From a virus: DNA of 64,000 nt. The notes under the pieces are model-generated. The model worked only from the letters and a program-made list of their open reading frames with translations, was not told the origin of the DNA and made no database searches. This document shows positions 1 through 64,000 of this stretch, piece after piece. The first letter of the stretch is position 1. The number at the start of each line of letters is the position of its first letter. The DNA lies in the IMG/VR virus record IMGVR_UViG_3300033571_021402, positions 1-64,000 of that record. One strand, written 5' to 3'. The position numbers were made by a program, and so were the translations under genes.

Positions 1-94
1 AGTATGTGCCTAGGACCGGTGGGGCTCGCGCAACCTCTCTCCTTTCGGTACATCCCCAGTGCGAGCCTCGCCGGTTTCTACTATTCTGTAGACG

Positions 95-2011
95 ATGAGG
101 TTGTACCTAGACAAGAACGAGATAGTGCTGGACTTCCCGTATGACCAGCAACAAGTTGCCGAACTCAAACAAATAAGGGGCGCACGATGGGACAAGAGCT
201 CAAAGCTATGGCGTGTACCAGTAACGTCCCTCGCCGAGGCGCGAGAGTTCGCCATCAAGCATGACTTCGACGTGACAATAGACGTGCTGACGTTCAGTGC
301 GCCTCGCCCTCGAACCGGAACAGCAAGCGTATCCCTAGACGATGGGATGATTGCCATCCGTGTCCCGTACGAAAGAGTAATCGTCAAAGCGGTGAAGCAG
401 ATACCGGCCGTATCGTGGAACGCGAAGAAGCACTACTGGCAAGCGCCAACATCTTCCGTACTAAATGCAATCGAGTGGGCAGAGAAGTTCGACGTCCCCG
501 TGGAGCCCGATGTGGCGGCTTTATCCGACGAAGTGACCACGCGAATGAACGAGTTCATCGAGGCGTCTCGCTCGGTAGACGCAGAAGTAGACATCCCTAC
601 ATTGCAGGGAGAGTTGCTTCCATACCAGCGCGCAGGGGTTATCTACGCATCAAACGCTCGCAGGACATTCATCGCGGATGACATGGGTCTAGGAAAGACG
701 CTCCAATCTATCGCAACGCTCGAGTACGTTATGGATTCGTATCCGGCGGTAGTTGTATGTCCGCCAAGCCTTGTTCTCAACTGGGTGTCTGAATGGAACC
801 GGTGGCTACCGAACCGACGCGTCGTCCCCGTTACGAATAGAAAAGACTTTCCGGAGCGCGGTTCTTACGATGTTGTCGTCGTTGGATACAGCAACATTTC
901 GCATTGGGAAAAGCGCCTCGCCGGCCATCGCGCATACGTGTTCGACGAGAGCCACTACGCAAAGACTCCAACGGCGCAGCGCACAAAGGCGGCTGTGAAG
1001 ATGGCAAAGTCGGCGCACAAAGACGGACTAGTACTGTGTCTCACTGGGACACCAGTTACAAACCGCCCGAACGAGTACGCGTCTCAATTGGAGATTCTCG
1101 GTCGCCTGAAAGACTTTGGCGGGCTGTGGGGTTTCTACCGGCGCTACTGTGCTGCCTATCAAGACAACTTCGGGCAGTGGAACATCAGCGGCCACTCGCA
1201 CCTAGACGAACTCAATGAGCGTTTACGTGGAACGTGCTACATCAGACGCACCAAAGACCAAGTTCTCTCTGAACTGCCACCAGTGATTCACAGCAAGCTT
1301 CTTGTCGAGGGTGCATCGTCAGTGATGAAAGAATACGCAAAGGCGGAAAAGGACATCTTGTTGTACATTGCCGAGCGTGCGCGGCAGTTGGCGCTCGAGC
1401 AGGGTAAGCCATCGTATGGTGCAGCCATCGCCGCGATGATTAGGGCAGAGGCTAACGAACACCTTGTTCGCTTGTCCGTACTCAGGAAGATTGCCGCCAA
1501 AGCAAAGATGGACGTAGCAGAGGAGTGGATAAATGCTCGAATCGAGAACGGCAAGAAAGTTGTTGTCGCTGCTCACCATCGTGACATCGTTGATGAACTC
1601 GCTCGCAAATACGGCAATCTTCGCATTCAGGGTGGGATGGCGGTCGAGGAAGTGGAGGAGAACAAGCGCCTCTTCCAAACTAAGAGCGTTGAGGATGCGC
1701 CTGTTATGGTGCTCTCAATACAGGCGGCGAAGACGGGACACACTCTGACTGCATCAGAGGAATGTCTTTTCCTAGAACTCCCGTGGACACCCGCCGACGT
1801 AGACCAAACATACAGTCGGCTTCATAGGCTTGGACAAAAGGGAAGCGTGACGGCGACATACATGCTTACATCGGGGACGATAGACGAAGAAATCTATGAC
1901 ATCATCGAGAAGAAGCGTTCGGTTGTCGGTGCGGCAGTCGATGGAGGGGAAGTAGATAACTCCGACCTATCTACGCAGATGATTCTGAGCCTGCTCGACA
2001 AACTCAGTTAG
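95..2011 (+). CDS. SNF2-family DNA-dependent ATPase
   Basis: A 638-residue SWI2/SNF2 ATPase, likely to remodel or anneal DNA during phage replication or repair. The N-terminus has two similar short repeats (RWDKSSKLWRVP near 31 and SWNAKKHYWQAP near 107), reminiscent of the substrate-binding repeats of SMARCAL1/HARP-like enzymes. The ATPase core has Walker A DDMGLGKT (195-202), a DESH box (284-287), an LTGTP motif and a C-terminal RLHRLGQKG motif VI. ATG 95 is chosen because TATTCT at 82-87 lies exactly 7 nt upstream, as in a leaderless mRNA. A GTAGATAA motif lies in the coding sequence near the end (1952). The stop overlaps the convergent next gene by 4 bp. The family call is firm; the exact role is inference. 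Confidence 0.9.
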   Translation: MRLYLDKNEIVLDFPYDQQQVAELKQIRGARWDKSSKLWRVPVTSLAEAREFAIKHDFDVTIDVLTFSAPRPRTGTASVSLDDGMIAIRVPYERVIVKAVKQIPAVSWNAKKHYWQAPTSSVLNAIEWAEKFDVPVEPDVAALSDEVTTRMNEFIEASRSVDAEVDIPTLQGELLPYQRAGVIYASNARRTFIADDMGLGKTLQSIATLEYVMDSYPAVVVCPPSLVLNWVSEWNRWLPNRRVVPVTNRKDFPERGSYDVVVVGYSNISHWEKRLAGHRAYVFDESHYAKTPTAQRTKAAVKMAKSAHKDGLVLCLTGTPVTNRPNEYASQLEILGRLKDFGGLWGFYRRYCAAYQDNFGQWNISGHSHLDELNERLRGTCYIRRTKDQVLSELPPVIHSKLLVEGASSVMKEYAKAEKDILLYIAERARQLALEQGKPSYGAAIAAMIRAEANEHLVRLSVLRKIAAKAKMDVAEEWINARIENGKKVVVAAHHRDIVDELARKYGNLRIQGGMAVEEVEENKRLFQTKSVEDAPVMVLSIQAAKTGHTLTASEECLFLELPWTPADVDQTYSRLHRLGQKGSVTATYMLTSGTIDEEIYDIIEKKRSVVGAAVDGGEVDNSDLSTQMILSLLDKLS

Positions 2012-2460
2012 TCGCTCTTTGCTTCTTCGCCTTCGGTGTCGATGCCGGAAATAATTTCCTGAGCAATCAACTTTGCATACTTGCGACGAAGTCTCCAAAT
2101 CTTTCGATTCATCTCTACAAGCTCTTTGCTCATTCGCGCTTTGATAATCGCGTCGTCATCGAACACGCCATGAATGTTAAACAATGCGTCGTGTAGTTCA
2201 GTGTCCTCTATGAGAATGTCAGAAATCCAGCCAGCACGGTTGTCGATGGCCATCATCAACTCGCACATTCCCTCCACACCGAATTCGTCATAGAGACGGT
2301 TTACAACAATGGTGCAAAAGTGTGACCGGTACAAGCGCTTAGCCTTCTGTGATTGCGACATGAACTCAGAGAGCCACACCGCGAGTTCGCCACTAGAAAA
2401 GTCACTAACATCATCTGAGGCGGAGTCAATAAAGTCGTCATCATCGCCGTCTTCTCTCAT
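2008..2460 (-). CDS. acidic hypothetical protein
   Basis: A 150-residue soluble protein that I do not recognise. The first 30 residues are strongly acidic (MREDGDDDDFIDSASDD) and the rest looks helical, with a basic stretch (KIWRLRRKYAKL) near the C-terminus. A good ribosome binding site, GGGGAGGCGTC, directly precedes ATG 2460. It converges on and overlaps the SNF2 gene and follows the DUF932 gene on the same strand, so the two minus genes are probably co-transcribed. It has no transmembrane segment, signal peptide or cysteine pair to suggest a role. Confidence 0.8.
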   Translation of the reverse strand: MREDGDDDDFIDSASDDVSDFSSGELAVWLSEFMSQSQKAKRLYRSHFCTIVVNRLYDEFGVEGMCELMMAIDNRAGWISDILIEDTELHDALFNIHGVFDDDAIIKARMSKELVEMNRKIWRLRRKYAKLIAQEIISGIDTEGEEAKSD

Positions 2461-2510
2461 GACGCCTCCCCGTAACTAGAACTGTACACAAATGATAACA
2501 GCGTCAATCG

Positions 2511-3536
2511 TTACACCGCTGACAAGAGATAATCCTGGGCTTTCATTTTCGCCCGAGTCACCCATGAGTTTGCACTCATTGACGCCAGTGCTCGCTCTGT
2601 CTGCGTTGCATCACGATAATGGTCGAGGTATTCACCCACAGCGTTTACGAGTGACCAAGCGTTGTAGCCATAGTTCTTTGCGTTGTTGTCATTTACGTAA
2701 ATCGCACGAACTAAGCCCATGACATCATCTCGGTTTTTTTTCTGTCTCTCCGTTGCATCTTTCGATGTTGGGAACACAGCGTCAAGTGTCTTGTCGAGAA
2801 TCTGCGATGATGCTGGAACGTTTATTGACAGCAATCGCTCTGCCGTTGCTGAGAACTCTCTCGCCCACTCTGTCGAGATGTTGAGTACTTGATTCGCTTG
2901 CTCGATTGCTCTGTCGGCATTTCGGGTGTGTCGTGCAGTGAATACTCGCTTCGCTGATGAAACGCCAGCAATCACTGTGTTTTTGCACACCGCACGAATG
3001 CTGGTATTCGCAAATGTAATCGCCGTCTTCCCGTCATGTCCGTTATGCACGAGTAGATAACGCTCGATGGAGTCATTCACTCCGTTCGGGTCGATGATGA
3101 GTGCGCCCATGTCAATAGACGCAAAGAACTCACGCCCACCGTGCAGAACTCCACAAGTATCCACGACTGCGTCTCCGCCGGAAGCTCCAACAATGTCGAG
3201 TGCGTAGTCAAGACATTCACGATTTTGTTGCACCACGTAGCGCGTGCCGACAGTGGCGAGACCATCGAATGAACCATCTGCGTTCACCCGTACTGTCGCC
3301 CGTGAGTCGGGGACAAGAATCGGAGTTCCATCAGGCTGTCGTATCGGCTCGCCGTTATCGTCACATACCGCAACACGCGTTGTCACCACGTCGAAATCAG
3401 CCTGCGCCGCTTGGAGCATTGCCTCCGCCGTTTGTAGCCCTTTCATTGGTTTTCCGAGTCTGTGCCACGGAATCTCTCGGTCTGCGTACGCCATGCGCAC
3501 TGTGCCGTCGTCGTTGATTTCTAGTTGATGAGCCAT
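2511..3536 (-). CDS. DUF932 phage/plasmid-like protein
   Basis: A 341-residue member of the DUF932 (TIGR03299) family found in phages and plasmids. The N-terminal signature is visible: MAHQLEINDDGTVRMAYADR, then EIPWHRLG and a helical linker before the core. The molecular function of the family is not established; its members usually sit among replication and host-takeover genes, which fits the SNF2 gene nearby. GGAGACATC precedes ATG 3536, a normal ribosome binding site. A GTAGATAA motif (3559-3566) lies just upstream but points against this gene. Confidence 0.85.
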   Translation of the reverse strand: MAHQLEINDDGTVRMAYADREIPWHRLGKPMKGLQTAEAMLQAAQADFDVVTTRVAVCDDNGEPIRQPDGTPILVPDSRATVRVNADGSFDGLATVGTRYVVQQNRECLDYALDIVGASGGDAVVDTCGVLHGGREFFASIDMGALIIDPNGVNDSIERYLLVHNGHDGKTAITFANTSIRAVCKNTVIAGVSSAKRVFTARHTRNADRAIEQANQVLNISTEWAREFSATAERLLSINVPASSQILDKTLDAVFPTSKDATERQKKNRDDVMGLVRAIYVNDNNAKNYGYNAWSLVNAVGEYLDHYRDATQTERALASMSANSWVTRAKMKAQDYLLSAV

Positions 3537-3607
3537 GATGTCTCCGTCTCTCTATCGTGTAGATAAATCTATCTGAAAGGTGCGCCTCGTAGGGGAAGGG
3601 AAATAAT

Positions 3608-3628
3608 GCGGGGCTCCCGCAGGGAGGG
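3608..3628. repeat. 21-bp repeat with CTCCC/GGGAG hairpin, copy 1
   Basis: This 21-bp sequence recurs perfectly in inverted orientation at 7426-7446. Both contain CGGGG followed by a hairpin, CTCCC-GCA-GGGAG. Related hairpins preceded by CGGGG lie at 4491-4507 (GCTCC-ACC-GGAGC) and, on the minus strand, at 6132-6149. In three places the order is hairpin, GTAGATAAG motif, promoter. No T tract follows, so terminator function is uncertain. Confidence 0.8.
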
Positions 3629-3676
3629 GACACCCCCACCCCACGCAACGGGGATGTAGTAGATAAGTCTCATCTT

Positions 3677-3705
3677 TCGGAAGCCTGACCCACCCGTGGT
3701 ACGCT
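3677..3705 (+). promoter_or_regulatory. promoter, TCGGAA-N17-TACGCT
   Basis: Member of a five-copy promoter family: -35 TCGGAA (3677-3682), exactly 17 bp, extended -10 TGG-TACGCT (3700-3705). The spacer keeps CTG near its start and GTGG at its end in all copies. A GTAGATAAG motif lies 9 bp upstream. It would drive the gene starting at 3749. Confidence 0.65.
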
Positions 3706-3748
3706 GGCGGTGTCGGGGGGGACGGTCTCCCCCGACGAAAGGGGAGCC

Positions 3749-4306
3749 ATGCTCAGGATTGAGACGGAGTGCGAGTTGAGGGACGGGCGCGTCCTGTACG
3801 AGGGCGAGGTCGTCCTCACGGTGGACAGCGTGGACGGCGACTCCGTCACGGGCTGGTTCCGCCCCGACTGGTGGGACCGCAACACCGCCCGTGCGCTGGT
3901 GCTGGACACCCCGTGCAAGTACGAGGGCAAGCCCGTGCCGTGCGACGAGAACGGCGAGTGGACGAACACGCTCGCCTGCGAGTGCGCCACCTGCCTCGTG
4001 GACGAGTTCCCGTACGACGACTGGGGCTGGCACGGTGCTGGCGCAGAGGTCACCCTGACCCTCCCCAAGACGGAGGCGAAGAAGGGCGACCGCATCGTCG
4101 TCGGAGTCCTGCTCACCCGAGAGAGGCTCACGGGTGGGTACGACCGCCACGGCATCACCAGCGGACTCTCGTCCACGACCTACTGCGGAAGCGTCTCGTG
4201 GGACGAGTGGCAGGCGTTGGAGGCGTGCGAGACGACCCGAGGCTGGCTGGCGTACGACGCACAGATTCGGGAGGACGAGAACCCGACCGAACACAGGGAC
4301 TGGTGA
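3749..4306 (+). CDS. hypothetical protein
   Basis: A 185-residue GC-rich gene of unknown function. The reading frame extends upstream to a GTG at 3710, but ATG 3749 has an excellent ribosome binding site (AAAGGGGAGCC) and gives a sensible N-terminus, MLRIETECELRDGRVLYEGE. The middle holds a cysteine cluster (CEC, CATC) near CDENGEWTNTLACECATC, possibly metal-binding. There is no membrane segment. It has its own promoter at 3677-3705 and is followed by a GTAGATAA copy 8 nt after the stop. Confidence 0.75.
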   Translation: MLRIETECELRDGRVLYEGEVVLTVDSVDGDSVTGWFRPDWWDRNTARALVLDTPCKYEGKPVPCDENGEWTNTLACECATCLVDEFPYDDWGWHGAGAEVTLTLPKTEAKKGDRIVVGVLLTRERLTGGYDRHGITSGLSSTTYCGSVSWDEWQALEACETTRGWLAYDAQIREDENPTEHRDW

Positions 4307-4559
4307 CGGGGAGAGTAGATAACCCCGAACGGAGGGACCGCACACCCACCCCACAGGCGCACACCCACACCCACGCCACACGCCCGAACACCCACGGCAA
4401 CCCACGCCACACAGGCAGAGGGCAAACCGTGCGAAGCACGGTGCGCCAGCCCAACGAGCGAAGCGAGGCGGGAGAAAGCGAGGAAACGAGCGGGGCTCCA
4501 CCGGAGCAAGGGCGCACTGGCGCATGGCACACGGGGTGGTAGTAGATAAGTCGGCAGGT

Positions 4560-4588
4560 TGGGAAGGCTGTCCCCACGGTGGTACAGT
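4560..4588 (+). promoter_or_regulatory. promoter, TGGGAA-N17-TACAGT, leaderless
   Basis: -35 TGGGAA (4560-4565), 17-bp spacer, -10 TACAGT (4583-4588). The ATG at 4595 follows after only 6 nt, so transcription should start at or within a base of the start codon. A GTAGATAAG motif (4542-4550) lies 9 bp upstream and a GCTCC/GGAGC hairpin (4495-4507) precedes that. Confidence 0.65.
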
Positions 4589-4594
4589 TCAGGC

Positions 4595-5800
4595 ATGAAC
4601 GAAATCTCGTCCGCCTCACTTGCCTTTGACCTCCACACACAGTTGGTGGAGTACCGCGCCAGTCACCCGACGGCCGACCGACTCCTACACCACGGCTACT
4701 ACCGCGCCTTTGTCGGCGGAGAAACCACCGACACCGTGTCACGCGCAACGCTGGAAGTGGCGATGAAGGAAAGCCACACTTACCACGAGGTCGCGCGAAC
4801 GCTTGACGACGCGATTCTCACCCGTGCTGACACCGTGTTCCTCACCGACGACCTGCGCGAGTTGGTCAAGACGGCAGAGGCCACAATGCCCGACGAGGTT
4901 CTGTTTGACACGGACATTTACACCCCGTGCGGATTCATCGTGATGGAAACGCCACTGCGATACGATGTTCTGTCGCGCACGAAGGCAAGCGAGTTTGAGA
5001 GCCTGCTCGCTCTCGTTCACAAGCACGGCGGAACCGTGACAGGGACGCGCACACATGAAACGCCCGACCAGTTCGGTGATTACATCGGCGCGGAACACTG
5101 GGAGGTTCGCGCGTTCGCTTGGGCTGATGTAGATAAGGTCAAGCCCGAAGCACTGGCCGACATTGAGAAGCGATTCGGCACGAAGTCTCCCGAGTACGCG
5201 TTCGCACGGAGCGTGATGCTCGCCCCCAACGGGGACAAGGGACTGTATGTCCGCGTGTTCGGCTCCATGACGGCCACAAGTGTGGACGGAGTGACCATTG
5301 AGGTTCCTGCCATCTCGCGCGAGTTGCGACTGATGGACATCTACGCATTCTTCTACGGGGAGGACGGACTGCGCGAGGAGACGGCACTGTACGAGCCGAC
5401 AGGACGCGTGACGGACGAGATGCTCAAAGCGTCGTGGGAACGCTCACGCTCCATTCGTCGTTTCCTCGTCGCTCTGTTCCGCTTGATGGAGGAGTATGTG
5501 GAAGTAGATAAGTCTCCTCTCCATCGCGCACACGGCCGTCGTGCCTCCCGTGTTGGTCGCGGTGGCGACTTGCGGAATGTCACGATTCTCTCACTGCGTC
5601 GCGCGCTTGGCGATGACGAAGATGGAGGCGGTGTCGGCCACAAGGTCACGCTCGCCCATCTCGTCCGTGGCCACTGGCGCAACCAGTGGTATCCATCGCA
5701 AAGGCAACACCGCGCGAAGTGGATACGCGCACACCGTCGCGGTGGGAACGCTGGCGATGTGGTGACCGCCCGTCCGCGAATCATCAAGGTAGACCGATAG
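4595..5800 (+). CDS. conserved hypothetical with C-terminal WRNQWYPS motif
   Basis: A 401-residue protein of unknown function. Its C-terminus has HLVRGHWRNQWYPSQRQHR, a signature I associate with conserved proteins of actinobacteriophages and actinobacterial mobile elements, which supports the frame to the end. ATG 4595 is chosen over an in-frame codon at 4559 because the -10 TACAGT lies 6 nt upstream and no ribosome binding site is present, as in a leaderless mRNA. Two GTAGATAAG motifs lie inside the gene (5129 and 5504), both read as Val-Asp-Lys. Confidence 0.8.
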   Translation: MNEISSASLAFDLHTQLVEYRASHPTADRLLHHGYYRAFVGGETTDTVSRATLEVAMKESHTYHEVARTLDDAILTRADTVFLTDDLRELVKTAEATMPDEVLFDTDIYTPCGFIVMETPLRYDVLSRTKASEFESLLALVHKHGGTVTGTRTHETPDQFGDYIGAEHWEVRAFAWADVDKVKPEALADIEKRFGTKSPEYAFARSVMLAPNGDKGLYVRVFGSMTATSVDGVTIEVPAISRELRLMDIYAFFYGEDGLREETALYEPTGRVTDEMLKASWERSRSIRRFLVALFRLMEEYVEVDKSPLHRAHGRRASRVGRGGDLRNVTILSLRRALGDDEDGGGVGHKVTLAHLVRGHWRNQWYPSQRQHRAKWIRAHRRGGNAGDVVTARPRIIKVDR

Positions 5801-5812
5801 AGCACGCGACAC

Positions 5813-5855
5813 CTTATCTACTCTCACCCGTGGCCAGTGAGTGAGAGTAGATAAG
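5813..5855. repeat. perfect 15-bp inverted repeat of GTAGATAAG motifs
   Basis: CTTATCTACTCTCAC (5813-5827) and GTGAGAGTAGATAAG (5841-5855) are exact reverse complements separated by 13 bp. The element lies between convergent genes ending at 5800 and 5869. It could form a hairpin or bind a dimeric protein; no T tract follows. Confidence 0.8.
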
Positions 5856-5868
5856 TGTCAGAGCGTCG

Positions 5869-6060
5869 CTAGGCGCGCTTGGCGACGATGGAGTATTCCA
5901 CCGTGTCCTCTCCGATGTTCGGAGCAGGGAAGTAGAGCGCGAGGCCGAGGTACTTCTCTGCGTCGCGCTTGGTAGCGAACACCTCGTTGAGAACGGTTCG
6001 GCTGATACGGCCGTCCGTGAGACGCGCGGTGCGCTTGATGATGAATGTTTGTGATGCCAC
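5869..6060 (-). CDS. small hypothetical protein
   Basis: A 63-residue basic protein of unknown function, ending EDTVEYSIVAKRA. I chose GTG 6060 over longer starts because AAAGGGG lies about 8 nt upstream and a promoter of the local family (6091-6119) lies just beyond; a longer protein would run through the promoter. It has a compact mixed alpha/beta look (TFIIKRTARLTDG, then AEKYLGLALYF), no cysteines and no membrane segment. Confidence 0.65.
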   Translation of the reverse strand: MASQTFIIKRTARLTDGRISRTVLNEVFATKRDAEKYLGLALYFPAPNIGEDTVEYSIVAKRA

Positions 6061-6090
6061 TGTGAACCCCTTTCGTTCGGCAACACCAAG

Positions 6091-6119
6091 ACAGTACCAC
6101 ACATCGGACAGACTTCCCA
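6091..6119 (-). promoter_or_regulatory. promoter, TGGGAA-N17-TACTGT
   Basis: On the minus strand: -35 TGGGAA (6119-6114), 17 bp, -10 TACTGT (6096-6091). It directs the 63-residue gene starting at 6060, with a leader of about 25 nt that includes AAAGGGG. A CGGGG-preceded hairpin lies directly upstream (6132-6149). Confidence 0.65.
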
Positions 6120-6215
6120 AAGTGGTGGTGCGCTCCGGTGGGAGCCCCGCCCCTGACGCCCTCACTTCGTTCGGTTGTCCTCGCGCTGAACGAGGAGAGT
6201 CGCGCGCAACAGTGA

Positions 6216-6258
6216 GAGTAGATAACGGCAGAGACACCGTGCCGACACTTATCTACTC
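6216..6258. repeat. inverted pair of GTAGATAA motifs, facing inward
   Basis: GAGAGTAGATAA on the plus strand and its exact reverse complement TTATCTACTCTC are separated by 23 bp, with matching flanking bases that extend the arms to about 13 bp. It lies in the 239-bp gap between the genes ending at 6300 and starting at 6060. Its polarity is opposite to that of the pair at 5813-5855. Confidence 0.75.
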
Positions 6259-6299
6259 TCATAGACGGTGCCGACACGGTGCGTGCGCCGTGTACCGAA

Positions 6300-7007
6300 T
6301 CAGTACGCGTGCGGTGCGTCCACTGTCATCGGAGCGCGACACGCACGGCAGACGGGAGAGTCTGAATCGCTCTCACCGTAAAGCGGTGTTTCATCGTCTG
6401 CGAGTGAGTACCCGTGAACGAGTGACAGTGCCTCGCCGTAGACAACTTCTACCGAGTGTTCTTCATCGTTCGGACAGTGAACCGAATAGTTCGCGTTGTC
6501 GTACGGGAACGACTCTGCCATGTCCACCGTGATACGGAACGCGCGCGGTGCCGTGTATCCACCGCGAACATCGCAACCCCCGTGAATCTGTAAGAGTGTG
6601 AACACTTCTCCGTCATGCGAGAATGTCACGCCTTGTAGCGTCTGCGCGAGCGAGTCCTCACCGTTGTAGGTGTTCCATGTGTGCGCGCTGTCGTCCTTCT
6701 CGAACGCGAACGACTCCGCGAGAGAGAGCCAGCCGTCATCGGGATTCTCCGAGCAGAACGCGCGGAACTCTGCGTCAAGCGTTGGCGCGTACTCCAAGCG
6801 TTCCGCGAGATAGTGATAGACCGAGAGCGTCACGCCCCAGCGGTCTGCCCATGCGCGCGGTTGCGCGTCCCACTCTGTGAGCGTGCGTCCAGCGTTGCGT
6901 TCCCAGTGTCGCCCATAGGCACCGCCACTGTCCAAGATGTGCCGTCCCGTAGGCTCCGTGAGTAGTTCCGCGAGAACCTCGCGCGTGCGTGTGGTGAGTG
7001 CGTCCAT
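6300..7007 (-). CDS. conserved phage hypothetical protein
   Basis: A 235-residue protein. The N-terminal segment (LLTEPTGRHILDSGGAYGRH, then WDAQPRAW) resembles a conserved actinobacteriophage family of unknown function. The C-terminus has a CRACRAP zinc-knuckle-like pair and an earlier HGGCDVRGG. The start codon at 7007 directly follows a GTAGATAAG motif (7010-7018), and the upstream gene ends within that motif, so the two are probably co-transcribed. I see no ribosome binding site other than the motif itself. Confidence 0.75.
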   Translation of the reverse strand: MDALTTRTREVLAELLTEPTGRHILDSGGAYGRHWERNAGRTLTEWDAQPRAWADRWGVTLSVYHYLAERLEYAPTLDAEFRAFCSENPDDGWLSLAESFAFEKDDSAHTWNTYNGEDSLAQTLQGVTFSHDGEVFTLLQIHGGCDVRGGYTAPRAFRITVDMAESFPYDNANYSVHCPNDEEHSVEVVYGEALSLVHGYSLADDETPLYGESDSDSPVCRACRAPMTVDAPHAY

Positions 7008-7014
7008 GACTTAT

Positions 7015-7323
7015 CTACTTCCGCTTGTAGGGGTAGGAGGGGTGCTCGCGTCGCCCCTTGTCACGGAGCGACGCTATTTCGTTGCGCGCCCACAGTGTGG
7101 CGAGCGTTCCGCCGATGGCAGAGCCGACCGTCAGCGCGATTCCGAAGAACAGGTCAAACGCGTTGCGCGTGATGTACGCCTTAGCGATGGCGAACACACC
7201 CGTGAGCAGTGCGAATGTGAACATGCCGACGACGAATCGGTAGATGAAGGTCGGATACTTGTCGTCCAACCAGTTGGTGACCCGTGCGTCTGCGCGGTCA
7301 AGAGTGTTGATGATGCTTGCCAT
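7015..7323 (-). CDS. small membrane protein, two transmembrane segments
   Basis: A 102-residue protein beginning MASIINTLDRADARV. There are two hydrophobic helices, about 27-48 (FIYRFVVGMFTFALLTGVFA) and 57-79 (LFFGIALTVGSAIGGTLATL), followed by a basic tail ending YPYKRK. ATG 7323 is chosen over an in-frame GTG at 7365 because GGAAAGGGAATCC precedes it and the promoter at 7356-7384 would overlap a longer gene. The stop codon lies inside a GTAGATAAG motif. Function unknown; a membrane-active lysis or superinfection-exclusion role is possible but unsupported. Confidence 0.7.
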   Translation of the reverse strand: MASIINTLDRADARVTNWLDDKYPTFIYRFVVGMFTFALLTGVFAIAKAYITRNAFDLFFGIALTVGSAIGGTLATLWARNEIASLRDKGRREHPSYPYKRK

Positions 7324-7355
7324 TGGATTCCCTTTCCGTTTGAGGTGGCACCATG

Positions 7356-7384
7356 AGCGTACCACGAAGGGGACAGACTTCCGA
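7356..7384 (-). promoter_or_regulatory. promoter, TCGGAA-N17-TACGCT
   Basis: Minus strand: -35 TCGGAA (7384-7379), 17 bp, -10 TACGCT (7361-7356). A GTAGATAAG motif ends only 1 bp upstream of the -35 (7386-7394), and the 21-bp hairpin repeat lies beyond (7426-7446). Drives the membrane-protein gene at 7323. Confidence 0.65.
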
Positions 7385-7425
7385 ACTTATCTACCACTCC
7401 CCCGACACAGGGAGCACCCCCCCTG

Positions 7426-7446
7426 CCCTCCCTGCGGGAGCCCCGC
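7426..7446. repeat. 21-bp repeat with CTCCC/GGGAG hairpin, copy 2 (inverted)
   Basis: Exact reverse complement of 3608-3628. It lies upstream, in the minus direction, of the motif at 7386-7394 and the promoter at 7356-7384, so the module order matches that at 3.6 kb. Confidence 0.8.
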
Positions 7447-7506
7447 TTTGAGTTGAGTGACGACAGTCGAAATAGCGTGTTTCTGAGCGAGGGGGGGACT
7501 TATCTA

Positions 7507-7761
7507 CTACTCGGTGTCACCGCGTAGGTAGTTCGCGCGCATGACCTCAACCGTGGCTTCGCCGGTCTGCTCGAATGTCGTGATGTCGTAGATAGCACCA
7601 CAGCGGTAGCAGAGATACGAACGGCCGTCCCACGCACCCGTAAGGCTTGGCTCGACCATCTCTCCTGACGACAGACAGGTGTAGAAACCGTCAATGTCGG
7701 GCTCGTTGCCACACTCGCATACCATCCAGTCTGCGACAGTGCGTTCGATGTTTAGTGTCAT
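7507..7761 (-). CDS. putative zinc-binding small protein
   Basis: An 84-residue protein with two cysteine pairs, CECG near 15 and CYRCG near 52, a plausible zinc ribbon. Its start overlaps the stop of the upstream gene (ATGA), so the pair is translationally coupled. Its stop codon TAG is part of a GTAGATAAG motif (7499-7507). The sequence between the pairs is rich in aromatic and acidic residues. No recognised family; it might bind a protein or nucleic acid. Confidence 0.7.
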   Translation of the reverse strand: MTLNIERTVADWMVCECGNEPDIDGFYTCLSSGEMVEPSLTGAWDGRSYLCYRCGAIYDITTFEQTGEATVEVMRANYLRGDTE

Positions 7762-8225
7762 TGCGTCTCCTTCGATAGTTCGTCACGAGCATAGGGGTTG
7801 TGTGGCTCGTCGTCATGCCACTGTGCGTCAGGCCATGCGGTACGCGTGTGTACCCCGTAGACGTTCTTGCCAAAGATGGCAGTTCCCTGCCAAGCGTGGC
7901 GACAGCACGGCAGTGCGTCGTCTCGTCCTGCTGGGTGGCAGTTCTGACCAATGTCTTGGGCGAGGAGGGGGAAGACATCGAGGAACTTCACTACACAGTC
8001 GTGACACAGAATCCACTCACGGCTGCGCTGGCTTCCTGTCAGGACACCAACGTTGTCATCGAATCCACCGTAGTAGCCGAACGTGTCAAAGGGGAGCACC
8101 CAACCATGGTCGGGGTAGTGGGTCTGCTGGGTACACAGGAGACTGCTACGACAGGCTGAGCATGTCGCTGTGTTGTACTGCCTGATGAGTGGCGTGAACT
8201 CGGGTTGCTGTTGTGCTTCGCTCAT
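7758..8225 (-). CDS. cysteine-rich hypothetical protein
   Basis: A 155-residue protein with several cysteine pairs (TCSACRSSLLC near 23, LCHDC in the middle, PCCRHAW later), probably zinc-binding. ATG 8225 is preceded by TACAGT with 7 nt between, so it looks leaderless; an in-frame start at 8261 would fall inside the promoter. It overlaps the next gene by ATGA. No family recognised. Confidence 0.7.
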   Translation of the reverse strand: MSEAQQQPEFTPLIRQYNTATCSACRSSLLCTQQTHYPDHGWVLPFDTFGYYGGFDDNVGVLTGSQRSREWILCHDCVVKFLDVFPLLAQDIGQNCHPAGRDDALPCCRHAWQGTAIFGKNVYGVHTRTAWPDAQWHDDEPHNPYARDELSKETQ

Positions 8226-8232
8226 GACGATG

Positions 8233-8261
8233 ACTGTACCACGAGATGTACAGGCTTCCAC
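8233..8261 (-). promoter_or_regulatory. promoter, GTGGAA-N17-TACAGT, leaderless
   Basis: Minus strand: -35 GTGGAA (8261-8256), 17-bp spacer ending GTGG, -10 TACAGT (8238-8233). ATG 8225 follows after 7 nt. A GTAGATAAG motif (8271-8279) lies 9 bp upstream. Confidence 0.65.
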
Positions 8262-8338
8262 GTTCGCGCACTTATCTACTACTCACCCGTAGAGCACCCG
8301 TGGCACTTGCGTCGTCCCTGCGTGGTGGCGAACGGAGA

Positions 8339-8704
8339 CTAGGAGACGATTCGTCCTGAGGTCATGCGGAGGAGAACGGCATAGCAATACCTCCGGCGTC
8401 GCGTCGTCTCCAACTCAACCTCGTACCGTCGCCAACCGCTGAGCAGGTCGAGGTCGGCGGGGGAACGGTAGATGCCGAGCTCCATCTCCGTCTCTATCAT
8501 GAGGGAGGGGAGGTTCACCTCAACACCCGTGGCACTTCGCGGTGTCACACCTGCGTCACGGCAGGCCTGAAACACTTTGGTCATGAACAGAGAGACGGCG
8601 AGCATCTGCTCCAACTCGTCCTCGTCTGTCATGTGGGTATTCGTCAGGCGTGCTACGCGGATGCTCTGATACACCTTGCGATGAGGTATGTAGATGCCTG
8701 ACAC
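8339..8704 (-). CDS. hypothetical protein
   Basis: A 121-residue protein of unknown function. GTG 8704 is selected because TACTGT (8712-8717) lies exactly 7 nt upstream with a 17-bp spacer to GGGACA, a leaderless arrangement; a further GTG three codons upstream would touch the -10. The middle (MTDEDELEQMLAVSLFMTKV) is helical, and the C-terminus has an arginine run, TTRRRRYCYAVLLRM. One ACCCGTGGCACTT repeat (8525-8537) lies inside the gene. Confidence 0.65.
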   Translation of the reverse strand: MSGIYIPHRKVYQSIRVARLTNTHMTDEDELEQMLAVSLFMTKVFQACRDAGVTPRSATGVEVNLPSLMIETEMELGIYRSPADLDLLSGWRRYEVELETTRRRRYCYAVLLRMTSGRIVS

Positions 8705-8711
8705 GAATGAC

Positions 8712-8740
8712 ACAGTACACGCTATGTGCGTGTGTGTCCC
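8712..8740 (-). promoter_or_regulatory. promoter, GGGACA-N17-TACTGT, leaderless
   Basis: Minus strand: -35 GGGACA (8740-8735), 17 bp, -10 TACTGT (8717-8712), then 7 nt to GTG 8704. It is closer to a primary-sigma promoter than to the TSGGAA family. Confidence 0.55.
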
Positions 8741-8741
8741 T

Positions 8742-8915
8742 CTATCCCCACTTCACTTCCTTCGTCTGCTTGTCGTTCGGCTCGACAGCAAGCACTTCGA
8801 GCATGCTTCCCTGCGTGAGTAGCGAGCGCACCATTGACAGTGCTTCGTCGATGTTGGCTGGGGCGTCGAGGTCATTGCGCTTGCGCACTGCCACGGTGAT
8901 TCGGTATGTCTCCAT
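8742..8915 (-). CDS. small hypothetical protein
   Basis: A 57-residue protein starting METYRITVAVRKRNDLDAPA and ending KQTKEVKWG. It looks like a single beta-alpha-beta unit. ATG 8915 is preferred over upstream starts, which would run over the GGAAGGCTGTATGGTACTGA sequence that resembles the local promoters but is shortened. It follows the gene at 8918-9127 with a 2-bp gap, so the two may be co-transcribed. Confidence 0.6.
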   Translation of the reverse strand: METYRITVAVRKRNDLDAPANIDEALSMVRSLLTQGSMLEVLAVEPNDKQTKEVKWG

Positions 8916-8917
8916 GC

Positions 8918-9127
8918 TCAGTACCATACAGCCTTCCACAGGCGTGCGACACTCTGTGCCTGCTGAGGGGTCTGACATGGGATGCGTCTGATGACGTGTC
9001 GTGTCCCCTCTGAGGTGGGCACGGACAGCCACACTTCCACGTCATCGCCAATGGCATTGACATGGGTGACTGTCCCTTCTGATGAGAGGTCGTTGATGGA
9101 TGAGGTCAGTAGGTCTGATGCGTTCAT
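8918..9127 (-). CDS. small hypothetical protein
   Basis: A 69-residue protein starting MNASDLLTSSINDLSSEG. The middle (VTHVNAIGDDVEVWLSV) looks like a beta hairpin and the C-terminus is basic and aromatic (ARLWKAVWY). ATG 9127 is supported by TTGACA-N16-TAGTGT with 7 nt to the ATG, a leaderless arrangement. No family recognised. Confidence 0.65.
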   Translation of the reverse strand: MNASDLLTSSINDLSSEGTVTHVNAIGDDVEVWLSVPTSEGTRHVIRRIPCQTPQQAQSVARLWKAVWY

Positions 9128-9134
9128 GGGTATG

Positions 9135-9162
9135 ACACTACACGAGGGGTGGTACATGTCAA
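9135..9162 (-). promoter_or_regulatory. promoter, TTGACA-N16-TAGTGT, leaderless
   Basis: Minus strand: perfect -35 TTGACA (9162-9157), 16 bp, -10 TAGTGT (9140-9135), then 7 nt to ATG 9127. A canonical primary-sigma promoter. Confidence 0.7.
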
Positions 9163-9208
9163 GGGGTGTCATGATGATGAGTGATGTCAAGGGGGTAGGG
9201 TTACCCGT

Positions 9209-9415
9209 ATGACACCCGTGGCACCTCGCAAACCTTCACGCTCTACCTCTCCCCTCATGCGCCTATGGGTGGGGTGGGCTAGGTGGTGCGATGCTCAGTG
9301 GGTGAGGTGGGTGCGCTGGGTCGATGGCATCGGGCTCGAACCTGTTGCGCTGACCATTGCCATTGTGTGCCTCGTCATGGGGGTAATGGTGTTGCTCTCT
9401 ATCGGGCGTGTGTAG
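9209..9415 (+). CDS. small membrane protein
   Basis: A 68-residue protein with a basic, tryptophan-rich N-terminal half (MRLWVGWARW, then WVRWVRWVDG) and one hydrophobic helix at about 46-66 (VALTIAIVCLVMGVMVLLSI). ATG 9209 lies 7 nt after TAGGGT, again compatible with a leaderless start; an internal ATG at 9257 is the alternative. It is the only plus-strand gene between 5.8 and 10.1 kb. A membrane-perturbing role is possible, but nothing specific supports it. Confidence 0.5.
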   Translation: MTPVAPRKPSRSTSPLMRLWVGWARWCDAQWVRWVRWVDGIGLEPVALTIAIVCLVMGVMVLLSIGRV

Positions 9416-9539
9416 AACTACCCGTGGCACCTGCGCTCATCGCAAGGCTTGACACACTGCGCCTCGCATGGCGCAACGATGGGGGTGGGTTATCTACTCG
9501 GGTCGGTGCGTGATGCGTGCGTGCCGGCGTGCGTGCGTG

Positions 9540-9704
9540 TCACTCGCTCGTGCCTGCGTGCCATCGCCATGCGCGACACTCTCGCTTGCTCTGCGCCTTG
9601 CGTGCGTCGGGGATAGTGCTTGCCTTCATGCGCACACCATCGGCAAACGAACGACGTTCGTCTGCTGACCACTTCGGTTGTGCGATGTGCTTGCGCTTAC
9701 TCAT
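9540..9704 (-). CDS. small basic protein
   Basis: A 54-residue gene running from ATG 9704 to TGA 9540, starting MSKRKHIAQPKWSADERRSF. It has many Arg, Lys and Ala residues and one CRAWRW segment, and resembles small basic proteins common in actinobacteriophages (TIPDARKAQSKRECR). TACACT lies 6 nt before the ATG, a leaderless pattern like its neighbours. It is one of few credible genes in the low-complexity 9.4-10.1 kb stretch. Confidence 0.55.
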   Translation of the reverse strand: MSKRKHIAQPKWSADERRSFADGVRMKASTIPDARKAQSKRECRAWRWHAGTSE

Positions 9705-10120
9705 GCGTCAAGTGTACCTGTGATGTCCCTGCGTTCGTGCGTGCTTGCGTGTGCGTCGCACTGCGTGTGCTGACGTGTTGCGTTCGACTGCGTTGCTCTT
9801 GCGTGATGCGTTCGCATGTCGCACTGCGTTGCCTGCTTGCTGTGGGCGTGTCGCATCGCGTTGCCTTCGCACACGCCTGCGCTCACCCAAGCCCGAGCCC
9901 GAGGTGTACGCACCTGCTCTCGCCTTGCGTGATGCCGACTTATCTACTACTGCCCCACTCGCTCGCGTCGCCTGCTGAGGCGTGCGCTCACCACTGCGTT
10001 GCGCGCTCGGATGAGGGTGCGCATGACGTCGCTGAGAGGGGGTGGTCAGGAGCCCCGCGCGCCTTGACCGCGTGTCCCCACAGCAGGGGGGAGCCAAATT
10101 TGAAATTTTTGAGTTCAACT
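9705..10120. other. low-complexity GC-rich stretch without credible genes
   Basis: This stretch is built of recurring short words such as GCGTGCG, TGCGTTGC and TCGCACTGCGT. Reading frames are open on both strands but have shifting, low-complexity Arg/Ala/Cys-rich translations and no ribosome binding sites, so I call no gene. A minus-oriented GTAGATAAG motif lies at 9939-9947. GC-rich sequence ends abruptly at about 10,095. Confidence 0.55.
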
Positions 10121-10147
10121 TTTTTTATATAAATTTATCCAGCCCCC

Positions 10148-10176
10148 TTGTGTTTGCCCCCTGTGGGGTGTAGTCT
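10148..10176 (+). promoter_or_regulatory. promoter, TTGTGT-N17-TAGTCT, leaderless
   Basis: -35 TTGTGT (10148-10153), 17 bp, -10 TAGTCT (10171-10176), then 6 nt to ATG 10183. Confidence 0.6.
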
Positions 10177-10182
10177 GCCGTC

Positions 10183-10434
10183 ATGAGTACTATTTACACC
10201 TACGACAATTTCCTCATCTTTGTCAGCGAAGAGCTCGAACGGCTCAAGGCCGGCGACGCCACAATTCGTTATGGGCAGGTCTATTTCAACTGCCTGTACG
10301 AATTCCGCCCCAGCATCGCCAACGCCATCCGGGCTACCAAGTTTGACCCTTTCCACCGAGAAGAGGTCCATCCTGAGATTCACGTCCACGTACAGGATTT
10401 GTGGGATGAGATGAATCGACAGGTTCTGTCTTAA
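10183..10434 (+). CDS. small hypothetical protein
   Basis: An 83-residue protein of unknown function, MSTIYTYDNFLIFVSEELER at the N-terminus and DLWDEMNRQVLS at the C-terminus, mixed charge, with no cysteine cluster beyond one Cys and no membrane segment. No ribosome binding site precedes ATG 10183, but a -10 lies 6 nt upstream. It forms a likely two-gene transcription unit with the next gene. Confidence 0.7.
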   Translation: MSTIYTYDNFLIFVSEELERLKAGDATIRYGQVYFNCLYEFRPSIANAIRATKFDPFHREEVHPEIHVHVQDLWDEMNRQVLS

Positions 10435-10462
10435 TAGGCTGTCAGAGAGCTCAGGAGGGCGT

Positions 10463-10678
10463 ATGGATGTATTTATTCTTCTTTTGTCTTGTGTGGGGGG
10501 AGTCTGGGGTCTTTTGACCCTTCTGGGGTTCTGGTTCACTGATAAGAAGTGTGTAGAGTGCAAGTACTATGGTCCGTCTGAGTACATGCTGCAAGATGTA
10601 AAGGGCGGTTATTGGCATATGGGGTGCTATGCGGAGAAGCACGATACTAAGTACGGTTATACAGAACCTATTGAGTAA
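10463..10678 (+). CDS. small membrane-anchored protein with cysteine pair
   Basis: A 71-residue protein with an N-terminal hydrophobic helix (about 2-25, VFILLLSCVGGVWGLLTLLG) followed by a short soluble part with CVECKYYG and a later GCYAEK, which may bind zinc or an iron-sulfur group. A strong ribosome binding site, AGGAGGGCGT, precedes ATG 10463. It lies 28 bp after the previous gene and before a hairpin that looks like a terminator. Function unknown. Confidence 0.7.
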   Translation: MDVFILLLSCVGGVWGLLTLLGFWFTDKKCVECKYYGPSEYMLQDVKGGYWHMGCYAEKHDTKYGYTEPIE

Positions 10679-10691
10679 TTCGTCAATATTG

Positions 10692-10742
10692 CTGTTTTTG
10701 CCATCTCCGTGGAGGAAAAACAGCGGCCCCTAATATTTTTTC
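10692..10742 (+). terminator. putative terminator after the 10183-10678 unit
   Basis: CTGTTTTT (10692-10699) and AAAAACAG (10716-10723) form a perfect 8-bp stem. A short GC-rich segment and then a T run (10735-10741) follow. The stem is AT-rich and the T run is displaced, so this is tentative. Confidence 0.4.
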
Positions 10743-10995
10743 TAGCCCAAATATGGGGTACCCCCACAAATTTTGAGCTCTCAGCCGCCACTGGGATAAA
10801 TTTATCCAAAAGAGGGGCCTCAAAAAAAAATCGCGTTGGGCTGTCGCTTTTCTGTTTATTGGAGTCCCCGGTGGTGGGGGTTGCGGGGGGCGCATTTGGA
10901 GACTAGGATGTGTAAATGGTAGAATTAATCGCTACCAAATATGAGCCTATTACTAACAGGGCTGTCCGTATCCGCCGAGTACAGGAGCACACATA
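10743..10995. other. intergenic region upstream of the lysin gene
   Basis: No gene seen. It holds GGGGTACCCCC (10755-10765), the 14-bp palindrome GGATAAATTTATCC (10794-10807), G-rich runs near 10870-10890 and the AGGAG ribosome binding site of the lysin gene. The palindrome is a candidate operator. Confidence 0.5.
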
Positions 10996-12210
10996 GTGAA
11001 ACCTAACCGACTGATTGCTACTGCATTGTCCATCTTGGTTTTAGGGTCTGTTAACCAGGCCCAAGCCGCCCCAGTTGGGGGGACAGTAAAGGAGGTGGTC
11101 AGTCGGTCAGCGCTTACAGCACAAGCTTCGTTTACACCAGCTTCGCATGCAGTTTTTGACCTTCGACAATCGTCCACACCGCGCGCTCACGCCTATGCGA
11201 CAGATTCTTTCTGGGATGAACTAGCCCAATGCGAGACTGCCCAGGACTGGCAGAACGGTGGCCGCTATGCCGGCGGTCTCGGGATTATGAACAGCAGTTC
11301 TTTTCCGAAGTCGTCGATGGGGACGTGGGAGAGGTTCGGCGGGGAGGAGTTTGCTCCGTCCCCTGACAAAGCGACAAGAGACGAGCAAATTCTTGTAGCC
11401 AACAGAATCTCTGTAGGCGGGTATCAAAAATGGGTTGACCGAGACCCCGACTGGGCTCGCCGCCAGGGGGTTCCAGCAAGATACCTGTGGGACCAAAAGC
11501 CGGTTGGGTTCACTGGCTGGGGTTGCTACAAGTCGAAATCCACGGGTAAGTACAGAATGGATAAGCCCAAGATGTACTACTACGAAAATTACAAGGATGT
11601 AGTTTTGTTCTCGTTTAAATTTAACGAAAAGAGCAAGGCTGTCCATGACCTGCAAATGTTCCTCGGCGTGAAGGTCGATAGCCATTATGGGGCAAAGACC
11701 AAAAAAGCACATATCTCGTACTTGAAGAAAAAGAAATTGCCTCTCTCTGGAGTGCCTGGCATGGCTGAAAAGGTCGACATGTCTCGCGTTAGGGCAATGA
11801 GCCTTAGTTCGTCGCCATCAGCCGTCGAAGTAAAACGCTGCCCATCATGGGAAAAGCTGCTTAAAAAATACAAGCTCCCAGTTAAGGAATTTTCTTACAT
11901 CATGTGGCGTGAGAGTAGATGCAAGTCCAAAGTGATTGGCTGGAACTACAGGTCTGGGACGAGCCATAGAGATTGCAAACTCGCTCCGGCTTCTATTTAC
12001 AGGAAGTGCCCTGCTGTAAGGTCTTACGATAGTGGGTTGCTTCAGATAAATAGCTCGTGGGTAACTGTTACGTCACAGGTATGCAGAAGCAAATGGGGCG
12101 ACATGTCTGTTCTTCTGAAGCCAGAGTGCAACATAGCCGTAGCGCGCTATTTGTACGACAATGGCGGAATGCACCACTGGAAAGCAACCTCTGGAAGATA
12201 TTCAGGCTAA
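10996..12210 (+). CDS. secreted peptidoglycan-degrading lysin, Rpf-like plus SLT-like domains
   Basis: A 404-residue protein with a signal peptide (residues 1 to about 27, ending NQAQA). Next comes an Rpf/transglycosylase-like domain (about 70-140; WDELAQCETAQDWQ, GLGIMN), then a peptidoglycan-binding-like segment (about 205-245; KSKAVHDLQMFLGV), then a second lysozyme/SLT-like domain (about 285-400) with MWRESRCKSK and YDSGLLQINSSW. It should cleave host glycan strands during lysis or entry. GTG 10996 has AGGAG 9 nt upstream. The signal peptide suggests Sec export without a holin. Its stop overlaps the convergent rmlD gene by 9 bp. Confidence 0.85.
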   Translation: MKPNRLIATALSILVLGSVNQAQAAPVGGTVKEVVSRSALTAQASFTPASHAVFDLRQSSTPRAHAYATDSFWDELAQCETAQDWQNGGRYAGGLGIMNSSSFPKSSMGTWERFGGEEFAPSPDKATRDEQILVANRISVGGYQKWVDRDPDWARRQGVPARYLWDQKPVGFTGWGCYKSKSTGKYRMDKPKMYYYENYKDVVLFSFKFNEKSKAVHDLQMFLGVKVDSHYGAKTKKAHISYLKKKKLPLSGVPGMAEKVDMSRVRAMSLSSSPSAVEVKRCPSWEKLLKKYKLPVKEFSYIMWRESRCKSKVIGWNYRSGTSHRDCKLAPASIYRKCPAVRSYDSGLLQINSSWVTVTSQVCRSKWGDMSVLLKPECNIAVARYLYDNGGMHHWKATSGRYSG

Positions 12211-13047
12211 AAGCTGCCTGACAAGTCTCTCCATAGGGACAAGATAATGGTCAAGAAGTTCTATCCCCTCATCTTCCATTCTCTTGTTTCTCAAAATTGA
12301 GTTCATTGGGCGCAGCGCCGGTCTCTGGTTTCGTATTGTCACAGATTTAATGGGTTTTATTGGTACGTCGATGCCGGCGAAATCTATAACATTCTTGGCG
12401 AAGTCGTACCATGATGTTGAACCCTGATTTGTTACATGCCAAATTCCGGATGCGTTCATTGTCGCTAGCTCAAGTATCCGCGCAGATGCATCATCGGCAA
12501 ATGTCGGACTGCTGTGCTGGTCATCGACAAAAGAAAGTTCCGACGATTCCCGAGCAATTCTCAAAATTGTCTTGAGAATGTTTTTCCCGGTTTTGCCACA
12601 TACGGAGGAGACGCGTATTACTGCATCTGTTGGACGCATACATGTCTCGCCTTGTAGCTTTGTTAGTCCATATGCGGATAGCGGCGACGGGGAATCGTGC
12701 TCTTCGTATGGCCCTTCCTTTTTCCCATTAAATACATAGTCAGTAGATATGTACGTCACGTGTGCTCCAACATCTGCAGCTGCGCGGACCACATATCTTG
12801 AGCCGTCTGCGTTTATCTTTTCTGCCTTAATTTGGTTGCGCTCGCAACCGTCTACGTCTGTCCAGGCAGCGCAGTGAATAATGTGTGTTGGCTCGTATAG
12901 ATGTATCGCCTCGGTGACGGCTGATTCGTTTGATATATCGAGGAGGTCATGGGTTAATGCAACAACGTCATAGCCGTGTTCATCAGCTCTCTCTACGATT
13001 TCTGAACCTAATTGGCCGCTCGCCCCCGTAATAAGAAATTTAGGCAT
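12202..13047 (-). CDS. rmlD: dTDP-4-dehydrorhamnose reductase
   Basis: A 281-residue NAD(P)H-dependent reductase that makes dTDP-L-rhamnose from dTDP-4-keto-L-rhamnose. Rossmann motif ITGASGQLGSEI at the N-terminus, ISTDYVFNG near 100, and an active-site YGLTKLQGE (YxxxK). Length is typical for RmlD. Its start overlaps the end of rmlB by 8 bp, making it the last gene of the thyX-rmlA-rmlC-rmlB-rmlD operon. Assignment rests on motifs and on the complete pathway. Confidence 0.93.
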   Translation of the reverse strand: MPKFLITGASGQLGSEIVERADEHGYDVVALTHDLLDISNESAVTEAIHLYEPTHIIHCAAWTDVDGCERNQIKAEKINADGSRYVVRAAADVGAHVTYISTDYVFNGKKEGPYEEHDSPSPLSAYGLTKLQGETCMRPTDAVIRVSSVCGKTGKNILKTILRIARESSELSFVDDQHSSPTFADDASARILELATMNASGIWHVTNQGSTSWYDFAKNVIDFAGIDVPIKPIKSVTIRNQRPALRPMNSILRNKRMEDEGIELLDHYLVPMERLVRQLLA

Positions 13048-14005
13048 TTTTCAATGGCTCCCACCACCAACGATTAGCACGGTACCAAGCAATTACGTAC
13101 CATAGGTCGTCTACGATGTTATGCCGTTTTCGCCAACCAAGATTAGTCATCTTGTCGATATTCACTGAATATCTCCTATCGTGACCTTTTCTGTCTGGAA
13201 CATACTCAATCCATTCTTCGTGTTCCAGCTCCATGTGCTCCAGAATCATGTGGACGAGTTCGATGTTTGGCGTTTCGTTTCCAGCGCCGATGTTATAAAT
13301 TTCCCCAGCAGTCCCATCCGTCAGAACCTTGTACACGCCAGAGCAGTGGTCCTCAACGTGAATCCAATCTCGCTCGTTCATTCCATCTCCGTACAGCGGA
13401 ATCTTTTTCCCTTGGAACACGTTGGTAATGAATAGCGGTATTGCTTTTTCTGGAAATTGGAAAGGTCCGAAGTTGTTCGTGCAGCGGGTAACAAGCACTG
13501 GAAGACCGTGTGTAGTAAAGTGTGCAAGCGCCAGTAGGTCAGAGCCCGCCTTCGACGCAGAGTATGGCGAGCGTGGTTCTAGTGGGTCTGTTTCTAGCGA
13601 CGAGCCAACCTCTACAGAACCGTATACCTCGTCAGTACCTATGTGGACAACTCGCTCTACATCTACATGCCGGGCTACATCCATTACTGCGTCTGTTCCC
13701 AGGCAGTTCGTCCTAACAAAAGTGTCAGATAGCGCTATAGAGCGGTCAACGTGGCTTTCTGCGGCAAAGTGAACAACGTAGTTGGAACCTTTCATTGATT
13801 CGACCAGCTTGTCTTTATCGCAAACGTCGCCTTTTATGAATTTAACCCGCTGTGAGTCAATAAAATCCTGCATTGTCTGCATGCGGCCGGCGTATGTAAG
13901 CGAGTCATAGATAATTACATTGTCTTCAGTATTTTGGAGCACATACCGTACATAATTAGAGCCTATAAAGCCTGCGCCACCAGTTATGAATTGCGTTTTG
14001 CTCAT
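13040..14005 (-). CDS. rmlB: dTDP-glucose 4,6-dehydratase
   Basis: A 321-residue SDR-family dehydratase that converts dTDP-glucose to dTDP-4-keto-6-deoxyglucose. ITGGAGFIGSNYVRYVLQN is the NAD-binding glycine motif, FAAESHVDRSI and the active-site YSASKAGSD (YxxxK) are present, as is GTDEVYGS. Slightly shorter than host enzymes (about 330-350). ATGA overlap with rmlC and 8-bp overlap with rmlD show translational coupling. Confidence 0.95.
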   Translation of the reverse strand: MSKTQFITGGAGFIGSNYVRYVLQNTEDNVIIYDSLTYAGRMQTMQDFIDSQRVKFIKGDVCDKDKLVESMKGSNYVVHFAAESHVDRSIALSDTFVRTNCLGTDAVMDVARHVDVERVVHIGTDEVYGSVEVGSSLETDPLEPRSPYSASKAGSDLLALAHFTTHGLPVLVTRCTNNFGPFQFPEKAIPLFITNVFQGKKIPLYGDGMNERDWIHVEDHCSGVYKVLTDGTAGEIYNIGAGNETPNIELVHMILEHMELEHEEWIEYVPDRKGHDRRYSVNIDKMTNLGWRKRHNIVDDLWYVIAWYRANRWWWEPLKNA

Positions 14006-14568
14006 GTTCTTAGCCCATATCGTGGTCTTACTGATTCTGGAATGTCAGAGATGAGGGGGTTTAGTTGGTCTCGTTTTGAGACTATTTTTTCGCCGTCGCC
14101 CCAGTCTGCTTTTATTGCCGGGTCTGACCATAAAACACCCAGCTCGTCGTTTTGGTTGTAATAGCCGTCCACCATGTAGGTAATCGTCATGTTTGTTATC
14201 GCCAAGAATCCGTGCGCCACGCCGGGCGGGATGAATATCCCTCGATGGTCAAAATCGTAGTAACTGGTATCCCCAACATCGGTCGTATACGTGTTCCCAT
14301 ATGTTGGTGAGCCAACACGAAGGTCGTGAAGAACAATTCTGCATATACCAAATGGCACATACCAGTAGTCGGCTTGATGCAGGTGGTAGTGGAGTCCAAC
14401 AAGAGAACCAGCGGCCCTGTCGCCCCTATTCCCCTGTATCATTTCGCGTCCAAGTGGAAGCCATGAGCGACGATAGGTCTCTATGAAGTTCCCTCTTTCG
14501 TCTGCGTGGACGTCTGGATGAATTATCAATACGTCTGTTATTTCATTACATGCTTCAATGCGTGGCAC
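14002..14568 (-). CDS. rmlC: dTDP-4-dehydrorhamnose 3,5-epimerase
   Basis: A 188-residue cupin epimerase converting dTDP-4-keto-6-deoxyglucose to dTDP-4-keto-L-rhamnose. Seen: DERGNFIETYR, GLHYHLHQADYW with the catalytic His region, and FIPPGVAHGFLA, the family hallmark. It starts at GTG 14568, sharing a base with the rmlA stop (TAGTG). Family and role are well supported. Confidence 0.93.
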   Translation of the reverse strand: MPRIEACNEITDVLIIHPDVHADERGNFIETYRRSWLPLGREMIQGNRGDRAAGSLVGLHYHLHQADYWYVPFGICRIVLHDLRVGSPTYGNTYTTDVGDTSYYDFDHRGIFIPPGVAHGFLAITNMTITYMVDGYYNQNDELGVLWSDPAIKADWGDGEKIVSKRDQLNPLISDIPESVRPRYGLRT

Positions 14569-15638
14569 TACTCAACCTCCACTACGCTTTGGTCACTGAC
14601 CATTAATTTCAATGCTGCTGGTTTTTCCGAAGACCGAACAACTCTTGCGCCACGCCCGACGAGCGACTCGCTCATGCGTGGTATATCTCTAACGATATTA
14701 TTTCCGAGTAGAACCGAGTTTTGTATTTCGGTATTTTCAACAACGCAGCTGTTCCCTATTGATGTGTATGGTCCAATGAAAGCGTTACGTATCAAGCAGT
14801 TATCGCCAATAACAACAGGGCCAATAATTCGAGAATCATAAATCATCGAATTTCCAATCTGAACTCGCCCATCGGCGGTAAAAGAGTTGAGTGGTTTTTC
14901 GTAAATTTGACGCTCTATCTTGTCAAGGACTAGACGGTTGCATTCCAGTAGCGGGTCTTTTTTCCCAGTATCAATCCACCATCCCTCGAGGGTATGGCAT
15001 GTAACTTCTTTTCCTGAATCAATCAGCCACTGTATTGCGTCGGTTATTTCAAGTTCGCCGCGCTTTGATGCTTTTATGTTTGAAACAGCCTCGTGAATGT
15101 CTTTCGTAAAGTAGTAGACACCGACCATGGCCATGTTTGACTTTGGGTCTGACGGTTTTTCTACGAGACGAACTGGCTTGCCATTCTCCAGTTCAACTAC
15201 TCCAAAATTCTCTGGGTTATCAACTTGTTTTACAAGTATTGAAGCAGACGGCTTGTCGCCCAAATAGCCGAACATTTCGTGAAACTCATGAATGCTTTGC
15301 TGGAGCATGTTGTCGCCTAGATACATGACAAAATCATCGTCGGCAAGAAAACTGCGCGAAATTGAGACACAGTGGGCTAACCCGAGCGGGTCTGTCTGTT
15401 CTATGTACGTTATGCGTGCGCCAAATTTCGAACCGTCACCAACGGCTTTTCGCACCTCATGCCCAGTTGAGCCAATAACGATGCCTATATCTGTTATGCC
15501 GGCGTCGACCATCGACTCTATGCCGTAGAAAAGAATTGGCTTATTGGCAATTGGGACTAGCTGCTTAGCTCCCGTATATGTAATTGGGCGAAGTCTTGTC
15601 CCGGAGCCACCAGAAAGAATAAGCCCCTTGAGCGTCAT
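14568..15638 (-). CDS. rmlA: glucose-1-phosphate thymidylyltransferase, long form
   Basis: A 356-residue nucleotidyltransferase joining dTTP and glucose-1-phosphate to dTDP-glucose, the first step of rhamnose synthesis. The N-terminus has GLILSGGSGTRLRPIT and the uridylyl/thymidylyl core; residues from about 240 on look like a left-handed beta-helix (repeated VQIGNSMI, GPVVIGDNC patterns), which marks the long RmlA form. ATGA overlap with thyX. The operon therefore couples dTMP synthesis to use of dTTP. Confidence 0.93.
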   Translation of the reverse strand: MTLKGLILSGGSGTRLRPITYTGAKQLVPIANKPILFYGIESMVDAGITDIGIVIGSTGHEVRKAVGDGSKFGARITYIEQTDPLGLAHCVSISRSFLADDDFVMYLGDNMLQQSIHEFHEMFGYLGDKPSASILVKQVDNPENFGVVELENGKPVRLVEKPSDPKSNMAMVGVYYFTKDIHEAVSNIKASKRGELEITDAIQWLIDSGKEVTCHTLEGWWIDTGKKDPLLECNRLVLDKIERQIYEKPLNSFTADGRVQIGNSMIYDSRIIGPVVIGDNCLIRNAFIGPYTSIGNSCVVENTEIQNSVLLGNNIVRDIPRMSESLVGRGARVVRSSEKPAALKLMVSDQSVVEVE

Positions 15639-16357
15639 GGCGCCTTCATTCCATTTTCAATCCATGCAGAATATGTCACCGGCATTGCCCCTTTGAATAT
15701 CTCGGCAACTGCATTCGCGTACTCGCGTATTTCGAGCTGAGCGTTAATGTCCATGCGTAAAGAGAGAAAATTCATGAGAGAACGAGCATTCACCGTCCAG
15801 TAAAACTGTGTAAACATGGATACAGGGAGAACCATTCTTGCAACTTCTTTTGCTATGCCGGACTCAATCATGTCGCGATATAGGCGGTACGAAGCTTCGT
15901 TGTTCGAGCTAATAGCAGTTATAGCAAGCTGAACACGGGGGTCCCCGTCTTTCAGCGTTTCAAATGAATATGCTCCCGGTTTTCCAACCTGAGTGCGGAT
16001 ATCTTCAGCCCGTGGTACATGAAACTCGTCAGGAACTTCTGAGTATCTTGCTGAAAATTCATTAAATGAGCCAATTCTGTGGCGGAACCATTCGCGTGCA
16101 ACGAATAGTGGACACTTGACATGAAAGCGCATCGCGTTGTGTTCGAACGGCGTCCCATGCCTCTCTCGCATGAGAAAGTTTATGAGGCCCTTGTCTTTCC
16201 CAGAAAGTTCATCATGCAGGTCAGACGACTGTTGTGCAAATGAAACTCTTGCGGCGTTGACTACAGACATATCGTCAGCCATACAGCCGTCAAGCCTGAC
16301 AAAACCGCCCACGCCAGGCATTACTTCGATGAGACGAGATGACACTCGTGCCTCCAT
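15635..16357 (-). CDS. thyX: flavin-dependent thymidylate synthase
   Basis: A 240-residue ThyX making dTMP from dUMP with FAD. The signature RHRIGSFNEFSARYSE, matching RHRx7-8S with the ThyX pattern, is plain, with HGTPFEHNAMRFHV upstream. ThyX is common in actinobacteriophages. It is first in the overlapping operon with rmlACBD, directly downstream of tRNA-Lys, with which it may be co-transcribed. TAAGAAT about 14 nt before the ATG could be a -10. Confidence 0.95.
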   Translation of the reverse strand: MEARVSSRLIEVMPGVGGFVRLDGCMADDMSVVNAARVSFAQQSSDLHDELSGKDKGLINFLMRERHGTPFEHNAMRFHVKCPLFVAREWFRHRIGSFNEFSARYSEVPDEFHVPRAEDIRTQVGKPGAYSFETLKDGDPRVQLAITAISSNNEASYRLYRDMIESGIAKEVARMVLPVSMFTQFYWTVNARSLMNFLSLRMDINAQLEIREYANAVAEIFKGAMPVTYSAWIENGMKAP

Positions 16358-16389
16358 TTATTTTTGTTTGCATTCTTACGCTAGCACGA

Positions 16390-16465
16390 TGGTGCGCCCT
16401 CTGGGGCTCGAACCCAGGACCCACGGATTAAAAGTCCGCTGCTCTACCAACTGAGCTAAAGGCGC
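16390..16465 (-). tRNA. tRNA-Lys (TTT)
   Basis: 76 nt. Acceptor GCGCCTT/AGGGCGC (one G-T pair), a normal D arm, anticodon loop CTTTTAA with TTT, T arm GGTTCGAGCC. The CCA end is encoded (16390-16392). Confidence 0.93.
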
Positions 16466-16473
16466 GGGGATGT

Positions 16474-16782
16474 TTAAATAAAATGTTTTATTATTGCAGC
16501 AGAAGCAAGAATCACCCACAGAACATTAAAGATGATAATTGTTGGGAGTGTCTTGATTGTTGATGACCAGATGAGAGCAACGCTGGAAGCTATTGCAAAA
16601 ATATAGAGCCACCAGAACTGCTTGCCGAAAAGCAGTCCTGGAAAAATAATTGCAATCTTTGTTGCGAATCCCCACGCCTCGACAGAGTTGGCGCGATTCC
16701 AGTAGGAGCGCCGAGACATGCTTTTAACAGCATTGACTATCTTGGAACAAAATGTTCTTAATGTGAACAGCATCCGTCGCAT
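16474..16782 (-). CDS. small membrane protein
   Basis: A 102-residue protein with a basic N-terminus (MRRMLFTLRTFC, then MSRRSYWNRA) and two or three hydrophobic segments from about residue 42 to 100 (IAIIFPGLLFG, WWLYIFAIASSVALIW, TIIIFNVLWVILASAAI). It overlaps the upstream gene by 25 bp and ends 9 bp before tRNA-Lys. Start could be the ATG at 16782 or 16773. Function unknown. Confidence 0.65.
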   Translation of the reverse strand: MRRMLFTLRTFCSKIVNAVKSMSRRSYWNRANSVEAWGFATKIAIIFPGLLFGKQFWWLYIFAIASSVALIWSSTIKTLPTIIIFNVLWVILASAAIIKHFI

Positions 16783-17006
16783 CCATGCACTCTATCATTC
16801 GATATCTCGTCTGGGTCTGGGTGGCCGACTCCATGTGGGCAAATTCGCTCCACCATCTGTCTATCGGGACGCCAGTTTTGTGGCCACTCTTTCATGTGGT
16901 GGTTACTTGGGTTGTGTATAACACAGTGCTCTCCGGCACACTTTGACTCGCCATGCACGCCTATGAGTATCTGTCCACCAACAAGAGTGTGCGTAATGCT
17001 CTCCAT
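16758..17006 (-). CDS. conserved actinophage Cys/His-rich protein
   Basis: An 82-residue protein that I recognise as a conserved actinobacteriophage family of unknown function, from CVIHNPSNHHMKEWPQNWR and ICPHGVGHPDPDEIS, ending HGCDGCCSH. The many Cys and His residues suggest zinc binding. AGGGAGATAA precedes ATG 17006, a strong ribosome binding site. Confidence 0.8.
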   Translation of the reverse strand: MESITHTLVGGQILIGVHGESKCAGEHCVIHNPSNHHMKEWPQNWRPDRQMVERICPHGVGHPDPDEISNDRVHGCDGCCSH

Positions 17007-17112
17007 TTATCTCCCTTGAAATGCTGGCAGTGCGGCCCGCCTCTTAGCCTTCCCCGCGATGGGTCGTCACCCTGAGGACTTTTTCACCTCTCGTGGATGG
17101 GTACCAGCTTTG

Positions 17113-17186
<74 letters not shown>

Positions 17187-17357
17187 CTATTCAATAGATG
17201 AATAGTTTAGCGCGGTAACAATTAGTTGGGCAAAACGCCTATCCACGTTACCGATGCACTCCCAGCCATCTACTTCATTTGTTGACCTGAGAAGTATGCA
17301 TTGCGACAAGTCCTCTGCCATTACGGCATAGGCATACTGTGGTTTGTCATTACTCAA
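17187..17357 (-). CDS. small hypothetical protein
   Basis: A 56-residue protein of unknown function (YAYAVMAEDLSQCILLRS, then FAQLIVTALNYSSIE). The likely start is TTG 17357, preceded by GGGGAAGACG and overlapping the end of the upstream gene; a TTG four codons earlier is an alternative. The stop directly abuts tRNA-Pro. Confidence 0.5.
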   Translation of the reverse strand: MSNDKPQYAYAVMAEDLSQCILLRSTNEVDGWECIGNVDRRFAQLIVTALNYSSIE

Positions 17358-17577
17358 CGTCTTCCCCAAAGGATGTTTCTATTAGGGCAATTCTTTCCTC
17401 ATCTGTCATGTTGAGGGATTTTTGCGTTACTCCCCACAGCCATTCCCCATCTTCACGAACACCTATTACCTCTATTAAGCCCAACCTACGCAGTGCTTCC
17501 ATATCGTTGAGCAGGTCATCTTTTGTGTATTCGTCAGCCACTTGCGTCCCCCGTGTTGTTTGCGTTGGTTGGGTCAT
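17350..17577 (-). CDS. small hypothetical protein
   Basis: A 75-residue protein, MTQPTQTTRG at the start, with a helix-turn-helix-like middle (LLNDMEALRRLGLIEVIGV) that recalls a winged-helix fragment, and an acidic end. ATG 17577 is chosen over a longer frame to 17703 because the longer part would overlap the upstream gene in a way that gives an unconvincing N-terminus. Overlap with the upstream gene is 44 bp. Function unknown. Confidence 0.55.
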   Translation of the reverse strand: MTQPTQTTRGTQVADEYTKDDLLNDMEALRRLGLIEVIGVREDGEWLWGVTQKSLNMTDEERIALIETSFGEDVE

Positions 17578-17890
17578 TGTATTCGCTTTTCGTGATGTAG
17601 TCAAATTCCCCGGAATCAATCCTGGCTTTATTTTTGACCGATTCCTCAAACCATACGCAGTCTTCGCAGCCATCTGCAGGGTGGTCTTCTGGCGGCAGAC
17701 CAAGTCTTACCCCATCAAGAACCCAGCTCTCGAAGTATGGATAGATTTCCGTTAGGTGGGCAAGTGATGCTTTGTTCTCTTGTCGCAGGATTGTTATCTC
17801 CTCCGCTGCGTCCAGCATTAGCCGCGCAAAGTCAGCGTCTTTTAAGGGAGCGAAATCAAGTAGTCTCATCACGATGTCATTGTTGTTCAT
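17534..17890 (-). CDS. hypothetical protein
   Basis: A 118-residue acidic protein with a helical N-terminus (FARLMLDAAEEITILRQENK) and a CEDCVWFEE segment in the middle, perhaps metal-binding. It starts 3 bp from the 3' end of tRNA-Leu. Function unknown; such small proteins scattered among tRNA genes are common in actinobacteriophages. Confidence 0.65.
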   Translation of the reverse strand: MNNNDIVMRLLDFAPLKDADFARLMLDAAEEITILRQENKASLAHLTEIYPYFESWVLDGVRLGLPPEDHPADGCEDCVWFEESVKNKARIDSGEFDYITKSEYNDPTNANNTGDASG

Positions 17891-17892
17891 AG

Positions 17893-17972
17893 TGGGCCCG
17901 GAGGGACTCGAACCCTCACTCCGTGGAACCAGGACCTAAACCTGGCGCGTCTGCCAATTCCGCCACGAGCCC
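17893..17972 (-). tRNA. tRNA-Leu (TAG)
   Basis: 80 nt with a long variable arm. Acceptor GGGCTCG/CGGGCCC (one G-T pair), anticodon TAG, T arm GGTTCGAGTCC. CCA is not encoded. Confidence 0.9.
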
Positions 17973-17996
17973 GCTGTGATATTAGGGGTTATTTCG

Positions 17997-18068
17997 CTGG
18001 GGAGCAAGGACTCGAACCCTGAACTACAGGACCAAAACCTGTCGTGTTGCCAATTACACCATTCCCCA
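17997..18068 (-). tRNA. tRNA-Gln (TTG)
   Basis: 72 nt. Acceptor TGGGGAA with a near-complementary 3' arm (mismatch at the seventh pair), discriminator G, anticodon TTG, T arm GGTTCGAGTCC. CCA is not encoded. Confidence 0.88.
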
Positions 18069-18069
18069 A

Positions 18070-18145
18070 TGGCTGGCGAGGCAGGGCTCGAACCTGCGAC
18101 CCAGGGATTAACAGTCCCTTGCTCTGCCAACTGAGCTACTCGCCA
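18070..18145 (-). tRNA. tRNA-Asn (GTT)
   Basis: 76 nt. Acceptor TGGCGAG/CTCGCCA, discriminator G, encoded CCA, anticodon GTT, normal D and T arms. Only 1 bp separates it from tRNA-Gln. Confidence 0.92.
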
Positions 18146-18161
18146 TTGAGATTAAATTTAT

Positions 18162-18246
18162 TGGTAGGGATAGTGGGACTTGAACCCACAAGTCTTGCGA
18201 CCAGGGATTTTAAGTCCCCTGCGTATGCCTATTCCGCCATATCCCC
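18162..18246 (-). tRNA. tRNA-Leu (TAA)
   Basis: 85 nt with a long variable arm (CGCAAGACTTG region). Acceptor GGGGATA/TATCCCT, anticodon loop CTTAAAA with TAA, encoded CCA. Confidence 0.9.
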
Positions 18247-18270
18247 TTGATTGGGCGTTTTGGTGTTGTT

Positions 18271-18444
18271 TTATTTCTTTGTCGCTTTTTTCATGGCATC
18301 ACAATAAGAACATGGTGCTGCAAACTCGCAGTTTGCGTCGTGGTATTGATTTGCTAGTCGTTGAGCAATGGTAATCCATTCGTTACGCTCTTTTTCAAGT
18401 TGACCGACGCGCTCAATCCACCATCCGTATGTTGGCATGTCCAT
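18271..18444 (-). CDS. small hypothetical protein
   Basis: A 57-residue protein starting MDMPTYGWWIERVGQLEKER and containing CEFAAPCSYC, a likely metal-binding cluster, with a basic end (KKATKK). ATG 18444 is chosen because an upstream start would run through tRNA-Ser. No clear ribosome binding site. It lies between two tRNA genes and may be co-transcribed with them. Confidence 0.5.
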   Translation of the reverse strand: MDMPTYGWWIERVGQLEKERNEWITIAQRLANQYHDANCEFAAPCSYCDAMKKATKK

Positions 18445-18467
18445 TCTTTGGATAATACACCATTTAG

Positions 18468-18554
18468 CGGAAGAGGAGGGATTTGAACCCCCGGTGGGCG
18501 CAAACCCACTCCTGTTTTCAAGACAGGTGCATTCGGCCGCTCTGCCACTCTTCC
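18468..18554 (-). tRNA. tRNA-Ser (TGA)
   Basis: 87 nt with a long variable arm. Acceptor GGAAGAG/CTCTTCC, discriminator G, anticodon TGA, T arm GGTTCAAATCC. CCA is not encoded. Confidence 0.92.
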
Positions 18555-18560
18555 TTTTAT

Positions 18561-18965
18561 TTATGCTCCGCCAGAGTTGAGGGCGGAGTCGATAAACCAT
18601 TGATTCTCTGGGCAGAAATTGGCAACAGCTTCTCGAATTAGTGAACCGATAAAGCCTGCGTTTACACCACTAGATTGGGCCATATCTACAAAGTCAGCAA
18701 GAGTTGAACCCTCGTCAATCGCATCACATGTAAGACGCCCCATTTTGAGTACTCCAACTTTGCCAAGGCGAGTTACTTCTGCTGGATAATCAGCAGCAAT
18801 GTTGTTGAGAAACTGCTCTTCTCTATCAATTGCCTTTGGTGCTGCTGTCTGTGGGGTGGCGGCAATGGTGTCCGGCACGGTTCTCTCCACGACGACGGTG
18901 CGCGTTCCGCATGCTGACAGGGATACTGCCGTTAGGACAATTGCGGTGGTCGCTAATTTCTTCAT
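18561..18965 (-). CDS. DUF732-like lipoprotein
   Basis: A 134-residue secreted lipoprotein. Residues 1-18 are a lipoprotein signal with lipobox LSAC, followed by a TP-rich linker. The folded part (EQFLNNIAADYP, then CDAIDEGSTLADF and FCPENQWFI) resembles DUF732, a family of exported actinobacterial proteins. It should sit on the outer face of the host membrane, where a role in superinfection exclusion is conceivable but inferred. It may have been acquired from a host. Confidence 0.75.
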   Translation of the reverse strand: MKKLATTAIVLTAVSLSACGTRTVVVERTVPDTIAATPQTAAPKAIDREEQFLNNIAADYPAEVTRLGKVGVLKMGRLTCDAIDEGSTLADFVDMAQSSGVNAGFIGSLIREAVANFCPENQWFIDSALNSGGA

Positions 18966-19005
18966 TTACTTTGCTTTCTTTTAAGAGTTGCTTTCGCAAC
19001 TATAG

Positions 19006-19078
<73 letters not shown>

Positions 19079-19147
19079 CAGATTTATTGTGTCAAATATT
19101 ACCGCGATTATCCACAATGTGAAATTAAATTCTCATTTTGCGAGAAC

Positions 19148-19306
19148 TTAGGCATTGAGGTATTTCCCCTTTTCGCATTCATGTTCCAACTCGCAGTAAC
19201 AGTCATAGTAGGGGAACTTCAGACCGCATTCATCGCATATGGTTACGTTCATGTGGTAGGTGAATCCAGCAGGTCTCGGTGTATCGCATGACCATTCTTC
19301 TTCCAT
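19148..19306 (-). CDS. small cysteine-rich protein
   Basis: A 52-residue gene from ATG 19306 to TAA 19148. It begins MEEEWSCDTPRPAGFTYHMN and contains CDECGL and CYCELEHEC, six cysteines in all, so zinc binding is likely. GAGGGAAAACAA precedes the ATG, a good ribosome binding site. It fits exactly between tRNA-Ile2 and tRNA-Val. Function unknown. Confidence 0.65.
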   Translation of the reverse strand: MEEEWSCDTPRPAGFTYHMNVTICDECGLKFPYYDCYCELEHECEKGKYLNA

Positions 19307-19323
19307 TTGTTTTCCCTCACTTG

Positions 19324-19395
19324 TGGGCGCTGAGGGTCTCGAACCCCCGACCTACTCGGTGTAAACGAGTTGCTCTACCACTGAGCTAAGCGCCC
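19324..19395 (-). tRNA. tRNA-Val (TAC)
   Basis: 72 nt. Acceptor GGGCGCT/AGCGCCC, anticodon TAC, T arm GGTTCGAGACC. CCA is not encoded. The 5' end overlaps the stop of the upstream protein gene by 10 bp. Confidence 0.92.
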
Positions 19396-19682
19396 TGGTT
19401 TGAATAGACTGTTTTGGGGGGAATTGGAAGTCCTCCGGCGTTCATCCTAAGCCATGTCTTTTCGTCGACTATTTCATACGTCCATGCGTCCTGGGTGAAA
19501 CCCAGGTTTGCTGGATGCGGCCTTCTATCTACAAGGCTTTTCAGGATTGCCCGCTCCCTTGTCTCCTCAATTGTCACAAACCATCTATTTACTGGGTCTG
19601 CCGTATGCCAAATTACATAAACAACGTCATGTTCTTCCCCAGCTTGCGCCAGCTTACCGAGAGTGCCCCTATTGTTTGGCAT
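19386..19682 (-). CDS. hypothetical protein
   Basis: A 98-residue protein of unknown function (VVYVIWHTADPVNRWFVTIE, then DAWTYEIVDEKTWLRM). AGAAAGGAATACGCAG precedes ATG 19682, a good ribosome binding site. Its last codons overlap the first 10 bases of tRNA-Val, so processing of the tRNA would cut the mRNA just at its end. Confidence 0.65.
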   Translation of the reverse strand: MPNNRGTLGKLAQAGEEHDVVYVIWHTADPVNRWFVTIEETRERAILKSLVDRRPHPANLGFTQDAWTYEIVDEKTWLRMNAGGLPIPPKTVYSNQGA

Positions 19683-19696
19683 CTGCGTATTCCTTT

Positions 19697-19858
19697 CTAT
19701 TTAGATTTTTTCTCAACGCCTTTTTTCTCCAGATACTCATCTAGCGCTTGCCTGATGATTGAACCCCGAGATAGCTTCAACTTTTCTGATGCGTTATTTA
19801 GTCGCTCAGCCATTTCAGCGGATAGGTGTATTACGAGTTTTTCAAATTCTTTGTTCAT
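19697..19858 (-). CDS. ribbon-helix-helix DNA-binding protein
   Basis: A 53-residue protein from ATG 19858 to TAG 19697, MNKEFEKLVIHLSAEMAERL followed by LKLSRGSIIRQALDEYLEKK. This is the CopG/Arc ribbon-helix-helix pattern: a short beta strand, helix, turn and second helix. It would bind DNA as a dimer and act as a repressor or as an antitoxin-like regulator; no toxin partner is evident. It lies between the tRNA-like gene and the preceding protein gene. Confidence 0.75.
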   Translation of the reverse strand: MNKEFEKLVIHLSAEMAERLNNASEKLKLSRGSIIRQALDEYLEKKGVEKKSK

Positions 19859-19860
19859 TG

Positions 19861-19936
19861 TGCTGGAGGCGGGATTTGAACCCGCGTGTCACCGCTACGG
19901 TTTCTACACTTTATAAGAGTGGGCCGATACTCCAGC
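19861..19936 (-). tRNA. tRNA-like gene lacking a normal D arm
   Basis: 76 nt with a perfect 7-bp acceptor (GCTGGAG/CTCCAGC), a perfect T arm (GCGGG-TTCAAAT-CCCGC) and a variable-arm hairpin ACCG-TAG-CGGT. Between bases 9 and 27 only about five bases remain, so no D stem-loop can form. The best anticodon arm is CACT-CTTATAA-AGTG, which would give TAT (Ile, AUA codon). It could be a non-canonical tRNA, a decaying gene or another tRNA-shaped RNA. Confidence 0.55.
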
Positions 19937-19946
19937 CATCGCTGCA

Positions 19947-20285
19947 TTAGTTGCTGTCACCAGCGATGGCTATTCGTACGTTCTCAACTAGTCGCGACTT
20001 GCTGAAACCGCCAGATGCAGTAACTCTACCTACATACTCCCCGTCGCGTAAAACTATTAATGCCGGGATTGTGAGGATGTCGTAGCGTCTTGCAAATTCA
20101 GGGAACTCCTCGATGTTCAGTTTTGCGAAAGAAACCTCATCGGACATTTCTGACGCCAACTCATCGATGATTGGGGCTATCTGTTTGCACGGGCCACACC
20201 ATGGTGCCCAAAAGTCAACTATTACTGGCGTCGCCGAGCTCTTTACGAATTCATCGTATGTGTCTGCGTTCAGTTCTGTTGTCAT
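19947..20285 (-). CDS. thioredoxin
   Basis: A 112-residue thioredoxin with VDFWAPWCGPCKQIAPII, the WCGPC active site, and the cis-Pro region (ILTIPALIVLRDGE). It would reduce protein disulfides, and here it is the natural electron donor for the class II ribonucleotide reductase at 38.2-40.2 kb. It ends only 10 bp before the tRNA-like gene. Length and motifs are standard. Confidence 0.95.
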   Translation of the reverse strand: MTTELNADTYDEFVKSSATPVIVDFWAPWCGPCKQIAPIIDELASEMSDEVSFAKLNIEEFPEFARRYDILTIPALIVLRDGEYVGRVTASGGFSKSRLVENVRIAIAGDSN

Positions 20286-20289
20286 GACC

Positions 20290-20712
20290 TCATCCTACCT
20301 TTTCTACTGGCCAAATATACGGCATATCGGGGTCTTCTGTCCAGCCAAACTGCGAATAATGTGCAAAGTCTTTGCGTAGGAGGTTTGCACGATGGGATGA
20401 GTGAACGCTCTCTTCCCCCCACCAAAATGGCATGTCGTCAAAGTCGGCTTCTCCGTATGAAAGCATCTTTTCCCTGCAGCTGTCCCTATATCCACGGGCT
20501 ATCCACACGTCGCAGATAGTCACCCCATAGGCAATTAGGCCGCCAATGTTGTCTGCCCACATTTTTGCAGCCGGATGATTTTTCCACCCAAGAGAAACAT
20601 CGAGATTGCACCTAATTAGCTGAAGCGTCTCGACGCGCTGTTTCCCAAGTCTTGCCCTATCAAGAACCTGTCCGCATTCAAGAATGTTCGTTGATGGAAC
20701 GAATGTTTGCAT
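20290..20712 (-). CDS. MSMEG_6728-like protein, possible DNA glycosylase
   Basis: A 140-residue protein closely resembling the MSMEG_6728 family: LDRARLGKQRVETLQLIRC, WKNHPAAKMW and ARGYRDSC. This family is annotated as related to pyrimidine-dimer DNA glycosylase/endonuclease V, so a base-repair role is plausible but inferred from the family. It lies 4 bp upstream of thioredoxin and is probably co-transcribed. Confidence 0.75.
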   Translation of the reverse strand: MQTFVPSTNILECGQVLDRARLGKQRVETLQLIRCNLDVSLGWKNHPAAKMWADNIGGLIAYGVTICDVWIARGYRDSCREKMLSYGEADFDDMPFWWGEESVHSSHRANLLRKDFAHYSQFGWTEDPDMPYIWPVEKVG

Positions 20713-20754
20713 TTCCCCTCCTAGTAATAATAAGTAGTGACTAGAACTTTCATT

Positions 20755-21204
20755 CTAGTCATAGTTTGGATTAATTAGCAAATCCTTTACATCATCAGCC
20801 ATGAGCAGGAATCCGCGAGCTGGATTGTCCGCACCGCCGAGCGATATTTTTGAGACCTCATTAAATTTGTCTCTGTTTAAACGAAGGTAACGCTTAAGTC
20901 TGGCGACTTCGATGACAACAAAGGCGCTTCCGGTCGAGAATACATAGACCCACCATTTCGCCGTTGTTACGTTTATTCCACTAGGGACCCAGATGCGATT
21001 CCCGTCTGAATCGGTACTTCCACGGGGATTCTGGTTCGTTTCAACAACCATTCTCCCGTTTCGATACCTATCTGTTTTTACTTCAAATGCCCCGTCAGAC
21101 AAGTCGTCAAGAAACATTTCTATATCTTTTTCGCTTTTCTGACCGAAGGCTAAATCGGCCTTAAAATCAAAAGAGCGACTTGGGATATCAAATGCCGAAG
21201 TCAT
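20755..21204 (-). CDS. hypothetical protein, possible PD-(D/E)XK nuclease
   Basis: A 149-residue protein. FEVKTDRYRNGRMVVET followed later by TAKWWVYVFSTGSAFVVIE recalls the ExK-beta strand core of PD-(D/E)XK nucleases, with D and E residues upstream (KDIEMFLDDLSDG). ATG 21204 (MTSAFDIPSRS) overlaps the end of the previous gene and is chosen over a longer frame starting at 21249. Nuclease function is a tentative reading. Confidence 0.6.
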   Translation of the reverse strand: MTSAFDIPSRSFDFKADLAFGQKSEKDIEMFLDDLSDGAFEVKTDRYRNGRMVVETNQNPRGSTDSDGNRIWVPSGINVTTAKWWVYVFSTGSAFVVIEVARLKRYLRLNRDKFNEVSKISLGGADNPARGFLLMADDVKDLLINPNYD

Positions 21205-21433
21205 CTGGAATGTCTCTAGAAATGAGCGCCTCAATCCCGGACTGCACATCCTGGTTTTCTTTTATGACAAGACCTAGAACATTGAGGATATCGTCAGCAG
21301 TATCTTGGGTTGCCAGGCGGCGCTCGCGCTCTTCCTCTGGGGAATTATCAGAATTATCTAAAAATGAATAAATTGTGTTAGCAATTAAATCACTAAGTGT
21401 TAGGCGTATTTCGGCACTGCTCTGTGTAGACAT
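21188..21433 (-). CDS. small acidic protein
   Basis: An 81-residue acidic protein (SDLIANTIYSFLDNSDNS, then ILNVLGLVIKENQDVQSG). Unknown function. ATG 21433 is preceded by TTTACA-N17-TACTGT with 7 nt to the ATG, a leaderless arrangement, so upstream in-frame codons (to 21571) are not used. It is divergent from ssb and overlaps the next gene by 17 bp. Confidence 0.65.
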   Translation of the reverse strand: MSTQSSAEIRLTLSDLIANTIYSFLDNSDNSPEEERERRLATQDTADDILNVLGLVIKENQDVQSGIEALISRDIPDDFGI

Positions 21434-21440
21434 GCTTGAC

Positions 21441-21469
21441 ACAGTACCACCCTGGGTGTAGGGTGTAAA
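21441..21469 (-). promoter_or_regulatory. promoter, TTTACA-N17-TACTGT, leaderless
   Basis: Minus strand: -35 TTTACA (21469-21464), 17 bp, extended -10 TGG-TACTGT (21446-21441), then 7 nt to ATG 21433. It lies in the divergent space shared with ssb. Confidence 0.65.
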
Positions 21470-21506
21470 TGCCCTAGGGCATCGATTAGAGAAAAGAGAT
21501 AAACCA

Positions 21507-21992
21507 GTGAATTTGTCACCAGTAACGATTATCGGGAATCTGACAGCAGACCCGGAACTCACCTTCACCACCTCGGGACAGGCGAAGCTCAGCTTCTCCG
21601 TCGCGAATACCCACGTCTGGTATGACGCCTCGAATGAGAAGCAGGAAAAGACCAGCTACTTCAATGTCACGGCATGGCGTTACCTCGCAGAGAACTCGGC
21701 TCGCACCCTCGAAAAGGGAATCGGAGTCGTCGTTTATGGGCGGCTCGAGCAGCGCAGCTACGAGGACAAGGAAGGCAACAAGCGTTCAATCGTGGAAGTC
21801 GTTGCGGAAGAGATTGCCATTTCCACCAAGTCGCTAGAGACCATTGAGCGTCGCCAGCGCAGCGAAAATCAGGATTCGTCCGGACAGCGTTCTGGCGCCT
21901 CTTCGCAGGCTCGCCGTAGCCGCCCCAGCACTGCCAAGGTCCCAGCAGGGGCAGGGCTGATGGACGACGTCGAGGCAGACGAGCCTTTCTGA
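21507..21992 (+). CDS. ssb: single-stranded DNA-binding protein
   Basis: A 161-residue SSB with an N-terminal OB fold (MNLSPVTIIGNLTADPELTF, TSYFNVTAWRYLAENSA) and a low-complexity C-terminal tail ending in an acidic tip (DDVEADEPF), which recruits partner proteins. It binds ssDNA in replication and repair. Starts at GTG 21507 with an AAAGAGAT purine stretch upstream. A strong terminator follows at 22050. Confidence 0.95.
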   Translation: MNLSPVTIIGNLTADPELTFTTSGQAKLSFSVANTHVWYDASNEKQEKTSYFNVTAWRYLAENSARTLEKGIGVVVYGRLEQRSYEDKEGNKRSIVEVVAEEIAISTKSLETIERRQRSENQDSSGQRSGASSQARRSRPSTAKVPAGAGLMDDVEADEPF

Positions 21993-22049
21993 AATATTCG
22001 GATTAAGTCGTTAAATAGGCCCAGAGAGGCCTAAACGACAGCATTTTGG

Positions 22050-22089
22050 GGCCCGGTCATGGCGGAAAAACCGTCAGGCCGGGCCTTTT
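22050..22089 (+). terminator. Rho-independent terminator of ssb
   Basis: GGCCCGG (22050-22056) pairs with CCGGGCC (22079-22085), with an inner stem TGGCGG/CCGTCA around an AAAAA loop, followed by TTTTG. A textbook intrinsic terminator. Confidence 0.85.
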
Positions 22090-22140
22090 GCTTGCCAAAA
22101 TGTTTCCAATAAATTGCTCCAAAAAAATCCCGAGAAAGTG

Positions 22141-22169
22141 TTGTCAAACTTAAAACAGTTGCTTATGAT
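22141..22169 (+). promoter_or_regulatory. promoter, TTGTCA-N17-TATGAT
   Basis: -35 TTGTCA (22141-22146), 17 bp, -10 TATGAT (22164-22169). It drives the gene at 22214, which also has a ribosome binding site. Confidence 0.7.
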
Positions 22170-22213
22170 GTGCTCATCCCAATACACCTACTTAGACACA
22201 GGGAGATACAGCA

Positions 22214-22462
22214 ATGTCGGAATACAGCAAGCTCAAGGAAAAGGGAATTAACCGCGGCAGACCGCGCCACAGCCCTGAACAAAAAGCTGCATCACAGTTG
22301 CGCAACTCGTTGCGCCAGGAGGCGCGCCGTCGTGCTCACCTCGTCCTCAAGGCGCGCCATGCAGACGAGTTCAATGAAATCTACGAAAACGAGATGAATG
22401 ACCTCATCAAGGATGCAACATCATCGGAAAAGGCTAAGCCGAAGAGGACTCGCAAGTCCTAG
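22214..22462 (+). CDS. small basic protein
   Basis: An 82-residue basic helical protein (RPRHSPEQKAASQLRNSLRQ, ARRRAHLVLKARH) ending KAKPKRTRKS. Unknown function; DNA or RNA binding is likely from its charge. CAGGGAG lies 9 nt before ATG 22214. Its stop overlaps the convergent gene at 22459-22608 by 4 bp. Confidence 0.75.
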   Translation: MSEYSKLKEKGINRGRPRHSPEQKAASQLRNSLRQEARRRAHLVLKARHADEFNEIYENEMNDLIKDATSSEKAKPKRTRKS

Positions 22463-22608
22463 TCGTCATCTTCGTTGTCAGCCTGGGGTGATTCCCCTGG
22501 GCGCACGAAATCCTTTAAGAACTTCTTGGCCCATTCCCGGCGCTCTTCTTCTTTCATGTTGAAGAAGTCGTCGGGGATGGGTCTTACTCGCGGGAGTCGA
22601 CTATTCAT
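22459..22608 (-). CDS. small hypothetical protein
   Basis: A 49-residue gene from ATG 22608 to TAG 22459. It begins MNSRLPRVRPIPDDFFNMKE, has a helical middle EEERREWAKKFLKDF and an acidic end (ADNEDDD). Its start overlaps the stop of the next gene upstream (22601), so it is translationally coupled. Unknown function. Confidence 0.65.
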   Translation of the reverse strand: MNSRLPRVRPIPDDFFNMKEEERREWAKKFLKDFVRPGESPQADNEDDD

Positions 22609-22792
22609 CATTCTCTGCTTCCGAATCGTCAAAAACCTTTTCGCCAGTTTTGAACTTCATGTTTCTGCGCATGTGCTCAAAGGTGGCAATTAGGTCCATC
22701 GCCCTATCTTCACCGCGCGTATTCCGCTTTGCATCAATTGCAGCGATGTCGGCGAGTAGCTTTATGTCTCCATCAAATCCTGGAAATGTCAT
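22601..22792 (-). CDS. small hypothetical protein
   Basis: A 63-residue helical protein of unknown function (IKLLADIAAIDAKRNTRG, MDLIATFEHMRRNM), with an acidic C-terminus. It lies 2 bp from the upstream gene and overlaps the downstream one, in a run of short minus-strand genes. Confidence 0.65.
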   Translation of the reverse strand: MTFPGFDGDIKLLADIAAIDAKRNTRGEDRAMDLIATFEHMRRNMKFKTGEKVFDDSEAENDE

Positions 22793-22794
22793 TT

Positions 22795-22980
22795 TTAAAA
22801 ATCCTTATCTTTATGACGCCTGACATTTCTTTTCAGAGCCTTGCGTCTTGAGTTTCCGTACTCTACCTCGAGCCAGTCGTCAAAGTCTTCATACGCTCCT
22901 GGACTTTTCTGAATATATCTTTCGTACTCTGCCAGTAGCTCAAGGTACTCATCGTCATCTTCGTCAAACCGTGATGGCAT
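22795..22980 (-). CDS. small acidic/basic protein
   Basis: A 61-residue protein, acidic in its N-terminal half (RFDEDDDEYLELLAEYERYI) and basic in its C-terminal end (RRKALKRNVRRHKDKDF). Unknown function; the split charge recalls DNA-mimic or scaffold-like small phage proteins, but that is speculation. Confidence 0.65.
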   Translation of the reverse strand: MPSRFDEDDDEYLELLAEYERYIQKSPGAYEDFDDWLEVEYGNSRRKALKRNVRRHKDKDF

Positions 22981-22995
22981 AACACTAACGTCTTT

Positions 22996-23493
22996 CTATC
23001 CTTTTCTGACCTGTCTGCCGGCAGACTCAGCAGCCTCCGTGTTGGAGACAAACTGTCTACCCTTCCTGCTGCCCAGTATTTTTTTCCTGTTAGTTGCAGC
23101 CCTTTGGGCCGGCGTAAGCTTTGTCCACGCTTTTGCTGGCAGATACCGCCGTGTTCCGCCCTTGCGGATTGCTGGTTTGCCATCGGAAGTCGTCCACTTC
23201 TCGCGAGTCCACTTCTTTAGCGAACGTTGTGACGCCTTTGGCTTCCCCCTGTAGCCGCCACCAGCCTTGCGGTATTCAAGGGCTAATAGTTGAGCTTTTC
23301 TTGCACTCCATTGGCCAGGTTTACCGCCGCGCGAACCCGCCATGATGCGATTTTTAATTCTCTCGCGCAGCTCTGGCTTCGTATAAGACATTTTTGCTGT
23401 CTTCTCAAGCGTTCCTGGGGCGCCTTCGACAAACTTAATGATTGAATCTTCCACCCATGCCGGGGGCTCTGTGGAGTTTTTGTGTTCTCTCAT
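22996..23493 (-). CDS. DUF5872-like basic protein
   Basis: A 165-residue, strongly basic protein (predicted pI very high). The core SRGGKPGQWSARKAQLLALE, then YRGKPKASQRSLKKW and RYLPAKAWTKLTPAQ, matches what I remember of DUF5872, a family of phages and giant viruses of unknown function, presumably nucleic-acid-binding. A 4-bp overlap joins it to the upstream gene. A related DUF6321-like protein is at 42.1-42.9 kb. Confidence 0.7.
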   Translation of the reverse strand: MREHKNSTEPPAWVEDSIIKFVEGAPGTLEKTAKMSYTKPELRERIKNRIMAGSRGGKPGQWSARKAQLLALEYRKAGGGYRGKPKASQRSLKKWTREKWTTSDGKPAIRKGGTRRYLPAKAWTKLTPAQRAATNRKKILGSRKGRQFVSNTEAAESAGRQVRKG

Positions 23494-23744
23494 GGCTTAT
23501 TTTTCTTTTTGACTCTTTCGCGAGCTCTATTAATTATCCATGCTGCCTCAAGCCCCATGCCGTCAACCCATGGATGAGATTCAGCAAAACGCACTATCTG
23601 CTCGTCTCCGTCACTCGCCTGGTGCTCTACGCCAGCACGTTCCATAAGCTGATAAATATCCTGAACCCCTGGTATATCCAATTGTCTAAATTTTGTAAAA
23701 TCACAGTTTTCCTGCGAATTGTCAACAATTATTGGCTCATTCAT
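23490..23744 (-). CDS. small hypothetical protein
   Basis: An 84-residue protein of unknown function. The helical N-terminus (GVQDIYQLMERAGVEHQ) and basic end (RARERVKKKNKP) suggest nucleic-acid or protein binding. It directly follows the giant 3061-residue gene on the same strand with a 9-bp gap. Confidence 0.65.
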   Translation of the reverse strand: MNEPIIVDNSQENCDFTKFRQLDIPGVQDIYQLMERAGVEHQASDGDEQIVRFAESHPWVDGMGLEAAWIINRARERVKKKNKP

Positions 23745-23753
23745 TTTTGCACC

Positions 23754-26700
23754 TTACGCCATCGCGGCGACAACTTTGTCGCCCATTTGTACTCCAACAT
23801 TGTTTAAGTCATTCGCAAATCCGTACAGATTTGCCATTGCTGCCGCCAAGCCACGACCTTTATGGTCTTTGGATATTTTTGGCCTGCCAACATTGCGTCC
23901 ACCGCTAAACGACATCGTGGCAGATGGCTTAAGATTCTTTGACTCAAACATGCTTTTTAGAACATCTGATGGGCTTGACATTTTGTCAAAAAGACCCTGT
24001 ATTTTCCTGTCCCTAACCTTTATGTATTGGTCATGCGTAAAAACTTTTACTAAACCATTAGCGCCCGAAATTACCCAGTAATCGCGGCTTTCGCCGGTTG
24101 CAAAATCTGTGTTTCTTACTCTGCGAGCTGCAGTTATGGGCCCGTTGGTAAATTTTCTAGTATTACCAATTCGTTTTAGATGTGATGAGCCTGTATTGAA
24201 CTTATTAGACTTAAGTTCGCTAATTGCAGCACTAACTTTTCTTACAGATTCATCATCGAGCGTAAATCCTCCGGTTCCTCCAGAGTCAATAAATGCAGGG
24301 CTTGGGTCTTCGCCACGTCCTAGTAAATCCCATAGCCTATTTAGGTCTGTTACGGCTATCTGGTCTTCCTTGAGACCCATGTCTGCAGCCCTTGAAAGGT
24401 TGTCTTCATTGTTAGGATAAACATCGACAACATCTAGGTAAACAGTTCCATCCGAAACCCATCCGCCTATTGTTGTTTTGTCAGCTCCAGGTTGTGGATT
24501 TGCAAAAGTTTTTGGTCCGTGGAAATCCATCCATGCCAAGAATGTCTCTACTAGTTCATCAGACGGATTTCCTTCAGCGTCAAAATCCGCTACGGCATCG
24601 ACTTTCATGCCATGCCTATTTCTTGCAATGGCGATTCCTTCTTTTACGTCATCCATCTTGTCGACCTCGACGGTAAAGCCACCCATAAACCCCTTGGTTA
24701 GCGTGGCTTTTACTGCGGCAACTCTTTCCGGGTCGCGATTGAAGGTGACCCTCATGTCGCTGGCTTTCATGCGTGCTTCAATAAGATTGTATTTAATTAC
24801 CTTTCCAGAAGAAAGACGATTTGATTTACTCGACTTGAATCGTCTGGCTCGCGATTTACTACGGCCAATAATGTCTTGGGCTAGAGCCAGCTCGATATCT
24901 TCTTTTGGCGCATCTTGAATTTTCTTTCTGCCAGATGACAGCTTGTTATTGATGGAGATTTTCTCCATCTCGTCAACCGCCTCCCGGAAGTTTCCTGCAT
25001 AAACTAGCGAAACTCGTCTACCCTTGAGTTCACCCTCTCTAATGCCGAACAGCTCGGCCGGCGCATTTACGAAGCCGGGGTCGCCGGAATCATCTCGTCT
25101 GGAGTGCCCAAGCCTTCTCGCTGCGTATATCTGGAAATGCAAATGCCTTACAGCAAGCTTTTCCAGGTCTGATAGCGGAGAGTCTGGATGGTCGGCCATT
25201 GACATCATCGCAATGTCATTTGCCCATTCTCCATGCCTATCAAATGCACGGCCTGTACCAAGGTGGCCGAACAGGTCGTGGAGGGCCTGAAGAGCCTTGC
25301 CGGATAGTCCCATATTAAAGTAGAGAGGGTTCTCTATTCCACCAATATAAGACTCAAGGAAAGAACCTAAATCTTGACCCTTTGTTCCCATAAATAGGGA
25401 ATCGTCTCCCAGTGCTGCGCCGGCCTTCGCTGCTAACCCCATCATAAATTCACTGTGTTTACGCCACGCTTCGCCATATATGCCGGGCAGCGCATCGCGC
25501 GATAGGGCGCCATTCCCTATTGCGTCTGAGGGCAATACGTAACCCTTTGGCGCTATCGCTTCTAGGAGTGGGAATTTAGCTTTTGCTGCGTCGTCAGTAT
25601 ATTTTAGAACTGATTCACCATTGACTGAAACCTGTTTTGCAACCACGTTGCCAAGAACGTCTACCCATTCCTTATTTTCGTCGTCAAAACGTAATGAATT
25701 AGCCACTGCCTTATCTAGAACTGGGAGCAGCGAACCGCGTGATGGAAGTTCTATTTTTCTCCAGTCAATCCTCTTTGGCATTTGTTCTGCTATTTGTGGG
25801 ATTGGGTCAGCTGATACGAACGGTATCCCGTCTGTGGCAATGCTTATGGATATTGAGTCTAACAATTTTCGCCCTGTATCACTGAACACGCTGTGTGGCG
25901 TCACTTCTTGGAGCCGTTTTTTATTCAAAACCCTAAGAAGGTTTGGCAGTACAGATTCAATAGTTGACCGCTGATAGTCATCGATTGTTATTCCAAGCTT
26001 ATTTTCTAGTATTGCGGCAATTCTTTTTCCGAATGCAATCTTTGGTATGTTTCCTTCTGATACTCCGGTCGTTTCAGCTACGCTGAGCTCGCCTTCCAGC
26101 GGTAGGTCTTCTGTGACCGGGTATAGTCTGGCACCAGACGAAAGTCGTGATGAAGAATTCTGCGTATCGGCACTATTGAAATCGTCAAATCCAAGATTAC
26201 GTAATTTTCTATATGCAACATTTGTAACCTTGTCCCTGCCTGTAGCCATATCAAGCGTTTGTTGCACTATTTGACGAGCTTCTTCCGTCGCCTCGCCGTC
26301 TGATGGCATTTCTAAGAGCAAATTGGCCGGAGGAGTAATCATCCTCGTGTCTGTTAGACGACCGAGTAGAACAACCTCATCCTCTCCTAGACATCCAAAA
26401 CCGGTTAATGGGTTTGAAAATATTTGCTCCACGGGGACATATGCCTTCATGAGGATATTTGCGTCAAATACTGCCTGAGCTTCCTCTAGCGCGTCTATGC
26501 CGGGTTTTTTTGAAGCGGCAAGCGACGTTGAAAAAGCTTGAGCCATGGTGCTGCTCGTTGTCCATGATGAAAGCGGGCGCATGGCTACCTGTCTTTCAGC
26601 AATTTCACCCCTTTCGACTGCCATTTTTGGCGTGGCCTTCATGCCTCTCCATACGCCGATATGTGTAATTCCTTTTGACTTGTAGTAATGCTGCGTTGCG

Positions 26701-29700
26701 TCGTATATTGCCTTTACTACAGAACGAATTATTTCTGACTGTTTTTCACTAAGTTCTGGCGCATCGTCAAAAGCAAGGTCTCCAAGTTCTGAGCGCAGTT
26801 CAACCGGAACGGCAGAATCATAGAGAATATCGTCGCGCTTTCCGCGCACTCCTCCGTACCATCCGACGGCGTCATCTAGCCCAAACATTTTTCGCGCCTC
26901 GTGCTGTATCGCCAGGGCTACTGGGTTTGAGTTGTTGGAAGAAATAGCCCATGTATGGATGATGTCGGAAACTATTGCCAATCGCGCTTCTCTAATCCCA
27001 TCAGGTGTGTTTATATCGAAAAATGAAACACCACTCTTCTGTTCGTAACGAGCTTTGTAATCTTCAGCATTCCCGGATATGAAGCGCAACCTATTTATCA
27101 AGAAGTTTTTGAGTAAGTCTTTGGTTTCAGGTGAATCGACATTTGTTTCGTTTATGTCTACTATTCCTGCAGCGGCTATTTTGTTTAAAAAGTCATCTTT
27201 TGCACCAAATGTTACGTAGAGGCGGTCATAGGCTCTATGTTGTTCGTCTGTACGCTCTAGCTCTGGAACAATTTTCCCGTCCCTAATCAAAAGTTTAAAA
27301 TCTTTTGCGAATTGGTCGCTTATAGAGCCAGTTGTAGAAATTAAAGCCATGCCGGGCTTTCCGGTGCGCGGGTCAATTTCGCCAACGGGGGAGAAAATTA
27401 TGGCTAAACCCTCTCCATCTTTCAACGGTCGACCCGTCATTGGGTTTGTTCTGGTCTTGCCATTTGTGCCGCGTATTTCAGAAAGTAGGTCGCCAAACAT
27501 TGTCCTAAGCTGGATACCGAAACTGACTAGTTCTCTCTTAATTTCGTCTCCCCCAAGACGGGAACCCAGGTATGGGGTAAGTACAGACTTCTCGTCTCCG
27601 AATGCAACTTTTGTTAATTCATCCCACTTGTCGCCAAACAAGTCATCGTATGAGTATTTTTCCAGCTCGTCTATTATTTCATCGAACCAGAATCTCTTTT
27701 GGATTAGTTTGTCGTGCTTCTCCACGGACACCAATGAGCCTGTTGACCTATCGATGGCAAATCTTCCAGCGGCACTCTTTTCTTCTTCCGTTGCGTTTTC
27801 CGGCAGATTATCAATGGCGTCAAACAGAGCTTTCAGTGCTTTGAAATTCGGAGCTGAACGGAAAAATCTGCTTTGAGCCAATGAATCCATTCCGCTTGCT
27901 GCCACTGACTCCTGAGAGAACGATTCAATAAATTCACGCGGGTCAATCTGGGTAGTTTCTGCGATGTTTGACGCAATCATTCGTTTCGCCGAGGAGCTAG
28001 CTTTTCTGTCCTCCTCTGATGAAAACATACTCACGCCAAATCCAGTTACGTCAAGCGGAGATAGGCCCCCGATTACTGGGTCAAGAACCATTGCCCTCAC
28101 GTCATGTTCTAGTTCCGCAGTCAAATCGTCTTCGGAGGGGATAGGGAGAGCGGCGCGCAGACGCTCAGATGGCTCTACGGAAAAGGAGACTAGTCCCTCT
28201 GGTCTTTTAGGTGCTTCAAATGTGTATGGTTCCGGAGTTTGTTCAGGCTGTTCGGCGGCCTGGTCTGCCCCTATGAGCTGCCTTAGTGCCCTGGCCATGC
28301 GCCCCCTGCGCTTTTCCCTCTCTGGCCTTTGCTTCGCGCCAGAGGAAAGCCTTATTATCGGTCTTCCGTCAGCAGTTTTCTCCCACGGCAAGTCATCTGG
28401 GTCTACTCCGGCAAGTGTATATATGTCTTCGCGCAGCTTTTTGCTTAATGCAATTTTGGGCATGTCTTTATTCGGGTGCATTATCGCAACAAAGGCTTCT
28501 GCTATGGCTTCTCTTTTGTTTACATTGCCATATGACGTTGCAGTCAAAGCCTTGTCGGGGTGAGCTGAAAACATCTCAGTGGCATCGCGGCCGGTGAGGT
28601 CTACAAATTCTGTATAAATACCTATCGCTTCTTCATCTGTTTCCGGGTTCGCGTACTCTTCTGCGACATCTAATGCAGCAAGGTATCTCGGGTCATCCAT
28701 CTTCCCGCTTCCGTAATAGGAGCGAGCCTTGCCGTTTTTCCCATTTGTCTCTGTGTCCCATATTGCCCTGTAATGGAGCCAGTGACCATATTCATGTATG
28801 ACAGTGCCATATAGTGACCTGTCGATATGCGCATCGCGCGGTTCTGGAACTCTGTTTGGAGTTAGCTCTAGTGGATAAACACCCTTTTCATCGCTTGTTA
28901 GCGACTCCCTGTCAATAAGGGCGCGCGGGGTAAGACCAACGAGCCCAAATTCCCTGGATGCTAGTCCGCTGACAAAGGGAGTTTTGTCAACGCCCCGTTG
29001 CTTCCGAAGAAGCTCCATTCTCTCTTTGACGTCAGGGCTATTTTCATACCCATCTATTGCTTCACGCGTGAATGCAACAATCATCGGAGAGCCGAAATTT
29101 TGGAACATCCATAGCATTTGCGGTGATGATTCGAGCATCCCACGAACAAGGTCCTGAGTTGCCTTTACCGCTTCCGGAGAGTAATCGGGAGCGAGATTAT
29201 TCTTATCCTTACTTAACTCGTCATAATATTTTTTTAAGAACTTTCGCCATTTCCTATTTGTGCGCCAGTTATCTCCGGCTATGTCGTCTGCCCACATTTC
29301 AAAGTGTTGTTCTGGCGTAGTTGGTACAACAACACGCGATATTTCGTCTGGGGTCATTCCAGACAGCCATGTTGAAGAATTTTTGCGCACTTCTTTTCCA
29401 GAAGCGTCCGGCTGACCGTAGCCCTTGACATTGCGTCTACCGGGCTGAACTGGCTCCCGCCCTTGTGTTGGCTTCATGGCGATAGTCGGCCTCTCCCCAC
29501 CAGAGGCAAGCCTGTCATAAACACGAACTTCGTAGCCGTTTCGCTTTTCCTTCACCCAATCATTAAACCCTGACTGGCTCATATCGTTCGTGTCAGAAAA
29601 ATCTGTGTCCTCTGGAAAGCTGTTTAGTACTTCAACCTCTAGCTGCCTAGATTCAGCCCACGACTCCAGCTTTCTTAAGAAATTGTCTATCGCGTCGATA

Positions 29701-32700
29701 CTTTCGTTTTTTTCAAATTCTAAGTTGAAACTAACCTGACCATCATTGTCCTGGTTTACGTTCGACGCTTTGATTTTTTCCTGGTTTAGTAAGGTATTTA
29801 TTTTTCTTACGGTTGGCGGGCCCGACCATTTGCCGGAAGAAAGCTTGTCTATGTACTCTTTCTTAAGGGCCCTGAACTCTTCAACTTCAGCATCGAACTG
29901 GTCAAGCTTTTCTTTCCATATTGCGTCACGCTTTTCTTTGCTTAGAACGTCTTTTGACCAATCGTTTTTTATTGCCCCGTCAATTGTCTTTAAAAGGACC
30001 TCATTGAGGACTTCTGCGTCCGCGTCTGCGTTATGGTGCTTATCTCCGAGGTCAACATCCAGGTATTCCGTGATTGCCTTAAGGCTGCTGGACGGAACGT
30101 TTTGGTTCTTGCGCTTGTCGAATATGTGCGGTCCATCTGGGGAATCTTCTGACCATTTTGGAAGAGCAAGAGATGCAATCGCCCTAGTATCCACCCACCC
30201 AGACGGTCTCCAGTCGGTTCCCATTGATTCAAGTGCGGTATCCAGAACCTGCTTGTCGAATACGGCATTTTGGGCCCCAAACAAAGCATCTGGGCCAGCA
30301 AAGTCCATCAACATTTGATGTGCCTGCTCTATAGATGGCTTGTCGTTAAAAAACTCATCAGTGAGAAGTTCGCCGTTTGGTCCCTTGAGGTTATCCCTAG
30401 ACCAACCCTCCCATTCGTCCTTCTTCATCCCTGGGTCTACGTAAACATTAAAACGGTCTACTATTTCTCCGTTTTTTACCTTTACTGCACCGATTTGTAC
30501 TGGAGCGCCATTACCGGACGGCTCATTGAAGTCGTCAAAAACAAGCCCTGTTGTTTCATAATCAAGAAATACAAGTTCCGCGTCATAGTATTTCTCTTTG
30601 AACTCTTCCCACGAGTCAGCCTGAAACAACTCGTCTGCCTTGCCGAGAAATGGCCCATAGGTAGGTTGACGTGGATACTGCGGTGGTTTTCCGCTGCTCA
30701 GCGTAGTATCGGAATCAATATTGTCTAGCGCTACTTCTTTCGCCCCAGAACTGAGTTTGCCCTGACCGGAAAGTTTGACGTCCCAGATTTCACGTCCATC
30801 ATCCGTCTGCGTCTTCTTAACCAGCTTGTATGTTGCACCAGCGGGCAGTAATACTTCGTGTTCATTTATTCCGAAATATCTTTCGTCGAGAGGCTTCCGG
30901 GTATCAAAGTTTTCCAGGTTATAGTCATTTGGGCGTTTAGATATGTATCTGCCACGTGTGTTCTTTGTTGTCAATAAGCGAAGAACTATTGGCCTTTTGT
31001 CTCCCATTCCAGAGTATTGGCCTGGGGCCATAACTGTAAAGCTCTGGAAGCCCCTATCGCCAAATGTATCACCCTCTTTAAGTGATGCAATTTCTGGCGT
31101 ATTCCCGATTGACCTATACAACGTTATGCCGGCGGTTATTCTGTTGTCCATTAGGAGCCGCTGCGTAGACGCATATTCGTCCAGGTTGGGGGACCGCGGG
31201 TCATCAAATGTGTAACCCAGCCTTAGTGAGTCATTAATTACTGACCCAAAATCTTTATACTCAGTTATTTTTTCAAGAGCTCCATCGTATTTAGGCAAAG
31301 ACGCATCTATATCGTTTTTTTCAAACACTCTAGATATGAGTCTGTATAGTGATTCTGGAGTGAGCAATGCTCCCTCTTCCCACGTGTCATAGTCGCCGTC
31401 GTACAGCTCGGATACGTGGACTCCACGAGAGCTACGCTTAGTTGAGCCGGACGATAGGCGTCCAGTGGATGCCCCAACAAGCTGTTTTAGGGGTCGTGTA
31501 TAGAAAAATTGGGACTTGGCGTTAGAGAACACCTTATATGCGCCGGGGAAATCAACTAGCTCTTCCGCCGTTGCTTCGGTCTCAAAAAGTCCGGTGCCTT
31601 CATTTTTTACATACAGAGAAGATATTCTCTTTCTGTCTTCATCCGAAAAAAGTTCTGGACTGGATTTAATTGCTTCGTCGATTATTCCTATGAACTTTTG
31701 TTTATCAGTTTCTCCGCCCCATGAGAATCCGTTTTTGGGCCAATGAACTGCCCCAATCGAAGAGACATCAGAAGAGCCATATGTAATAATTGAACTTACG
31801 CCAAGTTCGTTATATATTTGCTCATTTCTCGCATTAAAAGCAGAACCCAACCCCTGCCCCTGTGCATTTTTGTTTATATAGAACGAATCGTGAGACATTA
31901 CTTTGATGTCTTTGTCATCGTTGGTTATATGAAGAAGCCCCCTATATGCGGTTGCAAGGGCTGGCATATCGTATTCACTGGACGCAAATCGCTGCTTATC
32001 GCTATCATCAAGCGCGCTGAGCACATCGTCTTTGTATTGAGGCAGCGGTGTAATTCTTAATTGAAGCGATACTTCTGCAAGCAAATCCCCTTCGTCCAGG
32101 AGTTTGTCAAACACCTGCATCTCATCCTGCTCGGCAACGTCCTTATCCGTGATTTTGTCTATTTTAAAAACTGGGCTATATTTGGATGGGGTACGACCCG
32201 GGTGTACTTCTATCAATACCCTATTGCCGATGTTGAGCTTCTTCCCGTCCGCTGTTGTAAGAATGATGTCTCTGTCTAGCTCCATTTCACCGCGGAAGGC
32301 ATCGGCCAAAAGATTAAGTAGCTTTTGTTTTTTCGAGGACCTGTCATCGTCTTCTTGTAGAAGCTTTAAGGGAAGTGGTTCCGGCATCCCCGGCGGACGT
32401 GGCGGACGCGGTGCATTGCCATCAATTATGTAAGTGTCTTCTGTTTTAAACTCATCTGAATCTAAATCATCCAAAAATTTAGATATTATTTCTTTGATTT
32501 TCTCATCAACTGGCGGCTGTGAGTCGACTATCTCCTGATACTTTTTTCCGGAAGATAGCCTGTTGCCCGTGTCGGGATACTCCGTTCCCCTGTTTGAGTA
32601 AATCTTATTACCGCTTGATTTTGGCTTATCGTTATCGCCACCGATTCCGACCCAGACCGGTTTAGTCGTACCCTCGTCAGCCCAGCCATCGCCATCGATG

Positions 32701-32939
32701 TCTCTTCTAGACCCGGTCGGGGTGCGCGTTCCCGGCTTTCCGCCTGTTGGCAGGTCAAATCCGCCACGCCCCCGTCTGTCTCTGTTTCTGCGTCCATCGC
32801 CTATCGTGGGCCTATCTATAGCCCTAGAGCCCAAATAGCGCCCCAGTCTTCCTAGGGTCGATTTTTCCTCTTGTTCGGCACGGGCGGCACGGCGCGACTC
32901 ATCGAAGGGAATAGGGAACTCTTTGTTATCTGCAGACAT
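23754..32939 (-). CDS. 3061-residue polyvalent protein: GNAT, two ADP-ribosyltransferases, exonuclease, zincin
   Basis: A giant multi-effector protein of the polyvalent type, thought to be delivered with phage DNA. Domains in order: Gly/Arg/Asp-rich head with an EF-hand-like DIDGDGWADEG; GNAT-like fold (about 360, NAQGQGLGSAFNARNE); ADP-ribosyltransferase (LYRS about 608, SFT about 630, EHE about 690); DnaQ-like exonuclease (LDYETTGL about 788, HHNADAD about 970); zincin metallopeptidase (HEYGH about 1380); second ADP-ribosyltransferase (VWRG about 2093, SSWTTSS about 2126, EDE about 2186); HDLFGHLGTG region (about 2565); unknown C-terminus. Nine [R/K]L[S/A]SG copies (R127, R494, K728, K1032, R1143, R1530, R2265, K2666, R2708) plus TLSSG at T746 lie between the domains. 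No clear ribosome binding site. Confidence 0.85.
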   Translation of the reverse strand: MSADNKEFPIPFDESRRAARAEQEEKSTLGRLGRYLGSRAIDRPTIGDGRRNRDRRGRGGFDLPTGGKPGTRTPTGSRRDIDGDGWADEGTTKPVWVGIGGDNDKPKSSGNKIYSNRGTEYPDTGNRLSSGKKYQEIVDSQPPVDEKIKEIISKFLDDLDSDEFKTEDTYIIDGNAPRPPRPPGMPEPLPLKLLQEDDDRSSKKQKLLNLLADAFRGEMELDRDIILTTADGKKLNIGNRVLIEVHPGRTPSKYSPVFKIDKITDKDVAEQDEMQVFDKLLDEGDLLAEVSLQLRITPLPQYKDDVLSALDDSDKQRFASSEYDMPALATAYRGLLHITNDDKDIKVMSHDSFYINKNAQGQGLGSAFNARNEQIYNELGVSSIITYGSSDVSSIGAVHWPKNGFSWGGETDKQKFIGIIDEAIKSSPELFSDEDRKRISSLYVKNEGTGLFETEATAEELVDFPGAYKVFSNAKSQFFYTRPLKQLVGASTGRLSSGSTKRSSRGVHVSELYDGDYDTWEEGALLTPESLYRLISRVFEKNDIDASLPKYDGALEKITEYKDFGSVINDSLRLGYTFDDPRSPNLDEYASTQRLLMDNRITAGITLYRSIGNTPEIASLKEGDTFGDRGFQSFTVMAPGQYSGMGDKRPIVLRLLTTKNTRGRYISKRPNDYNLENFDTRKPLDERYFGINEHEVLLPAGATYKLVKKTQTDDGREIWDVKLSGQGKLSSGAKEVALDNIDSDTTLSSGKPPQYPRQPTYGPFLGKADELFQADSWEEFKEKYYDAELVFLDYETTGLVFDDFNEPSGNGAPVQIGAVKVKNGEIVDRFNVYVDPGMKKDEWEGWSRDNLKGPNGELLTDEFFNDKPSIEQAHQMLMDFAGPDALFGAQNAVFDKQVLDTALESMGTDWRPSGWVDTRAIASLALPKWSEDSPDGPHIFDKRKNQNVPSSSLKAITEYLDVDLGDKHHNADADAEVLNEVLLKTIDGAIKNDWSKDVLSKEKRDAIWKEKLDQFDAEVEEFRALKKEYIDKLSSGKWSGPPTVRKINTLLNQEKIKASNVNQDNDGQVSFNLEFEKNESIDAIDNFLRKLESWAESRQLEVEVLNSFPEDTDFSDTNDMSQSGFNDWVKEKRNGYEVRVYDRLASGGERPTIAMKPTQGREPVQPGRRNVKGYGQPDASGKEVRKNSSTWLSGMTPDEISRVVVPTTPEQHFEMWADDIAGDNWRTNRKWRKFLKKYYDELSKDKNNLAPDYSPEAVKATQDLVRGMLESSPQMLWMFQNFGSPMIVAFTREAIDGYENSPDVKERMELLRKQRGVDKTPFVSGLASREFGLVGLTPRALIDRESLTSDEKGVYPLELTPNRVPEPRDAHIDRSLYGTVIHEYGHWLHYRAIWDTETNGKNGKARSYYGSGKMDDPRYLAALDVAEEYANPETDEEAIGIYTEFVDLTGRDATEMFSAHPDKALTATSYGNVNKREAIAEAFVAIMHPNKDMPKIALSKKLREDIYTLAGVDPDDLPWEKTADGRPIIRLSSGAKQRPEREKRRGRMARALRQLIGADQAAEQPEQTPEPYTFEAPKRPEGLVSFSVEPSERLRAALPIPSEDDLTAELEHDVRAMVLDPVIGGLSPLDVTGFGVSMFSSEEDRKASSSAKRMIASNIAETTQIDPREFIESFSQESVAASGMDSLAQSRFFRSAPNFKALKALFDAIDNLPENATEEEKSAAGRFAIDRSTGSLVSVEKHDKLIQKRFWFDEIIDELEKYSYDDLFGDKWDELTKVAFGDEKSVLTPYLGSRLGGDEIKRELVSFGIQLRTMFGDLLSEIRGTNGKTRTNPMTGRPLKDGEGLAIIFSPVGEIDPRTGKPGMALISTTGSISDQFAKDFKLLIRDGKIVPELERTDEQHRAYDRLYVTFGAKDDFLNKIAAAGIVDINETNVDSPETKDLLKNFLINRLRFISGNAEDYKARYEQKSGVSFFDINTPDGIREARLAIVSDIIHTWAISSNNSNPVALAIQHEARKMFGLDDAVGWYGGVRGKRDDILYDSAVPVELRSELGDLAFDDAPELSEKQSEIIRSVVKAIYDATQHYYKSKGITHIGVWRGMKATPKMAVERGEIAERQVAMRPLSSWTTSSTMAQAFSTSLAASKKPGIDALEEAQAVFDANILMKAYVPVEQIFSNPLTGFGCLGEDEVVLLGRLTDTRMITPPANLLLEMPSDGEATEEARQIVQQTLDMATGRDKVTNVAYRKLRNLGFDDFNSADTQNSSSRLSSGARLYPVTEDLPLEGELSVAETTGVSEGNIPKIAFGKRIAAILENKLGITIDDYQRSTIESVLPNLLRVLNKKRLQEVTPHSVFSDTGRKLLDSISISIATDGIPFVSADPIPQIAEQMPKRIDWRKIELPSRGSLLPVLDKAVANSLRFDDENKEWVDVLGNVVAKQVSVNGESVLKYTDDAAKAKFPLLEAIAPKGYVLPSDAIGNGALSRDALPGIYGEAWRKHSEFMMGLAAKAGAALGDDSLFMGTKGQDLGSFLESYIGGIENPLYFNMGLSGKALQALHDLFGHLGTGRAFDRHGEWANDIAMMSMADHPDSPLSDLEKLAVRHLHFQIYAARRLGHSRRDDSGDPGFVNAPAELFGIREGELKGRRVSLVYAGNFREAVDEMEKISINNKLSSGRKKIQDAPKEDIELALAQDIIGRSKSRARRFKSSKSNRLSSGKVIKYNLIEARMKASDMRVTFNRDPERVAAVKATLTKGFMGGFTVEVDKMDDVKEGIAIARNRHGMKVDAVADFDAEGNPSDELVETFLAWMDFHGPKTFANPQPGADKTTIGGWVSDGTVYLDVVDVYPNNEDNLSRAADMGLKEDQIAVTDLNRLWDLLGRGEDPSPAFIDSGGTGGFTLDDESVRKVSAAISELKSNKFNTGSSHLKRIGNTRKFTNGPITAARRVRNTDFATGESRDYWVISGANGLVKVFTHDQYIKVRDRKIQGLFDKMSSPSDVLKSMFESKNLKPSATMSFSGGRNVGRPKISKDHKGRGLAAAMANLYGFANDLNNVGVQMGDKVVAAMA

Positions 32940-32977
32940 TTAAATAAATAATACCATTGAGCCAATACTGGCTTGGA

Positions 32978-33301
32978 TTACAAACGATTTCCGCATTTGG
33001 TACATATTTTCGCCCACGGGTAGAACCGCATCATGTTCATTGGATGGTCGCACTCCAGGAGGCGCTTGGCCTCGGCATTTAATATGTTTCGAATCCACGC
33101 AGAGAGCGTTACATGCTCGAGGGACGCGGCTTCTTTCCATCTGTTTCGTTCATAGTCGTTTGTCCTGATTAGGACTTGCTTGTCAGCAGGGCCGTCCTCA
33201 GCGCTAATTAGCGGGGAAACGGTTGGCGTAATACTCTCCGCCACCCTGTCCATAGCTGAACGAATATTGTCTTGCTCGTCAGTGCCGTTATTCTGTGTCA
33301 T
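32978..33301 (-). CDS. ribbon-helix-helix-like protein with C-terminal zinc knuckle
   Basis: A 107-residue protein. The middle (VLIRTNDYERNRWKEAASLE, HVTLSAWIRNILNAEAKRL) looks like an Arc/MobC-type ribbon-helix-helix, and the end has CDHP and CTKCG, a possible zinc site. ATG 33301 is preferred; a TTG three codons upstream is the alternative. It overlaps the end of the gene upstream and precedes the giant gene by 38 bp. A DNA-binding role is inferred. Confidence 0.65.
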   Translation of the reverse strand: MTQNNGTDEQDNIRSAMDRVAESITPTVSPLISAEDGPADKQVLIRTNDYERNRWKEAASLEHVTLSAWIRNILNAEAKRLLECDHPMNMMRFYPWAKICTKCGNRL

Positions 33302-33953
33302 CGTTGCCAAATGTCCTGTATTCAGATACTTCCTCTGAATCAGATACTACTTCAGCATCGATAATCTCATTGTCAGATTCTTGCTGTCGCGCAAGAATTG
33401 TTGAAACAGTTTCTTCTGGCAAAACACCGGATATGGCCATTAATTCAAGAAGCTTCCTAGCCTCTGATTCTGCGTCAAATCCAGATGCTGGCATTGTTAC
33501 GCCGGGCTGACCAGCAATGGTGGCTCTTATTGCCCCGTTGATATTTGCGTCAACATTTACATTAACGTTTGTCTGCTCCATGCCGAGCAATTTCGTTCTT
33601 CTGTCCATTATTGACAGAACCTGCTGAATTGCTTTTAGGTCTGGCTCTACCTGCATTTCCGTTCCATCGTCCATGACGACCCTTCTGTGCTGGGTCATTG
33701 GCCAAATGGCCTGCTGGAGGTTGTCTAGGCGCTCAAGCTCCATTCTGAGCACTTCTGGGTAAGCGAGAATCGCCTCTTTGTTCATCTTTTCTAGCTGCCT
33801 CTGGATAGACCGCGAGACAGATGACGTGGATATGCCAAAACGACGGGCTATTTCATTGACCGACGTTCCGGCCTGGCGCATCTTGAAAATGCGCATATCT
33901 CTTTCGTTTAGAAATTCTTTAGTTGTAATTGGTTTTGATTTTTCATCACTCAT
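33288..33953 (-). CDS. helix-turn-helix protein, possible terminase small subunit-like
   Basis: A 221-residue protein. Residues about 20-60 form a helix-turn-helix of the type used by small terminase subunits and Trp-repressor-like proteins (MRQAGTSVNEIARRFGISTS, then VSRSIQRQLEKM). The centre is helical, followed by a Gln/Asn/Val-rich segment (TNVNVNVDANINGA) and an acidic end. It overlaps the primase gene by 4 bp. A role in DNA packaging or replication initiation is possible; no terminase large subunit is in the window to decide. Confidence 0.65.
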   Translation of the reverse strand: MSDEKSKPITTKEFLNERDMRIFKMRQAGTSVNEIARRFGISTSSVSRSIQRQLEKMNKEAILAYPEVLRMELERLDNLQQAIWPMTQHRRVVMDDGTEMQVEPDLKAIQQVLSIMDRRTKLLGMEQTNVNVNVDANINGAIRATIAGQPGVTMPASGFDAESEARKLLELMAISGVLPEETVSTILARQQESDNEIIDAEVVSDSEEVSEYRTFGNDDTE

Positions 33954-35794
33954 TTGACAGCCTTAGACCACTCGATGACCTCAAATGGGAATCTGACGCC
34001 TCTCTTCATTTTAGTCGGCCATTGGCGCTCGTCACGGGCACCACGGAAATGGCGTACATCGTAGACGTAGGCCCCAAGTGCAGTTGGGTCAGGCTGAAGC
34101 GAAATGCCAAATTCTGGCCACCTAGACCAAACAGCAGAGCCAAATGGACGAAGGTCTCTGCTGGTCATGCTTGTCCCAAGAGGTGCATGATGCTCAATCC
34201 ATAGAGCACACTTATAAATGGTCCTGATTGTGTCAAGATATTTTGCAACCTCGAGGGCAATGGATTCAGAAGTTCGTCCGCCTGGGTCGAGGAATGCTTT
34301 ATAGAGCGGACCAATGACCAACAGTTCTGGCTTTACCCTGTCTAACGTGTCTTCAAGGATTGCCCTATCCGATGCTTTCAGTAGGTCCATGCCTGATGGT
34401 CGCGTAAGAAGCTCTGCATTTAAGCGTGAAACTCGCGCGTGGGACATTGCCTGCATCGCTATTGAGCGTCCAGTTCGGCGGATAATTCTGTCTGGATTTT
34501 CTAGGTCAACAGTAAGTGTTTTAATTGGTGCCATTGGCTGGAATGAGAATGGGTGTACCCCAGCTGCTGAAAGCAATGCAACCTGACGCGCAAGCATTGT
34601 CTTGCCGACACCCTCTGCTGCGACGACAATGACCCTCTCTCCTCTTTCAATCAAGCCAGGGATTGCCCATTCATAAGAGTCTCCATCTGTTTCCTTGAGG
34701 AAATCATTCCAATGGACAAGCCTGCCAGTGTCAAGCGTAAAAGATACGGTTGCTGTCGAAAGTATTAGATTGCTTTTTGCAATCTTCTGCTTGGTATTTA
34801 GGTCGTCCCTATCGAGAAGCTCTTTCAGTTTGAGGAGAGCAAGCCCCTCTGGAGAAGCTTCTTCGTCTATCTGGTGTTGCTGCGGCTCTACCTCATGAAA
34901 TCCATCTTCAGAAACTTCTTTTGTATTTATTTCCGAGTATTCTTCGTACGCAATTAAATCTTCGATTGATTTTCCAGCAGACAAGTGGTCGGTTATGTCT
35001 TTATGCGATGGGCACACCCATACCTGCGCATCGCATCCAGCTTCAGTAAGTTTTTGCTGGACGTCAAGCGCGTGGCGGATTCCAACTTCGTCATTATCGG
35101 CAATAATTTCAACAAGACTGCCAGCAAGTGGTTCAGTGTGCAGTTCAAGCCATTTACCAGCCCCACCTGGCATGGTGGTGGCTATAAAACCGGCCTCAAT
35201 AAGCGTGTCGGCGTCTTTTTCCCCCTCAACTACCCATACTGGCGCATTATATGCCTTTGCTGAAATAACAGCAGGGAGATTGTAGAGGACTTTAGGAATG
35301 TCACCAAGACTGTATTCCCAGCCACCATTCCCATCCGGCTTGCGCTGGCGAAACGTCTTCTTGCCGTCCTCATCCACGTAACGCAGTTTTTGGAAAAGCA
35401 AGACTCCGTTTTCATCGGTGTAGTCGTATGTTGCAACTAGTGTCTGTTTTTTCGGTGGCTCAACAGGCCTTGGTGTTGATTGTCTTTGTTCTGTCCTTTT
35501 TGGCGCTAGTGTCGGCCTGCTCTCTAGTTTATTGAAATTCCCAAACTCATCTTTAGGGGGCATTAGGTCGGATACGCCAAGACCAACAGCGGAGCAGATT
35601 TCTTCGACATTGCATGACATTCCCCGATGACATGTCACCAGTACTCGGCCGTCAGCCCCTTGCCCAACCGAAAGCGACGGATTGGAATCGTCGTTTCTGC
35701 ATGGACAGCGCGCCACCCAACCAGAACCAGCTTTTCTGACACCATCAAGCAGGCTTAAAAAATTTTCTGTCTGTGGAGATGGCGATATTGTCAT
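33950..35794 (-). CDS. DNA primase-helicase
   Basis: A 614-residue replication protein. The N-terminus has a CHC2-like zinc finger (about 30-56; ARCPCRND, TCHRGMSC). A TOPRIM domain follows (about 190-240; VVEGEKDADTL with the catalytic Glu, then IIADNDEVG). The C-terminal half is a RecA-like ATPase of the RepA/AAA_25 type with Walker A AAEGVGKT (about 395) and Walker B VDLENP. It should prime and unwind DNA at the fork. Its SSB partner is at 21.5 kb. Confidence 0.85.
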   Translation of the reverse strand: MTISPSPQTENFLSLLDGVRKAGSGWVARCPCRNDDSNPSLSVGQGADGRVLVTCHRGMSCNVEEICSAVGLGVSDLMPPKDEFGNFNKLESRPTLAPKRTEQRQSTPRPVEPPKKQTLVATYDYTDENGVLLFQKLRYVDEDGKKTFRQRKPDGNGGWEYSLGDIPKVLYNLPAVISAKAYNAPVWVVEGEKDADTLIEAGFIATTMPGGAGKWLELHTEPLAGSLVEIIADNDEVGIRHALDVQQKLTEAGCDAQVWVCPSHKDITDHLSAGKSIEDLIAYEEYSEINTKEVSEDGFHEVEPQQHQIDEEASPEGLALLKLKELLDRDDLNTKQKIAKSNLILSTATVSFTLDTGRLVHWNDFLKETDGDSYEWAIPGLIERGERVIVVAAEGVGKTMLARQVALLSAAGVHPFSFQPMAPIKTLTVDLENPDRIIRRTGRSIAMQAMSHARVSRLNAELLTRPSGMDLLKASDRAILEDTLDRVKPELLVIGPLYKAFLDPGGRTSESIALEVAKYLDTIRTIYKCALWIEHHAPLGTSMTSRDLRPFGSAVWSRWPEFGISLQPDPTALGAYVYDVRHFRGARDERQWPTKMKRGVRFPFEVIEWSKAVK

Positions 35795-35810
35795 TTCTTC
35801 CGTCTTAGCA

Positions 35811-36134
35811 CTACTGGGGGAGAAGGATATTAACAGGTACGCGCGGTACTGGAATAATATTTAACTGCTTGCGCATCTTGTATCTCTCTCGCTCTGTTGC
35901 TCCACCCCATATTCCGAACATCTCGTGGTAAAGAGCGTAAGAAAGGCATTCAATTCTAATTGCACATTCGGAGCAGATTTTCTTAGCAGTCTCAGTGTCC
36001 GCTTTTGCCTGTCTGTACTTTTTTGAAAACTGACCAGGCTCTGTTTTGTCGGCTAGCGGGAACCACATCTCTGGATTCTTCCCAACACATGCCCCTCCCC
36101 GTGGCAGTTCATCAATGCGACGAATAGGCGTCAT
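35811..36134 (-). CDS. WhiB-like iron-sulfur transcription factor
   Basis: A 107-residue WhiB-family protein with four conserved cysteines (GGACVG, then ICSECAIRIEC) that hold a 4Fe-4S cluster, and the family turn GIWGGATERER, followed by a basic tail. WhiB proteins are restricted to Actinobacteria and their phages and act by binding the primary sigma factor, so this is good evidence for the host and may redirect transcription. AGGGAGGGAAC precedes the start at 36134. Confidence 0.9.
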   Translation of the reverse strand: MTPIRRIDELPRGGACVGKNPEMWFPLADKTEPGQFSKKYRQAKADTETAKKICSECAIRIECLSYALYHEMFGIWGGATERERYKMRKQLNIIPVPRVPVNILLPQ

Positions 36135-36161
36135 GTTCCCTCCCTATTTTGGCGGAATTTA

Positions 36162-36572
36162 TTATTCCCCCGCTAATCGACTAATGTCTCGTGCAGAAAG
36201 ATACACGACTGCACTGCGAATTACAAGGACTCCGTTGACATCTTCCGCAGCAACATCAACAGCTTCCATTGGGACACCTATTCTCGCCGCTATGGCAGCT
36301 CGCGTTTTTTCAATCCGTGTCTCTTCTTCGGCGAGGTTGTCGTCATAAAAAACACTCTGGATGGGCGGTGCTGTTAGCTTCTTCAGCTCTGCCGCTTGCT
36401 CTTCCGCGCGCAAACACCACATACATGCTATTTCTTCCGAAGTAGCAGCACGCTTGCGAACATCGACATGTCCGCACTCAAGCTTATGGTTGTAGGTAAG
36501 TTGACCCCATCTACCGATTTTTTCGATAGAGATTATTTTTTTCCTTGGGGCTCGGCGTCGCTCTGTCGTCAT
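36162..36572 (-). CDS. hypothetical protein with cysteine pairs
   Basis: A 136-residue protein. The basic N-terminus (MTTERRRAPRKKIISIEKIG) is followed by LECGHVDVRKR and ACMWCLR, which could form a zinc site, then a helical acidic region. Unknown function; it sits between the WhiB and histone-like genes on the same strand. Confidence 0.65.
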   Translation of the reverse strand: MTTERRRAPRKKIISIEKIGRWGQLTYNHKLECGHVDVRKRAATSEEIACMWCLRAEEQAAELKKLTAPPIQSVFYDDNLAEEETRIEKTRAAIAARIGVPMEAVDVAAEDVNGVLVIRSAVVYLSARDISRLAGE

Positions 36573-36600
36573 CCGGCAAGATTTTTCTTACCGTTATTTC

Positions 36601-37059
36601 TTAGTGCTTAAAAAACTTCTTGAAGAAGCGCTTAAGGACACCATTTTTGGCGTTTAGATTTATCTCAACCTTGTCGTTCTTGACGGAAATAAAGTCTGAT
36701 GACTCCTCGTCAACCCACTCCTTGGCCCACTCGACAATTGTGTCTCGGGCGTCATCAAGGAGGTCGATTTTAATTGACTCTGTCGAATCAAGCGCCTCCA
36801 TCATTTTCGCATTTAGGGATTCCATCATCTCCCCATGCATGATTTCGTGGGCCTCAATTGAATTGACTGCTTCAAAAGCCGATTCGATTGTCTGCTTGGG
36901 CTTCTTGGGCGCCGCCTTCTTCGCAGGCGCTGCCTTCTTCGCGGGCGCCTTTTTAGCTGGCTGCTTCTTAGCTACAGCCTTCTTGGCGGGCGCCTTTTTT
37001 GCGGGTGCCTTCTTGGCTGGAGATTTCTTTGGTTGGCTTTTCTTCTTGCTATCGCTCAT
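36601..37059 (-). CDS. histone H1-like lysine/alanine-rich protein
   Basis: A 152-residue protein with an N-terminal tail of about ten KKAPAK-type repeats, as in histone H1 and the tails of actinobacterial HU proteins, then a helical acidic domain and a basic C-terminus (LKRFFKKFFKH). It probably compacts DNA or modifies nucleoid structure. ATG 37059 lies 6 nt after TAGTGT, a leaderless start; TTG 37065 is the alternative. A perfect palindrome GCACCCATGGGTGC lies just upstream in the divergent promoter region (37074-37087). Confidence 0.8.
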   Translation of the reverse strand: MSDSKKKSQPKKSPAKKAPAKKAPAKKAVAKKQPAKKAPAKKAAPAKKAAPKKPKQTIESAFEAVNSIEAHEIMHGEMMESLNAKMMEALDSTESIKIDLLDDARDTIVEWAKEWVDEESSDFISVKNDKVEINLNAKNGVLKRFFKKFFKH

Positions 37060-37073
37060 GCTCAAACACTAGC

Positions 37074-37087
37074 GCACCCATGGGTGC
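37074..37087. promoter_or_regulatory. 14-bp perfect palindrome, candidate operator
   Basis: GCACCCATGGGTGC, centred at 37080/37081, sits upstream of the -10 (TAGTGT) of the histone-like gene, in the space shared with the divergent gene at 37151. Its position over the promoter spacer would let a dimeric repressor block transcription. Confidence 0.6.
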
Positions 37088-37138
37088 CGTGTGTGAAAAG
37101 AGGTTTATTTCTTTACCTTAAAATATAGACGCACAAAC

Positions 37139-37144
37139 TAGAAT
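37139..37144 (+). promoter_or_regulatory. -10 element TAGAAT, leaderless
   Basis: TAGAAT lies 6 nt before ATG 37151. The -35 is not clear. It fits the leaderless pattern seen at other starts. Confidence 0.55.
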
Positions 37145-37150
37145 CTGCCC

Positions 37151-37789
37151 ATGGAGCAGTATGTCAATGATTTTAGCAAAATGGCCCTGGCTCTTACGTC
37201 TGCCCAGATGGCAAAAGATGATGCAGTCCAGGAGCATGGGGTTGGCGAGGAGCTGGCAATCCACTTTCTAGCGTGGGTAGATGATGGCCTGATTGCAATC
37301 TGCCAAATGAACGCCGAAACAGTCAAGCTCGAGCCGGAAATAAGATTCAACAGGTGTAAAGACTTGTGTAAAATTATGCGCAAAGACATGTGGGCGAGCG
37401 CCATAACAATGGTTTCCGAGGGCTACTGCTCTTTGGACTCCTCAAAAACCCACGACATGGACCTGTCAATTGCCTTTGCCGACCCCAAAATGCCGGTCTA
37501 TGAATGCATAACAATCTCACACGTCTCAATAGAAGAAGAAACGGGCCATATAGCTCCGGTTTCAATGGTTGCGGCACCATACAAGGTCGGCGTAGGCAGG
37601 AAGGTTCAATGGAAAGAGGTTTTGGTGTATCCAGAAAAGGCCGAGGAACACACCAAACAGGCTAAATACCCGTCAATGCTGAAGAGGGTAATGCAAATGA
37701 CCCCGAACGACGGAATCAGCGATGAAAGCCTCTTGGAAACATCGCAAAAAATAGCCAATTTAGGCTTTGTTGTGCAAAGTATTATTTAG
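37151..37789 (+). CDS. hypothetical protein
   Basis: A 212-residue protein of unknown function. The first half is helical (MEQYVNDFSKMALALTSAQM, ELAIHFLAWVDDGLIAIC), the second has MVAAPYKVGVGRKVQWKEVL, a beta-rich segment. No cysteine motif or membrane segment. It is transcribed divergently from the histone-like gene and followed by the 37802 gene after 12 bp. Confidence 0.75.
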   Translation: MEQYVNDFSKMALALTSAQMAKDDAVQEHGVGEELAIHFLAWVDDGLIAICQMNAETVKLEPEIRFNRCKDLCKIMRKDMWASAITMVSEGYCSLDSSKTHDMDLSIAFADPKMPVYECITISHVSIEEETGHIAPVSMVAAPYKVGVGRKVQWKEVLVYPEKAEEHTKQAKYPSMLKRVMQMTPNDGISDESLLETSQKIANLGFVVQSII

Positions 37790-37801
37790 TAAACTTTATA
37801 T

Positions 37802-38137
37802 ATGAACCCGTTTTATACTAGCCCTGGATTCGGCGAAATATCAATATTTGAAGACGGGCTTAATGGCGTCAAGATTTCACGTGCGGACCGACTGCCGTGC
37901 CCCGTGTGTGGACACCCAACGGGAGACTGCACTGGCGACAGTGCGCCATTGTCTCCAGAAAAAGTTTGGGGATACAACACAAACTCATCGCTTGATGATT
38001 CGGTGAGTTATTATTTCGAAGAAGATTATGTAGAAGAGCGAGAAATTGCTCCGGGAATAATCACAAAAGTGGTTATCCACAAGAGAGGAAAAAACATCCC
38101 TCTCTCTGAAGCCAAAAAATTGGGGCTCGTAAAATAA
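37802..38137 (+). CDS. conserved phage protein with CPVCGHPTGDC motif
   Basis: A 111-residue protein. CPVCGHPTGDCTGD near residue 35 is a zinc-ribbon-like motif that I recognise from conserved actinobacteriophage proteins of unknown function, often near structural genes. The rest is acidic, with an end motif KNIPLSEAKKLGLVK. The start overlaps no other gene and has a weak ribosome binding site. Confidence 0.75.
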   Translation: MNPFYTSPGFGEISIFEDGLNGVKISRADRLPCPVCGHPTGDCTGDSAPLSPEKVWGYNTNSSLDDSVSYYFEEDYVEEREIAPGIITKVVIHKRGKNIPLSEAKKLGLVK

Positions 38138-38227
38138 ATCTCATCGTCTCTCGACTTTTTCTGTATTTGTTCTTGCGCTAAACTCTTTCTCTCGCGTCAT
38201 CACACGACCTACTTAAGACAGGAAATC

Positions 38228-40153
38228 ATGAGCATTATTGATAACGAATTTGTTGCGTCCTACTCGAATCGACCAGTTCCGTGGGGTTTTAACGGAATGG
38301 GTGAAATCGTTTTTCTTCGCACCTATAGCAGAACAAAAGACGATGGCTCGATTGAGACATGGGGCGAAACAATCCAGCGGGTTATCAATGGCGCTGTTGA
38401 AATTGGAGTCCCATATACGAGAGCAGAAGCAGAAGAGCTTTTTGACCATATGTACAACCTGCGCTGCTCAATGAGCGGTCGCGCTCTGTGGCAGTTGGGC
38501 ACATCGATGGTTTCACGTTTTGGCGGAGCATCTCTCAACAACTGCTACTTCACAAATATTGAAAAGATTGAAGACTTTGAGTTTCTTTTCGATTACTTAA
38601 TGCTTGGAGGTGGAGTCGGATTTTCCGTAGAGCGCTCAAAGATTCACGATTTGCCCAAAGTAAAAACTGGTGTGACAATTACGCACGAGCGGACAAACGA
38701 TGCAGACATTATTGTTCCTGATAGTCGCACTGGGTGGCGCCGACTGCTTCATAGCGTGCTTAAGTCGTATTTTGATACCGGAAAGTCGTTTAGCTACTCG
38801 ACAATTTTGATTCGCGAATTTGGTGCGCCGCTGAAGACTTTCGGCGGAACGGCATCCGGTCCTGGGGCTCTAATTGAGGGCATCACCGACATTTGCAAAG
38901 TTCTCGATAATCGAGTTGGGAAAAAGCTGAGGTCAGTAGATGTTTTGGATATTTGTAACATTATTGGTCGCATTGTTGTGTCCGGCTCGTCTAGGCGGTC
39001 CGCGCAAATAGCAATGGGTGACCCAGATGATGTGCTCTTCCTGCGCGCAAAAAACTGGGGTTCTGGCAACATTCCTGGGTGGAGAGCCAATAGTAATAAC
39101 TCTCTTTATGCAGATGGCTGGGATGAGATGCCCAATGAATTGTGGCGTGGATATGACGGTTCTGGTGAGCCGTATGGCCTGGTTAACCGCAAACTAGCGC
39201 GCACATACGGAAGATTGGGGGAGAAGCGTCCCGACCCAACAATTGAAGGCTTCAACCCATGTGCAGAAATTGGTCTAGCGGACGGCGAGTCGTGCAATCT
39301 TGCAACAATATTTTTGCCGAATGTTGAGTCACTTCCACAGCTTCTCTCCATATCACGACTTCTTTACATGACGCAGAAGCAAATCACCAGATTGCCGTAC
39401 CCGTACGAGAAGACAACATCAATCGTTAAGCAGAACGCTCGTCTCGGCCAGAGCATCACTGGGGTTCTGCAAGCCACAGAGCAGCAGATTGAGTGGCTTG
39501 ATGCGACATATAAGTACCTGAGAGACCTTGATGCTGAGTACTCAGCAGCAAACGGGTTCCCTGAGTCGGTAAGAATGACGACAGTTCAGCCGTCGGGAAC
39601 GCTTTCCCTTCTTCCTGGCGTAACGCCCGGAATCCACCCAGCGTTTGCCCCCTACTACATCCGCCGTGTTCGTTTTGGTTCAGCCGACCCGCTTGTTGAC
39701 GCCTGCCGCAAGCGTGGCTACAAGGTCGTATGGGATATCGGAATCGACGGTCGTGAAGACCACACTAGATATGTCGTTGAATTCCCATGCATGTCGCCAG
39801 AGGGCTCAACGATGGCTAGCGAAATGACCGCCGTACAGCAGCTCGAATGGGTTAAGAAAATGCAGACCGAGTGGGCAGATAACGCTGTTTCGGTTACTGT
39901 GTATTACCGAAAAGAAGAGCTAGACAGCATCAAGGAATGGCTGTCAAAGAACTACGACAAGAGCGTGAAGTCTGTTTCTTTCCTACTACACAGTGACCAC
40001 AACTTTGTTCTCCCCCCATACGAGGAAATCAGCAAAGATGCTTACGACAAAATGGTTTCAAAGATTGATTTCTCCATTCCGCTTGTTCAGTCTCGATTCG
40101 ACGGAGAGCTGGACATGGACAATTGCGCCACAGGAGCCTGTCCTGTAAAGTAA
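38228..40153 (+). CDS. nrdJ: class II (cobalamin-dependent) ribonucleotide reductase
   Basis: A 641-residue ribonucleoside-triphosphate reductase, making deoxynucleotides for phage DNA with adenosylcobalamin instead of a separate radical subunit. Seen: SLNNCYF (first redox Cys), LGGGVGFSVE, the active-site motif FNPCAEIGLADGESCNL, and a C-terminal redox tail NCATGACPVK. Somewhat shorter than the 740-residue bacterial enzyme. AGGAAATC precedes ATG 38228. Thioredoxin at 19.9 kb is a likely reductant. The enzyme depends on host or environmental B12. Confidence 0.93.
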   Translation: MSIIDNEFVASYSNRPVPWGFNGMGEIVFLRTYSRTKDDGSIETWGETIQRVINGAVEIGVPYTRAEAEELFDHMYNLRCSMSGRALWQLGTSMVSRFGGASLNNCYFTNIEKIEDFEFLFDYLMLGGGVGFSVERSKIHDLPKVKTGVTITHERTNDADIIVPDSRTGWRRLLHSVLKSYFDTGKSFSYSTILIREFGAPLKTFGGTASGPGALIEGITDICKVLDNRVGKKLRSVDVLDICNIIGRIVVSGSSRRSAQIAMGDPDDVLFLRAKNWGSGNIPGWRANSNNSLYADGWDEMPNELWRGYDGSGEPYGLVNRKLARTYGRLGEKRPDPTIEGFNPCAEIGLADGESCNLATIFLPNVESLPQLLSISRLLYMTQKQITRLPYPYEKTTSIVKQNARLGQSITGVLQATEQQIEWLDATYKYLRDLDAEYSAANGFPESVRMTTVQPSGTLSLLPGVTPGIHPAFAPYYIRRVRFGSADPLVDACRKRGYKVVWDIGIDGREDHTRYVVEFPCMSPEGSTMASEMTAVQQLEWVKKMQTEWADNAVSVTVYYRKEELDSIKEWLSKNYDKSVKSVSFLLHSDHNFVLPPYEEISKDAYDKMVSKIDFSIPLVQSRFDGELDMDNCATGACPVK

Positions 40154-40158
40154 TTGGC

Positions 40159-40665
40159 ATGTCCAAAAACATGTCCATGGAAGATAGGTTCTTCCAGAAG
40201 GTGCGGAAAACAGATTCATGCTGGCTTTGGACTGGCGCGCTCAACTCGCGTGGCTACGGGGCATTTGGCGTTAATGGGAAATCCGTTAGTGCCCATAGGT
40301 ACTCGTATGAAACGTACGTAGGGCCCATACCGGAAGGCATGGTTGTTTGCCATTCTTGTGATATTCGCAACTGTGTCAACCCGCAGCACCTGTGGGTTGG
40401 GTCGACTGCAGATAACAATAAGGACATGTTTCAAAAAGAAAGAAACGGCTCCTCAACAAGAAGACAAACGCACTGCAGAAGGGGCCATGACTTTTCTGAA
40501 TACGGCGTATATGAAAGAAAACGCAAGGACGGCACTATCGATAGATTTTGTCGGGAGTGCAAAAGAATCTCTTCTGAAAAACGACGCAATAGCCCTGAGA
40601 CGCGCGAGGCATATCTCGCATACCAGCGTGAATACCAAAGAAAATATTACCGCCGGGATAGGTAG
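40159..40665 (+). CDS. HNH homing endonuclease-like protein
   Basis: A 168-residue HNH protein. CWLWTGALNSRGYGAF and VCHSCDIRNCVNPQHLWVG are the typical HNH_3 motifs, followed by a zinc-rich end (HCRRGHDF, FCRECKR). Such free-standing endonucleases spread by cutting alleles that lack them. ATG 40159 is chosen just after the nrdJ stop; 40171 and 40123 are alternatives. It lies directly between nrdJ and tRNA-Arg. Confidence 0.88.
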   Translation: MSKNMSMEDRFFQKVRKTDSCWLWTGALNSRGYGAFGVNGKSVSAHRYSYETYVGPIPEGMVVCHSCDIRNCVNPQHLWVGSTADNNKDMFQKERNGSSTRRQTHCRRGHDFSEYGVYERKRKDGTIDRFCRECKRISSEKRRNSPETREAYLAYQREYQRKYYRRDR

Positions 40666-40671
40666 CTTCTG

Positions 40672-40747
<76 letters not shown>

Positions 40748-40766
40748 CTTTCTATAAGATAGCAGA

Positions 40767-41132
40767 ATGAAAGAGTACATAAATTCTGACCCAGAATTTC
40801 AGAACATTCTCGACCGTTTTGCCGACAACATTCCGGCACGGATAGATTGCGGTTATGGCTGGGCAGGCCTAATCAGGGAGTGCGATGAGACGCTATTTTC
40901 TCTTGACCCAAATTACGAAATTGCGCAGATAAAAGAGAAGTTCGGCGGGCTTAGGTTTTACTTCAATCCGACCGACATGAATCAGTACAGCAAACTTAAC
41001 TCTATCGTGATGGCCATAGAAGAGAAATCTCTAGAGACCTGCGAGGAGTGTGGAGAGCCCGGGTACCGGAGACGCCGGCACGACACTGGATATATGTATA
41101 CGTCGTGCGACGAACACGAAAACAGAGGCTAA
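40767..41132 (+). CDS. conserved phage hypothetical protein
   Basis: A 121-residue protein. DCGYGWAGLI and QIKEKFGGLRFYF match a widespread conserved phage family of unknown function. The C-terminus has CEECGEPGYRRRR and SCDEH, a likely zinc site. It follows tRNA-Arg by 19 bp. Conservation makes it a real gene; the role is not known. Confidence 0.8.
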   Translation: MKEYINSDPEFQNILDRFADNIPARIDCGYGWAGLIRECDETLFSLDPNYEIAQIKEKFGGLRFYFNPTDMNQYSKLNSIVMAIEEKSLETCEECGEPGYRRRRHDTGYMYTSCDEHENRG

Positions 41133-41258
41133 CTATTCCCACATTTCAGGGTTGGGGTGCCTCGATGCCCGCCTAAGCCCAATGGATACTCTTGCGGCCA
41201 TAAACGAGCCAACAAGAAGAGTGACAAACGTAATTAGTCTACTTACTTTTGGTTTCAC
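41133..41258 (-). CDS. possible small membrane protein
   Basis: A 41-residue frame from GTG 41258 with one hydrophobic segment (RLITFVTLLVGSFMAARV). It overlaps the end of the upstream gene by 20 bp and has no convincing ribosome binding site. Included as a possible gene only. Confidence 0.35.
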   Translation of the reverse strand: MKPKVSRLITFVTLLVGSFMAARVSIGLRRASRHPNPEMWE

Positions 41259-41694
41259 GTATTGGACCACCGGTAACCCATGCCCTACATGTGCGCTCTG
41301 ATGCACACTTAAAGTCAAATGCTTCGCAATAACCAAGCTCTCCAGCGGAGTCTATTGCATCCCATTCATCCTGTCGCTCATCGCCGACCAGTCCGGACTT
41401 AATGCATGACTTCATTTCTGGGGTAACAATAAATACAGCACAGTTACCGCAACGCTGCTTCTTTGCTTCGGATTCAGACACATCCCATTCCTTAGCCATT
41501 TTTGCCCAGTACTCTTCGTTAGGTTCAGAAGGATTTAACGGTCCGTAGTCAGCCACGGCAATAGATTTTTTTCTATTTTCTAGATTTACGGCTATGTCTT
41601 TTGTGGCTGTCGGGCATGATTCTGGGTCTGCCTTTGCCTCTATGCGAAAACCATTAATTGGCCCGGTGTACGAACCCCATCTAATATCTGTCAT
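41239..41694 (-). CDS. cysteine-rich phage protein
   Basis: A 151-residue protein, MTDIRWGSYTGPINGF at the start, with six cysteines in the second half (RCGNCAVF, SCIKSG, YCEAFDFKC, RTCRAW), probably binding metal. ATG 41694 overlaps the stop of the upstream nuclease gene as ATGA, which decides the start over a codon at 41712. Conserved-looking but of unknown function. Confidence 0.7.
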   Translation of the reverse strand: MTDIRWGSYTGPINGFRIEAKADPESCPTATKDIAVNLENRKKSIAVADYGPLNPSEPNEEYWAKMAKEWDVSESEAKKQRCGNCAVFIVTPEMKSCIKSGLVGDERQDEWDAIDSAGELGYCEAFDFKCASERTCRAWVTGGPIRETKSK

Positions 41695-42092
41695 TTTCTG
41701 AATTCCTCCCAAGTCTTGTCGCCGACACCAAAATAGGCACGCGCATAACCAGAGGACACTATATCCGAGTTGAGACAGGCAGTCAGCTCCGACTTTACGT
41801 CTTTGTCGGAGTAAACCATTGCCAGTATTCTGCCGTATTTGTCATCTTTGCCAGCGATTGTGTTGATAAACACTTCACTATGTCTAGTTGCCCAGTCTGA
41901 GGTGAATGATTTTGCCTTCATTCCAAGCTCTTTTTCAGCGAGGTCTTTTGTTCTTGATTCCGGGGTGTTGACCCCATATAGCCTAACCCTGGCCTTATGG
42001 TGGATATTAAAGCCAAGGTCAATCATTACATCCAGAGTGTCGCCATCAATTACTTTCAAGACCCGCGCAGAGTACCAAAACTGCTCAGCCAT
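41691..42092 (-). CDS. staphylococcal nuclease-like (thermonuclease) protein
   Basis: A 133-residue protein of the SNase family: VIDGDTLDVMIDLGFNI, VRLYGVNTPESRTKDL, with acidic residues for calcium binding and the catalytic Arg region. It would cleave DNA or RNA 5' phosphates. No signal peptide is present, so it acts in the cytoplasm or virion. It overlaps both neighbours by a few bases. Confidence 0.85.
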   Translation of the reverse strand: MAEQFWYSARVLKVIDGDTLDVMIDLGFNIHHKARVRLYGVNTPESRTKDLAEKELGMKAKSFTSDWATRHSEVFINTIAGKDDKYGRILAMVYSDKDVKSELTACLNSDIVSSGYARAYFGVGDKTWEEFRK

Positions 42093-42888
42093 TCTTGGCC
42101 TTTTTTGCTCGTCTTTTTTTCATCATGGCTGATGCTTTTTTGATTCTGTCTTTATCGAAATTGTCTGACGGCATGTACCCCATCGACTTTCCATATACAG
42201 CAGAAAGCTCGCCCATTACAAAGATTCTAATATCCAGGTCGTCTAGCTCGTCTCCGGAAATTACTGTTGGCATCGCCTTGTATAAAATTCCAGCAAGGTC
42301 TGCATTTTTTATTTCATCAAAATAATTCCCATCAGATGTTTTATTAAACACATCTAGAACATATTCGGATTTCTTCTTTGTATTTTGGTATCTCTCAAGC
42401 AGTCTTCTGCCCTTGGCTGCCAACTTCTTTGCATCCTCAATGTTTTGAGGAACCGGTTCACCCCAGGCCGCAGCAGATAGAGCAAGTCTGGTTGCTCTGC
42501 CCTTCTCGTCTTTCATTGGGCCTGAAGGGTTGGTGAAAAATCTAGTCAGAAAAGAGCCTTTTCTTCTCATTTTCTGTGGGGTATTAGCAGCACCACGTAC
42601 GCCCGGTTTCAGGTTTGCCCCCTCTTTCCTTTTAAAGTAGGCCCTGCCGGCTGCTGTCAGTCCACCCTTCGGGTCTCTTAGGACCGGTTTCTTTTGCCCC
42701 TTCTCAAGAATGTCAATAAATACATCTGAGCCATAGTATTCGTCAAATATCGGCTGCATCTCCAGGCGCTTCAGCTCAATTAGGGACTGTTCCGCTATCT
42801 GCTCTAGCAGCAGTTCAGCCTCAATCTGATTTGCAATACTCTGCAACTCTTCATAGAGCTTTTCTGTTTCATCAATAGGATTTGTCAT
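42085..42888 (-). CDS. DUF6321-like basic protein
   Basis: A 267-residue protein. The central part, GGLTAAGRAYFKRKEGANLK, then RRKGSFLTRFFTNPSGPMKD and GRATRLALSAAAWG, matches what I remember of DUF6321, a phage family of unknown function. The C-terminus is strongly basic (KKASAMMKKRRAKKAKNG). It follows the major capsid gene and could be a virion protein bound to DNA. Confidence 0.7.
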   Translation of the reverse strand: MTNPIDETEKLYEELQSIANQIEAELLLEQIAEQSLIELKRLEMQPIFDEYYGSDVFIDILEKGQKKPVLRDPKGGLTAAGRAYFKRKEGANLKPGVRGAANTPQKMRRKGSFLTRFFTNPSGPMKDEKGRATRLALSAAAWGEPVPQNIEDAKKLAAKGRRLLERYQNTKKKSEYVLDVFNKTSDGNYFDEIKNADLAGILYKAMPTVISGDELDDLDIRIFVMGELSAVYGKSMGYMPSDNFDKDRIKKASAMMKKRRAKKAKNG

Positions 42889-42927
42889 ATATATAATCTT
42901 CCCACATTTCTCGGCACAAACGGCAAA

Positions 42928-42967
42928 CCCCCGGTTTCACCGCCTATTCAGCGATTACTCCCGGGGG
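42928..42967 (-). terminator. putative terminator downstream of the capsid gene
   Basis: CCCCCGG (42928-42934) pairs with CCGGGGG (42961-42967), with a 26-bp loop; on the minus strand only GTTTG follows. The stem is strong but the T tract poor, so read-through to the DUF6321-like gene is likely. Confidence 0.4.
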
Positions 42968-42989
42968 CGCCCGTTGATTTAGCTACCTA

Positions 42990-44345
42990 TCAGGCAGGAG
43001 CGCTGTCGAAGTCCACCTTCACGAAGGCCTCTGGGCGCTTGACGGCTAGTGCCAGTCTCTGCTCTGCGAGGATGACGATGGCGTTGCGGACGAAGAAGTC
43101 CGAGTGCTGCTCGCTGATGCGGATGCTGGCCTCTTCGCGGTCGTACAGCTGAGCGCCGGTGCCGAAAGCTCCGACAAGGGCTGTACCCTCTTCCATCGCT
43201 GGGGTGTCGACGATTGGCATTCTCCAGACGCGTGGCTCGCCACCCATCGCAACAGAAACTGCGATGAGGTATTGACCCTGCTCGTCCTTCGTCAGCTCGA
43301 TGTCCTCCCAGTCGTTCGGGTGCAATACGACGCCCGATGGCTCGTAGTAAGCGAGGAACGAGAGAGTTGCAGCGCGGCGGATTGCGTCAGCCTTGGTGTC
43401 GGCGACCGGTGCGGCAACGCCGTCCGACCATGCGTACTCCTGAATGTTCGGTGTCTGAAGAACGCCGAGCAGGTTCTCGCCAGTGCCATCGCCGTTGAGG
43501 ATTTGGTTATCCTCAAGAAGACGAAGACCGTACATGAGCTCGTTGTCGATGATTGAACGCAGCTGCGGCTCATCGGCAAGAACGTTACGGTGTGCTGCTT
43601 CCCAGTGCGCAAGGGTGCGAACCGGAGCCTGCTCGCCAACAAAGGCGAACGATGACTGCGGCTTGATACCGAATGCGGTGTTACCAGCGTTGCGCTCAGC
43701 GACAGAAGAAGCTGAGTTCGTGCCATGACCAGCCTGAAGCGTGGTGAAGCCGAGCTGACGGAAGTACTCAATCACTGCGGCATTTGTCTTGCGGACCGGG
43801 AACAGGTCGCGAACGCGCTTGGTGCGCATTGGCGGTGTTACCATCGGGTCACGCTGGACGGTGCCGAATGAACCGAGACGGCTGTCGCCAACTGCAGTTG
43901 TCGGCAGGCCTGAGTACACGTCCTTCACGTTGTATGAAGTTAGTGAAGCAGCAACTTGCCACGGAGCAGCCATGTTTGCACCGTTGCGGCCACCATTGAG
44001 GGCCTTGAACTCTGCTGACTCAAGGAACAGCTGACCGATGCTCTTGATTTCGCGTGATGAAAGCTGGCTTAGGTCTGCAGCGGCAGCGGCGTATGCAGCA
44101 GCAGCTGAGTCACCTGAAGGCTGTGAGCCCCAGCTGTCAACGTTGTTCATGGTCTCAAGGTCGCCAAGCAGTGACTTGATTTCCTTGATGTCGCGCATGT
44201 TCTTGTCGAATGCGCTCTTTTGCTCTGGAGTAACGACAACGGTGCCGTCCTCAACTCTGAATGAATCTGCGATGGTCTTATTGTCTGCCATCTTCTGACG
44301 GAGTGCTGATTGCAGCTCCTCGATGCGGGCTTTGTCTTCCGACAT
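42990..44345 (-). CDS. major capsid protein, HK97 fold
   Basis: A 451-residue protein of the HK97 capsid family. The N-terminal 110 residues are helical and charged, like a scaffolding delta domain; then comes the capsid fold with LLEDNQILNGDGTGENLLGV, the hallmark motif, and a PLGTVQRDPMV-like A-loop region. AAAGAGGAGAAAAGTA precedes ATG 44345, a strong ribosome binding site as expected for an abundant protein. The gap upstream (44346-44512) is AT-rich and probably holds its own promoter. Confidence 0.92.
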   Translation of the reverse strand: MSEDKARIEELQSALRQKMADNKTIADSFRVEDGTVVVTPEQKSAFDKNMRDIKEIKSLLGDLETMNNVDSWGSQPSGDSAAAAYAAAAADLSQLSSREIKSIGQLFLESAEFKALNGGRNGANMAAPWQVAASLTSYNVKDVYSGLPTTAVGDSRLGSFGTVQRDPMVTPPMRTKRVRDLFPVRKTNAAVIEYFRQLGFTTLQAGHGTNSASSVAERNAGNTAFGIKPQSSFAFVGEQAPVRTLAHWEAAHRNVLADEPQLRSIIDNELMYGLRLLEDNQILNGDGTGENLLGVLQTPNIQEYAWSDGVAAPVADTKADAIRRAATLSFLAYYEPSGVVLHPNDWEDIELTKDEQGQYLIAVSVAMGGEPRVWRMPIVDTPAMEEGTALVGAFGTGAQLYDREEASIRISEQHSDFFVRNAIVILAEQRLALAVKRPEAFVKVDFDSAPA

Positions 44346-44512
44346 TACTTTTCTCCTCTTTTGAGATTAAGTGATTTGGGTTGTTGGGTTAGCAATGGCT
44401 TAGGTCAGCACCCAGCCCTACATATAAACAAAAATAACAGATGATTGACATTATTCAGTGGAACTAATAATATTTTGCAATTAAAGTGTGTAAATAGATA
44501 GAGCGTAAATTT
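44346..44512. other. AT-rich intergenic space upstream of the capsid gene
   Basis: No gene. On the minus strand it holds TTGCAA and, 17 bp later, TGAATA, a possible promoter, and the ribosome binding site of the capsid gene. The length and AT richness fit a strong late promoter. Confidence 0.45.
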
Positions 44513-45172
44513 CTAGCGCAATTCTTCGGCTAGCGAGCTCTTTCTTTTAACAGTCGCGCGTGATGGTTCCCGGAGAACTGTTCGCACAGCTTGTCTAGTT
44601 TCTTCTTCACGACGCTTGCTCATATTTCTCCTGCCGAGGGCAGTTGAGCCAGTTCTATTCGCATAATCAGTCATGTTGGTGCATGGCATCCAGACTGTCC
44701 TGCCAGCCTTACTGATTCTTCTACTTATCCCTATACAGCCAAGCTGTCTTGAGCGCGCCCTGGCGGATTCGGCGTCCATAAATACGTCGGCATCATTATC
44801 TCTGACGAACTCCGGGCCAACACCTTTCGAGCCACAACAGTCAAGAGTTTTCCCGCTAAAACTTGGCGAGGAGACTATTCCCCCGCCATCAAGCGAACCT
44901 ATTCCCCTGATTGGGGCCTCCGTTAAATTTTCCCACCCCTGGACGTGGCGACGACGGTTTTTGCCCTTTCGCCTTCCCTGTGATGATTTTCCGTCAGGAA
45001 CAACAGTTCTCCATTTTGAAGTCTCCGCAACATTGGAGATTCTCTCTAGCTCTTCCATGGATGAGCACGGCATCCAGTTGCCGTCCTCCCCCTTGTGCGC
45101 GCCGGAGCAACCAATGTCGCGAGCAAGCCTGAGGGCCTCTGCCTTCTTGACGAGCTCTTTTTTATCGGCCAT
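44513..45172 (-). CDS. head-region protein with duplicated GC-x-WMPC motif
   Basis: A 219-residue protein. The motif RDIGCSGAHKGEDGNWMPC (about 18-36) recurs as RQLGCIGISRRISKAG, then WMPC (about 143-164), an internal duplication. The centre has LDCCGSKG. Basic at the C-terminus. It overlaps the upstream gene and precedes the capsid gene, so a structural or assembly role is likely. Function unknown. Confidence 0.7.
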   Translation of the reverse strand: MADKKELVKKAEALRLARDIGCSGAHKGEDGNWMPCSSMEELERISNVAETSKWRTVVPDGKSSQGRRKGKNRRRHVQGWENLTEAPIRGIGSLDGGGIVSSPSFSGKTLDCCGSKGVGPEFVRDNDADVFMDAESARARSRQLGCIGISRRISKAGRTVWMPCTNMTDYANRTGSTALGRRNMSKRREEETRQAVRTVLREPSRATVKRKSSLAEELR

Positions 45173-45848
45173 GTCTAATCTGTTTTCTTGCTACCGATAC
45201 ACGCGCCATCAGAGGTTCACCCGTGGCAGCATGTGGCGACCTGTCGCCCAATAGTGCTTTTGCCCTGCGCGCCGCTCTTCTTGATGTCGTAAATACGAAT
45301 GTTTTTTCTGCTGTTTTTCTAATAAAACTATCGGAAAAGCTGCTTTTAATTAGGTCGTATTCAATGTGTCCGAGTGGGTTCTTGCTGTTAACCAAAACCT
45401 TCCCAAGAGAATCATTAAAAATAACTTTACCTGAAGCTATTTTTCTCAGTAGCTCGGATTTTTTACTTGAGTTCTTAAATGCTCCGGCCTTGAATGCAAC
45501 AGCGTTTATTTTTGCATGAGGTTTTACAAACTTGGATAGCGATAAAGATGAGGCCCTTAGCTTTTGGTTGCCTACAACATTAGATACAGAACCGCTGTAC
45601 GAAAACCCCGGAGTATCAACGGCAGTTATTGCGGTTTCGGAATCTGAAACTACTGATTTTTCACTGAACCCAGTAAACACAAAGCCAGCAGGAATAGTGT
45701 TTGCTATGTCGTTCGCCTTAAATGATGTTTCAGAAATTATTGACTTTCCGAACTCAGTAATAGACTTTACCTGTATCCCGTTATCAGAGATTGTCGCCAT
45801 AACGTGCGGCATCCCACGAAATGCATCTTTTATAAAACCGACTTTCAT
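45162..45848 (-). CDS. head-region hypothetical protein
   Basis: A 228-residue protein of unknown function, serine-rich (SSLSLSKFVK), with a basic end (ARVSVARKQIRHGR) and beta-strand-like repeats. Its start overlaps the stop of the upstream gene as ATGA and its end overlaps the next by 11 bp. By position it is a head-assembly or minor structural protein. Confidence 0.65.
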   Translation of the reverse strand: MKVGFIKDAFRGMPHVMATISDNGIQVKSITEFGKSIISETSFKANDIANTIPAGFVFTGFSEKSVVSDSETAITAVDTPGFSYSGSVSNVVGNQKLRASSLSLSKFVKPHAKINAVAFKAGAFKNSSKKSELLRKIASGKVIFNDSLGKVLVNSKNPLGHIEYDLIKSSFSDSFIRKTAEKTFVFTTSRRAARRAKALLGDRSPHAATGEPLMARVSVARKQIRHGR

Positions 45849-47878
45849 TGGTTAGCTCCAGTTATAAGTCTGCGGAGAGTATTTTTTTGACCCCTAAGCA
45901 CATCGAGCCGTGATTCAAACAGCTTTTCAATGATATTAAGGTGTATTTTTTCACCATCGGACATTCCGTATTGGTTCATTGAATCGGTGAAAGAGTTGGG
46001 ATTGAACTTTCTTGCTCTGTTAATTAATTCAGATAGATAGCGCATAAAGATAACTCTTTGCTCAGCCTTCAATGCCTGGTAGTAGTCGGAGTATGACGGA
46101 GTTAGTTGTGTTGCATAAAAGTCATCTATGCGCATTTTCATACGTTTTGTTATTTCAATTTTTGACAAATCGACGAGGCCGGAAGTTGAGTTTTGACCAA
46201 GCACTAGCCGGCGGGCATCAGGTGTATCAAGTGTGTATATTGACGTCATTGGACGTTCTCTTTGGTCTGTTAGGAAGTCAGAGATAAGCATTGCGGCAAC
46301 ATCACGTGGCTCAAGTTCGTTGAACTTTGCATCAGGATTAAAATTGCTCCCAGGTATTGCCGATGTTACGTCTTGACGTAGGAACTGGCGTGTTTCTGAT
46401 GCTTTTCCCGAAAATATAACGTCAGGTGATTCGAGGCCTAGGACCTGCTGGACATCAGAAGCGAACCGCTCTCCAAGATGCTGAAAGCGTGATGGTTTTT
46501 CGTAGAGAAATAGTTGCTCTGATGGCGTTGAGATGGCCGTTATGTTGTTTGCCAGCTTTTGTTTTTGGATAACTCCAGTTTTTGACAACACTTTTGGCAT
46601 TATTGATGGGTCAATTGCCGAAAGTTGGCCGCCCTCAACAATGTGCTGTATAGCCGAATCTACGCTGGTAATAAGCTTGCGTCGTGGTCCAAAAGTTTCT
46701 GTGTTTCTTATGGATGACGAATCTGGCTTGGAAGAAAGTCTTCCGCCCCAGACTTGAGATGCCCAGCTAACTCTTCCCTTTAGAACTTCATTTGGATTTT
46801 TTACACCAACAAAATTCTCCGAGTACTTAAGTCCGCCATCTATTTCTGCGGCAACAGCTCTAAGTTTTTTTGCAGGGTCACGAGAGTTATCGATTGACGA
46901 TACTTCATTGACGACCCTGCCCAGCTTGCGCCTCTCTCCGATTTCCAACTGGCGAGCTTTTTCTAGTGTTATAGAAGAGCCACCGGGAAGAACATATATA
47001 AGTGACGTTATGCCGGTATTCGAAAGAAGGCCAAGCTCTTCTCCTCCGATATCCTTTGGGGACAGTGCCGACATAATAAATGCCGCCCCCTCCATGTCTC
47101 GGTTATCCGGTATTGCTCTTAGCACCTTATTGGGAACTACTGGTTCGAGCACGAAGCCGTCACGACGAACCATTCTCCGAACTTTTATTCCCGAATCCCT
47201 ATTGAATGTCCCAATAGATGATATTGCGTCTTTAATTCTGCTTGACGAAACTCGCGGATTAGAGTTTGTAACTTTTGGAATCTGCGGAGCTCGAGAAACA
47301 ATTATTGAACTGTCGTAAGGTGCTCCAGTTATTTCGCGACCACGAGTTTGTGGGGAAATTCCCGATGTCAGGGCCCGTCTGCCGGCCCCAATTGCAGCGC
47401 CGAGGGCCGACGGTATGTCGAATAGTTTTGCACCACACGTGGACAGGCGGTTGTCCGTAAATCTTCCACCGTATTGATAACCCTCCGGGCATCTATGTGC
47501 GCGATTTTCTCCTGGCCGCGAACCGCCCCTGCCCCCTCCACCAAAACCTGGAGTGATTGTTCTGTAAAACGCAGAACGAACCGGCGACCTAAGCGGCCCC
47601 ATGTCCCCTGGTGTTATTGTGCTTAATATACTGCTTGCTATTTGACGCCCAGCGTTTGCCTTGAACTGAATCCCGCTTGCGCTGTTTGGTTTGCCTGTTC
47701 GTCTTATGCTCCCAAATCTTTTGGCAAGAGCTTTATATTCCGTAATTTTCCCACTAGCTACCTTAACTCCACGTATGTAGTCGACATGCTGTTTTTGGGC
47801 AGGATTAAATAAGATAACCCTGGTTACAAGAACATCATGACCACCACAGCAGCGGTCGGTCTCAGCCACAGCACTCAT
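45845..47878 (-). CDS. head-region protein with CPxG/FTD motif
   Basis: A 677-residue protein. RCCGGHD lies near the N-terminus. At about 130-155 there is HRCPEGYQYGGRFTDNRLST, a motif also found in the 2401-residue protein. The C-terminal part (about 460-675; FLYEKPSRFQHLGERFASDV, then LEPRDVAAMLISDFLTDQRE) weakly resembles PI3/4-kinase-like or HipA-like kinases, but catalytic residues are not clear. RLSSK near residue 390 is a near-miss of the processing motif. Overlaps both neighbours. Confidence 0.65.
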   Translation of the reverse strand: MSAVAETDRCCGGHDVLVTRVILFNPAQKQHVDYIRGVKVASGKITEYKALAKRFGSIRRTGKPNSASGIQFKANAGRQIASSILSTITPGDMGPLRSPVRSAFYRTITPGFGGGGRGGSRPGENRAHRCPEGYQYGGRFTDNRLSTCGAKLFDIPSALGAAIGAGRRALTSGISPQTRGREITGAPYDSSIIVSRAPQIPKVTNSNPRVSSSRIKDAISSIGTFNRDSGIKVRRMVRRDGFVLEPVVPNKVLRAIPDNRDMEGAAFIMSALSPKDIGGEELGLLSNTGITSLIYVLPGGSSITLEKARQLEIGERRKLGRVVNEVSSIDNSRDPAKKLRAVAAEIDGGLKYSENFVGVKNPNEVLKGRVSWASQVWGGRLSSKPDSSSIRNTETFGPRRKLITSVDSAIQHIVEGGQLSAIDPSIMPKVLSKTGVIQKQKLANNITAISTPSEQLFLYEKPSRFQHLGERFASDVQQVLGLESPDVIFSGKASETRQFLRQDVTSAIPGSNFNPDAKFNELEPRDVAAMLISDFLTDQRERPMTSIYTLDTPDARRLVLGQNSTSGLVDLSKIEITKRMKMRIDDFYATQLTPSYSDYYQALKAEQRVIFMRYLSELINRARKFNPNSFTDSMNQYGMSDGEKIHLNIIEKLFESRLDVLRGQKNTLRRLITGANQ

Positions 47879-48515
47879 CCTCTATTGATTTAGACAAAAT
47901 GACCGGAGAGTATGCTTTTTCTCCGGACAAATCCTCTCCCTCTATTTGCCAGTTTTCATCATTTTGTAAGAATTTAACAAAGTCTGGCTCCATCTCGCAG
48001 AATTCCCCGAGCACCTTAATTGCGTGCTCTATATCCATCTCGGTTACTACTGCATTTTCTTGAGTTTTTGTCGATACGTCCGGATACTCATAAAAAAATA
48101 TTTCAGATGAAGCATTGTCATATGCCTTCCCCGAACTTCTTATTATGTTTTTAGGTTTTTTACCGCTGAGTGACGCTGAAAATTGAGAGTCTGTCCAGTT
48201 TGTAAGTTTACGAAATTTTTTGCGACAGTTTTTCATGCCGGGGTGGTGGCACCCCTCGTTTGGCCATAGCCCTGTTGTTTCGTGGTGTAGCCACGCGCAA
48301 ATGTTATTTAGTGGATACAGCTCGGGGTGATTTGCCAGTATCACCCTGCATCTCCTGAATCCGCCAGGCTTCTTCATTATTGGACGCCAATAGCGAAGTA
48401 GTCGTTCCAGATTTCCACGCCGCGGCCCTCTGCCACGAAGAATGTCACCAGTGATGAGCTCCTGTGGAAGCAGCCCGCCAAGTGGGTCTGCCTTTATAGA
48501 ATCATCAATTGACAT
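47862..48515 (-). CDS. conserved actinophage head-region protein
   Basis: A 217-residue protein. RRGNLERLLRYWRPIMKKPG, then RRCRVILANHP and ICAWLHHETTGLWPNEG resemble a conserved actinobacteriophage family found with capsid genes; function not established. The C-terminus ends DECCG. It overlaps both neighbours and probably belongs to the virion or its assembly. Confidence 0.75.
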   Translation of the reverse strand: MSIDDSIKADPLGGLLPQELITGDILRGRGPRRGNLERLLRYWRPIMKKPGGFRRCRVILANHPELYPLNNICAWLHHETTGLWPNEGCHHPGMKNCRKKFRKLTNWTDSQFSASLSGKKPKNIIRSSGKAYDNASSEIFFYEYPDVSTKTQENAVVTEMDIEHAIKVLGEFCEMEPDFVKFLQNDENWQIEGEDLSGEKAYSPVILSKSIEDECCG

Positions 48516-49020
48516 TTTCGGTCTCCTCTAGCTGGCGAAGAAGAAGCATCGATTTCCATGCGAAATCACGTTCTTCCAGCGTTTTGAATTCATATATATT
48601 GACATCTAACTTTATCATTCCATCACAGCATGAATTGGTCAGCATTTTCTGTTCGATGTCCCTGTCGATAAAGGACTTGACCGCTCTTTCTGTCTTGTCA
48701 ATCTTTTTCCCCTTTTTGCCAACAGATTTCTTCGCTGGCATCTTGTCAAGCATTGAGTCTTTTATCGGGCGTGTCTTTTCTATGAAAGTTTCGTACCATG
48801 CTCCAGATGTTGGATTCTTTGGCGCATCCCACAGAAATCTCTGAAAGGGTGTTGAGCGAAGCTTTCTAAAGTCGCGAGCAGTTGCCGCGATGCTCATTAT
48901 GTATCCCTTTACGGTTGTTCCATCCGGTTTTTCTATTATTGCGTCTTTTTCTCCGGGCTTTGCTTCGGCGTTGTAGTACACCCTGCTGTCGTTTAGTAGG
49001 CCAACAAGTATTGATTTCAT
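48505..49020 (-). CDS. head-region hypothetical protein
   Basis: A 171-residue protein, KSVGKKGKKIDKTERAVK in the middle, with LTNSCCDGMIKL near the C-terminus. Possibly a helical assembly protein. Start overlaps the end of the 2401-residue gene as ATGA. Unknown function. Confidence 0.65.
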   Translation of the reverse strand: MKSILVGLLNDSRVYYNAEAKPGEKDAIIEKPDGTTVKGYIMSIAATARDFRKLRSTPFQRFLWDAPKNPTSGAWYETFIEKTRPIKDSMLDKMPAKKSVGKKGKKIDKTERAVKSFIDRDIEQKMLTNSCCDGMIKLDVNIYEFKTLEERDFAWKSMLLLRQLEETENVN

Positions 49021-52000
49021 AGCATCCCGCCAGACGTGGAGGTTATTTGTGGCCTGCGGCTGTTCTTCATCTCTTTCATCATGTCTTTTGCTGCTTCGGT
49101 TATTTCATTTCCGATAGCTTTAATCAGGACAGACTCGACCGACTCCCCACCCTTTGCTGCCTTGGAGTGTGAGCGCGGGTCCTCTATGTTGAAGCCTGTT
49201 GGGTGGGCAAACTTAATGTTGTTCAATCCCTTGCCGGCCATATCTGTCTTAATTTTTTGCGCCGCCCTATACTGCCTCAGCATTGCCATGCTCTGCGTGT
49301 TGATGTTTTTGCCGCCACCAATTGAGTAAAAATACTGAATCTCTTCTGGCGTAAATCCAGCAGCCCTTAGCCTGTCCGCTATGGACCGCTCGTTCACTGC
49401 GTCGCTGATATCTTCTTTTTCACCGGCAGCTTCTAGTCTCTTGAATGGGATATTAATCTGTTCAATTTCATTTACATCGAATCCGCCAAGTATCTGTGCC
49501 TCAAACGGCTCTCTAGATGAGCCATCTGGGAGGTTTCTATCGAACGAATTAGGCATTGCGCCCTTTGAGCCCCTAGATGCGTTTACGTTAGAGAAGTCAT
49601 TGTTGATTGATGACGACAACATATGCAGGAATGCTTCCTGTGCTTGTTGATTTCCGTTTATCCCATCAGGATTAAGGATTGCGTCGGCAACATCTTCCCT
49701 ATTTCGCGAGTTCAGCTTAACTGGGCGATGCGCCGATGATATCGAGTTTCCACGACCATAGGCAGTTCTCTCTGACACAGATGGTCTTAGGACGATTTCT
49801 ATGTCACCAAATGCGGTCAAGCCGTCACCAACAACATCTTCATCGCCTATTTCGTACACCGCGTCTGGTCTTAGATTTCCATTCCTGGAATTCATTATTT
49901 GCTGTCTCTTGGCGTCAATGTGCGACTTATGAACAAGATAGCCGCTGACCGGCAAAGAGTCGGTTGGTACGGAATCTGGAATGCCTATTCGCGAGTAGTA
50001 CTCCCTTGCGTAGTTTTCCGAGGATAGACCAACAGTCTTCCCAGACTCTATGTCTTCACCCTGGTTGGCATTATTCGCAGAACGACCACTTGATAGTCGC
50101 AATTTCGCCATTCTTCCAACATTTTCTCTACCACTGGAGAGCCTTGACGACCTCTCAATATCAGCAGCGCGAATAATTTCATCTAGCTGGCGCTCTCTTT
50201 CTATTGCAGCAGCGCTCGGGCGTCTTGTGTCGGCTAGTCGACGCCTATTTTCAAGAGCCTCAGCGTAGTTTGCATTGTTTTTTAGGCCAACAGAACCAAG
50301 CTGGATGTAGTCGCCTTCTGCGTACTTTTCGTCAATAAGTCGTGGTGCATTTTCCGAGAGGTCGACTGATATTGCATCAAACTCCTCTTGAGTTATCGGT
50401 GATATATCTTCCTGACGGCCTTCCCACTGTAGTTCAGCACCAAGACGCGCCTCCTTAATGCCGAAAGCGTCCTGGAACACCTTTCCAAGAGTCAAACCCT
50501 CAACAATGTCTGTTTGGACTTCGTTTGCAGACAGGGGTATTTGAAGTTCTTTAGGAAGAGACCTATTCCCTACAACAATTCCAGCCCACCTATGATGGCC
50601 GTCAAGAATGTAATTATCTTTGGTCGTTAGGATTGGCTGCATAAACCATTCCTTGCCCATCTCTTCCAGGTACTTCTCTCTAAATTCTGAGTCAGATAGA
50701 CCTGGTGACTCTTTGCGTATTCTTTCAGCTACCTCGATGGCTTTTTCCTGAATTGTTTGAGCAGTGCCGTCTACTTTTGATGCCACTAATTGCTGTTGAG
50801 ATGGCGCGTATTCACTCGGGTCTACTGTTCTTAATCTGACTGCTGGGCCATTTTCTGGGTCCTCTACAGTTATTATGCCATTTAGCCAATCAATAAATGG
50901 CGTTTCAAGGTTTACCTCAGTGTCGTTCCAGTTTGTATTTTCATAAAGCCACTGTTTTGCGGCATCAGAAAGATTGTCAAAAGAAGCTGCTTTATGCTCT
51001 CGTGCCGTAGTGCCGCCGAATTCATTGCGTAGCGAATGTTTTTCAGCAATTATTTCATATAAAATTCCGGGGATTTCCTCGTCTGATACTGGGTCCTCTG
51101 GCTCGTCTAGCTCTGCACGCTTCTTATTTATTTTTGCAATTTTTGCGTCGAGCTCGTCGGCGAATTCTATTTCTAGCTCGCGATTGCGCTTTACTCCATC
51201 TTTTGAGGGCTCCCATTTACCCGCAGCAATTCCCGCCTTAAGCGCCATTATCGCCTTTGTGTTTTGCCCAGACGACCTACCGTTAGTCTGCGGCATTTTC
51301 GCCCTATCAATTCCTATATGCCCTGAACACATAAGGTTATTTTCCGGGTTATATAGCGAGCATAGGTCGGCCTGGTAGTTGCCAACGTACTCATCTTCCA
51401 TGTCTTTTCTGGTTTTGGGGTTGTCCAGGTCAGCATCTGGATTCAACTTTGCATATTCATCCTGGAATGCCTTCCATCTTGGATGCCCGTCTTCTATGTG
51501 TTTTTTAGCTACTTCCTTTACCTGTTTCTCAAAAGCTTTTTGCGCCTGCTCGGTCAACCTGACATCCTGGTCCTTAACTTCAACATGGTGACCGAGCATC
51601 ATGAGAGCTACTGCAGTAGAAACATCATCAACTTCATAGAGGTTTGAGTCTTTTTCGCTAATTGACTTTCTACCTGACCTTTTAACGGAACCACCAAATC
51701 TCCTTGATAGTTCAGCGTCAGACATATCATTTACGTTTTGTCCGCTGTTAATAATGTCGTCAAAGACGGATAGGGCGCGTTTTGCTACTTCTTTTTCTTG
51801 ACGTCTACGCTCGGCTAAATTTTCACTTGAATCAATAGTTCTGCCTGAGGACAGACGTGATGAGCGTTGCTCTGCTGGCATCCCGGCGAGGCGCTCTGCT
51901 CTCCTAGATGCACGTGAAGCCTCGTCTGAAGGCGATGAAAACGGAGAGCGTATTGAGCCACCTGACGCAAGTCTTTCGATGTCTGCATCAGTCGCGCGTA

Positions 52001-55000
52001 CCCTGACTCTTCTGTCAAAACCTTCGTGCATTCTGTACGCGGCCATCTGCGCTCTAACTATAAGTACCTCTTCTGGAACATTAGCAATCAGGTCTGCAAC
52101 TTCCGGATGAATATCACCTCGAGAAATACTGCCGTCACCGCGTCCTCCGCCAAGCGCCTTTTTGATGTTCCTCGTGATGGATGACATTCTTGATTCGCGC
52201 GACTGGGTCCTCTGCTGTCTTGTGGCAGGCCTGCCAAGAGCATCACTTTTTGTCTTTGCCATAATTGTCGCCGACGCTGCAGCTGCAGCAGCACCAGATG
52301 AAAGCCTTGATGAGCCATCTGGCAATTCATCAACACCTTCGCCGAATGAGCCCCCAGCGTCTATGACATCATCTAGCACTTCAGAAGTTGATTTAGCCGC
52401 CGACTCATCGTAGTCGCTCCGCGGGCCCGGGAATGTGTCCCCAGACGCGCGTCTCTTCGCAACATATCTGTCTGCAACAGCCTGTATCTTTTTCGAGTGG
52501 CTTTGCGCCCATATGGCATCAGTTTTATTCTTTGACAAGCTATCTGCCATACTGTCGACAACTTCAACAGCGTCTTTCTGGTAAGAAATTTCTGCCCGTA
52601 TCGTGCCATCGGAATCCCGGCCAATAATTCTCAGCCTTCCAGGCGGTGCAACAAATTTCTGTTCGCCTTCTCCGCCTGTTGCCGGGAATAGGCCACGGTC
52701 ACCCTCTCTCACCTGGACAACTACGCGTCGTGAAGTTCTGCCAGTTTTGGCGTCTCTCCTGCCACGTTCTGGCATGTCTGTCTTTTTGGTTCTGCTTGTT
52801 ATCACGCGACCAGAAACAAACTTATCAACATCAACTTCCTTCCCGTCCATTTTGCCCTTTAGGGCCCCTGGTTCGAAGTCGATAATCGCTTCTATTTCAA
52901 ATGGGTCCGCGACAGACGTACCGTCGATTGCTTCCATCGTTGGTATTAAGAGTTTTTCGACCTGCTGAACAGCATCTGCTTCATCGGAAGACATTGGGTC
53001 AACCTCTAGGCCAAGACGCTTGAGTCTTGCGTTTCTCTTGTTCATTGCACGCCCAGCCCTTGTCTGGTTGGCGGGGTCAAGAAGCATCCCAACGTCAGAT
53101 TCCGCTACGTCACCGAGCTCTTTCATGGCTTTCTTTTGTTCTGGCGTAGCTTTTACACGTCTGCGCTCACGTGCTCCGTGGTCAGCAGCTTCTTTTGCGC
53201 TCTTGAACTTCTTGCTTGGCTTGGGTGGGGGGCTTATTGTGTCCTTTACCCTCTTATCAATATCTCTCTTAATTGCCGGAATACTCCTGGTATCTCCAGC
53301 TTCTTTTAGATTCTTTGCATGTTGGTCTTTTACAACATCGATACGCTCTGCGAGGTCTCTTGCCTCAGGCGATGCTGGGTCCATTGTTGAAAGGCGCACC
53401 TCATCGTCGGCAAGCTTGCGGATTACTTTTTTATCCGGCATACCCTTTACGCGCTCACGCAAGTCATCTAGGTCTGCGAGCCTTGCAATTTCTTCCATTT
53501 CTCCTGCATCCAAGAGACCCTCGCGCTCCCTGATGGCCCGTACTTTTTCCTCAAAACGCTTCTTTTCGCCACTAGCGCCAACGCCATACTTTTTTCTCCA
53601 TAGCTTTGATGCTTCGTCATATCTTTTACTATGAAAATCGAACTCCCTCTGGGCATCCTTTATCGCTTCTGATTTAAGAAGTTCGAGCGCACTTCTATCA
53701 TCGTCTGGTAGCGATGGGTCAATTTCCATTGCACTAAAACCATCAACTCTGCGCTTAGCATCATCGCGCTGAGAGGCAATTATCGCAGCCTCGCTAAACA
53801 TTTCCTCTTCTGGAAGTTCGCTGAATGCTGTCTTGAATCGCTTTATTTCCTCGCGCAGCTCCGATGCAAGTCTTTCATCCCTATCCGCAAGCGTCTCTTC
53901 AATAACGTCTTCGGGAATATCGTCCGGTACGGTAGTCGGGGTTGGGATGCGGAATACATCGTCCATTGACTCCATAGCCGAATCGTCGTCTGCAGAGGCC
54001 CTTTCACGCGCTGCGGTGGCAAAACTGAGATTGTCCATCCACTCGAGAGCAGCGTCTATGTCATCGCCATAGATGATTCCACGCTCACGCAGTGCCCACA
54101 ATTCCGCTGCGGCCTCTAGGGCCCAAACCTCAGTGCCTTCGGCGTATACGTCACGCGGATATGAGCCCGCAAGTGGAGCTATAGCCTTGATTCTCTCCAT
54201 TGCGTCATCAAGTGACTCTATGTTTATCGAGTCGGCAACGTCTGTCATTATTGCCATGATGTCATCGCCGTTTAGAGCATAAATAGAGTCAACATTCCTT
54301 GAGCCGACTGCGACCCCATCGCGCATTATAGGAACAGATATGAAACCCTTTTCGTCTATTTCATTTTGAATCTTTTCGACAAACAATTGAGCCTGTCTGT
54401 GGTGTGCCAACTCGTGGAGCATAATGTGCCCCGAAAAAGAGTAAACGCCATCGATTAGGCCTGCCATCCCGCGAGCCGCATAGTCGGCGTTAACCAAAAA
54501 GTCAGCCACTGCTAGGCGAGATTCAGCTTCGCTTCTTGCTCCAACTGCAGAAATCGCAAGACGTTCATCTGGCCTCATATCGGGGAGCATTGACTCCTGG
54601 TTTGCCAGAATCATCCCCATATTTATGTGTATGACGCTTCGCAGTTCCCCCGGAACCTTGCGCATAACTGGATTGCCATCGCGGTCAAGAACTGGTGTTC
54701 CGTCTGGATTTAGTCGTGGAACAAGTTCTGGTGCGGACCTATAAACACCTGTTCCAGCTTCATCTGGGGAGTTAAAGTCATATTCGATTCTGCCCAAAAA
54801 TCTTGTGCTGGATGGGTCCTTCATGAACTGGTCAAGAAGTGTTTCGAATAATGCTTTCTCCGTATCTTGGTAGCGCTTCACGTCAGCATCAAGAAGTCGA
54901 GTTTGCTCTTCTTTAGACAAAGAAGGCCAGCCAGGTATTGATTCAAGACGTGCTTCAGTAAATCTTCTTACTTCCAAATCCGTCAAACGCCCAGCACCAC

Positions 55001-56222
55001 CGCCAGATATGTTGACCAACTGCACATCCCAGCCCGCACGTCCGCCAGAATCTGAATGCATTTTCTGCAGAGCCTCTACGGCCTTGATATGCGCATCAGG
55101 GTCGGCCGGGTCTATTCCTAGCGAATCGTAAAGTCTGGCGACATTTGCTTTTTGTCTCGCGATATCATCCTGTCCACGAATTGCACCATTCTTAAACATG
55201 CGCAAGTTTTCTGGAACTGGGATATCTCTCCACTCCGGAGCCTCAAACTGCTCCGGCCATAGCTCTTTGTAATAGGCGCATCTACCAAGAAATGCCGGGT
55301 CTGCCACGCCTCGCGATGATTCGCTCCATTGGTCGTTGTATACGAAGTTGAGCAACGACCTAGCCGTATTTCTAAGCCCCTGGTATTCGCCTTCTGCGGT
55401 CATCTGCGCTGCTTGGCGTGCAGCAAATCTTGCAAAACGTGATGCACTAAAGCCGAAACAGTTTGAACCAGTTGCATCGGTGAACTGATTGGCGGCAGGA
55501 GTTCCAGGCGGGCATCTGAATTTGTTATTTTCGTCCCGCAGAACACCAAATGCTGCGGCAGCGCGTGCTAAAAGTGAGCCCCCCGGAACGCGCGAGGCCA
55601 AACTTCTGCCAGGGAGCATTTTTTGCTCAACACCATTGTTTTTATGCTTTTGCAGTGCGCGTTGTTTTTCTTCGTAGGTCATCCCTGCGGCAATGCCAAA
55701 GGGGTCCATGACCCTTTCTGATTCAGGTATTACTTCGTCTGTTTTGGGGTTGACTTTGTATTTGCTTATTTTGATTGATGGCTTTTTTCTATAGCGCTCT
55801 ATCAGCTCATCGAATGTCTTTGTTTGGTTTGGGGATGGAGAAATCCACCCAACATTTGGGCCAGTCCCCATGCCTTCACGTGACTGGAACGATGGGCTAA
55901 TTACGAGTTTGTCGCCCGGCTCCCATTTCTTTGATGATTCCCACCTATACCCGAGGTTGTTTGACTCTACGCCAGGCTGCTTATCGCCGCTGAAGTCTCT
56001 TTTCTTATTGTCTGTGTCCGTGTAGGCCTTTACGCGAATTCCAAAGTTTGAGGTAATCGCTTTTACGGCAAGCTCAGGCTCAAGCCTTCCAGTTGATACA
56101 GATGAGTTTATTGCACGCCTGAATCTAATTGCTTTTTCGTTGAATCCACCACAGCATGAAGTTGGGACTATAAGCCGGGCAGAAACTATGACTCTTTCGC
56201 GTGTAGCAGGGGTATCCGCCAC
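49017..56222 (-). CDS. 2401-residue polyvalent protein with zincin and ParB-like domains
   Basis: A giant protein coded within the head gene run, so probably packaged in the virion. The N-terminal 330 residues look structural, with SCCGGFNE near 22 and RCPPGTPAANQFTDATGSN near 238. A zincin metallopeptidase follows (HELAHH about 600, third ligand region EAAAELWA about 697), then a long charged helical part. A ParB/Srx-like domain (LDGHHRWAG about 1874) precedes an unknown C-terminus. Four RLSSG (R1306, R1456, R2027, R2042) and one RLASG (R1417) separate the parts. GTG 56222 has AAGGGGG upstream. Confidence 0.82.
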   Translation of the reverse strand: MADTPATRERVIVSARLIVPTSCCGGFNEKAIRFRRAINSSVSTGRLEPELAVKAITSNFGIRVKAYTDTDNKKRDFSGDKQPGVESNNLGYRWESSKKWEPGDKLVISPSFQSREGMGTGPNVGWISPSPNQTKTFDELIERYRKKPSIKISKYKVNPKTDEVIPESERVMDPFGIAAGMTYEEKQRALQKHKNNGVEQKMLPGRSLASRVPGGSLLARAAAAFGVLRDENNKFRCPPGTPAANQFTDATGSNCFGFSASRFARFAARQAAQMTAEGEYQGLRNTARSLLNFVYNDQWSESSRGVADPAFLGRCAYYKELWPEQFEAPEWRDIPVPENLRMFKNGAIRGQDDIARQKANVARLYDSLGIDPADPDAHIKAVEALQKMHSDSGGRAGWDVQLVNISGGGAGRLTDLEVRRFTEARLESIPGWPSLSKEEQTRLLDADVKRYQDTEKALFETLLDQFMKDPSSTRFLGRIEYDFNSPDEAGTGVYRSAPELVPRLNPDGTPVLDRDGNPVMRKVPGELRSVIHINMGMILANQESMLPDMRPDERLAISAVGARSEAESRLAVADFLVNADYAARGMAGLIDGVYSFSGHIMLHELAHHRQAQLFVEKIQNEIDEKGFISVPIMRDGVAVGSRNVDSIYALNGDDIMAIMTDVADSINIESLDDAMERIKAIAPLAGSYPRDVYAEGTEVWALEAAAELWALRERGIIYGDDIDAALEWMDNLSFATAARERASADDDSAMESMDDVFRIPTPTTVPDDIPEDVIEETLADRDERLASELREEIKRFKTAFSELPEEEMFSEAAIIASQRDDAKRRVDGFSAMEIDPSLPDDDRSALELLKSEAIKDAQREFDFHSKRYDEASKLWRKKYGVGASGEKKRFEEKVRAIREREGLLDAGEMEEIARLADLDDLRERVKGMPDKKVIRKLADDEVRLSTMDPASPEARDLAERIDVVKDQHAKNLKEAGDTRSIPAIKRDIDKRVKDTISPPPKPSKKFKSAKEAADHGARERRRVKATPEQKKAMKELGDVAESDVGMLLDPANQTRAGRAMNKRNARLKRLGLEVDPMSSDEADAVQQVEKLLIPTMEAIDGTSVADPFEIEAIIDFEPGALKGKMDGKEVDVDKFVSGRVITSRTKKTDMPERGRRDAKTGRTSRRVVVQVREGDRGLFPATGGEGEQKFVAPPGRLRIIGRDSDGTIRAEISYQKDAVEVVDSMADSLSKNKTDAIWAQSHSKKIQAVADRYVAKRRASGDTFPGPRSDYDESAAKSTSEVLDDVIDAGGSFGEGVDELPDGSSRLSSGAAAAAASATIMAKTKSDALGRPATRQQRTQSRESRMSSITRNIKKALGGGRGDGSISRGDIHPEVADLIANVPEEVLIVRAQMAAYRMHEGFDRRVRVRATDADIERLASGGSIRSPFSSPSDEASRASRRAERLAGMPAEQRSSRLSSGRTIDSSENLAERRRQEKEVAKRALSVFDDIINSGQNVNDMSDAELSRRFGGSVKRSGRKSISEKDSNLYEVDDVSTAVALMMLGHHVEVKDQDVRLTEQAQKAFEKQVKEVAKKHIEDGHPRWKAFQDEYAKLNPDADLDNPKTRKDMEDEYVGNYQADLCSLYNPENNLMCSGHIGIDRAKMPQTNGRSSGQNTKAIMALKAGIAAGKWEPSKDGVKRNRELEIEFADELDAKIAKINKKRAELDEPEDPVSDEEIPGILYEIIAEKHSLRNEFGGTTAREHKAASFDNLSDAAKQWLYENTNWNDTEVNLETPFIDWLNGIITVEDPENGPAVRLRTVDPSEYAPSQQQLVASKVDGTAQTIQEKAIEVAERIRKESPGLSDSEFREKYLEEMGKEWFMQPILTTKDNYILDGHHRWAGIVVGNRSLPKELQIPLSANEVQTDIVEGLTLGKVFQDAFGIKEARLGAELQWEGRQEDISPITQEEFDAISVDLSENAPRLIDEKYAEGDYIQLGSVGLKNNANYAEALENRRRLADTRRPSAAAIERERQLDEIIRAADIERSSRLSSGRENVGRMAKLRLSSGRSANNANQGEDIESGKTVGLSSENYAREYYSRIGIPDSVPTDSLPVSGYLVHKSHIDAKRQQIMNSRNGNLRPDAVYEIGDEDVVGDGLTAFGDIEIVLRPSVSERTAYGRGNSISSAHRPVKLNSRNREDVADAILNPDGINGNQQAQEAFLHMLSSSINNDFSNVNASRGSKGAMPNSFDRNLPDGSSREPFEAQILGGFDVNEIEQINIPFKRLEAAGEKEDISDAVNERSIADRLRAAGFTPEEIQYFYSIGGGKNINTQSMAMLRQYRAAQKIKTDMAGKGLNNIKFAHPTGFNIEDPRSHSKAAKGGESVESVLIKAIGNEITEAAKDMMKEMKNSRRPQITSTSGGML

Positions 56223-56236
56223 CTGGCGCCCCCTTT

Positions 56237-57820
56237 TCAGTCGTCGTTCAGGGTGTCTTCGAGCAACTGGAACTCAACAAGCGATGCCATAAAGTCTGCG
56301 TCGCTAACATCGCCGGCTTTCTCTTCGCTGCCAGCTATCCAGTTTGCGGGGATAAGGCTTTCAAGCTTGAGCGCTCTTGCGCGCTTCATGATGTGCTTCT
56401 TGGTAGCTTCTTTATCCTTGGCGCGCCCAAAAGCTTGAATTGCATTACGCAAGTCATTCTCGGAAACTATTGGGTATGAGCCGTCAGCCATGGCCATGCC
56501 CTCTTTTGCGAGGTCCATTCTGCGCTCTTCAGAGAAAGCACGCTTTAATGCAATCTCGGCAGCCTCTGCCTCGATTTGCTCAACCTCATCAGCTTCGTAC
56601 TTGTCGTAGCCGAGGACTTCTCCGTCAAGAGCAACAAACACGTCATATGATTTGCCGTCAAAGCCTTCAATTTCTACCGCATATGCATCAAAGCCCTCGA
56701 AAACATCTGGCTCTACTGCAATAACAGTTCCATCTATTGACTTAACAGCAATTTCTGCTGCCTCAGTGAAGTCAATTAGCTTGTAGCTCACCGAGTCGGA
56801 CTTCTGCTCGAAGCTGGAAGAATCAAGCTTGTGGAATCCGAGTATTTCTGCAGACTGGCCGTCGATGAATACCTCATTGATTGAGCCGTCTTTGACTTGA
56901 ACGTCAACGACGAACATGTCGGCGTCAGACGAGTATCCGGAATCCACGACCACACCGCTGAACATTTTTTCGGCAAGACCCTCAACGTGGAGGATTCCTG
57001 GCATACCTTTTTCTGCGACGCACCCACCCGGACAGTCATCGCACACCTGGGAAGAGCCGCCGTACGCCTTGCGCTCTATGGCGCAGACATAACCAGCTGC
57101 TCCAACATCTGAAACCTTTAGGCCCATGGACTTGATTCGCGCTCTGCGAATCTCCTCCCATTCAGAGTCCTGTGGTGAGAATGACTTTGTACCCATCTCT
57201 GAATACTCCTCTTCATCCTCCTCTTCGTCCTCCTCCATTTCGGGCTCTTCATCCATGCCCTCTTCGTCTTCAAGCGAAGCCTTTGCGCCCTTCATGCGCG
57301 CAATGCGCTGCATTCGTGCACCGCGGCCGCCATTGGAAGCCATCATCTTCTCTTCATCGGATTCCATGTCCTCTTCGTCTTCTGGCATATCCTCGTCAAG
57401 CTCGTCCTCATCAAGCTCGTCCTCTTCTGCCATCATCTCTTCCGACTCGTCATCCATCATTTCGGCCATTCCGGCCTTTTTTTCTGGCATGTAAGCAGCC
57501 ATCTCTTCATCTGAGATTTCTGGCTCTTCTGACTCGTCTGTCATGTCAAGAAGTGCATGCCCCGGCTTTTTTTTGTTCATCTTTTTTGTTGCAGAACCAG
57601 CAGCTGTTGGGTTCATTGCGTCCTCTGCATCGACGTTCTCGTCTTCCACTTCCTCGTCCATCGCTGGGACCATTTTCATTTCGACCGGCATAGCTCCGCA
57701 TTTGGCGCAAATTTCAGCACCTTTAACAAAGCCGCACTCAGATGCTGCAGCGCCCTTGGCACACTTCAGGACGTTGCCGTCGCTGTCAATGCTTACAGTA
57801 GCTTTCTCGTCGTATTTCAT
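56237..57820 (-). CDS. acidic protein with PepSY-like domains and conserved phage C-terminus
   Basis: A 527-residue protein, first gene of the head run after the giant. It has an N-terminal ICAKCG, a strongly acidic Glu/Asp/Met-rich middle (about 60-205), a VCDDCPGGCV cluster and two PepSY-like repeats (about 320-430). The C-terminus LRNAIQAFGRAKDKEATKKH is widespread in phage head proteins. GGGAG precedes ATG 57820. It may be a scaffold or capsid-associated protein. Confidence 0.72.
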   Translation of the reverse strand: MKYDEKATVSIDSDGNVLKCAKGAAASECGFVKGAEICAKCGAMPVEMKMVPAMDEEVEDENVDAEDAMNPTAAGSATKKMNKKKPGHALLDMTDESEEPEISDEEMAAYMPEKKAGMAEMMDDESEEMMAEEDELDEDELDEDMPEDEEDMESDEEKMMASNGGRGARMQRIARMKGAKASLEDEEGMDEEPEMEEDEEEDEEEYSEMGTKSFSPQDSEWEEIRRARIKSMGLKVSDVGAAGYVCAIERKAYGGSSQVCDDCPGGCVAEKGMPGILHVEGLAEKMFSGVVVDSGYSSDADMFVVDVQVKDGSINEVFIDGQSAEILGFHKLDSSSFEQKSDSVSYKLIDFTEAAEIAVKSIDGTVIAVEPDVFEGFDAYAVEIEGFDGKSYDVFVALDGEVLGYDKYEADEVEQIEAEAAEIALKRAFSEERRMDLAKEGMAMADGSYPIVSENDLRNAIQAFGRAKDKEATKKHIMKRARALKLESLIPANWIAGSEEKAGDVSDADFMASLVEFQLLEDTLNDD

Positions 57821-57947
57821 ACAACTCCCGTTAGTGCAGGGAAATGACCTGATGGACCATTAACCATTAAATGTCTTTAAATTATAACCTATCACGCTAT
57901 ACATGCGTGAATTAGCAACACCAGTTAGTTCTGTTCAATTTTTATTG
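57821..57947. other. intergenic space between the head run and the partial giant gene
   Basis: No gene. AT-rich, with a short palindrome-like ACATGCGTGAATTAGC region. It probably contains the promoter of the head run and/or the end of the upstream transcript. Confidence 0.4.
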
Positions 57948-60900
57948 CTACTTTTTGCCAGAGGTTCTCTTCTTGCCTGAGAGTGTTTCCCCAGACTCGA
58001 TTCTTTCCCTAGCTGTCCTCAACTGCTCGTCGCTAAATATGTCGTCGATGGTGTAGCTGGTGCCGAATATTTCATTAAACCTGTCAACCATTGATTGCAT
58101 TTCTGCGCCAGAGAATCGCGGCTCATTTCCCTTTTTGGGAGACCATGGGGAGCCTTTCGCCGTGGCAGCAGCGCTCAGTGTCACGCCCATGTCCGTTGCC
58201 CCAGTGATTCTGTTCCGATTATCTCTGTTATTAAGTCTTGAATCAGGGAAACTCTTGTCAATGAACTCGTTTAATGCTTCATAGACAACATATTTTGAGT
58301 TTTTAAGTTCTGAATCAAAACGCTCGCCGGTATCTCCGTCTTTCCAGACTGACGAGGCGTCGGGCAGAACGCCGGTCCTAATCATCTGCGCAACGGTTGC
58401 AGTTGGAATTCCGTTCTTTGACCATTCATTGTTAATTCCGACATCGTCGGTACCAAATGCGGCAGAAAGTCTTTCTTGCAATCCCTTTTTCCACTCCGCC
58501 CTGTCTATGCCGAGATAGTCAAGTAATGGCTCGATTTCAAAGTCTTCTCGTGAAGTCTTGTCTGCGATTATTGCCTCGCCAGCGCGCGCAACCTGCTCAT
58601 CAGATGGGTTCAGAAGGTCGAATGATTCGCCGTATAGGTCAACTTCAGCCTCGGAATCACCCTTTGTTGCGCTGTCTGGGGCAAATCGTCCAGTTGCACG
58701 GAATTTAGAAACCTCGCTGACCTCACCTAGCTGAGCGTACTCATCCGGCGTCATTGACTCGTTCTCTTCCGTGTCAAACCAATGCGGGAAAGCGTCTTTA
58801 CCGAATGTCTCGATAATGAATCTGTCTCGCATATTTGCGCGTCCAGCATTCTCTCTTGCTAGGTCAACATATGGGATATTTTCCGTCGTGTCGCCATCTG
58901 GGGATGGGATAATTCTCTTTGCCTCGTCAGCCGTTACGGGGGCAAAATATCTCCATGCTGCAAGGTCTGGCTGTTTGCCGAGCTCGGCAACTAACAAACG
59001 AACTGCATCATGGTTGATACCGGCGTCTGGCTCCTTGATTTTTGCTGTGTCGGCAGGGCTCAGTCCGAGCATTTTAGCCAACTCTTCACGTGTTGCTGGC
59101 CTTGATTGCGTCCAGCGAATCGTGGTGCCGCCTTCAGTATTTTCCCGTGAGGTGAACTCCGTTGGTATCCGTATTGTTTCGGCGAGCTTGTCTACCGAAA
59201 GCATCCACGTCTCAGCAGAAGGATTCTCGTTTCTGGAGTTGTCGCCAACTCTTCCAACTCTGACGCGGTTCTGCTTCATCTGCATTGCCTTGCCAACATC
59301 CCTCATTGCCCCGCGCGTTCTTTGCTGGCGCTCATTTACTGAAAGGTCGTCAACATCGACATCGATGGCAATGCCACGCTTGCGGACGCCATCCCATGCC
59401 TGCATTGCGTACTGTAGAGCCTCGCGATTTCGTGGAGTATCTGGGTTGCCATCTATGCGTATGCCGGCAAGCTGCTGGGCGCTAAGTGTGCCTGGATAAA
59501 TGCTGCTTCCTGCGACGCGGCGGCTTCTGCGGCCAGGACGAGTGCCTGTCGCGCCGCTAGATAGGCGCATAGCTGTTCCATCGGCATTATCACCGTAATC
59601 CGCTTCCCCGTCTCCATCTATGTCATTGTCACGAATAGAGCCATCGATATCGTCATCTGTATCGATGTCGTCAGGTTCATAATCTTCTTTGTCTATGCCA
59701 ATTTCGTTACCGTTTTCAGACCCAGGACCATCAGTAATCATGTCGTCCGTGATGACAATAGGGCTATCGTCTTTTTCTTCCTTCTTATTCCCACGAGGTG
59801 GAAGGTTTTCAAAGTCAATATCCTCGAGGCGCGTTTCATTTAGTTGTTTATAGAATGCTGGCAGAGGTATCCCGCCATCATCGCTGAAAGCGCCTTTGTC
59901 AAGCTCCTGTGGGATGTGCCCATCTTTCACTGCCTGCGTCATTGCTGCGCGAATGTCTTTGGTCTTTTCATCATGCAAGTAGAATGCAAACGCTTTTGCG
60001 CCGGGGTCAATCATTTCCTTGGCGCGCGACATCGCTACGTGAACAAGGTTCGCTTCTTCCATGTAGCCGATAGATGCTTGACCAGGCTGTAGGGATTGGG
60101 CGATTGACTCCGCAGGGTCGCTCAGGTCTTCTGCTATTGCAACAAATCTCGACTCGCGACCCTTTGACAGCTGCATTGTTGTTATTTCAACATCTCCGCC
60201 AGCATGTCTTGCCTCATCGCGTAGCGCTTGACCAATTCTATTTAGAATGTCGGCGCTTTCTTCTAGCGTTGCCCCCTCGATAACAAAACCATCATAAGCG
60301 CGTCGCTTTGCGTTTCCTTTCATGCCCTTTTCGGCTCCAGCCTGCGGTTTTACTTTATCCTGAAGCCCGAGGCGCTTGATGATTTTTTCTAGGTCTCTTC
60401 TATAGCGTCCATTGCCGCCCTTGCGGTTTCCTGGAGGCTGGTTTGGAGACTGTGAGCCATCTGGATTATCGATTGGACGCCCAGTATCAGCGCCATCTCC
60501 AGTTATCAGAATACGCCCAGTTGGCTTTCCTGGTTTTTTATTATCTCCGCCATCGATTTCAAGCTGTGCATACACTGCTTGGCGACCATCATTTGCAAAT
60601 TTCGGCTGCGGTATTATTATTATTTGAGCCCTTTGGCTATCGATTGCCTGAACTGCCTCTGCAGCAGTTTTGCCGCGGGATATCCGAAGAACCTCTTCCC
60701 GTCCCGCAGTAAACGCATCTAGCTCAAGGGTCTTTCTTTCCGGGAGAAGACTTGGCGGTATAACCTTGACAATCTCTTTTCCTTTGTCGTTGGTCTCTCT
60801 TATCTGGCGCCCTTCAAGGAGGGTCAGCATGCCCATCGTTCCAAGTGGAGGGGCAGTTTTGTCGCCCTTGGGAGGCTCCATAATTAGCCTAAATGCAGTA

Positions 60901-63900
60901 TTTGCCTGCTGATATCCAGCTTGATTAAGAATTCTCTCCAAGCCCTTTGCATCATAAATCGGCCCAAGCCAGCTCGACTGTTCTGGAAGGCCAAACTTTT
61001 TCCTATATTCAGCTTTTGCAGTTGGCGACTTAAGTATGTAATCGAGATGTTTTGTAAATTTGAGCAATTCTTCCCATTTGCTCAATGGGATGATTACTTC
61101 TGGCAGCTTCGGCAACCCATTTTCGTCGCGCTCAACGGCATCGCTATTGATTACTAGGCGTACGAAGTTAAGGGCCTCGTTGATTATCTCTGCGTTGCTT
61201 CTACACAGAATCATTGTTGGTAGATTGCCCTTATCGGCTTCTTCGACTCTGTCAACAATCTTGCCAGCCTTGGGGCCGTATAGACTGTCTCTTAGCTCTG
61301 TTAGCGCAACATCTTGGGCATCGCGGTCCATTGCCGATATGTCAAGTTTTTTATCCGGCGTGGAGAATTTCTTATCTATGTCGGCAATCATTAGGGCGCG
61401 AGTTGCGTCGTCTACTTCATCTACCGGGTTATTACCTTTTCTGTCTTTTTCAGGGAGGAGGGGGTCGAAAAGTCTATTAATAACAGTCTGGGCCTGGCCC
61501 TTGACGTGTTTCCACGGGAGCTGGGGAACCCCCTGCTTGCGCAAGTAAAGATTTTGTTGCCCAAGAACAAGGTTAGCTAGATGCCCAATCACTTCCCCAT
61601 ATCTAAATGATTCTGTAATTGTCAATGCGTAGTCTGCATCCAGTGATTCAAGAATATTCTTTGCTTCGCGGAAAGCATAGACAGCCTGCCTATCGTCGCC
61701 CACAATAACAATAGGAAGATTTTTTCTGTTAGCGTCAAGAACGGCTTCTAGAACCTCGTTTGAGTCCTGTGCTTCGTCCACCATAAATGCGCCAAGTGGA
61801 TTTTCTTTTGTTGCCATTCTTTTTGCGAGTTTTGCCTCGTTGTTTTTGCTGCCTTGCTGTTTTTTAACAGAAGTAACAATCCACTCTGCGCCATCTTTAT
61901 CGACAATAACGTCGCCAACGGAGTACGAGTTTGGTATCTGGACCTTGTCTCTTGTTTGATTTTCGGTATGTGTTATAAGGCCTGGGTCGCTGCGAAGGTC
62001 GGGATTTGTCAACATCCACAGTTTGGCAATTGAATCCCGTGGCGGAAGCATGTTGTTGTTACCGTCAGACATTGCGTCTATCGCTTTTTGTAGGTAACCG
62101 ACCCATGAGTCTGGGATTTGCGCATCAGTCAAGACGGTGTCTACGGCGTGACGTTTTTTGCTTTGGCCCCTCTGTGTATCGAGTTCCTGCAGCACCCTTT
62201 CGGATGGTGTAAACATCCATTTTGCTGCTTTTTCTTCTTTTGATATATTCCAACGCTTAAGCGCATTGTTGAATACGTCTCCCATTTCCTCAATGGAGAC
62301 GAATGTGCCGTCTGGGAGATTGAAGCCAGTTACTTCATACTCCTCCATTTGGGGCTTTCCGTCAGGGCCACGAACAACCTTCCCCTTGGCGTCCCTCACT
62401 TTGCGGCGTCGCTTCTGGGTTATCTGGTCTGGCCACTTATCCATGCCAAGGAACTTGGCCCAGTCCGTGCCGTCGTCTAGACGCTCCCATCCAAGGGCTC
62501 TGTATCCAGGCTCTTCTCCTGAGAATGTTTCAAAAGAGCCATCAAATAGTTCTCTTACATAATCAAAAGGAATGAACTCTGGCTCATCTGGGGTTTTTTC
62601 TGCGCTGATGAATTTTGGATTCTTTTTTGCACCGCGCGTCTTTTTTGATTCTGCACCGAGAAGAGCGAATTGCATTTTCCTGCGCATCCCCACGCCGTAT
62701 CTCTCGTCCCCCTGGCCAAGCTTCAGAGACCAATACCAGAGCTTGTCGGTCGTGGAGATTCCGGTATTCTTGGGGAATTCAAGTTCTGCTTCGAGCTGGT
62801 TCTTTTTATTGAACACTGCATAGTAGATATTGCCAATTTGATTTTCTTTTGCAAGCTTGTCTACTGCCGCCTTCACCTCATCAGCAGACATACCAGAGAA
62901 ATCGACCTTGTATCTGTCCGCTAGATAGGCAAGCTGCTCGTCGCGTCTCTTATCGCCCTCTGGCCAAAGGTCAAACTCGCGCTGCAATGCCCACGCAATG
63001 CTCTTGAGTGTCGTTGTTTTACCAGTTCCGGCGCCGGCCAATATTGACAATATGCGCGGGTCTTTTTGTCTTATCAAGCGCATTGCGACATCCATGATGT
63101 CCCTCTGCTCATTTGTTGGCTCGTTTGCTAGACCAAAAGCAAACTTCATTGATATTTTTTCGTCTGTCCGCTCTACCTCTGGGACGCCATCTTTGCGCCC
63201 CTTAATTGGCCCGGCTGATTTACCACTGGCTAGACGACCGGATGGCGTTATTACAATTCCGTCCTTATTCTTCGACGGAGCATTTGGTGAGCGGTCAAAT
63301 GAGCGAAGCTCGCGTTCGGCGACGCTTAGATTGACTGCGTCTGGAACAAGAGCTTCAAATTCATCTGTATCCAACAGGTCTTCCATTGGTCCAGTTATTG
63401 TCGTGGTTGGCTTTATGCTTGGAGCGTCTTCGTAGCCGGCAAGCATCGGAACCTCAAACCACGTGTCCATCCTGCCCTTGCGCTCGTCGTCCGGTATTCC
63501 GGCGAGTCGGCGCATTGTCGCTGAACGATTAAGCAGGTAATCGTTTGCCTGCTGTGCCTGAAGAATTGCGCGATGAAGGGCGAGTGGGTCCTGCTTCAGT
63601 TTCTTCAGCCATGAGTTTAGGTAAAGAAGATGGTCTTCTCTGACGGTTGGCTCAAGACCCATTGCGCCCATTGCAAATGCTGAGCCAATTTCAGCAACAA
63701 GTTCCTCAAATGCATACTGTTCATCACCGAACTGCAAACCGAGCGTTCTGTTAAGTCTTGTTGGATGAGAAGTCCAGTGAATGGTCTCATGCATGGCGGT
63801 CCCATAGAAAGCAAGTGCATTTTCAAATTGCTCAAACGCCGGCATGTGTATTTTATCTGTTGATGGGCGATAGAAAGCCTGTGAACCCTTAGACTCAACA

Positions 63901-64000
63901 AACGCAGGACCAATCTCCTGAATTACGTTCTCAATATCCTGAAGCCGCTCTTCCTGATTTATCTCTAAATCATCAACTTTGTAGAACCTTTCAGGAAGGC
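57948..64000 (-). CDS. partial polyvalent protein: ArdC-like zincin and SF1 helicase
   Basis: At least 2016 residues; the frame is open to the right edge, so the N-terminus is missing. ATG 63845 is internal: residues before it (PSTDKIHMPAFEQFENALAF) are the conserved start of the ArdC-type metallopeptidase domain. Numbering from that Met: HETIHWT and EELVAEIG zincin motifs (18-75), RLASG at R204, UvrD-like SF1 helicase (Walker A AGAGTGKTT about 268, VDEAQDSNE about 690, GDDRQAVYAF about 715, SFRYGE about 745, VAMSRAKE about 1275), an acidic DNDIDGDGEADYG loop, RLSSG at R1427, then an unknown C-terminus. Confidence 0.85.
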   Translation of the reverse strand, partial: LPERFYKVDDLEINQEERLQDIENVIQEIGPAFVESKGSQAFYRPSTDKIHMPAFEQFENALAFYGTAMHETIHWTSHPTRLNRTLGLQFGDEQYAFEELVAEIGSAFAMGAMGLEPTVREDHLLYLNSWLKKLKQDPLALHRAILQAQQANDYLLNRSATMRRLAGIPDDERKGRMDTWFEVPMLAGYEDAPSIKPTTTITGPMEDLLDTDEFEALVPDAVNLSVAERELRSFDRSPNAPSKNKDGIVITPSGRLASGKSAGPIKGRKDGVPEVERTDEKISMKFAFGLANEPTNEQRDIMDVAMRLIRQKDPRILSILAGAGTGKTTTLKSIAWALQREFDLWPEGDKRRDEQLAYLADRYKVDFSGMSADEVKAAVDKLAKENQIGNIYYAVFNKKNQLEAELEFPKNTGISTTDKLWYWSLKLGQGDERYGVGMRRKMQFALLGAESKKTRGAKKNPKFISAEKTPDEPEFIPFDYVRELFDGSFETFSGEEPGYRALGWERLDDGTDWAKFLGMDKWPDQITQKRRRKVRDAKGKVVRGPDGKPQMEEYEVTGFNLPDGTFVSIEEMGDVFNNALKRWNISKEEKAAKWMFTPSERVLQELDTQRGQSKKRHAVDTVLTDAQIPDSWVGYLQKAIDAMSDGNNNMLPPRDSIAKLWMLTNPDLRSDPGLITHTENQTRDKVQIPNSYSVGDVIVDKDGAEWIVTSVKKQQGSKNNEAKLAKRMATKENPLGAFMVDEAQDSNEVLEAVLDANRKNLPIVIVGDDRQAVYAFREAKNILESLDADYALTITESFRYGEVIGHLANLVLGQQNLYLRKQGVPQLPWKHVKGQAQTVINRLFDPLLPEKDRKGNNPVDEVDDATRALMIADIDKKFSTPDKKLDISAMDRDAQDVALTELRDSLYGPKAGKIVDRVEEADKGNLPTMILCRSNAEIINEALNFVRLVINSDAVERDENGLPKLPEVIIPLSKWEELLKFTKHLDYILKSPTAKAEYRKKFGLPEQSSWLGPIYDAKGLERILNQAGYQQANTAFRLIMEPPKGDKTAPPLGTMGMLTLLEGRQIRETNDKGKEIVKVIPPSLLPERKTLELDAFTAGREEVLRISRGKTAAEAVQAIDSQRAQIIIIPQPKFANDGRQAVYAQLEIDGGDNKKPGKPTGRILITGDGADTGRPIDNPDGSQSPNQPPGNRKGGNGRYRRDLEKIIKRLGLQDKVKPQAGAEKGMKGNAKRRAYDGFVIEGATLEESADILNRIGQALRDEARHAGGDVEITTMQLSKGRESRFVAIAEDLSDPAESIAQSLQPGQASIGYMEEANLVHVAMSRAKEMIDPGAKAFAFYLHDEKTKDIRAAMTQAVKDGHIPQELDKGAFSDDGGIPLPAFYKQLNETRLEDIDFENLPPRGNKKEEKDDSPIVITDDMITDGPGSENGNEIGIDKEDYEPDDIDTDDDIDGSIRDNDIDGDGEADYGDNADGTAMRLSSGATGTRPGRRSRRVAGSSIYPGTLSAQQLAGIRIDGNPDTPRNREALQYAMQAWDGVRKRGIAIDVDVDDLSVNERQQRTRGAMRDVGKAMQMKQNRVRVGRVGDNSRNENPSAETWMLSVDKLAETIRIPTEFTSRENTEGGTTIRWTQSRPATREELAKMLGLSPADTAKIKEPDAGINHDAVRLLVAELGKQPDLAAWRYFAPVTADEAKRIIPSPDGDTTENIPYVDLARENAGRANMRDRFIIETFGKDAFPHWFDTEENESMTPDEYAQLGEVSEVSKFRATGRFAPDSATKGDSEAEVDLYGESFDLLNPSDEQVARAGEAIIADKTSREDFEIEPLLDYLGIDRAEWKKGLQERLSAAFGTDDVGINNEWSKNGIPTATVAQMIRTGVLPDASSVWKDGDTGERFDSELKNSKYVVYEALNEFIDKSFPDSRLNNRDNRNRITGATDMGVTLSAAATAKGSPWSPKKGNEPRFSGAEMQSMVDRFNEIFGTSYTIDDIFSDEQLRTARERIESGETLSGKKRTSGKK

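What the first reader, a model, noticed from the sequence alone, without database searches (positions are those of the whole stretch)
24804..63236. Recurrent [R/K]L[S/A]SG peptide between domains of three giant proteins: a candidate processing site
The peptide occurs 16 times in three unrelated multidomain proteins: nine in the 3061-residue protein (plus one TLSSG), five in the 2401-residue protein and two in the partial 2016-residue protein. Positions: 3061-residue protein R127, R494, K728, (T746), K1032, R1143, R1530, R2265, K2666, R2708; 2401-residue protein R1306, R1417, R1456, R2027, R2042; partial protein R204 and R1427. Codons differ between copies, so the peptide rather than the DNA is conserved. 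Copies lie in low-complexity linkers on the borders of recognisable domains (ART, exonuclease, zincin, GNAT, helicase) and are absent from most head proteins. Polyvalent proteins are known to be delivered with phage DNA, and phage head proteases cut at short motifs. I infer that this motif is cut to release single effectors. No known head-maturation protease is visible in the window.
Basis: partly seen in the sequence, partly recalled or inferred. Interest (0 to 1): 0.92.

Follow-up and report, generated by a model that had tools for sequence, protein, structure and literature searches.

The report
Phage polyproteins with lineage-specific cut sites
A group of uncultivated phages makes giant multi-enzyme proteins strung together by a short repeated peptide that changes in step across different proteins of the same phage, as expected if a phage protease, probably the one fused to one of the giants, cuts them apart.

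Summary
In detail: all 16 [RK]L[SA]SG copies are there, against 0.06 expected from local shuffles. The true core is L[SA]SG; R/K before it is optional in relatives. LSSG is the most frequent 4-mer in the three giants of each of four related genomes (17-20 copies, about 0.25 expected), and seven sites are kept in all four genomes where flanks are only 2-35% identical.

The missing protease exists: the 'partial' giant is 2978 aa in a near-identical 156-kb genome and begins with a Peptidase_S78 prohead-protease domain beyond the window end.

Strongest evidence: the motif switches by lineage, in several proteins at once: L[SA]SG, F[SA]SG, LGSR, LRSSG or GL[AS]S[ST], nearly mutually exclusive. In 14 of 17 records the tape-measure-like protein carries at least one site of its giants' class. 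One trans-acting reader with drifting specificity explains this best. I infer cleavage, most likely by S78.

Cleavage is not shown. Against S78: a tail-type protein carries the motif, the capsid protein does not, and a proteasome-like hydrolase is a second candidate.

The parts
23754..32939 (-). giant A, 3061 aa: 10 L[SA]SG sites; ART-like piece, RNase_T exonuclease
49017..56222 (-). giant B, 2401 aa: 5 L[SA]SG sites; no Pfam or PHROG match as a whole
57948..63998 (-). giant C, C-terminal 2016 of 2978 aa (the rest lies beyond the window): 2 of its 5 L[SA]SG sites in the window; part of the MPTase domain and the helicase. The N-terminal Peptidase_S78 domain (residues 33-183) and the ArdC-N domain lie outside the window, in G004 (L018:3190-12126:-)
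32547..32561 (-). site RLSSG, A 127-131
   Evidence: in 4 of 4 genomes
31446..31460 (-). site RLSSG, A 494-498
   Evidence: LSSG in 4 of 4 genomes
30744..30758 (-). site KLSSG, A 728-732
   Evidence: in 2 of 4 genomes
30690..30704 (-). site TLSSG, A 746-750
   Evidence: in 3 of 4 genomes
29832..29846 (-). site KLSSG, A 1032-1036
   Evidence: in 2 of 4 genomes
29499..29513 (-). site RLASG, A 1143-1147
   Evidence: L[SA]SG in 4 of 4 genomes
28338..28352 (-). site RLSSG, A 1530-1534
   Evidence: in 3 of 4 genomes
26133..26147 (-). site RLSSG, A 2265-2269
   Evidence: LSSG in 4 of 4 genomes
24930..24944 (-). site KLSSG, A 2666-2670
   Evidence: in 2 of 4 genomes
24804..24818 (-). site RLSSG, A 2708-2712
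   Evidence: in 3 of 4 genomes
52293..52307 (-). site RLSSG, B 1306-1310
   Evidence: same column in 3 of 4 genomes, four columns off in the fourth
51960..51974 (-). site RLASG, B 1417-1421
   Evidence: L[SA]SG in 4 of 4 genomes
51843..51857 (-). site RLSSG, B 1456-1460
   Evidence: LSSG in 4 of 4 genomes
50130..50144 (-). site RLSSG, B 2027-2031
   Evidence: LSSG in 4 of 4 genomes
50085..50099 (-). site RLSSG, B 2042-2046
   Evidence: in 1 of 4 genomes
63222..63236 (-). site RLASG, C 1217-1221 of 2978
   Evidence: LASG in 4 of 4 genomes
59553..59567 (-). site RLSSG, C 2440-2444 of 2978
   Evidence: LSSG in 4 of 4 genomes
42990..44345 (-). major capsid protein (451 aa), without the motif
   Evidence: Pfam Phage_capsid; no L[SA]SG; its KSIG stretch does not switch with lineage

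Best explanation
The three giants are phage polyproteins. A short linear site (L-[SA]-S-G in the window's group, with phage-specific preferences on either side) sits in linkers between enzyme and effector domains. It is read in trans by one phage-encoded protease whose specificity drifts between lineages, so that the sites of a phage, in its giants and usually in its tape-measure-like protein, change together. The most likely protease is the Peptidase_S78 prohead protease at the N-terminus of giant C (a separate gene nearby in some relatives). It would cut the giants during head maturation, so that single domains (ART, exonuclease, ArdC with zincin, helicase and others) are packaged and ejected with the DNA. 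Shown: the motif, its enrichment, its conservation in linkers, its lineage-wise co-switching, the fused S78 domain. Inferred: that recognition means cleavage, that S78 does it, the timing, the bond cut, and that the products are ejected.
For: LSSG is the most frequent 4-mer in the giants of 4 of 4 related genomes; permutations and near variants are at 0-2 except GLSS (5 in G005) and LASG (1-3). Sites identical in 4 of 4 genomes where 60 flanking columns are 2-35% identical: A 128, 495, 2266 and C 682, 784, 1218, 2441. Over 87 distinct S78 loci [LF][SA]SG occurs 465 times in 187,865 aa of large ORFs and 11 times in 130,243 aa of small neighbours. Near-exclusive lineage versions in nine genomes or contigs: 21-25 L[SA]SG in five; 16 F[SA]SG with 5 L[SA]SG in G014; 21 LGSR, 13 LRSSG, 13 GL[AS]S[ST] with 0 L[SA]SG in G009, G010, G011, each in two to five large proteins. 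The tape-measure-like protein has at least one site of the giants' class in 14 of 17 records. Neighbouring residues are phage-wide too: G019 has S before 20 of 25 and no R/K, the window phage R/K before 17 of 22. Giant C carries Peptidase_S78 (44.6 bits, cut-off 21) and a head maturation protease PHROG (E 1.2e-28), next to the portal gene. S78 identities separate L phages (80-95%) from LGSR and GLAS phages (75-79%); identities of the proteasome-like rival do not.
Against: No cleavage data. The capsid protein, the standard S78 substrate, lacks the motif, and its KSIG/RSIG/ESIG stretch does not switch with the lineage motif. The tape-measure-like protein, by place a tail protein, carries the motif, which a head-confined protease would not obviously reach. 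In 3 of 17 records it has no site of the giants' class, and in others its residue-36 site is of another version (G017, G018 F; G019 LGSR). Site C 814 lies in a stretch modelled with pLDDT about 83. All loci were found with S78 as the query, so its constant presence proves nothing, and the tree only shows that motif and phage lineage go together. Gordonia, Brevibacterium and Streptomyces phages have related S78 without LSSG-type enrichment in the proteins examined. A few sites in G010 and G011 lie in or beside segments shared between proteins and are not independent.
Confidence: 0.6

Rival explanations
1. The sites are cut, but by another protease: the phage's proteasome/HslV-like hydrolase, the zincin domains inside the giants, or a host protease, possibly only after ejection into the new host.
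For: A protein matching Pfam Proteasome (E 5e-7) is in 10 of 10 examined records of at least 136 kb and in 0 of 6 shorter ones. Giant C has an MPTase-PolyVal domain, and Iyer et al. propose that such zincins process polyvalent proteins (PMC5512222, abstract and passages). A non-head protease would explain the tape-measure-like protein.
Against: Identities of the proteasome-like protein do not track motif class, S78 identities do. A 45% relative is in phage DSL-LC01, whose 11 head and tail proteins examined show no LSSG-type enrichment.
Confidence: 0.2
2. The motif is a docking or targeting signal, not a cut site: each linker carries a handle by which a phage protein (capsid lining, portal, tail tube or an unfoldase) packs or threads the giant and the tape-measure-like protein.
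For: A binding partner would also produce lineage-wise co-switching. The giants and the tape-measure-like protein are all plausible ejected proteins. Giants A and C also share a separate short segment, so shared tags exist.
Against: Sites sit between domains and 10-17 in one chain (G009: 17) are more than targeting needs; a processing protease is encoded in the same chain; known capsid-targeting sequences are single N-terminal peptides (T4, PMC5694885, passage).
Confidence: 0.16
3. Low-complexity linker composition, domain duplication or chance made the repeated peptide; it has no reader.
For: Flanks are poor in hydrophobic residues, as in linkers; in L163 ISSG recurs at 131-residue spacing, probably a tandem duplication.
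Against: Block shuffles that keep local composition give 0.06 copies against 16; permutations and near variants are nearly absent; the word is kept where the linker is not; several proteins of one phage switch together.
Confidence: 0.02

Closest known systems
Polyvalent proteins (Iyer et al. 2017, PMC5512222; abstract and passages seen)
   Same: Long multidomain phage proteins encoded among virion genes, with ART, MPTase, ArdC-type and helicase domains; processing by zincins or assemblin-like peptidases is already proposed there.
   Different: In the passages I saw no cut-site motif is described, and the assemblin-like peptidase is said to be always C-terminal; here Peptidase_S78 is N-terminal and a repeated site lies between domains and switches by lineage.
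Prohead protease gp245 of Salmonella phage SPN3US (PMC10052503, passages)
   Same: One phage protease, many head and ejected substrates, one short motif (A-X-E, Ser preferred after the cut), 14 sites in nine proteins.
   Different: 13 of its 14 sites remove N-terminal propeptides; here the sites lie between domains, up to 17 in one chain.
T4 gp21 on Alt and internal proteins; P1 Pro on DarA (PMC5694885 and PMC12810830, passages)
   Same: Head protease trims proteins that are later ejected.
   Different: Single N-terminal trims, not multi-site release of domains.
Peptidase S78 of Gordonia phages GMA6, Chidiebere and DalanDe, Brevibacterium phage Cantare and Streptomyces phage Gilgamesh
   Same: 38-44% identical S78 domain next to capsid genes; in DalanDe it sits near the C-terminus of a 1633-aa protein.
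   Different: No LSSG-type enrichment in the 6-13 proteins per phage that I examined; EIKS is the top 4-mer there in DalanDe and is also listed for GMA6 and Chidiebere.

Membership tests
Polyvalent proteins | several enzyme or effector domains of the known set in one chain | tested here: met
   Pfam: MPTase-PolyVal, ArdcN, UvrD, S78 in C; RNase_T and ART in A. B: no match.
Polyvalent proteins | encoded among virion genes | tested here: met
   Portal beside C; capsid gene in the same region. A lies about 16 kb away.
Polyvalent proteins | packaged and ejected with the DNA | not testable with these tools
   No virion data for these phages.
Peptidase S78 (HK97-type prohead protease) | S78 domain above the Pfam cut-off | tested here: met
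   44.6 bits against 21, residues 33-183 of C; phrog_80 E 1.2e-28.
Peptidase S78 (HK97-type prohead protease) | conserved His and Ser of the active site | tested here: inconclusive
   H71 and S135 are invariant in 10 aligned domains; that these are the catalytic residues is recalled, not tested.
Peptidase S78 (HK97-type prohead protease) | cuts the capsid protein's N-terminal delta domain | not testable with these tools
   A delta-type N-terminal region and a KSIG stretch exist, no cleavage data.
Multi-substrate head-protease system with a shared motif (SPN3US type) | one motif in several packaged proteins | tested here: inconclusive
   One motif in several large proteins is met; that they are packaged is not known.
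Multi-substrate head-protease system with a shared motif (SPN3US type) | the capsid protein carries the same motif | tested here: not met
   No L[SA]SG in the capsid protein; its SIG stretch does not co-switch.

The most novel reading that the evidence does not exclude
A virus-style polyprotein strategy in tailed phages: one phage-encoded protease, itself part of a polyprotein, matures a set of giant effector chains and a tail protein at roughly 13-25 sites per genome, and protease and sites have changed specificity together several times in this phage group (L[SA]SG, F[SA]SG, LGSR, LRSSG, GLASST).
Probability: 0.55. Interest if true: 0.92.

Novelty: new variant of a known kind. Interest (0 to 1): 0.85.

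Why it matters
It would explain how phages deliver proteins of 2000-4500 residues: as polyproteins cut into single effectors. It turns the earlier suggestion that polyvalent proteins are processed into a testable statement with named sites and a named protease. The natural series of site versions (L[SA]SG, F[SA]SG, LGSR, LRSSG, GLASST) offers a system for protease and substrate co-evolution, and the sites give a simple rule for splitting unannotated giant proteins of this phage group into their units.

Tried and rejected
AlphaFold of giant A 100-1160 with four sequences gave mean pLDDT 46 and is not used. A search for further relatives of giant A 101-1159 found only the near-identical genome. 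tblastn of giant B and of the tape-measure-like protein against 50,697 phage records found nothing. The motif as first written, with obligatory R/K, was dropped after seeing relatives. The capsid EIKSIG stretch as a further copy of the co-switching motif was dropped because it does not switch. Chance, composition and a DNA repeat were rejected. The proteasome-like protein as reader was ranked lower. 'Tape-measure-like' rests on size, place after the tail sheath gene and make-up; Pfam and PHROGs gave no supporting match. I first took the giants for wholly unrelated; one search shows that A and C share a 35-aa segment and that proteins of G009, G010, G011 and G019 share short segments, so I write 'different proteins'.

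Weak spots of the counts: one row per distinct S78 N-terminus was kept (87); 56 of them had at least 1500 aa of large ORF, and the top 4-mer was LSSG in 31, RLSS in 4, FSSG in 4, another word or none in 17. The class GL[AS]S[ST] rests on 1-5 sites each in L210, L215, L216, L235, L240; L207 and L171 have no clear motif. In one search, of 60 tree rows 5 had no motif class and 4 mixed L/F rows fell out of the change count through a name mismatch that I saw afterwards, so 51 rows were counted: 7 changes for 7 states. One search covers only the 6-13 proteins per phage that I chose. Genes are ORFs by a simple longest-first rule.

Literature: eight searches listed no paper that I recognised as describing such a motif; only openly licensed PubMed Central papers are held there. 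Papers seen in passages: PMC5512222, PMC10052503, PMC12810830, PMC5694885, PMC7824862; only as a listing: PMC10611076 (DSL-LC01) and the rest.

Full report
WHAT IS THERE. The window is 64 kb of an 80,984-bp virus record. A near-identical record, G004 (IMGVR_UViG_3300032288_004702), has 156,276 bp with a 123-bp terminal repeat and so looks complete. In it the third giant, cut by the window end, is 2978 aa. In the predicted ORFs of G004 (200 ORFs, 49,428 aa, simple longest-first rule) [RK]L[SA]SG occurs 16 times in the three giants and once elsewhere, at residue 35 of a 1595-aa tape-measure-like protein.

IS IT MORE THAN CHANCE. Whole-protein shuffles give mean 0.07, maximum 2; shuffles inside 60-aa blocks give 0.06 and 2. 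In a count of all 4-mers LSSG is the most frequent in the giants of each of four related genomes: 17, 20, 18 and 17 copies, with 0.25-0.28 expected. Permutations of its letters and one-letter variants that I listed stand at 0-2, apart from GLSS (5 in G005) and LASG (1-3 per genome). So the core is L[SA]SG. R/K before it is common in the window phage (17 of 22 sites in large proteins) and absent in G019 (0 of 25).

CONSERVATION. I aligned the giants of G004, G002, G007 and G005. Seven sites (A 128, 495, 2266; C 682, 784, 1218, 2441) are identical in all four genomes while the 60 flanking columns are 2-35% identical and often gapped. A 1144 and B 1418 are L[SA]SG in all four, B 1457 and C 814 LSSG in all four in better conserved surroundings (0.42-0.58 for B 1418, B 1457, C 814), and B 2028 is LSSG in all four. 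Other sites come and go: A 729, 1033 and 2667 are in 2 of 4 genomes, A 747, 1531 and 2709 in 3 of 4, B 2043 in 1. This is the pattern of a selected short linear motif with gain and loss.

PLACE. None of 15 sites in A and C falls inside the five domain intervals, which cover 30% of the residues (P about 0.004; the helicase interval is merged from partial matches); flanks are depleted in hydrophobic residues. Cutting at every site would leave, among others, an ART piece of 234 aa, an exonuclease piece of 286, an ArdC plus zincin piece of 404 and a helicase piece of 1223. The model of C 600-1260 (mean pLDDT 68.2) puts sites 682 and 1218 in pLDDT<50 linkers and 784 at the edge of one, but 814 in a stretch with pLDDT about 83. 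The model of A failed (mean 46.1).

THE PROTEASE. Residues 33-183 of giant C match Peptidase_S78 (44.6 bits, cut-off 21) and a head maturation protease PHROG (E 1.2e-28). The portal gene is next to it. Of 42 S78 ORFs complete within their locus, 38 are 2874-3458 aa and 4 are short (286-548); these are not all distinct phages. In L207, L210, L215, L223, L229, L235, L238 and L240 S78 is a separate ORF of 1002-1287 aa near further giants; in L095 a 548-aa S78 ORF is followed by a giant with ten sites.

LINEAGE-WISE SWITCHING, THE MAIN NEW EVIDENCE. Over 87 distinct S78 loci, [LF][SA]SG occurs 465 times in 187,865 aa of large ORFs and 11 times in 130,243 aa of small neighbours. The motif is not the same everywhere. 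Counts in proteins of 1000 aa or more, in nine genomes or contigs: L[SA]SG 22, 23, 21, 23 and 25 in G004, G002, G007, G005 and G019 (F[SA]SG 0, 0, 1, 1, 3); F[SA]SG 16 with L[SA]SG 5 in G014; LGSR 21 with L[SA]SG 0 in G009; GL[AS]S[ST] 13 with 0 in G011; LRSSG 13 with 0 in G010. Each set lies in two to five such proteins. The tape-measure-like protein carries at least one site of its giants' class in 14 of 17 records: KLSSG at 36 in the four LSSG genomes, FASG, FASG and FSSG in G014, GLASS three times in G011, LRSSG in G010. Exceptions: G009 has LASR, G016 only FSSG, G026 none; G017 and G018 have F at 36 and L further on; G019 has LGSR at 36 and LASG at 586; G022 lacks the site at 36. Preferences beside the motif are phage-wide as well. 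Giants A, B, C and the tape-measure-like protein of G004 show no similarity to each other beyond one 35-aa segment of A and C that holds no site; in G010 and G011 a few sites lie in or beside shared segments. Different proteins that switch together point to a common reader.

WHICH READER. S78 is present in all because I searched with it. A tree of 60 S78 domains needs 7 changes for 7 motif states over 51 counted rows, which only shows that motif and lineage go together. A proteasome/HslV-like protein (Pfam E 5e-7) is a second candidate: it is in 10 of 10 records of at least 136 kb and 0 of 6 shorter ones. Its identities do not follow motif class, whereas S78 identities do (L phages 80-95% to each other, 75-79% to the LGSR and GLAS phages). 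This favours S78 modestly. Against S78: the capsid protein lacks the motif and a protein that by place belongs to the tail has it.

MECHANISM. Most likely the giants enter the procapsid as polyproteins, the S78 protease cuts them at the linkers, and single effectors leave with the DNA. LSS, FSS, LGS and LAS, like IKS in the capsid protein, share a Ser in third place; SPN3US gp245 prefers Ser after its cut (PMC10052503, passage). A cut before that Ser is only my guess. LRSSG fits less neatly.

RELATION TO KNOWN WORK. The polyvalent-protein paper already proposes that zincins and assemblin-like peptidases process such proteins, and says the latter are always C-terminal (PMC5512222, abstract and passages). 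Head proteases trim ejected proteins in SPN3US, T4 and P1 (PMC10052503, PMC5694885, PMC12810830, passages). New, as far as eight searches of an open-licence library show, are the inter-domain motif, its co-switching across proteins and lineages, and the N-terminal S78. Hence 'new variant of a known kind'.

Noticed in passing
G004 91048-91680 (L021:11048-11680), outside the window: A 210-aa proteasome/HslV-like protein (Pfam Proteasome, E 5e-7) found in 10 of 10 examined records of at least 136 kb; a candidate second protease of this phage group.
   Followed up: partly
window 32766-32870 (A 24-58) and G004 giant C residues 545-575: A and C share a short Arg/Gly-rich segment (LGRxxGSRxIDRPxIG, 57% over 35 aa) before their first motif sites; relatives share longer versions in two or three giants each. 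Possibly a cargo or packaging tag.
   Followed up: partly
giant B residue 236 and the 677-aa protein (window 45845-47878) residue 129: Both hold an RCPxG...FTD...C stretch, also found in pairs of proteins in the other genomes examined.
   Followed up: no
L163, residues 654, 785, 916 of its S78 giant: Three ISSG copies spaced exactly 131 residues, probably a tandem duplication of a unit that ends with the motif.
   Followed up: no
L171 (JASLZV010000001.1): A contig filed in a Phycisphaerae MAG (ETNP2_MAG_79) carries the same portal-like and S78 arrangement with a 2690-aa giant and no clear motif.
   Followed up: partly
L097, L098, L099 (Gordonia phages GMA6, Chidiebere, DalanDe): EIKS recurs in capsid, protease and other head proteins (3, 4 and 5 copies in the proteins examined); the capsid protein of the window phage has EIKSIG.
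   Followed up: partly
L101:4764-18638 (Streptomyces phage Gilgamesh gp48): A 4624-aa unannotated protein between the portal/MuF gene and an S78-type gene; no LSSG-type motif.
   Followed up: no
window 12202-16357: Genes that by eye look like the dTDP-rhamnose pathway (rmlD, B, C, A) next to a ThyX-like gene; not scanned.
   Followed up: no
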